Origin: Streptacidiphilus sp. P02-A3a
Lineage (GTDB): Bacteria > Actinomycetota > Actinomycetes > Streptomycetales > Streptomycetaceae
Assembly: GCF_014084105.1 (NCBI RefSeq)
Contig: NZ_CP048289.1
Coordinates: 3,977,922 to 4,041,921 of the forward strand
Length of the DNA: 64,000 bases
Direction: 5' to 3'
In this document: positions 1 to 64,000 of the stretch, in pieces
How the letters are laid out: each line of letters begins with the position of its first letter
Position numbering within the stretch: the first letter of the stretch is position 1
Position numbers and translations under genes: made by a program
Notes under the pieces: model-generated
What the model saw: only the letters and a program-made list of their open reading frames with translations
What the model was told of the DNA's origin: nothing
Database searches by the model: none

Positions 1-1
1 G

Positions 2-3000
2 TTCGTGTTCCCGGGTCAGGGGTCGCAGTGGGTGGGTATGGGTCGGGAGTTGGCTCAGGGCAGTCCGGTGTTCGCGGCGCGGTTGGCGGAGTGTGAGCGG
101 GCGCTGGCGCCGTACGTGGACTGGTCGTTGGTCGAGGTGCTGGCCGGTGTCGCGGGTGCGCCCGGCTTCGATCGGGTGGATGTGGTGCAGCCGGTGTTGT
201 GGGCGGTGATGGTGTCGTTGGCGGCGGTGTGGCAGGCGGCCGGGGTCGAGCCGGACGCGGTGGTGGGGCACTCGCAGGGCGAGATCGCCGCCGCCGTGGT
301 CGCCGGGGCCCTGACGCTGGAGGACGCGGCCGCCATCGTGGCGTTGCGCAGCCGGGCGCTGATCGCGCTGTCGGGTCGTGGCGGGATGCTGTCGCTGGCG
401 GAGTCGGTCTCCGAGGTGGAGGCACGGATCGGGCGCTGGGGCGACCGGGTGTCGGTGGCTGCGGTCAACGGGCCTGGGGCGACGGTGGTTTCGGGTGATC
501 CCGAGGCGCTGGCCGAGGTCCTGGCCGGGGCCGAGGGCGTCCGGGCGCGGATGCTGCCGGTGGACTACGCCTCGCACGGTCCGCAGGTGGACGAGTTGCG
601 GGAGGAGATCCTGGCGCTGCTGGCGGGGGTCGCGCCGCAGTCTGCTCGGGTGCCGATGGTGTCGGCGATGACGGGTGAGTTCCTGGAGGGCCCGGAGTTG
701 GATGCCGGGTACTGGTATGCGAGTCTGCGGGCCACGGTGGAGTTCTCGCGGGCGGTCGAGGTGCTGGGCCGGGCCGGGTACGGGGTGTTCGTCGAGAGCT
801 CCGCGCACCCGGTGCTGACCAACGCGATCGGTGACACTCTCGAAGGCCTCGCCGACGTCGCCGACCCGGTGGTCTCCGGGACGCTGCGCCGCGACGACGG
901 CGGCGCCGACCGGCTGCTGGTGTCGCTGGCGACGCTGCACGTCCACGGCGTCCCGGTGGACTGGACGGCGGTCCTGCCGACCGGCGCACGGGTGGACCTG
1001 CCCACCTACGTCTTCCAGCGGCAGCGGTTCTGGATCGACTCGGGCATGGCGCCGGAGACCAGCAACCCGGCCGAGAGCCGGTTCTGGACCGCCGTCGAGG
1101 ACGGCGACCTCGCCGGGCTCACCGACACGCTCGCCGTCGACACCGACCGGCCGTTCCACGAGGTGCTGCCCGCGCTGGCGTCCTGGCGGCAACGCGCCCG
1201 GGGCACGGTCGGCACCGCCGACTGGCGGTACCGGATCTCCTGGTCGGCGCTGCCCGACCCGGGCCCGGTGCCGCTGACGGGGAGCTGGCTGCTGGTCGCC
1301 GACCCCGCCCAGCGGGCGCTCGCCGACGCCTGCCGACGGGCCTTCGCGGCAGCCGGTGCCGACACCGTCCTGGTCGAGGTCACGGCCGACGAGGCGGGCC
1401 GGAAGGCGCTGGCCGCCCGGCTCGATCCGGACCCGCTACCGGTGGGCGTGGTCTCGCTGCTGGCCCTGGACGAGTCCCCGCTGGCCGGGGAACCGGTGGT
1501 CAGCACCGGCCTGGCCGGGACGCTCGCGCTGCTCCAGGCGCTCGGCGACCGCGACATCGACGCGCCGCTGTGGGTACTGACCCGGGGCGCGGTCGCCGTC
1601 GGAGCAGGCGACCTGCTCACCGCGCCCGCGCAGACCCCGGTATGGGGGCTGGGCCGGGTCGCCGGCCTGGAGCACCCCGGCCGCTGGGGCGGGCTGATCG
1701 ACCTGCCGCAGGAGCTGGACGAGCAGGCCGCGGACCGGTTGGTCCGGCACCTGGCCGGGAACACCGTCGGCGGCCCGATCGAGGACCAGGTGGCGATCCG
1801 CCCAGACGGCGTCCACGGCCGCCGTCTGGTCCGGGCGCCGCGCACCGGCGCCGCCGCGCGCTGGACGCCGTCCGGGACGGTCCTGGTGACCGGCGGGACC
1901 GGCGCCATCGGAGGCAGGATCGGCGGCTGGCTGGCCGGTCGTGGCGCCCCCCGGATCGTGCTCTCCAGCCGCTCCGGCCCGGCCGCCACCGGGGCCGCCG
2001 CGCTGGCCGCCCGGCTCGCCGAGGGCGGCAGCGCGGTCGAGCTGATCGCCTGCGACACCGCCGAACGGCCGTCCGCCGCTGGGCTGCTGGCCTGGATCGA
2101 GCGGACCGGACCGGCGCTGGCGGCGGTCTTCCACGTCGCCGGGACCAACCAGGTCGCGCCGCTGGACGAGCTCACCGCCGCCGGGCTGGCCGAGGTCGCC
2201 CTGGCCAAGGTGGCCGGGGCGGTGAACCTGGACGAGCTCACCGCCGACCGGGAGCTGACGGCCTTCGTGACCTTCTCCTCCGGCGCCGCGATCTGGGGAA
2301 GCGGCCTGCAGGCCGGATACGCCGCCGCCAACGCCTTCCTGGACGGCCTGGCCGAGCACCGCCGGGGCCGGGGACTGGCCGCGACATCGGTCTCCTGGGG
2401 CCTGTGGGGCGGCGGTGGCATGGGCCAGGGGGAGGGCGGCGACCGGTTGCAGCGGCTGGGCCTGCGGGAGATGGATCCCGATCTGGCGATCGAGACCCTG
2501 GCCGGAATCGTCGACGCGAATGCCGATTCGGTCATTGAAAACTCAGTGACCGAAACGGGAACAGTAACCGTCGCGGACCTGGACTGGGCGCGGTTCGCGC
2601 CGGTGTTCACCCTGCACCGGGCGAGCGCCCTGATCGGCGATCTCCCGGAAGTGCGGCGGGTCCTGTCCCCGAACACGTCCGCCGGAGCCGGCGGACACGC
2701 CGAAGGAACAGCCGAAGGCAGCGCTCTCGCGCAGCAGTTGAACGGGTTGTCCGGAATCGAGCGAACCCGGATGCTGACAGACCTGGTCCGGTCCGAGGCC
2801 GCCGCTGTCCTCGGCCACGCCTCAATGGACCAGGTGGAGGCCGACCGGGCCTTCAAGGACCTGGGTTTTGACTCACTGACCGCTGTGGAACTGCGTAACC
2901 GGCTCAATACAGCCACCGGGCTGAAGCTTCCGGCCACGCTTGTCTTCGACTATCCGACGCCGGAGGTTCTGGCCGACCATGTACGGACCGCGATGAGCCC

Positions 3001-3019
3001 GAGCGGGGGGACCGAATCG
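2..3019 (+). other. Module A (partial): AT(YASH)-KR(A1)-ACP
   Basis: AT from the window start to about 1030, dimerization element about 1075-1250, KR to about 2500, ACP about 2770-2970. KR residues are Trp at 2294-2296, Gln at 2309-2311 and Tyr at 2318-2320, giving an A1 fingerprint, which by family knowledge predicts a (2R,3S) 2-methyl-3-hydroxy product. Bases 189-537 of the AT are identical to 19311-19659 in module B4. The KR lid contains a segment rich in Asn, Ser, Thr and Val (about 2515-2570) with unusually A/T-rich codons. Confidence 0.9.
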
Positions 3020-3262
3020 CCTTCGATCATCGCCGAGATCGAACAGCTCCAGTCCGCCCTCTCCGCCGTCACCTCGGAATTCGAGATGCGCGACGACGTC
3101 ACCAAGCTGCTGCGGGGAATGCTGTCGAACTGGATCGGGACGCACAGCGCGGAGCAACCCGCGAGCACCGACATCGAGTTCCAGTCGGCCACGCCCGACG
3201 AGGTGTTCAGCTTCCTCGACCAGGAGCTCGGGCTACCGCGATCGACGCCGCAGACTAATTGA
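2..3262 (+). CDS. Modular type I PKS, 3' part (AT-KR-ACP), gene A
   Basis: This is the C-terminal part of a PKS protein. The frame is open from base 2 in the middle of an AT domain, so the real start is upstream of the window and the GTG at 5 is not a start. Visible domains are a methylmalonyl-type AT (GHSQG, active Ser codon at 272; YASH at 566-577), a post-AT dimerization element (about 1075-1250), a KR (glycine-rich motif near 1885-1915; Trp at 2294, Tyr at 2318, eight residues apart, no LDD, so A1-type) and an ACP (phosphopantetheine Ser at 2873 in GFDSL). The last 80 or so residues form a helical docking tail ending near 3259. The stop is TGA at 3260-3262, 27 nt before gene B. It would add a methyl-branched, hydroxylated unit and hand the chain to gene B. 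The paired KS is outside the window. Confidence 0.96.
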   Translation, partial: FVFPGQGSQWVGMGRELAQGSPVFAARLAECERALAPYVDWSLVEVLAGVAGAPGFDRVDVVQPVLWAVMVSLAAVWQAAGVEPDAVVGHSQGEIAAAVVAGALTLEDAAAIVALRSRALIALSGRGGMLSLAESVSEVEARIGRWGDRVSVAAVNGPGATVVSGDPEALAEVLAGAEGVRARMLPVDYASHGPQVDELREEILALLAGVAPQSARVPMVSAMTGEFLEGPELDAGYWYASLRATVEFSRAVEVLGRAGYGVFVESSAHPVLTNAIGDTLEGLADVADPVVSGTLRRDDGGADRLLVSLATLHVHGVPVDWTAVLPTGARVDLPTYVFQRQRFWIDSGMAPETSNPAESRFWTAVEDGDLAGLTDTLAVDTDRPFHEVLPALASWRQRARGTVGTADWRYRISWSALPDPGPVPLTGSWLLVADPAQRALADACRRAFAAAGADTVLVEVTADEAGRKALAARLDPDPLPVGVVSLLALDESPLAGEPVVSTGLAGTLALLQALGDRDIDAPLWVLTRGAVAVGAGDLLTAPAQTPVWGLGRVAGLEHPGRWGGLIDLPQELDEQAADRLVRHLAGNTVGGPIEDQVAIRPDGVHGRRLVRAPRTGAAARWTPSGTVLVTGGTGAIGGRIGGWLAGRGAPRIVLSSRSGPAATGAAALAARLAEGGSAVELIACDTAERPSAAGLLAWIERTGPALAAVFHVAGTNQVAPLDELTAAGLAEVALAKVAGAVNLDELTADRELTAFVTFSSGAAIWGSGLQAGYAAANAFLDGLAEHRRGRGLAATSVSWGLWGGGGMGQGEGGDRLQRLGLREMDPDLAIETLAGIVDANADSVIENSVTETGTVTVADLDWARFAPVFTLHRASALIGDLPEVRRVLSPNTSAGAGGHAEGTAEGSALAQQLNGLSGIERTRMLTDLVRSEAAAVLGHASMDQVEADRAFKDLGFDSLTAVELRNRLNTATGLKLPATLVFDYPTPEVLADHVRTAMSPSGGTESPSIIAEIEQLQSALSAVTSEFEMRDDVTKLLRGMLSNWIGTHSAEQPASTDIEFQSATPDEVFSFLDQELGLPRSTPQTN
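189..537 (+). repeat. AT segment identical to 19311-19659
   Basis: 349 bases of the module A AT, including the GHSQG codons, are identical base for base to module B4 at a constant offset of 19122. The first mismatch is at 538. Flanking AT sequence is more diverged, pointing to a recent exchange between modules. Confidence 0.9.
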
Positions 3263-3277
3263 TCCGCTCATTGCTTC

Positions 3278-3283
3278 AGGGAG
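3278..3283 (+). promoter_or_regulatory. Ribosome binding site of gene B
   Basis: AGGGAG lies six bases before the ATG at 3290, inside the 27-nt gap after the gene A stop. The spacing supports this start and translation coupled to gene A. Confidence 0.8.
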
Positions 3284-3289
3284 TCCGTC

Positions 3290-6200
3290 ATGGATAGCCA
3301 AGAAAAACTTTTTGACTACCTTAAAAAGGCGTCGGCCGAACTTCAGGAAACCCGTAAGCGGCTGCGCCGTATGGAGGCGGCCGAACAGGAGCCCATTGCG
3401 ATCGTGAGTCTCGGCTGCCGGTACCCCGGTGGCATCCGCGACCCGCAGAGCTTCTGGGACGTGGTGGTTTCCGGTACGGACGCGATCGCTGGATTCCCGA
3501 ACGACCGGGGCTGGGAGGCCTACCGGGACAGTGCCCCGGAAGGCACCAGCACCGACTTCGCCCACCAGGGCGGATTTGTCTACGACGCGGCCGAGTTCGA
3601 CGCCGGATTCTTCGGGATCTCGCCGCGTGAGGCGCTGGCGATGGACCCGCAGCAGCGGCTGCTGCTGGAGGTGGCCTGGGAGTCGCTGGAGCGGGCCCGG
3701 ATCGAGCCCCGCTCGCTGCGCGGTTCCTCGACCGGCGTGTTCGTCGGCGCCAGCTTCGTCGGCTACGGCCAGGGCCTGGTCGAGGCGGACACCGGCTCCG
3801 AGGGCTACCTGCTGACCGGCAGTCAGACCGCGATGATCTCCGGCCGAGTGGCCTACACCCTCGGCCTTGAGGGCCCGGCACTGACCGTGGACACCGCCTG
3901 CTCCTCCTCGCTGGTGGCGCTGCACCTGGCCTGCCAGGCGCTGCGTTCGGGCGACTGCTCGCTGGCGCTGGCCGGTGGCGTCGTGGTGATGGTCACCCCG
4001 GGGGCGTTCGCCGAGTTCTCCAAGCAGCAGGGCATGGCGGCGGACGGCCGCAGCAAGGCCTTCGCCGGTGCCGCGGACGGCATGGGCTGGGGCGAGGGCG
4101 CCGGGCTGCTGGTACTGGAGCGGCTGTCGGACGCCCGCCGCAACGGCCACCCGGTGCTGGCGCTGATCGCCGGAACCGCCGCGAACCAGGACGGCGCGTC
4201 CAACGGGCTGACCGCCCCGAACGGCCCCTCGCAGCAGCGGGTCATCCGCGAGGCGCTGACCAACGCCCGGGTCCGCTCCGACCAGGTGGACGTGGTCGAG
4301 GCGCACGGTACCGGCACGGTGCTCGGCGACCCGATCGAGGCCCAGGCGATCCTCGCCACCTACGGCCAGAGCCGACCCGAGGGCCGCCCGCTGTGGCTGG
4401 GCTCGGTGAAGTCGAACATCGGCCACACCCAGGCGGCCGGCGGCGTGGCCGGGGTCATCAAGATGGTGCTGGCGATGCAGCACGACCTGATGCCGCGCAC
4501 GCTGCACGTCGACGTCCCCACGCCGAAGGTCGACTGGTCGGTGGGTGACGTCCAACTGCTGACCGAGGCGGTGCCGTGGCCGGTCGACGAGCAGCCGCGC
4601 CGGGCCGGTGTCTCCGCGTTCGGGGCCAGCGGCACCAACGTCCACGTCATCGTCCAGGAAGCGCCGAAGGCGGGTGAGGCCGAGGGCGAGCTCGCCGAGG
4701 GGCCCGCGCCCGAGGCCGCGACCCCGGCGGCAGCGCCGGTGCTGTCCGAGGGCACCGCCTGGCTGGTGTCCTCGCGGACCGCGAACGGGTTGCGCGCGCA
4801 GGCCGAGCGGCTGGCCGAGTTCACCCGGCACCGGGCGACGTGGGAGACGCAGGACCTCACCGACATCGGGTGGTCGCTGGCGACCACCCGATCGGTGTTC
4901 GAGCACCGGGCGGTGGTGCGCGGAGCGAACCGCGACGAACTGCTGTCCGGACTGACCGCGCTGGCCGCCGACCAGCCCGCCGCCGCAGCCGTCAGCGGCG
5001 TCGTGGCCGCCGGGCGCGGCCGGAGCCGGGTCGCCTTCGTGTTCCCGGGTCAGGGTTCGCAGTGGGTGGGTATGGGTCGGGAGTTGGTCGCTTCGTCGCC
5101 GGTGTTCGCGGCGCGGTTGGCGGAGTGTGAGGGGGCGTTGGCGCCGTTTGTGGACTGGTCGTTGGTCGAGGTGCTGGCTGGTGTTGAGGGTGCGCCTGGG
5201 TTTGACCGGGTGGATGTGGTGCAGCCGGTGTTGTGGGCGGTGATGGTGTCGTTGGCGGCGGTGTGGCAGGCGGCCGGGGTTGAGCCGGATGCGGTGGTGG
5301 GGCATTCGCAGGGTGAGATCGCGGCGGCTGTGGTGGCCGGGATCCTGTCGTTGGAGGACGCCGCCAAGGTGGTGGCGCTGCGCAGCCAGGCGCTGACCGC
5401 GCTGTCCGGACGCGGCGGCATGCTGTCCCTCGCCGAGTCGGCGGCGGCGGTCACCACCCGGGTGGCGCCCTGGGCCGACCAGGTGTCGGTGGCGGCCGTC
5501 AACGGCCCCGCCGCGACCGTGGTCTCCGGTACCCCGGAGGCGCTGCGGGAGATCCTGGCCGCCTGCGAGCACGACGGCGTCCGGGCGCGGCTGCTGCCGG
5601 TCGACTACGCCTCGCACGGCCCGCAGGTCGACGAGCTGCGCGAGGAGATCCTGGGCCTGCTGGCCGGGATCACCCCGCAGCCCGCGCGGCTGCCGATGGT
5701 GTCCGCGATGACCGGCGAACTCCTCGAAGGCCCGGAGCTGGACGCCGGATACTGGTACGCCAGCCTGCGCGCCCCGGTCGAGTTCGCCCGCGCCGTCGAG
5801 GTGCTGGCCCGCTCCCGGTACGGCGTGTTCGTCGAGACCTCCGCGCACCCGGTACTGACCACCTCGATCACCGCCGCCTTCGAGAGCCTGGCCGCCACCG
5901 AGCAGACCGAGGGCCTCGCCGGACCGGCCCCGGTGGTCACCGGGACGCTGCGCCGCGACGACGGCGGCGCGGCCCGGCTGCTGGCCTCCCTGTCCGAGGC
6001 CCACGTCCAGGGCGTGGCCGTGGACTGGACGGCGGTGCTGCCCGCCGGGCAGCGGATCGAACTGCCCACCTACGCCTTCCAGCGTCAGCACTTCTGGCCG
6101 GAGCCGGTCCCGGCCACGGCCGCGAACGGCCCCGCCGCGCTCGGCGAACACGACTCGGCGGCGCAGGCCCGGTTCTGGGCCGCCGTCGAGAACGGCGACG

Positions 6201-8100
6201 TGGACGCGCTGGCCGACACCCTCGCGCTGGACGGCGAGCGCCTGAACGACGTCGTCCCGGCGCTCGCGTCCTGGCGCCGCCGCGAGCGCGACGACGCGGC
6301 GACCGGCGGCTGGCGCTACCGCGTCTCCTGGACGCCGGTGCCCGACCCCGCCTCCGCCGCGCTGCACGGCACCTGGCTGGTGGTGGCCCCGTCCGGCGAC
6401 AGCGAGACCGAGCTGCGGGCCGCCTGCCTGCGGGCGCTGACCGCGCGCGGCGCGGAGGTCCGGCTCGCCGAGGCGCTGCCGGGCGCGGTCGACCAGGCGT
6501 CGCTCGCCGCCCGGATCACGGACGCGCTCGCCGGTACGCCGCAGGCCGAACTGGCCGGAGTCGTCTCGCTGCTGGCGCTCGACGCCACCCCACTGCCGGA
6601 ACAGCCGCTGGTGACCAGCGGCGTCGGCGGCACGCTGGGCCTGGTCCAGGCCCTCGGCGCGGCCGGGATCAGCGCGCCGCTGTGGGTGCTCACCTCCGGC
6701 GCGGTGGCCACCGCCCCCGGTGAACTGCTCACCAGCCCGACCCAGGCGCAGGTCTGGGGCCTGGGCCGGGTCGCCGGTCTGGAGCACCCGGACCGCTGGG
6801 GCGGCCTGATCGACCTGCCGCCGGTGCTCGACGCCCGCGCCGCCAACCGCCTCGGCGCGGTACTGGCCGGATGCGGCGAGGACCAGGTGGCCATCCGCGC
6901 GGCCGGGATCGTCGGCCGCCGCCTCGTCCGCACCGCGCCGTCCAGCAGCACCACCCCGTGGCAGCCGCGCGGCACCGTGCTGGTGACCGGCGTGAGCGGC
7001 GAGATCGGCCCGAAGCTGGCCCACTGGCTGGCCGACGCCGGAGCCCGGCGGCTGACGCTGGTCAGCCGTCGTGGACCGATGGTCCCCGGCGCCGCCGCCG
7101 TGGCCGCCGCCCTCGCCACCGCCGGAACCCCGGTCACCGTCGCGGTCTGCGACGTCACCGACCGGGACGCGGTCGCCGGCCTGCTCGACTGGATCGACCG
7201 CAGCGGACCCGCGCTGTCCACGGTGTTCCACGGAGCCATGGCGGTGGAACTGCTGACCCTGGCCGACACCGGCCCGGACCAGCTGGAGCTGGCCCTGGGC
7301 GCGAAGGTCACCGGAGCCACCCACCTGGACGAGCTGACCGCCGATCTGGAACTGGACGAGTTCGTCCTGTTCTCGTCGATCGCCGCGATCTGGGGCGTCA
7401 GCGAGCACGGCGCCTACGCGGCGGCCAACGCCCACCTGGACGCCCTCGCCGAGAACCGCCGGGCCCGGGGCCTGCCCGCGACCTCGGTCGCCTGGGGCGT
7501 CTGGGACACCGGCCAGGAATCGCACGAGGGCGACCGCGCGATCAGCGTGATCCCCGAGCGGCTGCGCCGCCAGGGCCTGCGGCTGCTGGACCCGGAGCGG
7601 GCACTGTCCGCCCTGGGCCAGGTACTCGCCGACGACGAGACCGCGCTCTCGGTCGCCGACGTCGACTGGCCGCGCTTCTCCGCCGTGTTCAACTCGATGC
7701 GCTCCTGGCGGCTGCTGGACGAGATCCCCGAGGCCCGCCAGGCCGAGGCCGCCCCGGCCGGGACCGCCGTGGTGACCACCGGCGAGGCCGCCGAACTGCT
7801 GGGCCGCCTGGTCGGCGCCACCCCCGGCCAGCGCGAGCGCGTCGTCACCGAACTGGTCCGCGCGCACGCCGCAGCCGTACTCGGACACGCCTCACTGGAC
7901 GCGGTCGACTCCGGCCAGGCCTTCCGCGACATGGGCTTCGACTCGCTGACGGCGGTGGAACTCCGCAGTCGGCTGAACCAGGCCACCGGACTGACGCTGC
8001 CCTCCACGGTGGTGTTCGACTACCCGTCCCCGCAGGTGTTGGCCCAGCAGATCCTCACCCAGCTGCTGGGCAGCCAGCAACTGGCCCCGACGGCTTCGCG
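3290..8100 (+). other. Module B1: KS-AT(YASH)-KR(A2)-ACP
   Basis: KS 3389-4666 (Cys 3899-3901, FGIS class). AT about 5030-6090 (Ser 5306, YASH 5606-5617). Dimerization element about 6160-6330. KR about 6340-7560 with Trp 7391, His 7406 and Tyr 7415 (A2 fingerprint; the family rule predicts a 2S,3S product after methyl epimerization). ACP about 7850-8060 (Ser 7943-7945). The AT starts with a TTG/GGT-rich stretch (about 5036-5360) shared nearly word for word with modules B3 and C1, and then reverts to CTG-rich codons. Confidence 0.92.
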
Positions 8101-11100
8101 GGTCACCCCGGTCGCGTCCGGCGACCCGGTGGTCATCGTCGGCATCGGCTGCCGCTTCCCCGGCGGGATCGACAGCCCGGAGGCGATGTGGCAGCTGCTG
8201 GCGACGGGCGGCGACGCCATCGGCGGCTTCCCGGCCGACCGGGGCTGGGACCTCGTCGCCCTGCTCGACGCCACCCCCGGCCGGACCCTGACGTCCTACA
8301 CGACCGAAGGCGGGTTCGTGGCCGGGGCGGCGGACTTCGACCCGGCGTTCTTCCGGATCTCGCCGCGTGAGGCGCTGGCGATGGACCCGCAGCAGCGGTT
8401 GCTGCTGGAGACCTCGTGGGAGGCGCTGGAGCATGCCGGGCTCGACCCGGTCTCCCTGCGCGGCTCGCTGACCGGCGTCTTCGCCGGTGCCGCCGCCTCC
8501 GGCTACGCCGAGCAGGCCGGGTTCGACGAGGAGTCGGCCGGGCACCTGATCACCGGCAACGTCACCAGCGTGATCTCCGGCCGGATCTCCTACACGCTGG
8601 GCCTGGAGGGCCCGGCGGTGACCGTGGACACCGCCTGCTCGTCCTCGCTGGTCGCCCTGCACCTGGCAGCGCAGGCGCTGCGCGCGGGTGAGTGCGACCT
8701 GGCGCTGGCCGGTGGCGTCATGGTGATCACCAACCCGGGCGAGTTCATCGGCTTCTCCCAGCAGGGCGCGCTCGCGGCCGACGGCCGCTGCAAGGCCTTC
8801 GCCGCCGAGGCGGACGGCATGGGCCTGGCCGAGGGCGCCGGAATGCTGCTGCTGGAGCGGCTGTCCGACGCCCGCCGCAACGGCCACACCGTGCTCGCCA
8901 CGGTGGCCGGTAGCGCGGTGAACCAGGACGGCGCCTCCAACGGCCTGTCCGCGCCCAACGGTCCCTCGCAGCAGCGGGTGATCCGGGCCGCCCTGGCCAA
9001 CGCCGGGCTGGAGCCCGGCGACGTGGATGCGGTCGAGGGCCACGGCACCGGCACCCGACTCGGCGACCCGATCGAGGCCCAGGCGATCCTGGCGACCTAC
9101 GGCCAGGACCGGCCCGAGGGACGCCCGGTGCTGCTGGGCTCGGTGAAGTCCAACATCGGCCACGCGCAGCAGGCGGCGGGCGCGGCCGGGGTCATCAAGA
9201 TGGTCCTCGCCCTGCGACACGGCCTGCTCCCGGCCACGCTGCACGCCGACGCGCCGTCACCGCAGGTCGACTGGAGCACCGGTGATGTCCGGCTGCTCTC
9301 CGAGGCGGCGGACTGGCAGGCGAACGGCCGCCCGCGCCGGGCCGGGGTCTCGGCCTTCGGCATCAGCGGTACCAACGCCCACATGATCCTGGAGGAGGCC
9401 CCGACCGAGGCCGAGGCCGAGCCCGAGCCCGAGCTCAGCGACGACGCGCCGCTCGCGCCGCCGGTGCCGGTGCCGGTGCTGTCCGAAGGGACGGCCTGGT
9501 TGGTCTCCAGCCAGACCGCGACCGGACTCACGGCGGCGGCCCACCGGCTGCGCCACCACCTGGCGGAGCGCCCGGAGCTGAACCCGGTCGACGTCGGCTG
9601 GTCGCTGGCGACCACCCGGTCCACCTTCGAGCACCGCGCCGTCATCGCCGCGAGCGACTCCGCCGACCTGCTGGCCGGACTGTCGGCGCTGGCCGCCGAA
9701 CGCCCGGCCGCCGCCCTGGTGAGCGGGGTGGCCGCGACGACCGGTGAGGTGGTGTTCGTCTTCCCGGGTCAGGGTTCGCAGTGGGTGGGTATGGGTCGGG
9801 AGTTGGCCGCTTCGTCGCCGGTGTTCGCGGCGCGGTTGGCGGAGTGTGAGCGGGCGCTGGCGCCGTACGTGGATTGGTCGCTCGCCGACGTGCTGGCTGG
9901 CGTTGCGGGTGCGCCCGGCTTCGACCGGGTCGACGTCGTCCAGCCGGTGTTGTGGGCGGTGATGGTGTCGTTGGCGGCGGTGTGGCAGGCGGCTGGGGTG
10001 CGGCCGGATGCGGTGGTGGGGCATTCGCAGGGTGAGATCGCGGCGGCTGTGGTGGCGGGGATCCTCAGCCTGGAGGATGCCGCGCGGGTGGTGGCGTTGC
10101 GCAGTCGGGTGTTGATTGCGTTGTCGGGTCGTGGCGGGATGTTGTCGTTGGCGGAGTCGTCGGCGGCGGTCACTGCCCGGGTGGCGCCGTGGGCCGATCG
10201 GGTGTCGGTGGCTGCGGTCAACGGGCCTGGGGCGACGGTGGTTTCGGGTGATCCCGAGGCGTTGGCGGGGGTGTTGGCGGCTGCTGAGGTTGATGGTGTG
10301 CGGGCGCGGATGCTGCCGGTGGACTACGCCTCGCACGGCCCGCAGGTGGACGAGTTGCGGGAGGAGATCCTGAAGCTGCTGGCGGGGATCGCCCCGCAGT
10401 CTGCTCGGGTGCCGATGGTGTCGGCGATGACGGGTGAGTTCCTGGAGGGCCCGGAGTTGGATGCCGGGTACTGGTATGCCAGCCTGCGGGCCCCGGTGGA
10501 GTTCTCGCGGGCGGTTGAGGTGCTGGGCCGGGCCGGGTACGGGGTGTTCGTCGAGAGCTCGGCGCACCCGGTGCTGACCTCGGCGATCAGCGACACCCTC
10601 GAAGGCCTTGCCGATGTTGCCGATCCGGTGGTGTCCGGGACGTTGCGTCGTGACGATGGTGGCTCGGCGCGGTTGTTGGCCTCGTTGGCGGAGGTCCATG
10701 TGCGTGGTGTGGTCGTGGACTGGGCGGGGGTGTTGCCGGAGGGTGTGCGGGTCGGGTTGCCGACCTATGCGTTCCAGCGGCAGCGCTACTGGCCGAAGCC
10801 GGTCGCTGCGGCCCGGCGCGTGGATGACGTGGCGGCCACGGCCGAGGAGAGCGCCTTCTGGGCCGCGGTCACCGGGGGCGACCTGGACAGCCTCGCGCAG
10901 ACCCTGGCCGTCGACGGCGAGCGGTTGCAGCAGGTGCTGCCCGCACTGGCCGCCTGGCGGCAGCGCGAGCGCGGCAAGTCCGCCGTCGCCGACTGGCGTT
11001 ACCGCATCCTCTGGACCCCGCTCGCGCCGCTCGGCCGGGCTGCGCTGTCCGGCACCTGGCTGGTCGTGGCCCCGGCCGGAGCGGACCACGAGTCCCTGAC

Positions 11101-14100
11101 CGCCGCCGTCAGCCAGGCCCTGACCGACGGCGGCGCCGAGGTGCTGCTCGCCGAGATCCCGGCGGGCGAGGTGGACCGGTCGGCGCTGGCCGCCCGGATC
11201 ACCGCCGTCACCGTCCCGGTGGCGGGCGTACTCTCGCTGCTGGCCCTGGACGAGTCCCCGCTGGCCGGAACTCCGGTCGTGGCCCGGGGGTTGGCCGGGA
11301 CGATGGGCCTGGTGCAGGCCCTCGGCGACGCCGGGACCACCGCCCCGCTGTGGGCGCTGACCTCGGGCGCGACCGCCTCCGGCGACGCGCCGGTCGCCCA
11401 GGCGCAGGCGCAGACCTGGGCCTTCGGCCGGGTCGTCGCGCTGGAGCATCCGGACCGCTGGGGCGGTCTGATCGACCTGGCGCCGACCTGGGACGCGCGC
11501 ACCGCCGAGCGGCTGGTCGCGGTGCTCGCCGGATGCGGTGAGGACCAGGTCGCGATCCGCGCCAACGGCGTCCTCGGCCGCCGCATGGTCCGCGCGGCCC
11601 GCTCGGTCTCCGGCGGCCAGCGCTGGCGTCCCGGCGGCAGCGTACTGATCACCGGTGGTACCGGTGGTGTCGGTGGGCATGTGGCCCGGTGGCTGACCGA
11701 GCGGGAGGCACCGAGGGTGGTGCTGTCCAGTCGGTCGGGTCCGGGTGCGGCGGGTGCGGTGGCGTTGGCCGCCGAGTTGGCGGCTGCCGGTACGGCGGTG
11801 GACGTGCTTGCCGGTGATGTCGGCGACCGGGCCCAGACGGCCGGTCTGCTGGCCTGGATCGACGCCCACGGACCCGGATTGAGCTCGGTCATGCACGCGG
11901 CCGGAGCCGCCCTCGGCGGCCCGCTGGAGCTGATGACCCCGGACGACCTGGCCGCCGTGCTCCAGGCCAAGGCGGGCGGCGCGGCCTACCTGGACGAGCT
12001 GACCGCCGACCGGGAGCTGGACGCGTTCGTCGGCTTCTCCTCCGGCGCGAGCACCTGGGGCAGCGCCCAGCTGTCCGGCTACGCCGCCGCCAACGCCGCC
12101 CTGGACGCGCTGGTCGAGGACCGGCGGGCGCGCGGCCTGGCCGGTACCTCGGTCGCCTGGGGCCTGTGGGGTGGCGGCGGCATGGGCGAGGGCGTCGCCG
12201 GTGAGGTGCTGCAACGGCTCGGCGTCCGCGAGATGGACGCGGGACTGGCCGTCGGCGCGCTGGCGGCGATCCTGGACGCCGGGGAGGACCTGGTCACCGT
12301 CTCGGACATCGACTGGGACCGGTTCGCCACCATCTTCACCGTGCAGCGGCCCAGCCGGCTGCTGGCCGACCTGCCGGAAGCCCAGCAGGCGCTCACCGAC
12401 ACCCGGGCGTCCGCTCCGGGCGCTGAAGCGGTCGTCGGGACCGAGCTGGGCCGACGGCTGACCGGCCTCGACCGGGCCGAGCAGGAGCGGATCCTGACCG
12501 ACCTGGTCCGCTCCGAGGCCGCCGCCGTGCTCGGGCACGCGTCCGCCGACGCGGTACCGCCCGCGCGGGCCTTCAAGGACCTCGGCTTCGACTCGCTCAC
12601 CGCCGTCGACCTGCGCACCCGGCTGAACACCGCCACCGGTCTCAAGCTGCCCGCCACCCTGGTCTTCGACTACCCGACCCCGGCTGCGGCCGTGCAGTTC
12701 CTACGGACCGAACTGCTCGGCATCCTGGCCGACTCCGAGTCCCCGGTCGCGGCCCGCGCGGCAGCCGACCCCGGCGAGCCGATCGCCATCGTCGGCATGG
12801 GCTGCCGGTTCCCCGGCGGCGTCCGCGAGCCGGAGGACCTGTGGGACCTGCTGGCCACCGGTACCGACGCGATCGCCGGGTTCCCGACGGACCGTGGCTG
12901 GGACGTGGACGGGATCTACGCCGGTCTCGACGCCGACACGTCCACCGCGCTGGTCGGTGGATTCGTCTACGACGCGGCCGACTTCGACCCCGGATTCTTC
13001 GGGATCAGCCCGCGTGAGGCGATCACCATGGACCCGCAGCAGCGGCTGCTGCTGGAGACCGCCTGGGAGGCCGTGGAGCGCGCCGGGATCGACCCGGCCT
13101 CGCTCAAGGGCACCGCCACCGGGGTCTTCGCCGGTGCCGCCTTCGGTGGGTACGGCATGGGCCTGGCCGAGGAGCCCGGCACCGAGGGCTACATGCTCAT
13201 CGGCGGCCTCAGCTCGGTGATCTCCGGCCGGGTCTCCTACACGCTGGGCCTGGAGGGCCCGGCGGTGACCGTCGACACCGCCTGCTCCTCGGCGCTGGTC
13301 GCGCTGCACCTGGCCTGCCAGGCGCTGCGCGCGGGCGAGTGCTCGATGGCGATGGCCGGTGGTGTGGCGATCATGGCCACCCCGGCCCCGTTCTCCGAGT
13401 TCTCCCGCCAGCGGGGCCTGGCCTTCGACGGCCGGTCCAAGGCGTTCGCGGCCGACGCGGACGGCATCGGCTGGGGCGAGGGCGCCGGGATGCTGGTCCT
13501 GGAGCGGCTCTCCGACGCCCAGCGGAACGGGCACCAGGTGCTCGCGGTGGTGGCCGGGAGCGCGATCAACCAGGACGGCGCCAGCAACGGCATCACCGCG
13601 CCGAACGGTCCCTCGCAGCAGAAGGTCATCCGGTCCGCGCTGGCCAACGCCGGACTGCGGGCTGACGAGGTGGACGCGGTCGAGGCGCACGGTACCGGCA
13701 CGGTCCTCGGCGACCCGATCGAGGCCCAGGCGCTGCTGGCGACGTACGGGCAGAACCGGCAGGAGAACCAGCCGCTGTGGCTCGGCTCGGTGAAGTCCAA
13801 CATCGGCCACACCCAGACTGCGGCCGGGGTCGCCGGGATCATCAAGATGGTGCTGGCCCTCCAGCACCAGGAACTGCCGCGCACCCTGCACGCGGAGGTG
13901 CCCAGCCCGCACGTGGACTGGTCGACGGGTGACGTCCGGCTGCTGACCGAACCGGTCGCCTGGCCGGTCAACGGCCGTCCCCGGCGAGCCGGGGTGTCGG
14001 CCTTCGGCGTCAGCGGCACCAACGTGCACGCCATCCTGGAGGAGGCTCCGGCCTTCGTCCCGGAGGAGGTGCCGTCGGTCGATCCGGTGGTGTCGCCGGT

Positions 14101-17100
14101 GTTGCCGGTGTTGGTCGGGTCGGTGGCGGCGTGGCCGGTGTCGGCGCGGTCGGGTGCCGGGTTGGTGGCGCAGGCGGGTCGGTTGGGTGAGTTCCTGCTG
14201 GCTCGGCCGGAGTTGGGCACGGCCGAGGTGGCGTGGTCGTTGGTGACCAGCCGGTCGACGTTCGAGCACCGGACGGTCGTCATCGGCGCGGACCGCACGG
14301 AGTTGCTGGCCGGACTGTCGGCAGTGGCCGCCGGTCGCCCGTCGCCGGGCGTGGTGTCGGGCGTGGTCTCCGCCGGTGGCGGTGCCGGTCGGGTGGTGTT
14401 CGTGTTCCCGGGTCAGGGTTCGCAGTGGGTGGGTATGGGTCGGGAGTTGGCCGCTTCGTCGCCGGTGTTCGCGGCGCGGTTGGCGGAGTGTGAGCGGGCG
14501 TTGGCGCCGTTTGTGGACTGGTCGTTGGTCGAGGTGCTGGCTGGTATTGAGGGTGCGCCTGGGTTTGATCGGGTGGATGTGGTGCAGCCGGTGTTGTGGG
14601 CGGTGATGGTGTCGTTGGCGGCGGTGTGGCAGGCGGCTGGGGTGCGGCCGGATGCGGTGGTGGGGCATTCGCAGGGTGAGATCGCGGCGGCCGTGGTGGC
14701 GGGGATCCTCAGCCTGGAGGATGCCGCGCGGGTGGTGGCGTTGCGCAGTCGGGTGTTGATTGCGTTGTCGGGTCGTGGCGGGATGTTGTCGTTGGCGGAG
14801 TCGGTGTCCGAGGTGCGGTCGCGGATCGAGGCCTGGGGTGCGCACCGGGTGTCGGTGGCTGCGGTCAACGGGCCTGGGGCGACGGTGGTTTCGGGTGATC
14901 CCGAGGCGTTGGCGGGGGTGTTGGCGGCTGCTGAGGTTGATGGTGTGCGGGCGCGGATGCTGCCGGTGGACTACGCCTCGCACGGTCCGCAGGTGGACGA
15001 GTTGCGGGAGGAGATCCTGGCGCTGCTGGCGGGGGTCGCGCCGCAGTCTGCTCGGGTGCCGATGGTGTCGGCGATGACGGGTGAGTTCCTGGAGGGCCCG
15101 GAGTTGGATGCCGGGTACTGGTACGCGAGTCTGCGAGCCCCGGTGGAGTTCTCGCGGGCGGTCGAGGTGCTGGGTCGGGCCGGGTACGGGGTGTTCGTCG
15201 AGAGCTCGGCGCACCCGGTGCTGACCAACGCGATCAGCGACACCCTCGACCGGGTCGCCGAGGAGAGCGTTTCCGGTCTCGTCGCGTCTGCCCCGGTGGT
15301 GGCCGGGACGTTGCGCCGGGACGACGGCGGCCCGGCGCGGCTGCTGGCGTCCCTGGCCGAGGTCCACGGGCGCGGCGTCGATGTCGACTGGACCACGGTG
15401 GTCCCCGAGGCCCAGGTGGTGCAGCTGCCGACCTACGCCTTCCAGCGGCAGCGGTACTGGCCGAGGCAACTGCCGGTCGCGATCGCCGCTGCCGAGAGCG
15501 CCGGGACCGGCGTCGAGGCGCGGTTCTGGAGCGCGGTCGAGGCCGGTGACCTGGACAGCCTGTCCCGGACGCTGGACGTGGACGAGCAGTACCTGGGCGA
15601 GGTGCTCCCCGCCCTGGCGTCCTGGCGGCAGCGCGAACGCGACGAGTCGCTGACGGCGGACTGGCGGTACCGGGTCACCTGGAAGCCGCTGCGCGACCCC
15701 AGCCCGGCCGTGCTGTCCGGTACCTGGCTGCTGGTCGTCCCGGCCGAACTGGCCGACGGTGAGCTGGCGGCGGCCTGCGCGCGGACGCTGAGCGACCGGG
15801 GCGCGCAGGTGGTGCTCGCCGAGGTCGCCGCGACCGAGCTGGACCGGCGGACCCTGGCGGCGAAGGTCGGCGAACTGCTCGGCTCGGCCCCGGCGGCCGG
15901 GGTGCTGTCGCTGCTCGGCACGGACGAGACGCCGCTGGCCGACCGACCGTTGGTCCCGGCCGGTGTCGCCGGAACCCTGGCCCTGTTCCAGGCCCTCGGC
16001 GACGCCGGGGCGACCGCGCCGATGTGGGCGGTCACCCGGGGTGCCGTCACCGCCGGGGCCACCGACCGTGCGGCCGGTCCGGTCCAGGCGCAGGTGTGGG
16101 GTCTGGGTCGGACGATCGGGGTGGAGCACCCGGATCGCTGGGGCGGTCTGATCGACCTGCCGCCGGTGCTGGACGACCGCGCGGCGGCCCGGCTCGCCGG
16201 GGCCCTCGCGGACAGGTCCGAGGACCAGGTGGCGATCCGGACCGGCGGGCTGCTGGCCCGGCGCCTGGTCCGGGCGACCCCGCGCCGCAACGGCGACAGC
16301 GCCTGGACGCCGTGCGGCACGGTGCTGCTGACCGGCGCCAGCGGCGCGATCGGCCCGGACCTGGCCGCCTGGATGGCCGACTCGGGCGTCCCGCACGCGG
16401 TGCTGTGCAGCCGCCGGGGCCCGGAGACGCCGGGTGCGGCCCGGCTCGCCGCGCTGCTGGCCGAGGCCGGTTCGGCGGTCACCATGGCCGCCTGCGACGT
16501 GGTGGACCGGGAGGCGCTGGCCGGTCTGCTGGCCTGGATCCCGACCTTCGCCCCGCCGCTGTCCGCGGTGATCCACGGCGCGGTCGCGGTCGAGCTGATG
16601 AGCGTCGACCGGACCGACGTCGACCACCTGGCGCTGGCGCTGGGCGCCAAGGTCGGCGGGGCGACGCACCTGGACGAGCTCACCGCCGACCTCGACCTGG
16701 AAGCCTTCATCCTGTTCTCCTCGATCAGCGCCACCTGGGGCGTCGGCGAGCACGCGACCTACGCGGCGGCCAACGCCCACCTGGACGCGCTGGCGGAGAA
16801 CCGGCGGGCCCGGGGCCTGCCGGCGACCTCGGTCGCCTGGGGCGTGTGGAGCTCCGGTGGCCGCTTCGACGAGACCGACCCGGCCGACGCCGGGGCTGAG
16901 CCCGCACGCCCGCAGAGCCTGGTCCCGGAGCGGCTGCGGCGGCAGGGCCTGCGGCTGCTGGACCCGGAGCGCGCGCTGACCGTGCTCGGGCAGGTACTCG
17001 CCGACCAGGAGACCGTGCTGGCGGTCGCCGACGTCGACTGGCCGCAGTTCTCGGCGGTGTTCAACGCCGTCCGCTCCTGGCCGCTGCTGGACGAGATCCC

Positions 17101-20100
17101 GGAGGCGCGTCAGGCCGACGCCGGTACCACCGGCGCCGCCGTGGTGGCCTCGGGCGACGGCGCGGCGCTGCTGGAACGCCTGGTCGGCGTGTCGCCCGCG
17201 CAGCGCGAGCGGATCGTGACCGACCTGGTCGGCAGTCATGCGGCGGCCGTCCTCGGACACAGCTCGGCCGAGGCCGTGGACGCGGCCCGGGCCTTCCGGG
17301 AGATGGGCTTCGACTCGCTGACGGCAGTGGACCTGCGGGGACGGCTGAACCAGGCCACCGGACTGACGCTGCCCTCCACGGTGGTCTTCGACTACCCGTC
17401 ACCGGCCATCCTGGCTCGCCAGATCGTCACGCAACTGCTGGGAACACAGCAGCAGTTGGTGGCCGAGTCGCGGGTCGTGCCGGTGTCGGCGAGCGACCCG
17501 GTGGTGATCGTCGGCATGGGTTGCCGCTTCCCGGGTGGGATCGACAGCCCGGAGGCGATGTGGCAGCTGCTGGCGACGGGCGGTGACGCCATCGGCGGCT
17601 TCCCGGCGGACCGGGGCTGGGACCTGGCCGGTCTGCTGGACACGGCGCCCGGATCGGCCTCCTCCTCGGCCACCCGCGAGGGCGGGTTCGTGGCCGGGGC
17701 GGCGGACTTCGACCCGGCGTTCTTCCGGATCTCGCCGCGTGAGGCGCTGGCGATGGACCCGCAGCAGCGGTTGCTGCTGGAGACCTCGTGGGAGGCGCTG
17801 GAGCATGCCGGGCTCGACCCGGTCGCCCTGCGTGGCTCGCTGACCGGCGTCTTCGCCGGTGCCGCCGGATCCGGCTACGCCGGACAGGCCGGGTTCGACG
17901 AGGAGTCGGCCGGGCACCTGATCACCGGCAACGTGACCAGCGTGATCTCCGGCCGGATCTCCTACACGCTGGGCCTGGAGGGTCCGGCGGTCACCGTCGA
18001 CACGGCCTGCTCCTCGGCGCTGGTGTCGCTGCACCTGGCGGCGCAGGCGCTGCGGGCCGGTGAGTGCGACCTGGCGCTGGCCGGTGGCGTGATGGTGATC
18101 ACCGACCCGGCCGAGTTCATCGGCTTCTCGCAGCAGGGTGCGCTGGCCCTGGACGGCCGCTGCAAGGCCTTCTCCGCCGACGCGGACGGCATGGGCCTGT
18201 CCGAGGGCGCGGGCATGATCGTGCTGGAGCGCCTGTCCGACGCCCGCCGCAACGGCCACACCGTGCTCGCCACGGTGGCCGGTAGCGCCATCAACCAGGA
18301 CGGCGCCTCCAACGGCCTCTCGGCGCCGAACGGCCCCTCGCAGCAGCGGGTGATCCGGGCCGCCCTGGCCAACGCCGGGATCGGCGCCGCCGATGTGGAC
18401 GCGGTCGAGGGCCACGGCACCGGTACCCGGCTCGGCGACCCGATCGAGGCCCAGGCGATCCTGGCGACCTACGGTCAGGACCGGCCGGAGGGACGGCCGT
18501 TGTGGCTGGGCTCGGTGAAGTCCAACATCGGCCACGCGCAGCAGGCGGCCGGCGCGGCCGGGATCATCAAGATGGTCCTCGCGCTCCAGCACGGCCTGCT
18601 CCCGGCCACGCTGCACGCCGACGCCCCGTCACCGCAGGTCGACTGGACCGTCGGTGACGTCGAGCTGCTGACCGAGGCGGTGGACTGGAAGGCCAACGGC
18701 CACCCGCGCCGGGCCGGGGTCTCGGCCTTCGGCATCAGCGGCACCAACGCCCACATCATCCTCGAAGAACCCCCCGCCGCCCTCGACCAGGACACCTCGG
18801 ACGAGCCCGGCCCCGGCGACCAGGAGCAGCCGGCGCCGTCGGTACTGACCGGTGCGACGACGTCCTGGCTGGTCTCGGCGCAGACCCCGGCCGGGCTGCG
18901 GGCGCAGGCCGCGCGGCTGGTCGGTTACCTGTCCGCGCACCCGGACCGCGACCCGGCCGCTGTCGGCTGGTCGCTGGCGACCACCCGGTCCACCTTCGAG
19001 CACCGGGCGGTCGTCACCGGCGCCCACGGCGACGACCTGATCGCCGGGCTGTCGGCGCTGGTGTCCGAGCGTCCGGCGGCGACGCTGGTCAGCGGCACCG
19101 CCGGAGCGACCGGCCAGGTGGTGTTCGTCTTCCCGGGTCAGGGGTCGCAGTGGTTGGGCATGGGTCGGGAGTTGGCTCAGAGCAGTCCGGTGTTCGCGGC
19201 GCGGTTGGCGGAGTGCGAGCGGGCGCTGGCGCCGTACGTGGACTGGTCGCTGACCGAGGTGCTGAACGGTGCCGAGGGTGCGCCCGGCTTCGACCGGGTG
19301 GACGTCGTCCAGCCGGTGTTGTGGGCGGTGATGGTGTCGTTGGCGGCGGTGTGGCAGGCGGCCGGGGTCGAGCCGGACGCGGTGGTGGGGCACTCGCAGG
19401 GCGAGATCGCCGCCGCCGTGGTCGCCGGGGCCCTGACGCTGGAGGACGCGGCCGCCATCGTGGCGTTGCGCAGCCGGGCGCTGATCGCGCTGTCGGGTCG
19501 TGGCGGGATGCTGTCGCTGGCGGAGTCGGTCTCCGAGGTGGAGGCACGGATCGGGCGCTGGGGCGACCGGGTGTCGGTGGCTGCGGTCAACGGGCCTGGG
19601 GCGACGGTGGTTTCGGGTGATCCCGAGGCGCTGGCCGAGGTCCTGGCCGGGGCCGAGGGGGTCCGGGCGCGGATGCTGCCGGTGGACTACGCCTCGCACG
19701 GTCCGCAGGTCGACCAGTTGCGGGAGGAGATCCTGAAGCTGCTGGCCGGGGTCGCCCCGCGTCCCGCGCGGGTGCCGATGGTGTCGGCGATGACGGGTGA
19801 GTTCCTGGAGGGCCCGGAGTTGGATGCCGGGTACTGGTACGCCAGTCTGCGGGCCCCGGTGGAGTTCTCGCGGGCGGTCGAGGTGCTGGGTCGGGCCGGG
19901 TACGGGGTGTTCGTCGAGAGCTCGGCGCACCCGGTGCTGACCAACGCGATCGGCGACACTCTCGAAGGCCTTGCCGACGTCGCCGATCCGGTGGTGTCCG
20001 GGACGTTGCGTCGTGACGATGGTGGCTCGGCGCGGTTGTTGGCCTCGTTGGCGGAGGTCCATGTGCGTGGTGTGGTCGTGGACTGGGCGGGGGTGTTGCC

Positions 20101-22351
20101 GGAGGGTGTGCGGGTCGGGTTGCCGACCTATGCGTTCCAGCGGCAGCGCTACTGGCCGAAGCCGGTCGCTGCGGCCCGGCGCGTGGATGATGTGGCGGCC
20201 ACGGCCGAGGAGAGCGCCTTCTGGGCCGCGGTCACCGGCGGCGACCTGGACAGCCTCGCGCAGACCCTGGAGGTCGACAGCGAGCGCCCGTTCAGCGAGG
20301 TGCTGCCGGCGCTGGCCGCCTGGCGGCAGCGCGAGCGCGGCGAGTCGGCGGCGGCCGACTGGCGCTACCGGATCAGCTGGACCCCGGTCGCCGAACCCGC
20401 CCCGACGACCCTGGTGGGGACCTGGCTGCTGGTCACCCCCGCCGGTGCGGCCGACGGCGGCCTGACCGCGCCCAGTGTCGCGGCGCTGACCGACCGGGGC
20501 GCCGAGGTACTGGTCGCCGAGATCGGCCCCGGCGCGCTGGACCGCACGGCGCTGCGGGCCCGTATCACCGGGACGCTGGAGGAGTCCGGCGACGGACTGC
20601 CGCTGGCCGGAATCGTGTCGCTGCTGGCCCTGGACGCCTCGCCGCTGCCCGAGTCACCGGTCGTGGCCCGGGGGTTGGCCGGGACGATGGGCCTGGTCCA
20701 GGCCCTCGGCGACGCCGGGATCGACGCGCCGCTGTGGCTGCTGACCTCGGGTGCGATGGTGGCCGTGGCCGGTGAGGTGCCGGTCAGTCAGGCGCCCGCG
20801 CAGTCCTGGGCCTTCGGCCGGGTCGCCGGTCTGGAGCATCCGGACCGCTGGGGCGGTCTGATCGACCTGCCGCCGACCTGGGACGCGCGCACCGCCGAGC
20901 GGCTGGTCGCGGTGCTCGCAGGATGCGGTGAGGACCAGGTCGCGATCCGCTCCGGCGCGGTGCTCGGCCGCCGCCTGGTCCGCGCGCCGAAGCCGACCCG
21001 GTCGGGCCCGGGCTGGAAGCCGGGCGGCAGCGTGCTGGTGACCGGTGGTACCGGTGGTGTCGGTGGGCATGTGGCGCGGTGGCTGACCGAGCGGGAGGCG
21101 CCGAGGGTGGTGCTGTCCAGTCGGTCGGGTCCGGGTGCGGCGGGTGCGGTGGCGTTGGCCGCCGAGTTGGCGGCTGCCGGTACGGCGGTGGACGTGCTTG
21201 CCGGTGATGTCGGCGACCGGGCCCAGACGGCCGGTCTGCTGGCCTGGATCGACGCCCACGGACCCGGGTTGAGCTCGGTCCTGCATGCGGCGGGCGCCGG
21301 TCTCGGCGGTCCGCTGGACGCCATGGTGACCGCGGACCTGACCGGATCGCTCCAGGCCAAGGCCGGTGGCGCGAGCTACCTGGACGAGCTGACGGCGGAT
21401 CGGGAGCTGGACGCGTTCGTGCTGTTCTCCTCCGGCGCCGCGGCCTGGGGCAGCGGCCAGCTGTCCGGCTACGCCGCCGCCAACGCCGCCCTCGACGTCC
21501 TGGTCGAGGACCGGCGGGCGCGGGGCCTGGTGGGGACCTCGGTCGCCTGGGGCCTGTGGGGTGGCGGCGGCATGGGCGAGGGCGTCGCCGGTGAGGTGCT
21601 GCAACGGCTCGGCGTCCGCGAGATGGACCCGGTGGTCGCGGTCGGCGCGCTGGCGGCGGTCATGGACGCCGGGGAGAGCCTGATCGCGGTCTCCGACACC
21701 GACTGGAGCCGGTTCACGCCGGTCTTCACCGTGCAGCGGCCCAGCCCGCTGCTGGCCGACCTGCCCGAGGCGCAGCAGGCCCTCGGCGACTCCGGCACGC
21801 CCGACGCGGGCCCGGAGCCGGGCGGAACGGCGCTGAGTCAGCGGCTGGACGGACTCAGCCGCCCCGAGCAGGACCGGATCCTGACCGAACTGGTCCGGGC
21901 CGAGGCGGCGGCCGTCCTCGGCTACGGCTCCGTCGACGCGGTACCGGCCGAGCGGGCGTTCAAGGACCTCGGCTTCGACTCGCTGACCGCCGTCGACCTG
22001 CGTACCCGGCTGAATGCGGCGACCGGTCTCAAACTGCCCGCCACACTCGTTTTCGACTATCCCACGCCCGCTGTCCTTGCCGATTTCATCCGGTCCAAGG
22101 CCGTCAACGAACAGACCGACTACGCCATCGCGGTGGCGGAACTGAAGAAACTGCAGGCCATCCTCTCCAAAATCAGCTGGAACAGCGAGGAGCGCTTCGA
22201 CATCACGTCCCGACTCGACTCGATCGGCCAGGAACTGCGCACCCAGGACGAGGGCGGCGCTCCGGAGACCGATGACGAGTTCGACTCGGCGACCGACGAC
22301 GAGATGTTCGACTTCGTTGAAAAAGAGCTCCGCGCCGCCGACTTCGATTGA
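3290..22351 (+). CDS. Four-module type I PKS (4x KS-AT-KR-ACP), gene B
   Basis: A 6353-residue multidomain PKS; about 1590 residues per module fits four ketoreducing modules. Residues 1-33 are an N-terminal coiled-coil docking helix (LFDYLKKASAELQ). KS domains begin near residues 34, 1612, 3163 and 4736, with active Cys at 204, 1783, 3332 and 4907. AT Ser residues are at 673, 2246, 3794 and 5369; all four ATs have GHSQG and YASH, the methylmalonyl signature. KR Tyr residues are at 1376, 2931, 4491 and 6061. The KRs have Trp at -8 from Tyr and no LDD; modules 1 and 3 also have His at -3 (A2-type), modules 2 and 4 do not (A1-type). ACP Ser residues are at 1552, 3102, 4676 and 6231. The C-terminal docking tail starts near residue 6270. 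The ATG at 3290 has AGGGAG six bases upstream. Expected output is four consecutive 2-methyl-3-hydroxy units with alternating methyl configuration. Confidence 0.98.
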   Translation: MDSQEKLFDYLKKASAELQETRKRLRRMEAAEQEPIAIVSLGCRYPGGIRDPQSFWDVVVSGTDAIAGFPNDRGWEAYRDSAPEGTSTDFAHQGGFVYDAAEFDAGFFGISPREALAMDPQQRLLLEVAWESLERARIEPRSLRGSSTGVFVGASFVGYGQGLVEADTGSEGYLLTGSQTAMISGRVAYTLGLEGPALTVDTACSSSLVALHLACQALRSGDCSLALAGGVVVMVTPGAFAEFSKQQGMAADGRSKAFAGAADGMGWGEGAGLLVLERLSDARRNGHPVLALIAGTAANQDGASNGLTAPNGPSQQRVIREALTNARVRSDQVDVVEAHGTGTVLGDPIEAQAILATYGQSRPEGRPLWLGSVKSNIGHTQAAGGVAGVIKMVLAMQHDLMPRTLHVDVPTPKVDWSVGDVQLLTEAVPWPVDEQPRRAGVSAFGASGTNVHVIVQEAPKAGEAEGELAEGPAPEAATPAAAPVLSEGTAWLVSSRTANGLRAQAERLAEFTRHRATWETQDLTDIGWSLATTRSVFEHRAVVRGANRDELLSGLTALAADQPAAAAVSGVVAAGRGRSRVAFVFPGQGSQWVGMGRELVASSPVFAARLAECEGALAPFVDWSLVEVLAGVEGAPGFDRVDVVQPVLWAVMVSLAAVWQAAGVEPDAVVGHSQGEIAAAVVAGILSLEDAAKVVALRSQALTALSGRGGMLSLAESAAAVTTRVAPWADQVSVAAVNGPAATVVSGTPEALREILAACEHDGVRARLLPVDYASHGPQVDELREEILGLLAGITPQPARLPMVSAMTGELLEGPELDAGYWYASLRAPVEFARAVEVLARSRYGVFVETSAHPVLTTSITAAFESLAATEQTEGLAGPAPVVTGTLRRDDGGAARLLASLSEAHVQGVAVDWTAVLPAGQRIELPTYAFQRQHFWPEPVPATAANGPAALGEHDSAAQARFWAAVENGDVDALADTLALDGERLNDVVPALASWRRRERDDAATGGWRYRVSWTPVPDPASAALHGTWLVVAPSGDSETELRAACLRALTARGAEVRLAEALPGAVDQASLAARITDALAGTPQAELAGVVSLLALDATPLPEQPLVTSGVGGTLGLVQALGAAGISAPLWVLTSGAVATAPGELLTSPTQAQVWGLGRVAGLEHPDRWGGLIDLPPVLDARAANRLGAVLAGCGEDQVAIRAAGIVGRRLVRTAPSSSTTPWQPRGTVLVTGVSGEIGPKLAHWLADAGARRLTLVSRRGPMVPGAAAVAAALATAGTPVTVAVCDVTDRDAVAGLLDWIDRSGPALSTVFHGAMAVELLTLADTGPDQLELALGAKVTGATHLDELTADLELDEFVLFSSIAAIWGVSEHGAYAAANAHLDALAENRRARGLPATSVAWGVWDTGQESHEGDRAISVIPERLRRQGLRLLDPERALSALGQVLADDETALSVADVDWPRFSAVFNSMRSWRLLDEIPEARQAEAAPAGTAVVTTGEAAELLGRLVGATPGQRERVVTELVRAHAAAVLGHASLDAVDSGQAFRDMGFDSLTAVELRSRLNQATGLTLPSTVVFDYPSPQVLAQQILTQLLGSQQLAPTASRVTPVASGDPVVIVGIGCRFPGGIDSPEAMWQLLATGGDAIGGFPADRGWDLVALLDATPGRTLTSYTTEGGFVAGAADFDPAFFRISPREALAMDPQQRLLLETSWEALEHAGLDPVSLRGSLTGVFAGAAASGYAEQAGFDEESAGHLITGNVTSVISGRISYTLGLEGPAVTVDTACSSSLVALHLAAQALRAGECDLALAGGVMVITNPGEFIGFSQQGALAADGRCKAFAAEADGMGLAEGAGMLLLERLSDARRNGHTVLATVAGSAVNQDGASNGLSAPNGPSQQRVIRAALANAGLEPGDVDAVEGHGTGTRLGDPIEAQAILATYGQDRPEGRPVLLGSVKSNIGHAQQAAGAAGVIKMVLALRHGLLPATLHADAPSPQVDWSTGDVRLLSEAADWQANGRPRRAGVSAFGISGTNAHMILEEAPTEAEAEPEPELSDDAPLAPPVPVPVLSEGTAWLVSSQTATGLTAAAHRLRHHLAERPELNPVDVGWSLATTRSTFEHRAVIAASDSADLLAGLSALAAERPAAALVSGVAATTGEVVFVFPGQGSQWVGMGRELAASSPVFAARLAECERALAPYVDWSLADVLAGVAGAPGFDRVDVVQPVLWAVMVSLAAVWQAAGVRPDAVVGHSQGEIAAAVVAGILSLEDAARVVALRSRVLIALSGRGGMLSLAESSAAVTARVAPWADRVSVAAVNGPGATVVSGDPEALAGVLAAAEVDGVRARMLPVDYASHGPQVDELREEILKLLAGIAPQSARVPMVSAMTGEFLEGPELDAGYWYASLRAPVEFSRAVEVLGRAGYGVFVESSAHPVLTSAISDTLEGLADVADPVVSGTLRRDDGGSARLLASLAEVHVRGVVVDWAGVLPEGVRVGLPTYAFQRQRYWPKPVAAARRVDDVAATAEESAFWAAVTGGDLDSLAQTLAVDGERLQQVLPALAAWRQRERGKSAVADWRYRILWTPLAPLGRAALSGTWLVVAPAGADHESLTAAVSQALTDGGAEVLLAEIPAGEVDRSALAARITAVTVPVAGVLSLLALDESPLAGTPVVARGLAGTMGLVQALGDAGTTAPLWALTSGATASGDAPVAQAQAQTWAFGRVVALEHPDRWGGLIDLAPTWDARTAERLVAVLAGCGEDQVAIRANGVLGRRMVRAARSVSGGQRWRPGGSVLITGGTGGVGGHVARWLTEREAPRVVLSSRSGPGAAGAVALAAELAAAGTAVDVLAGDVGDRAQTAGLLAWIDAHGPGLSSVMHAAGAALGGPLELMTPDDLAAVLQAKAGGAAYLDELTADRELDAFVGFSSGASTWGSAQLSGYAAANAALDALVEDRRARGLAGTSVAWGLWGGGGMGEGVAGEVLQRLGVREMDAGLAVGALAAILDAGEDLVTVSDIDWDRFATIFTVQRPSRLLADLPEAQQALTDTRASAPGAEAVVGTELGRRLTGLDRAEQERILTDLVRSEAAAVLGHASADAVPPARAFKDLGFDSLTAVDLRTRLNTATGLKLPATLVFDYPTPAAAVQFLRTELLGILADSESPVAARAAADPGEPIAIVGMGCRFPGGVREPEDLWDLLATGTDAIAGFPTDRGWDVDGIYAGLDADTSTALVGGFVYDAADFDPGFFGISPREAITMDPQQRLLLETAWEAVERAGIDPASLKGTATGVFAGAAFGGYGMGLAEEPGTEGYMLIGGLSSVISGRVSYTLGLEGPAVTVDTACSSALVALHLACQALRAGECSMAMAGGVAIMATPAPFSEFSRQRGLAFDGRSKAFAADADGIGWGEGAGMLVLERLSDAQRNGHQVLAVVAGSAINQDGASNGITAPNGPSQQKVIRSALANAGLRADEVDAVEAHGTGTVLGDPIEAQALLATYGQNRQENQPLWLGSVKSNIGHTQTAAGVAGIIKMVLALQHQELPRTLHAEVPSPHVDWSTGDVRLLTEPVAWPVNGRPRRAGVSAFGVSGTNVHAILEEAPAFVPEEVPSVDPVVSPVLPVLVGSVAAWPVSARSGAGLVAQAGRLGEFLLARPELGTAEVAWSLVTSRSTFEHRTVVIGADRTELLAGLSAVAAGRPSPGVVSGVVSAGGGAGRVVFVFPGQGSQWVGMGRELAASSPVFAARLAECERALAPFVDWSLVEVLAGIEGAPGFDRVDVVQPVLWAVMVSLAAVWQAAGVRPDAVVGHSQGEIAAAVVAGILSLEDAARVVALRSRVLIALSGRGGMLSLAESVSEVRSRIEAWGAHRVSVAAVNGPGATVVSGDPEALAGVLAAAEVDGVRARMLPVDYASHGPQVDELREEILALLAGVAPQSARVPMVSAMTGEFLEGPELDAGYWYASLRAPVEFSRAVEVLGRAGYGVFVESSAHPVLTNAISDTLDRVAEESVSGLVASAPVVAGTLRRDDGGPARLLASLAEVHGRGVDVDWTTVVPEAQVVQLPTYAFQRQRYWPRQLPVAIAAAESAGTGVEARFWSAVEAGDLDSLSRTLDVDEQYLGEVLPALASWRQRERDESLTADWRYRVTWKPLRDPSPAVLSGTWLLVVPAELADGELAAACARTLSDRGAQVVLAEVAATELDRRTLAAKVGELLGSAPAAGVLSLLGTDETPLADRPLVPAGVAGTLALFQALGDAGATAPMWAVTRGAVTAGATDRAAGPVQAQVWGLGRTIGVEHPDRWGGLIDLPPVLDDRAAARLAGALADRSEDQVAIRTGGLLARRLVRATPRRNGDSAWTPCGTVLLTGASGAIGPDLAAWMADSGVPHAVLCSRRGPETPGAARLAALLAEAGSAVTMAACDVVDREALAGLLAWIPTFAPPLSAVIHGAVAVELMSVDRTDVDHLALALGAKVGGATHLDELTADLDLEAFILFSSISATWGVGEHATYAAANAHLDALAENRRARGLPATSVAWGVWSSGGRFDETDPADAGAEPARPQSLVPERLRRQGLRLLDPERALTVLGQVLADQETVLAVADVDWPQFSAVFNAVRSWPLLDEIPEARQADAGTTGAAVVASGDGAALLERLVGVSPAQRERIVTDLVGSHAAAVLGHSSAEAVDAARAFREMGFDSLTAVDLRGRLNQATGLTLPSTVVFDYPSPAILARQIVTQLLGTQQQLVAESRVVPVSASDPVVIVGMGCRFPGGIDSPEAMWQLLATGGDAIGGFPADRGWDLAGLLDTAPGSASSSATREGGFVAGAADFDPAFFRISPREALAMDPQQRLLLETSWEALEHAGLDPVALRGSLTGVFAGAAGSGYAGQAGFDEESAGHLITGNVTSVISGRISYTLGLEGPAVTVDTACSSALVSLHLAAQALRAGECDLALAGGVMVITDPAEFIGFSQQGALALDGRCKAFSADADGMGLSEGAGMIVLERLSDARRNGHTVLATVAGSAINQDGASNGLSAPNGPSQQRVIRAALANAGIGAADVDAVEGHGTGTRLGDPIEAQAILATYGQDRPEGRPLWLGSVKSNIGHAQQAAGAAGIIKMVLALQHGLLPATLHADAPSPQVDWTVGDVELLTEAVDWKANGHPRRAGVSAFGISGTNAHIILEEPPAALDQDTSDEPGPGDQEQPAPSVLTGATTSWLVSAQTPAGLRAQAARLVGYLSAHPDRDPAAVGWSLATTRSTFEHRAVVTGAHGDDLIAGLSALVSERPAATLVSGTAGATGQVVFVFPGQGSQWLGMGRELAQSSPVFAARLAECERALAPYVDWSLTEVLNGAEGAPGFDRVDVVQPVLWAVMVSLAAVWQAAGVEPDAVVGHSQGEIAAAVVAGALTLEDAAAIVALRSRALIALSGRGGMLSLAESVSEVEARIGRWGDRVSVAAVNGPGATVVSGDPEALAEVLAGAEGVRARMLPVDYASHGPQVDQLREEILKLLAGVAPRPARVPMVSAMTGEFLEGPELDAGYWYASLRAPVEFSRAVEVLGRAGYGVFVESSAHPVLTNAIGDTLEGLADVADPVVSGTLRRDDGGSARLLASLAEVHVRGVVVDWAGVLPEGVRVGLPTYAFQRQRYWPKPVAAARRVDDVAATAEESAFWAAVTGGDLDSLAQTLEVDSERPFSEVLPALAAWRQRERGESAAADWRYRISWTPVAEPAPTTLVGTWLLVTPAGAADGGLTAPSVAALTDRGAEVLVAEIGPGALDRTALRARITGTLEESGDGLPLAGIVSLLALDASPLPESPVVARGLAGTMGLVQALGDAGIDAPLWLLTSGAMVAVAGEVPVSQAPAQSWAFGRVAGLEHPDRWGGLIDLPPTWDARTAERLVAVLAGCGEDQVAIRSGAVLGRRLVRAPKPTRSGPGWKPGGSVLVTGGTGGVGGHVARWLTEREAPRVVLSSRSGPGAAGAVALAAELAAAGTAVDVLAGDVGDRAQTAGLLAWIDAHGPGLSSVLHAAGAGLGGPLDAMVTADLTGSLQAKAGGASYLDELTADRELDAFVLFSSGAAAWGSGQLSGYAAANAALDVLVEDRRARGLVGTSVAWGLWGGGGMGEGVAGEVLQRLGVREMDPVVAVGALAAVMDAGESLIAVSDTDWSRFTPVFTVQRPSPLLADLPEAQQALGDSGTPDAGPEPGGTALSQRLDGLSRPEQDRILTELVRAEAAAVLGYGSVDAVPAERAFKDLGFDSLTAVDLRTRLNAATGLKLPATLVFDYPTPAVLADFIRSKAVNEQTDYAIAVAELKKLQAILSKISWNSEERFDITSRLDSIGQELRTQDEGGAPETDDEFDSATDDEMFDFVEKELRAADFD
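10621..10915 (+). repeat. AT/KR junction repeat, copy in B2
   Basis: About 295 bases match 19984-20278 in module B4 with two mismatches (near 10830 and 10886). The block covers the AT end, the linker and the start of the dimerization element, and uses TTG/GTG/GGT-rich codons in its first two thirds. Confidence 0.88.
11651..11890 (+). repeat. KR core repeat, copy in B2
   Basis: 240 bases encoding the nucleotide-binding half of the KR match 21041-21280 with three mismatches (offset 9390). The following catalytic half of the KR is less conserved between the two modules. Confidence 0.88.
12721..17440 (+). other. Module B3: KS-AT(YASH)-KR(A2)-ACP
   Basis: KS 12776-14050 (Cys 13283, FGIS class, ITMDPQQ variant). 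AT about 14390-15450 (Ser 14669, YASH 14972-14983). KR with Trp 16736, His 16751 and Tyr 16760 (A2 fingerprint), with a long lid after the catalytic core. ACP Ser 17315. The KS-AT linker and AT (about 14080-15250) have TTG-rich codon use unlike the flanking sequence. Confidence 0.92.
18120..18300 (+). repeat. KS segment identical to 27901-28081
   Basis: 181 bases of the B4 KS, in the GFSQQGALA region that marks the FRIS class, are identical to the C2 KS at an offset of 9781. This is the bimodule period across the gene B/C junction. Confidence 0.88.
19311..19659 (+). repeat. AT segment identical to 189-537
   Basis: Second copy of the 349-base identical AT block, in module B4. Sequence on either side (for example the TEVLNGAEG region just before) differs from module A. 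Confidence 0.9.
19984..20278 (+). repeat. AT/KR junction repeat, copy in B4
   Basis: Partner of 10621-10915 at an offset of 9363. The two copies separate after this block, with an insertion in the KR structural part of about 27 bases in one of them. Confidence 0.88.
21041..21280 (+). repeat. KR core repeat, copy in B4
   Basis: Partner of 11651-11890. Conservation stops soon after the codons for LSSV, supporting a limited conversion tract within otherwise diverging duplicates. Confidence 0.88.
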
Positions 22352-22368
22352 TTCGCAAAAGACTTCTT

Positions 22369-22373
22369 AGGGG
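22369..22373 (+). promoter_or_regulatory. Ribosome binding site of gene C (decides start)
   Basis: AGGGG lies nine bases before the ATG at 22383 and only three before the TTG at 22377, so the ATG is the likely start. The intergenic gap is 31 nt. Confidence 0.75.
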
Positions 22374-22382
22374 TAGTTGAAC

Positions 22383-25300
22383 ATGGCTGCGGTTGAGAAC
22401 GAGGACAAGCTTCGTGATTACCTCAAGCAGGTGACCACGACGTTGCGTCGTACCCGTAAAAGGCTTCGCGACCGCGACCGCGAGCCGATCGCGATTGTCG
22501 GCATGGGTTGCCGGTTCCCGGGCGGTGTCCGGGAACCGGAGGACTTCTGGAACCTGATGCTCGCCGGGACGGATGCGATTTCCGGATTCCCGACGGACCG
22601 GAACTGGGACCCCGAGGGCCTCTACGCCGGAATCGGCGACGAGGCGTCGACGACGCGGGTGGGCGGCTTCCTCTACGACGCGGCCGACTTCGACCCCGGA
22701 TTCTTCGGGATCAGTCCGCGCGAGGCGATCACCATGGACCCGCAGCAGCGGTTGCTGCTGGAGACCGCGTGGGAGGCGATCGAGCGGGCCGGGATCGACC
22801 CGGCCTCGCTCAAGGGCACCGCGACCGGCGTGTTCGCCGGTGCCGGTTTCGGTGCCTACGGCCACGGCCTGGCCGAGGAGGGCGGCTCCGAGGGCTACCT
22901 GATGATCGGCAGCCTGACCTCGGTGATCTCCGGCCGGGTGTCGTACACGCTGGGCCTTGAGGGCCCGGCGGTGACCGTGGACACCGCCTGCTCGTCCTCG
23001 CTGGTGGCGCTGCACCTGGCCTGCCAGGCGCTGCGTTCGCGCGAGTGCTCGATGGCGCTGTCCGGCGGTGTGGCGATCATGTCCACGCCCGGCGCGTTCG
23101 CGGAGTTCTCCCGCCAGCAGGGGCTCGCCTTCGACGGCCGCTGCAAGGCGTTCGCGGCCGACGCGGACGGCATCGGCTGGGGTGAGGGCGCCGGGATGCT
23201 GGTCCTGGAGCGGCTCTCCGACGCGCACCGCAACGGCCACCGGGTACTGGCCGTGATCGCGGGCAGCGCGATGAACCAGGACGGCGCCTCCAACGGTCTC
23301 ACCGCGCCGCACGGCCCCTCCCAGCAGCGGGTGATCCGGTCCGCGCTGGCCAACGCCGGACTGCGGGCCGACCAGGTGGACGCGGTCGAGGCGCACGGTA
23401 CCGGCACGGTGCTCGGCGACCCGATCGAGGCCCAGGCGCTGATCGCCACCTACGGGCAGGACCGCGAGGGCGACCGGCCGCTGTGGCTCGGCTCGGTGAA
23501 GTCCAACATCGGCCACACCCAGACCGCGGCCGGTATGGCCGGGGTCATCAAGATGGTGCTCGCGCTACAGCACCAGCAGTTGCCGCGGACCCTGCACGCC
23601 GACCAGCCCAGCCCGCACGTGGACTGGTCGGCGGGCGACGTCCGGCTGTTGACCGAGCAGGTCGCCTGGCCCGCGACCGAGCGGCCCCGGCGCGCGGGCG
23701 TGTCCGCGTTCGGCGTCAGCGGCACCAACGTGCACGCGATCCTCGAAGAGGCCCCGCCGGTGCCGGACGCGGTCGCCCAGGCCGCCGCTGACGCCGACTC
23801 CGACGATCCGGCGGCCCAGAGCGCCGAGCGCGAGCAGCCGGGCGCCGGACTGCCGGTGCTGACCGGCTCGGTACCGGCGTGGCTGGTGTCGGCCCGGAGC
23901 ACGGCCGGGCTGGCCGCGCAGGCCGGTCGGCTGGGCGAGTACCTGCAGGCCCGGCCCGAGCTGGACGTCGCCGGGGTGGCCTGGTCGCTGATCGACACCC
24001 GGTCGGTCTTCGAGCACCGGGCCGTGGTCTTCGGCCAGGAGCGTGCCGAACTGCTGTCCGGCCTGTCGGCGGTGGCCGCCGGTCAGCCGAGCGCGGGCGC
24101 GGTCACCGGCGTCGTCCCGGGCAGCGGCCGCGGCCGGACGGTCTTCGTGTTCCCGGGTCAGGGTTCGCAGTGGGTTGGTATGGGTCGGGAGTTGGCCGCT
24201 TCGTCGCCGGTGTTCGCGGCGCGGTTGGCGGAGTGTGAGGGGGCGTTGGCGCCGTTTGTGGACTGGTCGTTGGTCGAGGTGCTGGCTGGTGTTGAGGGTG
24301 CGCCTGGGTTTGACCGGGTGGATGTGGTGCAGCCGGTGTTGTGGGCGGTGATGGTGTCGTTGGCGGCGGTGTGGCAGGCGGCCGGGGTCGAGCCGGATGC
24401 GGTGGTGGGGCATTCGCAGGGTGAGATCGCGGCGGCTGTGGTGGCCGGGATCCTGTCGTTGGAGGACGCCGCCAAGGTGGTGGCGCTGCGCAGCCAGGCG
24501 CTGACCGTGCTGTCCGGACGCGGCGGCATGCTCTCCGTCGCCGAGTCCGCCGCCGCCGTGGAGCGGCGGATCGCCCGGTTGACGGCCGAGGACGGCCAGG
24601 CGTCGGTGGCGGCGGTGAACGGCCCCGCCGCCACCGTGGTCTCCGGCGAACTGGACGCCCTGGGCACGCTGGTCGCCGACTGCGAGCGGGAAGGGGTCCG
24701 AGCCAGGATCCTCCCGGTCGACTACGCCTCGCACGGCCCGCAGGTGGACGAGCTGCGCGAGGAGATCCTGAAGCTGCTGGACGGCGTCGCGCCGCGGCCC
24801 GCGCGGGTGCCGATGGTGTCCGCGCTGACCGGCGAACTCCTCGAAGGCCCGGAGCTGGACGCCGGATACTGGTACGCCAGCCTGCGCGCCACCGTGGAGT
24901 TCTCCCGGGCGATCGAGGTGCTGGACCGCAGCGGGCACGGGGTGTTCGTCGAGGCCTCCGCGCACCCGGTGCTCACCTCGTCCATCTCCGCGATCCTGGA
25001 GCAGCCGGCCGACTCCGAGGAGGCCGGGCGGATCTCCCGTCCGGAGCCGATCGTCGGCGGGACGCTGCGCCGGGACGACGGCGGCCCGGCCCGGCTGCTC
25101 GCCTCCCTGGCCGAACTGCACGTCCGCGGCGTGGCCGTGGACTGGACGGCGGTGGTACCCCGGGCACCGTGGGTGGAACTGCCGACCTACCCGTTCCAGC
25201 GGCAGCGCTACTGGCCCAAGCCGATCCCGGCCGCGGTCGCCGTCGGCGGCGGCTCCGGTTCCGAGGCCGAGGCCCGGTTCTGGTCCGCGGTCGAGGCCGG

Positions 25301-27245
25301 TGACCTGGACGGCCTGTCCCGGGCGCTCTCGGTGGACGGCACCACGCTGGGCGAGCTGGTGCCCGCGCTGGCGTCCTGGCGGCAGCGGGAGCGGGACGAG
25401 TCGCTGACGGCGGACTGGCGGTACCGGGTCTCCTGGGCGCCGGTGCGCGACCGCAACCCGGTCGTGCTCTCCGGTACCTGGCTGCTGGTGGTCCCGGCCG
25501 CGCTTGGCGGCGGCGAGCTGGCCGCGGCCTGCGAGCGGGCGCTCGGCGAGCGCGGCGCGTGGGTGCTGTGCGTCGAGGTCGCCCCGGGCGAGGTGACCCG
25601 CTCCGGCCTGGCCGCGACGATCAGCGGCACCCTCGCCACCGCCGCCGACGCGGTGGTCCCGGTGGCGGGCGTGCTGTCGCTGCTGGGCCTGGACGAGTCG
25701 CCGCTGGCCGAGCGGCCGGTGGTGCCGACCGGCGTCGCCGCGACGCTGGGACTGGTGCAGGCGCTCGGCGACACCGGGAGCAGCGCGCCGCTGTGGCTGC
25801 TGACCCAGGGCGCCGTCGCCATCGATGACGGCGATGTGCTGACCAGCCCGGTCCAGGCGCAGGTGTGGGGCCTGGGCCGGACCGCCGGGGTGGAGCACCC
25901 GGCCCGCTGGGGCGGTCTGATCGACCTGCCGCCGGTGCTGGACGACCGCGCGGCGGCCCGGCTCGCCGGGGCCCTCGCGGACAGGTCCGAGGACCAGGTG
26001 GCGATCCGGACCGGCGGGCTGCTGGCCCGGCGCCTGGTCCGGGCGACCCCGCGCCGCAAGGTCGACAGCGGCTGGACGCCGCGCGGCTCGGTGCTGCTGA
26101 CCGGCGCCAGCGGCGCGATCGGCCCGGACCTGGCCGCCTGGCTGACCGACTCCGGTGCCCCGCACGCGGTGCTGGCCAGCCGTCGGGGCGCGGCCACGCC
26201 GGGCGCGTCGACGCTCGCCGCGCTGCTGGCCGAGGCCGGTTCGGCGGTCACCATGGTCGCCTGCGACGTCGCCGACCGGGACGCCCTGGCCGGGCTGCTG
26301 GCCTGGATCCCGACCATCGCCCCGCCGCTGTCCACGGTGATCCACGGCGCGGTCGCGGTCGAGCTGATGGCCCTGGACCAGGCCGACGTCGACCAGTTGG
26401 CGTTGGCGCTGGGCGCCAAGGTCGGTGGGGCGACGCACCTGGACGAGCTCACCGCCGACCTCGACCTGGACGCCTTCGTCCTGTTCTCCTCGATCACCGC
26501 GACCTGGGGCGTCGGCGAGCACGGCACCTACGCCGCCGCCAACGCCCACCTGGACGCGCTGGCCCAGAACCGTCGGGCCCGGGGCCTGCCCGCGACCTCG
26601 GTCGCCTGGGGCGTGTGGAGCTCCGGCGGTCGCTTCGACGACTCGGCGACCGCGGCCCAGGACCCGTCCGAGCCCGCCCGGCCGCAGAGCCTGGTCCCGG
26701 AGCGGCTGCGGCGGCAGGGCCTGCGACTGCTCGACCCGGAGCGGGCGCTGACCCTGCTCGGGCAGGTACTCGCCGACGACGAGACCGTGCTGTCGGTGGC
26801 CGATGTCGACTGGCCGCGCTTCTCGGCGGTGTTCAACGCGATGCGGTCCTGGCCGCTGCTGGAGGAGATCCCCGAGGCCCGGCAGCTCGACGCCGGTGGT
26901 ACCGGGGTCGCCGTGGTCGCCTCGGGCGACGGCGCGGCGCTGCTGGAACGCCTGGTCGGGGTCTCCGCCGGGCAGCGCGAGCGGATCGTCACCGAACTGG
27001 TCGGCAGCCACGCGGCGGCCGTCCTCGGCTTCGCCTCGGCCGAGGCGGTGGACGCCAACCGGGCCTTCCGGGAGATGGGCTTCGACTCGCTGACCGCCGT
27101 CGAACTGCGTGGTCGGCTGAACCAGGCCACCGGGCTCACGCTGCCCTCCACGGTGGTCTTCGACTACCCGTCACCGGTGATCCTGGCCCGTCAGATCGTC
27201 AACCAACTCATGGGCAGCCAAACGCAGTCGGTGGCCGAGTCGCGG
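22383..27245 (+). other. Module C1: KS-AT(YASH)-KR(A2)-ACP
   Basis: KS 22482-23757 (Cys 22989, FGIS class, ITMDPQQ variant as in B3). AT about 24140-25210 (Ser 24414, YASH 24723-24734). KR with Trp 26505, His 26520 and Tyr 26529 (A2 fingerprint). ACP Ser 27087. The AT start (about 24146-24470) shares the TTG-rich block of B1 and B3, and the KR structural part (about 25935-26060) matches B3 closely. Confidence 0.92.
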
Positions 27246-30200
27246 GTCGTGCCGGTGTCGGCGAGCGACCCGGTGGTGATCGTCGGCATGGGTTGCCGCT
27301 ACCCGGGCGGGATCGACAGCCCGGAGGCGATGTGGCAGCTGCTGGCGAGCGGCGGCGACGCCATCGGCGGCTTCCCGGCCGACCGGGGCTGGGACATCGC
27401 CGGGCTGCTCGACGGCATCCCCGGCCAGGCCCTGGCCTCGCACACCAGCGAGGGCGGGTTCGTCGCCGGGGCGGCCGACTTCGACCCGGCGTTCTTCCGG
27501 ATCTCGCCGCGTGAGGCGCTGGCGATGGACCCGCAGCAGCGGCTGCTGCTGGAGACCTCGTGGGAGGCGCTGGAACGCGCTGGGCTCGACCCGACGTCCC
27601 TGCGCGGCTCGCTGACCGGCGTCTTCGCCGGTGCGGCCGGATCCGGCTACGCCGCGCAGACCGGCTGGGGCGCCGACCTGGACGGCGCCGAGGGGCACCT
27701 GCTCACCGGCAACGTCACCAGTGTCATCTCCGGCCGGATCTCGTACACGCTGGGCCTGGAGGGTCCGGCGGTGACCGTGGACACGGCCTGCTCCTCGGCG
27801 CTGGTGTCGCTGCACCTGGCGGCGCAGGCGCTGCGCGCCGGTGAGTGCGACCTGGCGCTGGCCGGTGGCGTGATGGTGATCGCCGACCCGGCCGAGTTCG
27901 TCGGCTTCTCGCAGCAGGGTGCGCTGGCCCTGGACGGCCGCTGCAAGGCCTTCTCCGCCGACGCGGACGGCATGGGCCTGTCCGAGGGCGCGGGCATGAT
28001 CGTGCTGGAGCGCCTGTCCGACGCCCGCCGCAACGGCCACACCGTGCTCGCCACGGTGGCCGGTAGCGCCATCAACCAGGATGGCGCCTCGAACGGCCTG
28101 ACCGCCCCGAACGGCCCCTCGCAGCAGCGGGTGATCCGGGCCGCGCTGACCAACGCCGGGATCGGCGCCGCCGACGTCGACGCGGTCGAGGCGCACGGCA
28201 CCGGCACCCGGCTCGGCGACCCGATCGAGGCACAGGCGCTGCTCGCCACCTACGGCCAGGAGCGGCCGGAGGGACGGCCGCTGTGGCTGGGCTCGGTGAA
28301 GTCCAACATCGGCCACGCCCAGCAGGCCTCCGGCGCGGCCGGGATCATCAAGATGGTCCTCGCCCTGCAACACGGCCTGCTCCCGGCCACGCTGCACGCC
28401 GACGAGCCGACGCCGCAGGTCGACTGGACCGCCGGTGACGTCCGGCTGCTGACCGACGCGGTGGACTGGCAGGCGAACGGCCGCCCGCGCCGGGCCGGGG
28501 TCTCGGCCTTCGGCATCAGCGGCACCAACGCCCACATCATCCTGGAGGAGGCGCCGCGGCCGACCGGGGCCGACGCCGCCGACGAGGCGGCCAACGGCGG
28601 ACCGGTCGAGCTGGCCCCGGTGCTGGCGGACGCCCCCGCCTGGCTGCTGTCCAGCCAGAGCGCGTCCGGCCTGGCCGACCAGGCCCGGCGACTGGCCGCG
28701 CGGCTGGCAGCCCGTCCGGAACTCGACCCGGTCGATGTCGGCTGGTCGCTGGCGACCACCCGCTCGCTGTTCGAGCACCGCGCCGTGATCACCGGCGCCG
28801 ACCGCGCCGACCTGCTGGCCGGGCTGGGCGCGCTGGCGGCCGAGGAGCCCGCCGCCGGAGTGGTCACCGGGACCGCCGCGGGCAGCACCGGTCCGGTGGT
28901 CTTCGTCTTCCCCGGGCAGGGGTCGCAGTGGGTCGGTATGGGTCGGGAACTGGCTGCTGCCTCGCCGGTGTTCGCGGCCCGGTTGGCCGAGTGCGAGCAG
29001 GCGCTGGCACCGTACGTGGACTGGTCGCTGACCGGGGTGCTCGCCGGTGCCGAGGGCGCGCCCGGCTTCGACCGGGTCGACGTCGTGCAGCCGGTGCTGT
29101 GGGCGGTGATGGTCTCGCTGGCCGAGTTCTGGCAGGCGGCCGGGGTCACCCCGGACGCGGTGGTCGGGCACTCGCAGGGTGAGATCGCCGCCGCCGTGGT
29201 GGCCGGGATCCTGTCGCTGGAGGACGCCGCCAAGGTGGTGGCGCTGCGCAGCCGCGCCCTGATCGCACTGTCCGGACGCGGCGGCATGCTGTCCCTGGCC
29301 GAGGCGGCCGAGGCGGTCGCCGCCCGGATCGCCCCCTGGGACGGGTGGATCTCGGTCGCGGCGGTGAACGGACCGGCCGCCACCGTGGTCTCCGGACGGC
29401 CCGAGGCCCTGGCCGAACTGCTCGCCGCCTGCGAGCGGGACGGCGTCCGGGCCCGGATGCTGCCGGTGGACTACGCCTCGCACGGCCCGCAGGTCGAGGA
29501 CATCCGGGACGAGGTGCTGAGCCTGCTGGCCTCGGTCGCGCCCCGGCCCGGCGTGATCGCCATGGTGTCGGCGATGACCGGCGAGTTCCTGAACGGCCCC
29601 GAACTGGACGCCGGTTACTGGTACGCGAGCCTGCGGGCGACGGTGGAGTTCGCCCGCGCCACCGACGTGCTCGGCCGCGCCGGGTACGGGGTGTTCGTCG
29701 AGGCCTCCGCACATCCGGTGCTGACCGCCGCCGTCACCGACACGCTGGAGGCGCTGCGCCAGGAGGCGGAGAGCACGGTGCGCGAGCCCGTGGTCACCGG
29801 CACCCTGCGCCGGGACGACGGCGGCCCGGTCCGGGCCCTGGCCTCGCTGGCCGAGGCGCACGCCCATGGCGTCTTCGTCGACTGGACCGCGGTGCTGCCC
29901 GCCGGGCAGCGGATCGAGCTGCCCACCTACGCCTTCCAGCGGCAGCGGTACTGGCCCAAGCCCGCCCCGGCCGCCGCCCCCGGCGGGAACGGCGCGACCC
30001 CGGCGGCCGAGAGCGCCTTCTGGGCCGCCGTCGAGGGCGGCGACCTGGACAGCCTGGCGCAGACCCTGGCCGTCGACGGGCAGCGACTGCGCGAGGTACT
30101 GCCCGCGCTGGCCGCCTGGCGGCAGCGGGAACGCGGCGAGTCGACGGTCGCGGACTGGCGCTACCGGATCGCCTGGGCCCCGGTCACTGTGCCCAACGCG

Positions 30201-33200
30201 GCCACCCTGTCCGGTACCTGGCTGCTGGTCACCCCGGCCGGGGCGGCCGCCGCCGAGCAGGCCGAGCGCAGCGAGCAGGCGCTGACCGGCCACGGCGCGC
30301 GGGTACTGCGGGTCGAGGCCGCCGAGGGCGAGACCGACCGGCAGCAGTTGGCCGACCGGATCAGGCGGACCCTCCGGGCCGAGAACGCCGCGAACGCCGA
30401 GAACGACGAGAACGAGAACGCCGCGAACGAGAACGAGCGCGGGACCGAGCTCGCCGGGGTGCTGTCGCTGCTGGCGCTGGACGACTCGCCGCTGGCCTCG
30501 GCGCCGGTGGTGCCCACCGGCCTGGCCGCGACCATGGGCCTGGTGCAGGCCCTGGGCGACGCCGGGATCGGCGCGCCGCTGTGGGTGCTGACCTCCGGCG
30601 CGGTGGCCGCCGCCGCCGGGGAGGCGCCGACCGGTCAACTCCAGGCGCAGACCTGGGCGTTCGGCCGGGTCGTGGGCCTGGAGCACCCGGACCGCTGGGG
30701 CGGCCTGATCGACCTGCCGCAGGCCTGGGACGCGCGCACGGCCGGTCGGCTGGCCGCCCTCCTGGCCGGACGCGGCGAGGACCAGGCGGCGATCCGGCCC
30801 GGGGGAGTGCTCGGCCGACGGCTGCTGCGCGCGCCCCGGCCGCGTCCCGGCGGCCAGTGGCTGCCGGGCGGCAGTGTGCTGGTGACCGGCGGTACCGGCG
30901 GCGTCGGCGGGCACGTGGCCCGCTGGCTGACCGGGCGCGGTGCCGCCCGGCTGGTGCTGTCCAGCCGGTCCGGACCGGCCGCGTCCGGCGCGGTGGCCCT
31001 GGCCGCCGAGCTGGCCACCGCCGGTACCGCCGTGGCCGTGGTCGCCGGAGACGTCGGCGAGCGCGCCCAGGTCACCGGCCTGGTGCGCTGGATCGGCGCC
31101 ACCGGACCGGAGTTGACCTCGGTGATGCATGCCGCCGGGGCCGGACTCGGCGGTCCGGTCGAGGGCATGACCGCCGCCGACCTGGCGGACGTGTCGCAGG
31201 CGAAGGCCGGTGGCGCGGCATACCTGGACGAGGCCACCGCCGGGCTCGACCTGGACGCCTTCGTGGTCTTCTCGTCCGGCGCGGCGGCCTGGGGCAGCGG
31301 CCAGCTGTCCGGCTACGCGGCGGCGAACGCGGCGCTGGACGCGCTGGTCGAGGACCGGCGGGCGCGCGGCCTGGCCGGTACCTCGGTCGCCTGGGGCCTG
31401 TGGGGCGGCGGCGGCATGGGCGAGGGCCCGGCCGGTGCCGTGCTACAGCGCCTCGGCCTGCGCGAGATGGACCCGGAACCGGCGATCGCGGCGCTGGCCG
31501 GAGTACTCGACGCCGGTGAGGCGCTGGTCGCGGTCTCGGACATCGACTGGACCCGGTTCGCCCCGGTGTTCACCGTGCAGCGGCCCAGCCCGCTGCTGGC
31601 CGACCTGCCGGACGCGCAGCGGGCGCTGAACGACGCGCCGGACACCGACGGCAGTGCGAAGGAGGCCGGGACGGCGCTGGGACAGCGGCTGCTCGGCCTG
31701 GGCCTGCCGGAGCAGAACAGGATCCTCGGCGAGCTGGTCCGCGCCCAGGCCGCCGCCGTCCTCGGCCACGCCTCGGCGGAGGCGGTACCGGCCGGACGGG
31801 CGTTCAAGGACCTCGGGTTCGACTCGCTCACCGCCGTCGACCTGCGCACCCGGCTGAACACGGCCACCGGCCTGAAGCTCCCGGCCACGCTGGTCTTCGA
31901 CTACCCCACGCCGACCGCGGTGGTCCAGTTCCTGCGGACCGAACTGCTCGGCGCGCTCACCGGAACCGCCCCGCGGCGGGCGGTCACGCCGGGGGTGGAC
32001 CCGAGCGAGCCGATCGCCATCATCGGCATCGGCTGCCGCTACCCCGGTGGCGCGGCCACCCCGGAGAGCTTCTGGGAGCTGCTGGCCACCGGCACCGACG
32101 CGGTCTCCGCCTTCCCGACCGACCGCGGCTGGGACGCCGACCGGCTCTACGGCGCCGCCCCCGGCGCCGGGACGTCCACCACCCGGCAGGGCGGTTTCGT
32201 CTACGACGCCTCCGGCTTCGACGCCGGGTTCTTCGGCATCAGCCCGCGTGAGGCGCTGGCGATGGACCCGCAGCAGCGGCTGCTGCTGGAGACCACCTGG
32301 GAGGCGCTGGAGCGGGCGGGCATCGACCCGGTCTCGCTGCGCGGCAGCCAGACCGGTGTCTTCGCCGGGGCCACCTACTCGGCTTACGGCGTCGGCCTGG
32401 CCGAGAGCACCGGCTCCGAGGGTTACCTGCTCACCGGCAACGCGACCAGTGTGATCTCCGGCCGGGTGTCGTACACGCTGGGCCTGGAGGGCCCGGCGGT
32501 GACCGTGGACACCGCCTGCTCGTCCTCGCTGGTGGCGCTGCACCTGGCCGGTCAGGCGCTGCGCGCCGGGGAGTGCTCGCTCGCCCTGGCCAGCGGGGTC
32601 ACCGTGATGGCGACCCCGGGCGCGTTCGCCGAGTTCGCCCGCCAGCAGGGGCTGGCCGGCAACGGCCGGTGCAAGTCCTTCGGCGCCGACGCCGACGGCA
32701 CCGGCTGGGGCGAGGGCGCCGGGGTACTGGTGCTGGAACGCCTCTCCGACGCCCGCCGCAACGGACACCAGGTGCTGGCGCTGCTGCGCGGCAGCGCGGT
32801 GAACCAGGACGGCGCCTCCAACGGTCTGACCGCGCCGAACGGCCCCTCGCAGCAGCGGGTGATCCGGTCGGCGCTGGCCAGCGCCGGTCTCTCCGCCGCC
32901 GATGTGGACGCGGTCGAGGCGCACGGTACCGGCACGGTGCTCGGCGACCCGATCGAGGCGCAGGCGCTGCTCGCCACCTACGGCCAGGACCGGCCCGAGG
33001 ACCAGCCGCTGTGGCTGGGCTCGGTGAAGTCCAACATCGGCCACGCCCAGGCGGCGGCCGGGGTGGCCGGGGTGATCAAGATGGTGCTGGCCATGCGGCA
33101 CGACGTGCTGCCGGTCACCCTCTTCGCCGACGAACCCTCCCCGCACGTCGACTGGTCCGCCGGTGACGTACGGCTGCTGAGCGAGCCGGTGGCCTGGCCG

Positions 33201-36200
33201 GTACGGGAGCGGCCCCGGCGGGCGGGCGTGTCGGCCTTCGGTGTCAGCGGCACCAACGCGCACGTGATCGTCGAGGAGGCACCGGCGGCCGCCGAGAGCG
33301 CGCCCGCCGAGCGGCCGACCGCGCTGCCGCTGCTGGACCCGGCGCCGTCCGCGTGGCTGGTCTCCGGCCAGTCGGCCGCCGGACTGGCCGCGCAGGCCGG
33401 GCGGCTGGCGGCGCACCTCGCCGCCGGTCCGCGGCTCGACCCGGTCGACGTCGGCTGGTCGCTGGCCCGCAGCCGCTCGGTGTTCGAGCACCGCGCGGTG
33501 ATCACCGACGACCTGGCCCCGGGCCTGGCCGCGATCGCCGCCGGGACGTCGGCGGCCGGTCTGGTCCAGGGCACGGTCGGGGCCGGTGGCGCCGGACGGG
33601 TCGGCTTCGTCTTCGCCGGGCAGGGGGCGCAGCGGGCCGGGATGGGCCGGGAGTTGTACGCGGCCTCGCCGGTGTTCGCCGAGGCCTTCGACCACGCCTG
33701 TGCGCTGCTGGAGGCGGAACTCGGGCTGCCGGTGCGGGAGGTGGTGCTCGGCGAGGACGCGGACGACGTCCGGGCCACCCAGACGCTCTACGCCCAGAGT
33801 GGGTTGTTCGCGGTCGAGGTGGGTCTGGTGGCCATGTTGGCGGCGGCCGGGATCGTGCCGGACGCGGTGGCGGGTCACTCGGTCGGTGAGGTCGCGGCGG
33901 CGCACGCGGCCGGGGTGCTCACCCTGGCGGACGCAAGCCGTCTGGTGGCGGCGCGGGCCCGGCTGATGCAGGCGCTGCCCGAGGGCGGCGCGATGGCGGC
34001 GATCGCGGCGACCGAGGCCGAGCTGGCGGCCGACCTCGACGGCGACTCGGGACTGTCCCTCGCGGCGGTCAACGGGCCTTCGTCGGTGGTGGTCTCGGGT
34101 GTGGCGGAGCGGGTCGAGGCGTTGCTGGAGGTGTGGCGGGGGCGTGGTCGGCGGGTGCGTCGGTTGCGGGTGAGCCACGCGTTCCACTCGGCGTTGATGG
34201 ATCCGGTGTTGGACGAGCTGGGTGCGGTCGCGGCTGAGGTGGTGCACGGGTTGCCGGAGGTGGCCTGGTTCGGGGCGCTGACGGGTGAGTTGGTGAACGA
34301 GCCGGGGCCGGGTTACTGGGTGGAGCAGGCGCGGCGGCCGGTGCGGTTCGCCGACGCGGTCACCGCGATGGCGGCCCAGGGCGTCAGCGTGTTCATCGAG
34401 ATCGGCCCGGACGGCACCCTGTCGGCGATGGGGCCGTCGGCCCTCGGCGACGGCGTCGAGGCCGAGTTCATCCCGCTGCTGCGCGCGGACACCGACGCCT
34501 CGGCGGCGGTCCTGACCGCGCTGTCCCGCGCCCACGTGCGCGGGGTGGAGCTCGACTGGTCGGCGGTGCTGCCCGCCGGGCAGCTGGTGGAACTGCCCAC
34601 CTACGCCTTCCAGCACCAGTACTACTGGCCGCGGCCCGCGCCGGTCGCGACCCGCGGCGGCGACGGCACCGGGACCGAGGCCGAGGCCCAGTTCTGGGCT
34701 GCGGTGGAACACGGCGACCTGGCCGGACTGGCCGGGGCGCTGGAAGTCGACGGTGAACGCCCGTTCAGCGAGGTGCTACCGGCGCTGGCGTCCTGGCGGC
34801 AGCGCGACCGGGAGGAGTCGCTCACGGCGGCCTGGCGCTACCGGGTCAGCTGGACCCCGGTGCCCGACCCCGCCCCGGCGCGGCTCACCGGCACCTGGCT
34901 GCTGGTCACCGCGAACCAGAACCCGAACGCCGACGGCCCGAACGCCGAGGCCTCGCCCGCCGACGCCCCCAACGCCGAGGCCCTGGTCGCGGCGCTGACC
35001 GGTGCCGGAGCGCGGGTGCTGCGCGCCGAGGCCGCGCCCGGCGAGGTGGACCGGGACAGCCTGGCCGCCCGGATCCGGCAGGCCCTGGCCGACGCCGACG
35101 CCGACGCCGACGCGCCGGTGACCGGGGTGCTGTCGCTGCTGGCCACCGACGAGACACCAGTGGCCGACGCCCCGGCGGTCAGCGCCGGTCTGGCCGGAAC
35201 CCTGGGCCTGGTCCAGGCGCTGGCCGACCTCGCGATCCAGGCCCCGGTCTGGGTGGCCACCACCGGCGCCGTCGCCACCGGCCCCGGCGAGACGCTGACC
35301 AGCCCGGTCCAGGCGCAGGTCTGGGGCCTGGGCCGGATCGTCGGCCTGGAGCACCCCGACTACTGGGGCGGCCTGCTGGACCTGCCGTCGGCACTGGACG
35401 AGCGGACCACCGCCCGACTGGTCGCCGTCCTCGCCGGAGCCGTCGAGCGCGGCGAGGACCAGCTGGCGATCCGGGGCAGCGGCATCCTCGGCCGACGGCT
35501 GCTCCCGGCCGCGCAGCCGCGCGGCAACGGCGCCTGGACGTCCACCGGCAGCGCGCTGGTCACCGGCGGCACCGGGGCGATCGGCGGACGACTGGCCGCG
35601 TGGCTGGCCGGACGCGGCGTGCCCCGGCTGGTCCTGGTCTCCCGCTCCGGTCCCCGCGCCTCCGGCGTGGCCGAGCGCGCCGCGCGGCTGGCCGCCGCGG
35701 GCACCGCGGTCGCGGTGGTCGCCTGCGACACCGCCGACCGGTCGCAGCTGGACGCGCTGCTGGACTGGGCCGACCGCGGCGGTCCCGCGCTGCGGGCCGT
35801 GTTCCACGCCTCCGGCGTGGCCCAGGGCGCACCGGTGATCGGCACCACGGTCGCCGACCTGGCCACCGCCGCGCTCGCCAAGAGCGTCGGCGCCGCGCAC
35901 CTCGACCAGCTCACCGCGGAACGGGAGTTGGACGCCTTCGTGGTCTTCTCCTCCGGGGCCGCGATCTGGGGCAGCCAGTTCCAAGCCGCCTACGCCGCTG
36001 CCAACGCCTACCTGGACGCCCTGGCCGAGCACCGGCTGGCCCGGGGCCTGCCCGCGACCTCGGTCTCCTGGGGCCTGTGGGGCGGCGGCGGCATGGGTGA
36101 GGGCGAGGGCGGCGCGCAGCTGCAACGGCTCGGCCTGCGGGACATGGATCCCGACCTGGCCATCGGCGCGCTGGCGGCGGTACTCGACCACGACGAGCGC

Positions 36201-39200
36201 CTGGTCACCGTGGCGGATCTGGACTGGGCGGCCTTCGCGCCGGTGTTCACGCTGCACCGGCCGAGCGCACTGATCAGCGAACTTCCGCAGGTCCAGGCCG
36301 CGTTGGCGGAAGCCGAGGCCGACGGCGAGAGCCGGACCGACGGCGGCCGGAGCGCGCTCGGACAGCAGCTCCAGGGCCTGGACCGGGCCGACCAGGACCG
36401 GATCCTGACCGACCTGGTCCGGACCGAGGCGGCGCTCGTCCTCGGCCACCCCTCACCCGACGCGGTGGAGCCAGGACGGGCGTTCAAGGACGTCGGCTTC
36501 GACTCGCTCACCGCCGTCGAACTGCGCAACCGGCTCAAGGAGGCCACCGGCCTCAAGCTCCCGGCCACCCTGGTCTTCGACTACCCGACACCGCTGGCGC
36601 TGGCCGCGCACCTGCGGGCGGGCCTGGTCGGCGAGCAGGCCGGGGCGCTGACCCCGGTCCACGCGTCGGCGACGTCCGAGGAGCCGATCGCGATCGTCGG
36701 GATGAGCTGCCGCCTGCCCGGCGGCGCGGGCACCCTGGACGACTTCTGGACGCTGCTGGCCACCGGTACCGACGCGGTCTCCGGCTTCCCGGTGGACCGC
36801 GGCTGGGACGCCTTCGGCTCGGCCGACGGCGGCGAGCTCGGCTCGTTCGCCCCGGTCGGCGGCTTCGTCTACGACGCGGGCGACTTCGACCCGGCGTTCT
36901 TCGGGATCTCGCCGCGTGAGGCGCTGGCGATGGACCCGCAGCAGCGGCTGCTGCTCGAAGCCTCCTGGGAGGCGCTGGAGCAGGCCGGGATCGACCCGGG
37001 CACGCTGCGCGGCACGGCGGCCGGGGTCTTCGCCGGGGCCTGGTCCTCCGGCTACGGGATGAGCCTGCAGCCGTCCGCCGACTCCGCCGGTACCGAGGGC
37101 TACTTCCTCACCGGCAGCGCCACCAGCGTGATCTCCGGCCGGGTGGCCTACACGCTGGGCCTCGAAGGCCCGGCGGTGACCGTGGACACCGCCTGCTCCT
37201 CCTCGCTGGTCGCCCTGCACCTGGCCTGCCAGTCGCTGCGCTCCGGGGAGTCCTCGCTGGCCCTCGCGGGCGGCGTGACGGTGATGGCGACCCCGGGCGC
37301 GTTCGCCGAGTTCGCCCTGCAGCAGGGGCTGGCCGGGGACGGCCGGTGCAAGTCCTTCGGGGCGGGCGCCGACGGCACCGGCTGGGGCGAGGGCGCCGGG
37401 GTGCTGGTGGTGGAACGGCTCGCCGACGCCCGCCGCAACGGGCACCGGGTACTGGCCGTGGTTGCCGGTAGCGCGGTGAACCAGGACGGCACCTCGAACG
37501 GCCTGACCGCGCCGAACGGACCCTCCCAGCAGCGGGTGATCCGCACCGCGCTGGCCGACGCCGGGCTGACCCCGGCCGACGTGGACGCGGTCGAGGCGCA
37601 CGGTACCGGCACGGTGCTCGGCGACCCGATCGAGGCGCAGGCACTGCTCGCCACCTACGGCCAGGAGCGCACCGGGGACCGGCCGCTGTGGCTGGGCTCG
37701 GTGAAGTCCAACATCGGCCACACCCAGGCCGCCGCCGGGGTCGCCGGGATCATCAAGATGATCCTGGCCATGCGGCACCAGGTGCTCCCGGCCACCCTGC
37801 ACGCGCGGGAGGCCTCCCCGCACGTCGACTGGACCTCGGGTGAGGTGCGGCTGCTCAGCGAGCCGGTGCCGTGGCCGGTGAACGGCCGCCCGCGCCGGGC
37901 CGGGGTGTCCTCCTTCGGCGTCAGCGGCACCAACGCCCACATCATCCTGGAAGAGCCACCGGTGGTTGACGAACCGTCGACCACCGACGACGAGTTCGAC
38001 GCCGAGCCGCCGGCCCCGGCGGTGCTCAACGGCGGACCCGGCGCCTGGCTGGTCTCCGCCAAGACCGCCGCCGCGCTGGCCGGACAGGCGCAGCGGCTGG
38101 CCGGGTTCGGTGTCACGGAGCTGGATCCGGTGGACGTCGGCTGGTCGCTGGCCACCACCCGGGCCGCGTTCGAGCACCGGGCCGTGGTCACCGGCGCCGG
38201 GGCCGAGGACCTGCTGGCCGGACTGACCGCGCTGGCGGCCGGCGAACCCGCCGCCGGGGTGGTCGGCGGCAGCGTCCCGGCCGGGGACCGGCGCACGGTG
38301 TTCGTGTTCCCGGGCCAGGGCTCGCAGTGGGTCGGTATGGGGCGTGAGCTGGCCGCTGCCTCGCCGGTGTTCGCGGCTCGGTTGGCCGAGTGCGGTCGGG
38401 CCCTGTCGGCTTACGTGGACTGGGACCTGGACGAGGTGCTGGCCGGTGCCGAGGGGGCGCCGGGCCTGGACCGGGTCGACGTGGTGCAGCCCGCGCTGTG
38501 GGCGGTCATGGTGTCGCTGGCCGCGCTCTGGTCGGCCGCCGGAGTCAAGCCGGACGCGGTGGTCGGCCACTCGCAGGGCGAGATCGCGGCGGCCGTGGTG
38601 GCCGGGATCCTGTCGCTGGAGGACGCCGCCCGGGTGGTGGCGCTGCGCAGCCAGGCGCTGACCGCGCTGTCCGGACTCGGCGGCATGATCTCCGTGGCCG
38701 AGGCCGCGGAACTCGTCGAGTTCCGACTCGCCGCCTGGGACGACCGGTTGACGGTCGCAGCGGTCAACGGACCGGACGCCACCGTGGTCTCCGGCGACCC
38801 GGAGGCCGTCGCCGAGCTCGCCGCCGCCTGCGAACGCGACGGCGTCCGGGCCCGGATCCTGCCGGTGGACTACGCCTCGCACGGCCCGCAGGTCGACGCG
38901 ATCCGGGCGGAGGTGCTGGCCGCGCTCGCCGGGATCACCCCGGGCACCGCCCGGCTGCCGATGCTCTCCGCGATGACCGGCGAACCGCTCGCCGGACCGG
39001 AGCTGGACGCCGGCTACTGGTACGCGAGCCTGCGCGCGCCGGTCCGGTTCGCCACCGCCGTCGAGGCGCTGAACCGCTCCGGCTACCGGGTGTTCGTCGA
39101 GTCCTCGCCGCACCCGGTGCTGATCGCGGCGATCACCGCCACCCTGGAACAGGCCGCCGACGGCGCCGACCGGACACCGGTGGTGGCCGGGACGCTGCGC

Positions 39201-42194
39201 CGCGAGGACGGCGGCCCGGACCGGATGCTGCGGTCGCTGGCCGAGGTCCACGTGCGGGGCGTCGGGGTGGACTGGACGGCGGTGCTGCCCGCCGGTGAGC
39301 GGGTCGAACTGCCCGGCTACGCCTTCGAGCACCAGCGCTACTGGTCCAAGCTGCAACTGGGCGGCACCGGGGACGTCCGCTCGGCCGGGCTCGGCGCGGT
39401 CGGACACCCGCTGCTCGGCGCGGCGGTGGAACTCGCGGGCGGCGAGGGGGTGGTCCTCACCGGACGGCTGTCGCTGCGCACGCAGCCCTGGCTCGGCGAC
39501 CACGCGGTCGGCGGCACGGTGCTGCTGCCCGGCACCGCGTTCGTGGAGTTCGCGGTGCGGGCCGGATACGAGGTGGGCTGCGCCCATGTGGTCGAACTGA
39601 CCCTGGCGGCGCCGCTGGTGCTGGCGCCCACCGGCGCGGTCCAGGTCCAGGTCGTGGTCGGCGCGCCGGACCAGGACGGACAGCGGAGCGTGGAGGTCTA
39701 CTCGCGCGCCGACGACGCCGACGGCGGCGCCTGGGTCCAGCACGCGGGCGGACGGCTCGCGCCGGACCAGTCGGCCGACCTGGCCGCGCCCGCCGACTTC
39801 CTGATCTGGCCGCCGCAGGACGCCGAAGCCGTCGACGTCTCCAGCCTGTACGAGATCCAGGCCGCGGGCGGGTACGGCTACGGGCCGGTCTTCCGGGGCC
39901 TGCGCGCGGCCTGGCGGCGCGGCGGCGAGGTCTTCGCGGAGATCGCGCTGCCCGAGGACGCCAACGCCGACGCGGCCCGGTTCGGCATCCACCCGGCGCT
40001 GCTGGACTCCTCGCTGCACGCGGCGGGCCTGCTCGCCGAACCCGACGGCGGAGACGCCGCGGGTGGTGACGCCGCCGGGGTGCGGCTGCCGTTCGCCTGG
40101 ACGGGGGTGTCCCTGCAGGCGGCGGGCGCGTCCACGCTGCGGGTCCGGCTGTCCCGGGACAGCGCCGGGGGCCTGGTGCTGGACGCGGCCGACCCCACCG
40201 GCCAGCCGGTGGTCTCGGTCGAGTCGCTGATCCTGCGGCCGGTCGCGGCCGGGGCGCTGGCGTCCGCCGGGAACAGCCTGCGCGACGCGCTGTTCGGCGT
40301 CGAGTGGATCCCGGTGGGCGGCGCGGAACCGCCGTCCGACGACCGGTGGGCGCTGCTCGGCGCGGACCCGCTCGGGATCGGCGCGGCCGGGACGCTGGAC
40401 GTCCACCCGGACCTGGCCGCGCTGGCCGAGGCGGTCGAGGCCGGGGCACCGGTCCCGGACCTGGTCCTGGTCGAGCTCGGCTCCGATCCGGACCTCGGCG
40501 TGGCCGAGGCCTCGCGGCTGATCGCCGCCCGGACCCTGGACCTGGTCCAGCGGTGGCTGACGCTCTCGGCGCTGGCCGAGGCCCGGCTGGTGCTGGTGAC
40601 CCGGGGCGCCGTCGCCGCCCGTACCGGCGAGCCGGTGACCGACCTGGCCGCCGCCTCGGTCTGGGGGCTGATCCGCTCCGCGCAGTCGGAGGAGCCGGGC
40701 CGCCTGGTCCTGGTGGACCTCCCGGCGGACGACGCCGAGCCGACGCTCGGGCAGCTGGCCGCGGCCGTGGCCTCCGGCGAGCCGGAACTGGCGATCCGGC
40801 AGCGGGCCGCCCACGCGCGGCGGCTGACCCGGCCGACCGCCCGGCCCGAGGCCGAGCGGCGGCAGGACCACCCGGTCGGCACCACGCTGATCACCGGCGG
40901 CACCGGGATGCTCGGGGCGCTGGTCTCCCGGCACCTGGCGGCGACCGGTCGGGCCGAGCGGCTGCTGCTGCTCAGCCGCTCCGGACCGGCCGCGGCCGGG
41001 GCCGCGCGGCTGGCCGCCGACTGCGCGGAGGCGGGCGTCGGCGTGCGGATCACCGCCGGTGACGCCGCCGACCGTCCGGCGCTGGCCGCGGTACTCGCGG
41101 GCGGTGAGGGCCCGCTGACCGCGGTGATCCACACCGCCGGGGTGCTGGACGACGGCGTGATCGGCTCGCTGACCGCCGAGCGGATCGACGCGGTGATGCG
41201 GCCCAAGGCCGACGCCGCCTGGAACCTGCACGAGCTGACCCTGGGCGCCGAGTTGGACGCCTTCGTGCTGTTCTCGGCCGGGGCCGCCACCTTCGGCGCC
41301 CCCGGGCAGGGCAACTACGCGGCCGGGAACGCCTTCCTGGACTCGCTGGCCGCGCACCGGCGGGCCGCCGAACTGCCCGCGACCTCGCTGGCCTGGGGCC
41401 TGTGGGCGGACGCCAGCGCGATGACCGGGCACCTCAGCGACGGCGACCGGCAGCGGGCCGGCCGGGGCGGGATGACCGCGCTCACCGCCGAGGACGGCCT
41501 GGCGCTGCTGGACCTGGCCCTGGCCCGGGACGAGGCGCTGCTGGTCCCGGCCCGGATCAATGTGGCCGCGCTGCGCGGCCGGGCCGCCCGGGGCGAGCAA
41601 CTGGCGCCGGTCTGGCGCGCGCTGGCCGGCAATCCGCCGCGGTCGGCGTCCGCCACGAATAGCGCGGACGCGGGCCGGCTGCTGCGGCAGCAGTTGAACG
41701 CGGCGGTCGATTCGGACCGCGACCGGATACTGTTGAACCTGATTCGCACGCATGCGGCGGCCGTTCTCGGACATTCCTCAGCGGAGGCTGTGGGAGCCGG
41801 GCGGGCCTTCAAGGATCTGGGATTCGACTCGCTGACCGCTCTGGAGCTACGTAATCGGTTGAACGCTGCCACCGGGCTCAAACTGCCCGCGACCCTCGCA
41901 TTTGACTACCCGACACCTGCTGTTCTCTCGGATTACCTCAAGCGGGAAGTCAGCGATGACAAGGTCAGCCAGGGCTCGGTGGCTCTGGAAGAAGTCAGCA
42001 AACTCGAAAAGCTAGTCAAGGGAATCGCATTCGGTGATGGTGCACGAACTGCTCTGGCGGCGCGTGTGAAAGCTCTGCTGCTGACATTGGAGAGCGATCA
42101 CGACGCGACGGCCGACGAAACGGCCGACAACGATCTCAAAGCAGCCACAGTCGAGAACATCTTCGATCTTCTCGACAACGAGCTCGCCGACTAA
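22383..42194 (+). CDS. Four-module type I PKS (3x KS-AT-KR-ACP, 1x KS-AT-DH-KR-ACP), gene C
   Basis: A 6603-residue PKS. The ATG at 22383 is preferred over the in-frame TTG at 22377 because AGGGG at 22369-22373 is well spaced for it. Residues 1-33 are a docking helix (LRDYLKQVTTTLRR). KS Cys residues are at 203, 1803, 3379 and 4938. AT Ser residues are at 678, 2264, 3833 and 5397: modules 1, 2 and 4 have YASH (methylmalonyl), while module 3 has GHSVG and HAFH (malonyl). KR Tyr residues are at 1383 (A2-type), 2978 (A1), 4537 (A1) and 6312 (LDD at 6255-6257, B1-type). Module 4 also carries a DH with His 5707 in HxxxGxxxxP and Asp 5875. ACP Ser residues are at 1569, 3148, 4708 and 6483. The last 85 or so residues are a helical docking tail. 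Expected output is two methyl-branched hydroxyl units, one unbranched hydroxyl unit and one methyl-branched alkene unit. Confidence 0.98.
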   Translation: MAAVENEDKLRDYLKQVTTTLRRTRKRLRDRDREPIAIVGMGCRFPGGVREPEDFWNLMLAGTDAISGFPTDRNWDPEGLYAGIGDEASTTRVGGFLYDAADFDPGFFGISPREAITMDPQQRLLLETAWEAIERAGIDPASLKGTATGVFAGAGFGAYGHGLAEEGGSEGYLMIGSLTSVISGRVSYTLGLEGPAVTVDTACSSSLVALHLACQALRSRECSMALSGGVAIMSTPGAFAEFSRQQGLAFDGRCKAFAADADGIGWGEGAGMLVLERLSDAHRNGHRVLAVIAGSAMNQDGASNGLTAPHGPSQQRVIRSALANAGLRADQVDAVEAHGTGTVLGDPIEAQALIATYGQDREGDRPLWLGSVKSNIGHTQTAAGMAGVIKMVLALQHQQLPRTLHADQPSPHVDWSAGDVRLLTEQVAWPATERPRRAGVSAFGVSGTNVHAILEEAPPVPDAVAQAAADADSDDPAAQSAEREQPGAGLPVLTGSVPAWLVSARSTAGLAAQAGRLGEYLQARPELDVAGVAWSLIDTRSVFEHRAVVFGQERAELLSGLSAVAAGQPSAGAVTGVVPGSGRGRTVFVFPGQGSQWVGMGRELAASSPVFAARLAECEGALAPFVDWSLVEVLAGVEGAPGFDRVDVVQPVLWAVMVSLAAVWQAAGVEPDAVVGHSQGEIAAAVVAGILSLEDAAKVVALRSQALTVLSGRGGMLSVAESAAAVERRIARLTAEDGQASVAAVNGPAATVVSGELDALGTLVADCEREGVRARILPVDYASHGPQVDELREEILKLLDGVAPRPARVPMVSALTGELLEGPELDAGYWYASLRATVEFSRAIEVLDRSGHGVFVEASAHPVLTSSISAILEQPADSEEAGRISRPEPIVGGTLRRDDGGPARLLASLAELHVRGVAVDWTAVVPRAPWVELPTYPFQRQRYWPKPIPAAVAVGGGSGSEAEARFWSAVEAGDLDGLSRALSVDGTTLGELVPALASWRQRERDESLTADWRYRVSWAPVRDRNPVVLSGTWLLVVPAALGGGELAAACERALGERGAWVLCVEVAPGEVTRSGLAATISGTLATAADAVVPVAGVLSLLGLDESPLAERPVVPTGVAATLGLVQALGDTGSSAPLWLLTQGAVAIDDGDVLTSPVQAQVWGLGRTAGVEHPARWGGLIDLPPVLDDRAAARLAGALADRSEDQVAIRTGGLLARRLVRATPRRKVDSGWTPRGSVLLTGASGAIGPDLAAWLTDSGAPHAVLASRRGAATPGASTLAALLAEAGSAVTMVACDVADRDALAGLLAWIPTIAPPLSTVIHGAVAVELMALDQADVDQLALALGAKVGGATHLDELTADLDLDAFVLFSSITATWGVGEHGTYAAANAHLDALAQNRRARGLPATSVAWGVWSSGGRFDDSATAAQDPSEPARPQSLVPERLRRQGLRLLDPERALTLLGQVLADDETVLSVADVDWPRFSAVFNAMRSWPLLEEIPEARQLDAGGTGVAVVASGDGAALLERLVGVSAGQRERIVTELVGSHAAAVLGFASAEAVDANRAFREMGFDSLTAVELRGRLNQATGLTLPSTVVFDYPSPVILARQIVNQLMGSQTQSVAESRVVPVSASDPVVIVGMGCRYPGGIDSPEAMWQLLASGGDAIGGFPADRGWDIAGLLDGIPGQALASHTSEGGFVAGAADFDPAFFRISPREALAMDPQQRLLLETSWEALERAGLDPTSLRGSLTGVFAGAAGSGYAAQTGWGADLDGAEGHLLTGNVTSVISGRISYTLGLEGPAVTVDTACSSALVSLHLAAQALRAGECDLALAGGVMVIADPAEFVGFSQQGALALDGRCKAFSADADGMGLSEGAGMIVLERLSDARRNGHTVLATVAGSAINQDGASNGLTAPNGPSQQRVIRAALTNAGIGAADVDAVEAHGTGTRLGDPIEAQALLATYGQERPEGRPLWLGSVKSNIGHAQQASGAAGIIKMVLALQHGLLPATLHADEPTPQVDWTAGDVRLLTDAVDWQANGRPRRAGVSAFGISGTNAHIILEEAPRPTGADAADEAANGGPVELAPVLADAPAWLLSSQSASGLADQARRLAARLAARPELDPVDVGWSLATTRSLFEHRAVITGADRADLLAGLGALAAEEPAAGVVTGTAAGSTGPVVFVFPGQGSQWVGMGRELAAASPVFAARLAECEQALAPYVDWSLTGVLAGAEGAPGFDRVDVVQPVLWAVMVSLAEFWQAAGVTPDAVVGHSQGEIAAAVVAGILSLEDAAKVVALRSRALIALSGRGGMLSLAEAAEAVAARIAPWDGWISVAAVNGPAATVVSGRPEALAELLAACERDGVRARMLPVDYASHGPQVEDIRDEVLSLLASVAPRPGVIAMVSAMTGEFLNGPELDAGYWYASLRATVEFARATDVLGRAGYGVFVEASAHPVLTAAVTDTLEALRQEAESTVREPVVTGTLRRDDGGPVRALASLAEAHAHGVFVDWTAVLPAGQRIELPTYAFQRQRYWPKPAPAAAPGGNGATPAAESAFWAAVEGGDLDSLAQTLAVDGQRLREVLPALAAWRQRERGESTVADWRYRIAWAPVTVPNAATLSGTWLLVTPAGAAAAEQAERSEQALTGHGARVLRVEAAEGETDRQQLADRIRRTLRAENAANAENDENENAANENERGTELAGVLSLLALDDSPLASAPVVPTGLAATMGLVQALGDAGIGAPLWVLTSGAVAAAAGEAPTGQLQAQTWAFGRVVGLEHPDRWGGLIDLPQAWDARTAGRLAALLAGRGEDQAAIRPGGVLGRRLLRAPRPRPGGQWLPGGSVLVTGGTGGVGGHVARWLTGRGAARLVLSSRSGPAASGAVALAAELATAGTAVAVVAGDVGERAQVTGLVRWIGATGPELTSVMHAAGAGLGGPVEGMTAADLADVSQAKAGGAAYLDEATAGLDLDAFVVFSSGAAAWGSGQLSGYAAANAALDALVEDRRARGLAGTSVAWGLWGGGGMGEGPAGAVLQRLGLREMDPEPAIAALAGVLDAGEALVAVSDIDWTRFAPVFTVQRPSPLLADLPDAQRALNDAPDTDGSAKEAGTALGQRLLGLGLPEQNRILGELVRAQAAAVLGHASAEAVPAGRAFKDLGFDSLTAVDLRTRLNTATGLKLPATLVFDYPTPTAVVQFLRTELLGALTGTAPRRAVTPGVDPSEPIAIIGIGCRYPGGAATPESFWELLATGTDAVSAFPTDRGWDADRLYGAAPGAGTSTTRQGGFVYDASGFDAGFFGISPREALAMDPQQRLLLETTWEALERAGIDPVSLRGSQTGVFAGATYSAYGVGLAESTGSEGYLLTGNATSVISGRVSYTLGLEGPAVTVDTACSSSLVALHLAGQALRAGECSLALASGVTVMATPGAFAEFARQQGLAGNGRCKSFGADADGTGWGEGAGVLVLERLSDARRNGHQVLALLRGSAVNQDGASNGLTAPNGPSQQRVIRSALASAGLSAADVDAVEAHGTGTVLGDPIEAQALLATYGQDRPEDQPLWLGSVKSNIGHAQAAAGVAGVIKMVLAMRHDVLPVTLFADEPSPHVDWSAGDVRLLSEPVAWPVRERPRRAGVSAFGVSGTNAHVIVEEAPAAAESAPAERPTALPLLDPAPSAWLVSGQSAAGLAAQAGRLAAHLAAGPRLDPVDVGWSLARSRSVFEHRAVITDDLAPGLAAIAAGTSAAGLVQGTVGAGGAGRVGFVFAGQGAQRAGMGRELYAASPVFAEAFDHACALLEAELGLPVREVVLGEDADDVRATQTLYAQSGLFAVEVGLVAMLAAAGIVPDAVAGHSVGEVAAAHAAGVLTLADASRLVAARARLMQALPEGGAMAAIAATEAELAADLDGDSGLSLAAVNGPSSVVVSGVAERVEALLEVWRGRGRRVRRLRVSHAFHSALMDPVLDELGAVAAEVVHGLPEVAWFGALTGELVNEPGPGYWVEQARRPVRFADAVTAMAAQGVSVFIEIGPDGTLSAMGPSALGDGVEAEFIPLLRADTDASAAVLTALSRAHVRGVELDWSAVLPAGQLVELPTYAFQHQYYWPRPAPVATRGGDGTGTEAEAQFWAAVEHGDLAGLAGALEVDGERPFSEVLPALASWRQRDREESLTAAWRYRVSWTPVPDPAPARLTGTWLLVTANQNPNADGPNAEASPADAPNAEALVAALTGAGARVLRAEAAPGEVDRDSLAARIRQALADADADADAPVTGVLSLLATDETPVADAPAVSAGLAGTLGLVQALADLAIQAPVWVATTGAVATGPGETLTSPVQAQVWGLGRIVGLEHPDYWGGLLDLPSALDERTTARLVAVLAGAVERGEDQLAIRGSGILGRRLLPAAQPRGNGAWTSTGSALVTGGTGAIGGRLAAWLAGRGVPRLVLVSRSGPRASGVAERAARLAAAGTAVAVVACDTADRSQLDALLDWADRGGPALRAVFHASGVAQGAPVIGTTVADLATAALAKSVGAAHLDQLTAERELDAFVVFSSGAAIWGSQFQAAYAAANAYLDALAEHRLARGLPATSVSWGLWGGGGMGEGEGGAQLQRLGLRDMDPDLAIGALAAVLDHDERLVTVADLDWAAFAPVFTLHRPSALISELPQVQAALAEAEADGESRTDGGRSALGQQLQGLDRADQDRILTDLVRTEAALVLGHPSPDAVEPGRAFKDVGFDSLTAVELRNRLKEATGLKLPATLVFDYPTPLALAAHLRAGLVGEQAGALTPVHASATSEEPIAIVGMSCRLPGGAGTLDDFWTLLATGTDAVSGFPVDRGWDAFGSADGGELGSFAPVGGFVYDAGDFDPAFFGISPREALAMDPQQRLLLEASWEALEQAGIDPGTLRGTAAGVFAGAWSSGYGMSLQPSADSAGTEGYFLTGSATSVISGRVAYTLGLEGPAVTVDTACSSSLVALHLACQSLRSGESSLALAGGVTVMATPGAFAEFALQQGLAGDGRCKSFGAGADGTGWGEGAGVLVVERLADARRNGHRVLAVVAGSAVNQDGTSNGLTAPNGPSQQRVIRTALADAGLTPADVDAVEAHGTGTVLGDPIEAQALLATYGQERTGDRPLWLGSVKSNIGHTQAAAGVAGIIKMILAMRHQVLPATLHAREASPHVDWTSGEVRLLSEPVPWPVNGRPRRAGVSSFGVSGTNAHIILEEPPVVDEPSTTDDEFDAEPPAPAVLNGGPGAWLVSAKTAAALAGQAQRLAGFGVTELDPVDVGWSLATTRAAFEHRAVVTGAGAEDLLAGLTALAAGEPAAGVVGGSVPAGDRRTVFVFPGQGSQWVGMGRELAAASPVFAARLAECGRALSAYVDWDLDEVLAGAEGAPGLDRVDVVQPALWAVMVSLAALWSAAGVKPDAVVGHSQGEIAAAVVAGILSLEDAARVVALRSQALTALSGLGGMISVAEAAELVEFRLAAWDDRLTVAAVNGPDATVVSGDPEAVAELAAACERDGVRARILPVDYASHGPQVDAIRAEVLAALAGITPGTARLPMLSAMTGEPLAGPELDAGYWYASLRAPVRFATAVEALNRSGYRVFVESSPHPVLIAAITATLEQAADGADRTPVVAGTLRREDGGPDRMLRSLAEVHVRGVGVDWTAVLPAGERVELPGYAFEHQRYWSKLQLGGTGDVRSAGLGAVGHPLLGAAVELAGGEGVVLTGRLSLRTQPWLGDHAVGGTVLLPGTAFVEFAVRAGYEVGCAHVVELTLAAPLVLAPTGAVQVQVVVGAPDQDGQRSVEVYSRADDADGGAWVQHAGGRLAPDQSADLAAPADFLIWPPQDAEAVDVSSLYEIQAAGGYGYGPVFRGLRAAWRRGGEVFAEIALPEDANADAARFGIHPALLDSSLHAAGLLAEPDGGDAAGGDAAGVRLPFAWTGVSLQAAGASTLRVRLSRDSAGGLVLDAADPTGQPVVSVESLILRPVAAGALASAGNSLRDALFGVEWIPVGGAEPPSDDRWALLGADPLGIGAAGTLDVHPDLAALAEAVEAGAPVPDLVLVELGSDPDLGVAEASRLIAARTLDLVQRWLTLSALAEARLVLVTRGAVAARTGEPVTDLAAASVWGLIRSAQSEEPGRLVLVDLPADDAEPTLGQLAAAVASGEPELAIRQRAAHARRLTRPTARPEAERRQDHPVGTTLITGGTGMLGALVSRHLAATGRAERLLLLSRSGPAAAGAARLAADCAEAGVGVRITAGDAADRPALAAVLAGGEGPLTAVIHTAGVLDDGVIGSLTAERIDAVMRPKADAAWNLHELTLGAELDAFVLFSAGAATFGAPGQGNYAAGNAFLDSLAAHRRAAELPATSLAWGLWADASAMTGHLSDGDRQRAGRGGMTALTAEDGLALLDLALARDEALLVPARINVAALRGRAARGEQLAPVWRALAGNPPRSASATNSADAGRLLRQQLNAAVDSDRDRILLNLIRTHAAAVLGHSSAEAVGAGRAFKDLGFDSLTALELRNRLNAATGLKLPATLAFDYPTPAVLSDYLKREVSDDKVSQGSVALEEVSKLEKLVKGIAFGDGARTALAARVKALLLTLESDHDATADETADNDLKAATVENIFDLLDNELAD
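27901..28081 (+). repeat. KS segment identical to 18120-18300
   Basis: Second copy of the 181-base block, in the C2 KS. Identity crosses a gene boundary, so duplication or conversion acted between proteins as well as within one. Confidence 0.88.
28895..29041 (+). repeat. AT start identical to 43979-44125
   Basis: 147 bases at the start of the C2 AT are identical to D1, about 15.1 kb downstream in another gene. The KS-AT linkers just upstream are unrelated in sequence. Confidence 0.88.
30381..30438 (+). repeat. Asn/Glu low-complexity tract in C2
   Basis: A run of GAGAACG/GCGAACG-like units encodes alternating Glu, Asn, Ala and Asp (ENAANAENDENENAANENE). It sits in a surface-loop position of the KR structural subdomain; the matching loop in B2 and B4 has no such tract. 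It looks like replication-slippage expansion. Confidence 0.85.
34911..34985 (+). repeat. Asn/Pro/Ala-rich tract in C3
   Basis: Repeated AAC-GCC and CCG-AAC codons give NQNPNADGPNAEASPADAPN, in the same linker/KR structural region that is expanded in C2. Other modules lack it. Confidence 0.75.
35088..35114 (+). repeat. GCCGAC hexamer repeat in C3
   Basis: More than four tandem GCC-GAC units encode an Ala-Asp run in the KR structural subdomain, about 100 bases after the Asn/Pro tract. Likely a slippage product with little functional effect. Confidence 0.75.
36661..41940 (+). other. Module C4: KS-AT(YASH)-DH-KR(B1)-ACP
   Basis: KS 36681-37960 (Cys 37194, FGIS class). AT about 38298-39350 (Ser 38571, YASH 38871-38882). 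DH 39405-40270 with His 39501 in HAVGGTVLLP, a YGP motif and catalytic Asp 40005. KR core about 40885-41430 with LDD at 41145-41153 and Tyr 41316 (B1-type). ACP Ser 41829. No ER fits between DH and KR. A B-type hydroxyl followed by dehydration predicts a trans, alpha-methyl trisubstituted alkene. The C-terminal docking tail follows at 41940-42191. Confidence 0.92.
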
Positions 42195-42225
42195 CGAGTG
42201 TCAAGGCCGACGCCGGACCCAGTGC

Positions 42226-42231
42226 GAGGAG
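42226..42231 (+). promoter_or_regulatory. Ribosome binding site of gene D (decides start)
   Basis: GAGGAG lies eight bases before the ATG at 42240. It rules against the in-frame GTG at 42198, which would add 14 residues (including three Pro) unlike a docking helix and would lie 3 nt after the gene C stop. Confidence 0.8.
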
Positions 42232-42239
42232 CGGTTCCC

Positions 42240-58931
<16,692 letters not shown>

Positions 58932-58976
58932 TGCCCTGCGAACTGACGCTCTGTGAACTCGTGCTTGGCAAAACCT

Positions 58977-58981
58977 GGAGG
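58977..58981 (+). promoter_or_regulatory. Ribosome binding site of gene E
   Basis: GGAGG lies eight bases before the ATG at 58990 in the 58-nt gap after gene D, the widest gap in the window. No inverted repeat that would suggest a terminator is apparent there. Confidence 0.8.
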
Positions 58982-58989
58982 TTGTCGTA

Positions 58990-61900
58990 ATGGCCATGCC
59001 GGCCGACAAGGTTCTCGACGCCCTGCGGGCTTCCCTCAAGGAAACGGATCGGCTCCGCCAGCGCAACCGGCAGCTGACCGCCTCGTCCTGGGCGCCGATC
59101 GCCATCGTCGGCATGGGCTGCCGCTTTCCGGGCGGGGTGCACAACCCGGAGGAGCTCTGGGACCTGGTGGCCGCCGACGGTGACGCGATCAGCGGGTTCC
59201 CCGAGGACCGCGGCTGGGAGGCGGTCCTCTCCGGCACCGAGACCAGGTACGTGAAGACCGGCGGGTTCGTCCAGGAAGCGCCGCGGTTCGACCCCGGCTT
59301 CTTCGGCATCAGCCCGCGTGAGGCGCTGGCGATGGACCCGCAGCAGCGGATGCTGCTGGAGGTCACCTGGGAGACGCTGGAGCAGGCCGGGATCGACCCG
59401 GCCACCCTGCGCGGATCCAGGACCGGCGTCTTCGCCGGTGGCACCAACTCCGGCTACGGCGTGAGCGTCGCCGGGATCGAGGGCACCGAGGGCTACATGC
59501 TCACCGGCGGCCTGACCGCCGTGATCTCCGGCCGGATCTCGTACACGCTGGGCCTGGAGGGCCCGGCGGTGACCGTGGACACGGCCTGCTCCTCGGCGCT
59601 GGTGGCGCTGCACCTGGCGGTGCAGTCGCTGCGCTCGCAGGAGTGCACGATGGCGCTGGCCGGTGCGGTCACCGTACTGGCCAACCCCGACTCCTTCGCC
59701 GACTTCGCCGAGCAGGGCGGCCTGGCGGCGGACGGCCGATGCAAGGCCTTCGCCGGTGCCGCCGACGGCATCGGCTGGAGCGAGGGCGCGGGCATGTTCC
59801 TGCTGGAGCGCCTCTCCGACGCGCGCCGCAACGGGCACCCGGTGCTCGCGGTGATCCGTGGCAGCGCGGTCAACCAGGACGGTGCCAGCAACGGCCTGTC
59901 CGCCCCCAACGGCCCGGCCCAGCAGCGGGTGATCAGGGCCGCGCTGTCCAACGCCCGGCTGTCCCCGGCCGACGTGGACGCGGTCGAGGCGCACGGCACC
60001 GGCACCGTGCTCGGCGACCCGATCGAGGCCCAGGCGATCCTGGCCGCCTACGGCCGCGACCGCACCCCGGAGCAGCCGCTCTGGCTCGGCTCGGTGAAGT
60101 CCAACCTCGGCCACACCGGGGCCGCCGCCGGCGCCGCGGGCCTGATCAAGATGGTGCAGGCCCTGCGCCACCAGCGACTGCCGCGCACCCTGCACGTGGA
60201 CGAGCCCACGCCCCGGGTCGACTGGTCGGCGGGCGAGGTCCGGCTGCTGACCGACCCCCGGCCGTGGACCCCCGGCGCGGCGGACGAGACCGGCAGGGCC
60301 CGGCCGCGCCGCGCCGGGATCTCCGCCTTCGGCATCAGCGGCACCAACGCCCACCTCATCGTCGAGGAGGCCCCGGCCGACCTCCCGACCGAGGCCGAGG
60401 GCGGCGACACCCCGGCCCCCGAGGCCGGGGCCGAGCGGCCCAGGGCCCTCAACGGCGGACCGGCCTGGCTGGTCTCCTCCCGGACGGCCGCCGGACTCGC
60501 CGCCCAGGCGGAGCGGCTGTCCGGGTTCGGTGTCGCGGAGCTGGACCCGGTGGACGTCGGCTGGTCGCTGGCCACCACCCGGGCCGCCTTCGAGCACCGC
60601 GCCGTCGTCATCGGCGCGGACCGCCCGGAACTGGCCGCGGGCCTGACCGCGCTGGCCACCGGCGAACCGTCGCCCGGCCTGGTCACCGGCGCGCTCCCGG
60701 CCGGAGGCAGTGTGGGCCGCACGGTCTTTGTGTTTCCTGGGCAGGGTGGTCAGTGGGTGGGGATGGGGTTGGAGTTGGCGGCGGTGTCGCCGGTGTTCGC
60801 GGCGCGGTTGGCGGAGTGTGGGGAGGCGTTGGCGCCGTTTGTGGAGTGGGATCTGTTTGAGGTTTTGGGTGATGCGGACAGTCTGTCGCGGTTGGATGTG
60901 GTGCATCCGGCGTTGTGGGCGGTGATGGTGTCGTTGGCGGCGGTGTGGGAGGCGGCGGGGGTTCGTGCGGATGCGGTGGTCGGGCATTCGCAGGGGGAGA
61001 TCGCGGCGGCGTGTGTGGCTGGGGTGTTGTCGTTGGCTGATGGTGCGCGGGTGGTGGCGCGTCGGGGTCAGGCGATGGTGGGGTTGGCGGGTCGGGGTGG
61101 GGTGTTGTCGATTGCGGCGTCGTTGGGGGTGGTGGAGGAGCGGTTGCGGGGTGGGGATGGCCGGGTGAGTGTGGCGGCGGTCAACGGTCCTGCGGCGGTG
61201 GCTGTTTCGGGTGTGGTGGAGGCGTTGGAGGTGTTGGCGGCGGAGTGTGAGCGGGACGGGGTGCGGACGCGGTTCGTGCCGATGGACTACGCGCCGCACG
61301 GTCCGCAGGTGGAGGGTATTCGGGAGGCGGTGCTGTCCGGGTTGGAGGGGATCGCGCCGGGTGTGGCGGTGGTTCCGATGGTGTCGGGGATGACCGGGGA
61401 GTATCTGGACGGCGCGGAGGCGGGTGCGGGGTACTGGTACGACAGCCTGCGTTCCACCGTCCAGTTCACGCGTGGGGTCGAGCGGTTGGGGCGGGACGGG
61501 TACGGGGTGTTCGTCGAGGTGTCGCCGCATCCGGTGCTGACCTCGGGGACGGCCGCGACGTTGGAGGGGCTGGGGTTGGAGCCGGTGGTGACCGGCACGC
61601 TGCGGCGTCAGGACGGCGGCGCGGCACGGTTGTTGGCCTCACTGGCGGCAGTGCACGTACACGGGGTGGAGGTCGACTGGTCGGCGGTACTGCCCGCCGG
61701 ACACCGGATCGACCTGCCCACCTACGCGTTCCAGCACCAGCGCTACTGGCCCTCGTCGTTGGCCGGGGGCGTGGGCAACCTGCGTGCGGCGGGCCTGAAC
61801 TCGGTCGGGCACCCGCTGCTCGGCGCCGCCGTGGAACTGGCCGACGGCGAGGGCCTGCTGCTGACCGGGCAACTGTCGGTGCGGGCCCAACCCTGGCTGG

Positions 61901-64000
61901 GGGAGCACCTGGTCGGCGGCACGGCCTACTTCCCCGGTACCGGCCACCTGGAGCTGGCGGCCGTCGCCGGACACCTGGTCGGCTGCACCCGGATCCACGA
62001 ACTGACGCTGACCGCACCGCTGTTGCTGCTCCCCGACGAGGAGGTGCAGATCCAGGTCACCGTCGGCGGCCCGGATCACGACGGCCTGCGCACGGTGGAG
62101 GTCTTCGCCCGTCCGGCGGACACCGGCGCCGAGTGGACCCGGCACGCGGCCGGGCGCGTCGGCGCGGTGGCACCGGCCGAGGCGAGCGGCGAGGACTTCG
62201 CGGTCTGGCCGCCGGAGGGCGCCGAGCCGATCCCGCTCGACGGCCTGTACCCGGCGCTGGCGGCGGCCGGGCAGCACCTCGGCCCGGCCTTCCAGGGCCT
62301 GAACGCGGCCTGGCGGCGCGGCGACGAGGTCTTCGCCGAGGTGGCGCTGCCGGAGCAGACGGCGGCCGGGGCGGCCGTCTTCGGCCTGCACCCGGCGGTG
62401 CTGGACGCGGCCCTGCAGGCGGCCTGGCTCACCCGGGCGCCCGAGACCGGCGCCCAGATGCCGTTCCTCTGGTCGGACGTGTCGCTGTACGCGGCGGGCG
62501 CGACCCGGCTGCGGGCCCGGCTGCGGCAGGGCCCGGACGGGGCGGTGTCGCTGCTCGCGGTCGACGCCGCCGGTACGCCGGTGGTCTCGGTCGGCTCGCT
62601 GGAGCTGCGGTCGGTGGCGGCGTCGCCGCAGCCGACCGCCGGGAACGCGCTGCGGGACGCGCTGTTCGGCGTGGAGTGGACTCCGGTCCCGGTGTCCTCG
62701 GCCCCGGTCGGACGCTGGGGCGTGGTCGGCGCCGACCCGCTCGGCCTGGCGGCGGGACTGGCCGAGGCCGGGGTGGAACTCAGCATCTACCCGGATCTGG
62801 CCTCGCTCGCGGCGGCGGCCGAGTCCGGCGACCTGGTACCCGAGGTGGTCCTGCTCGGGGTCGAGGGCGCCGAGCCCGCCGACGGCGACCAGGCGGGCGC
62901 GGCCCGGCGGCTCGCGATCGAGGCGCTGGACACCGCGCAGCACTGGCTGACGCTGGAGCCGCTGCTCGACAGCCGCCTGGTGGTGGTCACCCGGGGCGCG
63001 GTCGCGGCGCTGCCGGGCGAGGGCGTGACCGATCTGGCGGCGTCCTCGGTCTGGGGCCTGCTGCGCTCGGCGCAGTCGGAGAACCCGGGCCGGTTCGTCC
63101 TGGTGGACCTGCCCGCCGCCGACCACAGCCCGGAACCCCCGGTCGCGGTCGGGGTGCTGGCCGGTGCGCTCGGCTCGGCCGAGCCGGAGCTGGCGATCCG
63201 CGAGCAGCGGGCCCACGGCCGCCGCCTGGTCCGCCCGGCCGCCGTTCCCCCGGACCCGGCCGGGACGGCCGAGCGGGTCCCCGGCACGGTGCTGGTCACC
63301 GGCGGCACCGGCACGCTGGCCGGGCTGACCGCGCGGCACCTGGCGGCCACCGGTCGGGCCCGGAGCCTGCTGCTGGTCAGCCGCTCCGGTCCGGCCGCGC
63401 CCGGTGCCGCCGCACTGGCCGCCGACCTGGCCGGGGCGGGCGTCGAGGCGCGGATCGCGGCGGCCGACGTCGCCGACCGCGAGGCGGTGGCCGGGCTGCT
63501 GGCCGGGCTGCCGGAGGCGCACCCGCTGACCGGTGTGGTGCACACCGCCGGGATCGTCGACGACGGCACCATCGGGACCCTCACCGCCGAGCGGGTGGCG
63601 GCGGTGATGCGGCCGAAGACCGATCCGGCCTGGATCCTGCACCAGCTCACCGCGGGCCGCGAGCTCGACCTGTTCGTGCTGTTCTCCTCGGCCGCGGCCA
63701 CCTTCGGCGGGGCCGGACAGGGCAACTACACCGCCGGTAACGCGTTCCTGGACGGCCTGGCCGCCCACCGCCGGGCGGCCGGACTGCCCGGTCTGTCACT
63801 GGCCTGGGGCTCCTGGGTGGCCGGGGCCGGGATCGGCCGGAACCTCAGCCAGGGCCTGCTGGCCCGGGCCACCGGCAGCGGTACCGCCGAACTGGGCGCC
63901 GAGGAGGGCCTGGTCCTGCTCGACCTGGCGCTGGCCCGGGACGAGGCGCTGCTGGTGCCGTTCCGGCTGGACGTCGCCGCGCTCCGCGCCGCCGCCGCGC
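58990..64000 (+). CDS. Type I PKS, 5' part (KS-AT-DH-KR), gene E
   Basis: The first 1670 codons of a PKS gene that runs off the window. The ATG at 58990 has GGAGG at 58977-58981; a second in-frame ATG at 58996 is too far from that site. Residues 1-34 are a docking helix of the [15 protein letters not shown] kind, different from the YLK-type helices of genes B-D. Then come KS (from residue 35, Cys 200), AT (Ser 667, YAPH 767, so extender uncertain), DH (His 973 in HxxxGxxxxP, Asp 1139) and KR (VDD at 1523-1525 in place of LDD, Tyr 1580, B1-type). The DH-KR interval is too short for an ER. The third Gly of the KR nucleotide motif is Ala, and the DH has LGPAF where YGPxF is usual. No ACP is reached. 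Expected beta-carbon state is a trans alkene if both domains work. Confidence 0.96.
58990..64000 (+). other. Module E1 (partial): KS-AT(YAPH)-DH-KR(B1)
   Basis: KS 59092-60380 (Cys 59587, FGIS class, GHTGAAAG variant around the second catalytic His). AT about 60721-61750 (Ser 60988, YAPH 61288-61299). DH from 61810 (His 61906, Asp 62404). KR core from about 63280 with VDD at 63556-63564 and Tyr 63727, still open at the window end. The AT alone is rich in TTG, GGG and GTT codons, in contrast to the KS before it and the DH after it. Confidence 0.9.

What the first reader, a model, noticed from the sequence alone, without database searches (positions are those of the whole stretch)
8123..60380. 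KS class tracks the stereotype of the upstream KR
Four KSs (B2, B4, C2, D2) share Arg in FFRIS, a GFSQQGALA segment, GMxLxEG and GHAQQ. The other eight (B1, B3, C1, C3, C4, D1, D3, E1) have FFGIS, and most have EF-type segments and GWGEG. The four are exactly those that receive a chain from an A2-type KR; the eight follow A1, B-type or dead KRs. There are 4 of 4 and 8 of 8 matches. This suggests that the evolving unit is AT-KR-ACP-KS, with KS gatekeeping for the 2S-methyl intermediate.
Basis: partly seen in the sequence, partly recalled or inferred. Interest (0 to 1): 0.75.

Follow-up and report, generated by a model that had tools for sequence, protein, structure and literature searches.

The report
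Ketosynthases matched to upstream methyl stereochemistry
In this giant antibiotic-type assembly line, the enzyme that receives each growing chain carries a known signature for the handedness of the methyl group made just before it; the signature is real but already published, and the conspicuous arginine mark is only a family heirloom.

Summary
Only KS B2, B4, C2 and D2 have FFRIS, GFSQQGALA, GMxLxEG and GHAQQ, and all four follow A2-type KRs (4 of 4, 8 of 8). But B1-B2, B3-B4 and C1-C2 are three copies of one ~9.4 kb bimodule, and FFRIS arose about once on the KS tree, so these are not 12 independent cases.

In 372 KSs with a readable upstream module, only one layer of the signature generalises. 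The Trp of GWGEG (residue 234) is replaced after 49 of 49 A2 methylmalonyl modules, but after only 2 of 20 A1/B ones. Outside the window's own PKS family it is 36 of 36 against 1 of 14; FFRIS there is 0 of 36. Positions 232/234 are the published KR-associated tunnel residues L234/W236, already mutated experimentally (PMC12636015).

Arg77 and QQGALA are marks of descent. FFRIS follows many non-A2 modules, including KS E2 of this same PKS, 420 bases past the window end. There the break lies between ACP and KS, so AT-KR-ACP-KS is not an inviolable unit.

Verdict: a new member of a known kind. Gatekeeping for an epimerised alpha-methyl is well supported; "FRIS tracks A2" is not a rule.

The parts
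8126..9406 (+). KS B2, FRIS class; Arg77 codon 8354-8356, GFSQQGALA 8750-8776, Met232 codon 8819, Leu234 codon 8825, GHAQQ in 9152-9187
17498..18778 (+). KS B4, FRIS class (90% identical to B2)
27270..28559 (+). KS C2, FRIS class (86-91% identical to B2/B4)
47103..48380 (+). KS D2, FRIS class (81-82% identical to the other three)
6971..7525 (+). KR of module B1, A2-type (W141, H146, VELL), feeds KS B2
   Evidence: A2 pattern match at 7391-7429
16316..16870 (+). KR of module B3, A2-type (WGVGEH, VELM), feeds KS B4
26085..26639 (+). KR of module C1, A2-type (WGVGEH, VELM), feeds KS C2
45912..46466 (+). KR of module D1, A2-type (WGVSDH, VELT), feeds KS D2
3392..4669 (+). KS B1, FFGIS, Trp234, after A1 KR of the preceding gene
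12779..14053 (+). KS B3, FFGIS, Trp234, after A1 KR
22485..23759 (+). KS C1, FFGIS, Trp234, after A1 KR
32010..33287 (+). KS C3, FFGIS, Trp234, after A1 KR
36684..37964 (+). KS C4, FFGIS, Trp234, after A1 KR in the only malonyl module of the window (C3)
42342..43616 (+). KS D1, FFGIS, Trp234, after DH + LDD KR (C4)
53433..54707 (+). KS D3, FFGIS but Met232/Met234 and SFSQQQALA; after DH-ER-KR with ER motif GMYP (Tyr)
59095..60378 (+). KS E1, FFGIS, Trp234 (GIGWSEG), after D3 module with a KR lacking the catalytic Tyr
3389..12775 (+). bimodule copy 1 (KS_G-AT-KR_A2-ACP-KS_R-AT-KR_A1-ACP)
   Evidence: self-alignment
12776..22073 (+). bimodule copy 2
   Evidence: 80.6% identical to copy 1 over 9.4 kb
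22482..31912 (+). bimodule copy 3
   Evidence: 81.9% identical to copy 2 over 9.5 kb

Best explanation
Two layers are superposed. (1) A functional substrate-tunnel fingerprint: in KSs that receive a chain with an epimerised (L) alpha-methyl, the Trp of GWGEG (residue 234 here, W236 of the Pik167 KS) is replaced by Leu or Met. Residue 232 (L234 of Pik167) is usually Met, the dimer-interface loop (residues 122-125) has small residues, and the 209-217 segment is often GF- rather than EF-type. This makes room for the inverted methyl and screens against the wrong isomer. (2) Lineage marks, Arg77 (FFRIS), QQGALA and AQQ, that arose once in this PKS family and were copied with the KR-ACP-KS block by bimodule duplication and local homogenisation. 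The 4/4 and 8/8 pattern is therefore a few copies of one ancestral A2-KR/ACP/KS junction carrying a known gatekeeping fingerprint. Sequence correlation is shown here; the gatekeeping mechanism is inferred from published mutants of another PKS.
For: Residues 232 and 234 correspond to L234 and W236 of the Pik167 KS (counting from catalytic Cys171 against C173). PMC12636015 states that L234M is associated with A2 KRs and W236 with A1/B1, and that L234M raised A2 and B2 products 1.7- and 8.1-fold while cutting A1 products by 57-67%. Among methylmalonyl modules without DH, paired within one polypeptide, Trp234 is lost in 49/49 A2 against 2/20 A1/B (p 1e-14). Outside the window's PKS family it is 36/36 against 1/14 (p 4e-11), while Arg77 is 0/36 against 0/14 and QQG is 2/36 against 2/14. 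A2-fed KSs fall into about 15 groups on the KS tree, and all four A2-fed KSs that lack Leu/Met234 pair across a gene boundary. All 16 A2-fed Arg77 KSs form one clade (support 99), which joins the three E2-type KSs (weakly, 34) inside a larger A2-fed group of FFGIS KSs (90-95). Tandem bimodules. Co-migration: KR against downstream KS rho 0.51, against same-module KS 0.30; ACP 0.70 against 0.13; partial tests agree in the whole cluster and in Thermocatellispora. D3, after an ER with Tyr, also lacks Trp234.
Against: W236A in Pik167 abolished almost all product rather than admitting epimerised chains, so the Trp site alone is not a simple gate. On well-supported branches only five independent A2/non-A2 contrasts exist: about three go the predicted way and none the other way, too few for significance. 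Non-Trp234 also occurs after some methylated DH modules and a few malonyl ones. KR types are predicted from motifs, and no product of this PKS is known.
Confidence: 0.85

Rival explanations
1. Pure descent: the four KSs are alike only because they were copied with the A2 KR-ACP by bimodule duplication and gene conversion; none of the differing residues matters for substrate choice.
For: Three bimodule copies at 80-82% DNA identity; FFRIS changes state about twice on the tree; the FRIS KSs are the most conserved block of the repeat, 86-95% between copies.
Against: The 234 change recurs in many separate A2-fed KS groups with different residue pairs (ML, MM, FM, FL, TL) outside this family. Mutation of the neighbouring tunnel residue changes stereo-preference in another PKS (PMC12636015).
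Confidence: 0.1
2. One reading: Arg77 (FFRIS) and QQGALA are themselves stereo-gatekeeping residues for 2S-methyl chains, and AT-KR-ACP-KS is the evolving unit.
For: 4/4 and 8/8 in the window; conserved in orthologues from Thermocatellispora, Herbidospora and other Streptacidiphilus; AT distances tend to follow the downstream KS (rho 0.43, p 0.06).
Against: 50 of 66 A2-fed KSs are FFGIS. Outside the family Arg77 is 0/36 after A2. FFRIS follows 40 modules not called A2, including the same PKS's E2 KS in three orthologues. E1's KR and ACP are of the DH-module type while the E2 KS is of the FRIS type. If the 32 published tunnel positions run in sequence order, starting at the dimer-interface loop (residues 122-125 here), residue 77 lies before the first of them (inference).
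Confidence: 0.05

Closest known systems
Cis-AT KS families sorted by alpha/beta chemistry (Hirsch, Fitzgerald, Keatinge-Clay 2021; read here only as cited in PMC11321453 and PMC12636015)
   Same: KS tunnel residues correlate with the KR type upstream; Trp at the 236-equivalent with A1/B1, Met at the 234-equivalent with A2; dimer-interface loop positions vary with substrate
   Different: The window's KSs additionally carry Arg77, QQGALA and AQQ, which are family-specific here and are not among the fingerprints described in those citing papers
KS stereo-gatekeeping tested in Pik167/Pik127 (PMC12636015)
   Same: Same two positions; AT-KR-ACP-KS units exchanged as blocks; alpha-methyl configuration found critical for the KS
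   Different: Experimental in pikromycin chimeras; no data on FRIS-type KSs
Updated, KS-last module definition (Zhang 2017 and Keatinge-Clay 2017, cited in PMC11321453)
   Same: KR and ACP track the downstream KS in this cluster
   Different: A clear exception at E1/E2, where the break lies between ACP and KS

Membership tests
Cis-AT modular PKS KS downstream of an A2-type KR | upstream KR with W141 + H146, no LDD, active Tyr149 | tested here: met
   KRs of B1, B3, C1 and D1
Cis-AT modular PKS KS downstream of an A2-type KR | extra A2 marks: Leu at the LDD position and missing GM before the lid helix (PMC11228615) | tested here: met
   VELL/VELM/VELT; GVWDTGQ, GVWSSGG and GVWDSGG in place of the GM-containing A1 sequence
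Published A2 gatekeeping fingerprint of the KS | Met at the L234-equivalent and non-Trp at the W236-equivalent | tested here: met
   M232/L234 in B2, B4, C2 and D2; across the set Trp234 lost in 49/49 A2 pairs
Published A2 gatekeeping fingerprint of the KS | KS rejects non-epimerised chains | not testable with these tools
   needs biochemistry; only an analogous KS has been tested
FFRIS as an A2-specific class | present after A2 KRs generally and absent after other KR types | tested here: not met
   16/66 after A2, 40 after other upstream modules; 0/36 after A2 outside the family
AT-KR-ACP-KS evolving unit | KR, ACP and downstream KS share history at every junction | tested here: not met
   correlation overall but broken at E1/E2 in the window's genome and Thermocatellispora
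Substrate-tunnel location of Arg77 and QQGALA | side chains line the tunnel or dimer interface | not testable with these tools
   no coordinates are returned by the tools; solved relatives exist (2QO3, 2HG4, 7S6B)

The most novel reading that the evidence does not exclude
KS residue 234 may read the configuration of the alpha-methyl whichever enzyme sets it: A2 KR, an ER with Tyr, or a B-type KR whose LDD has become V/I-DD in methylated DH modules. KS sequence could then call alpha-stereochemistry where KR motifs fail. In methylated DH modules, V/I-DD KRs are followed by non-Trp234 KSs in 11 of 12 cases against 3 of 20 for LDD, and the FRIS-family E2 KS sits behind such a KR.
Probability: 0.2. 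Interest if true: 0.5.

Novelty: new member of a known kind. Interest (0 to 1): 0.3.

Why it matters
It gives a clean natural series (repeated bimodules with alternating A1/A2 KRs in one PKS, conserved across two actinobacterial orders) for testing stereo-gatekeeping, and it separates functional tunnel residues from inherited marks. The E1/E2 junction is a natural case in which the KS kept an A2-lineage identity after its upstream KR-ACP changed. The rule itself is published, so the gain is confirmation and refinement.

Tried and rejected
A first A2-KR DNA pattern had a gap one base short and found nothing even in the window's genome; it was corrected for (one search is void). A first residue numbering was off by one and the table is discarded; one search replaces it. 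The 2021 KS fingerprint paper is not held, so its content is taken from papers that cite it. No paper with FFGIS and ketosynthase was found. Structure prediction was not run, because the tools return no coordinates and distances to the tunnel could not be measured. A restricted-identity self-BLAST returned nothing because alignments run across whole bimodules; it was replaced.

Full report
What is there. The window is part of a very large cis-AT modular PKS locus in a Streptacidiphilus-type genome: a 9.33 Mb chromosome with modular KSs from about 3.94 to 4.11 Mb. The genus is inferred from contig-length identity between a same-genus genome, G667, and Streptacidiphilus sp. 4-A2. Five genes (A-E) give 12 extension KSs in the window. 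Orthologous clusters exist in Thermocatellispora tengchongensis, Herbidospora sakaeratensis and other Streptacidiphilus.

Observation. FFRIS, GFSQQGALA, GMxLxEG and GHAQQ occur together only in KS B2, B4, C2 and D2, and the KRs just upstream of these are the only four with W141 and H146. They also show the other two A2 marks named in PMC11228615. The claim of 4/4 and 8/8 is correct for the window.

Independence. B1-B2, B3-B4 and C1-C2 are three copies of one 9.4 kb bimodule at 80-82% DNA identity. The FRIS KS is the best conserved stretch between copies, at 86-95%. On a tree of 155 KSs with the tested columns masked, FFRIS changes state twice while upstream A2 status changes 11 times. The window's p of 1/495 therefore overstates the evidence.

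Generality. I paired KSs with upstream modules in the own-genome PKS regions, 76 named loci, FFRIS-pattern regions from Streptomycetales genomes and about 40 A2-KR-pattern regions chosen without regard to the KS. That gave 372 KSs with an upstream module. After A2 KRs, FFRIS is found in 16 of 66, all in the one orthologous family; it also follows 40 modules not called A2. Some of those 40 are iterative-type KSs or have no detected KR. Residue 234 behaves differently: among methylmalonyl beta-modules within one polypeptide, Trp is lost in 49/49 A2 and 2/20 A1/B cases, and outside the family in 36/36 and 1/14. Met232 is 26/36 against 1/14 and a GF-type segment is 23/36 against 1/14. QQG (2/36 against 2/14) and the double Gln of GHAQQ (5/36 against 0/14) are not significant outside the family.

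Match to published work. Counting from the catalytic Cys, residues 232 and 234 are L234 and W236 of the Pik167 KS. PMC12636015 reports that these are KR-type-associated tunnel residues, that L234M favours A2 and B2 products and disfavours A1, that W236A nearly abolishes product, and that alpha-methyl configuration is critical for KS gatekeeping. PMC11321453 reviews the 739-KS study, the dimer-interface loop positions 1-4, and the co-migration of KSs with upstream processing enzymes. The window's pattern is an instance of this.

Unit of evolution. In the window KR distances follow the downstream KS (rho 0.51) more than the same-module KS (0.30). For ACP it is 0.70 against 0.13; AT is weaker at 0.43, p 0.06. 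Partial Mantel tests agree in the whole cluster and in Thermocatellispora. The E1/E2 junction is an exception. E2 KS (window coordinate 64420, outside the window) is FFRIS with M232/L234 and HAQQA, yet E1's KR is 91% identical to the next DH module's KR and E1's ACP is nearest to DH-module ACPs. The same holds in Thermocatellispora, whose E2 KS even has the exact FSQQGALA. So a break between ACP and KS has occurred.

Why E2 may still fit. E1's KR has V/I-DD in place of LDD. Across methylated DH modules, V/I-DD KRs are followed by non-Trp234 KSs in 11 of 12 cases and LDD ones in 3 of 20 (p 3e-5, not tree-corrected, mostly one family). If such KRs epimerise, the FRIS KS at E2 still meets an L-alpha-methyl. 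D3, after an ER with the Tyr that by general knowledge goes with 2S-methyl, also lacks Trp234. This is a lead, not a result.

Limits. KR types are motif predictions and PMC11228615 warns that they weaken in DH modules. Product structures are unknown. Pairings across genes are less certain. The tree contrasts on supported branches are few. Structural positions of Arg77 and QQGALA were not measured.

Noticed in passing
window coordinate 64420 onwards (outside the window; G000:C1:4042341, KS E2): FRIS-family KS directly after a DH + V-DD KR module whose KR and ACP belong to the DH-module family; conserved in Thermocatellispora and another Streptacidiphilus. A natural KS/KR-ACP decoupling.
   Followed up: yes
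window 4889-5489, 9689-10889 (AT regions of B1 and B2): AT-coding stretches with GC skew 0.2-0.4, TA skew 0.3-0.5 and up to 94-98% identity between modules, the signature of GRINS as defined in PMC10394414.
   Followed up: partly
methylated DH modules in the cluster, e.g. E1 KR (from about 63283): V/I-DD instead of LDD in the KR goes with a non-Trp234 downstream KS (11/12 against 3/20), possibly an epimerising B-type.
   Followed up: partly
G000:C1 about 3965100 (KR upstream of the KS at locus coordinate 46062, before the window): KR with WGSAHLGGY, the His one residue earlier than in A2 KRs, followed by a GF-type, Met232/Met234 KS; possible A2 variant, same in Thermocatellispora.
   Followed up: no
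window 47103-53432 (module D2) and 53433-54707 (KS D3): D2 and E1 ATs carry YAPH instead of YASH with GHSQGE; D3 KS after the D2 ER (GMYP) has SFSQQQALA and MM, and Pseudonocardia L066 has SFSQQGALA with MM after an ER module too.
   Followed up: partly
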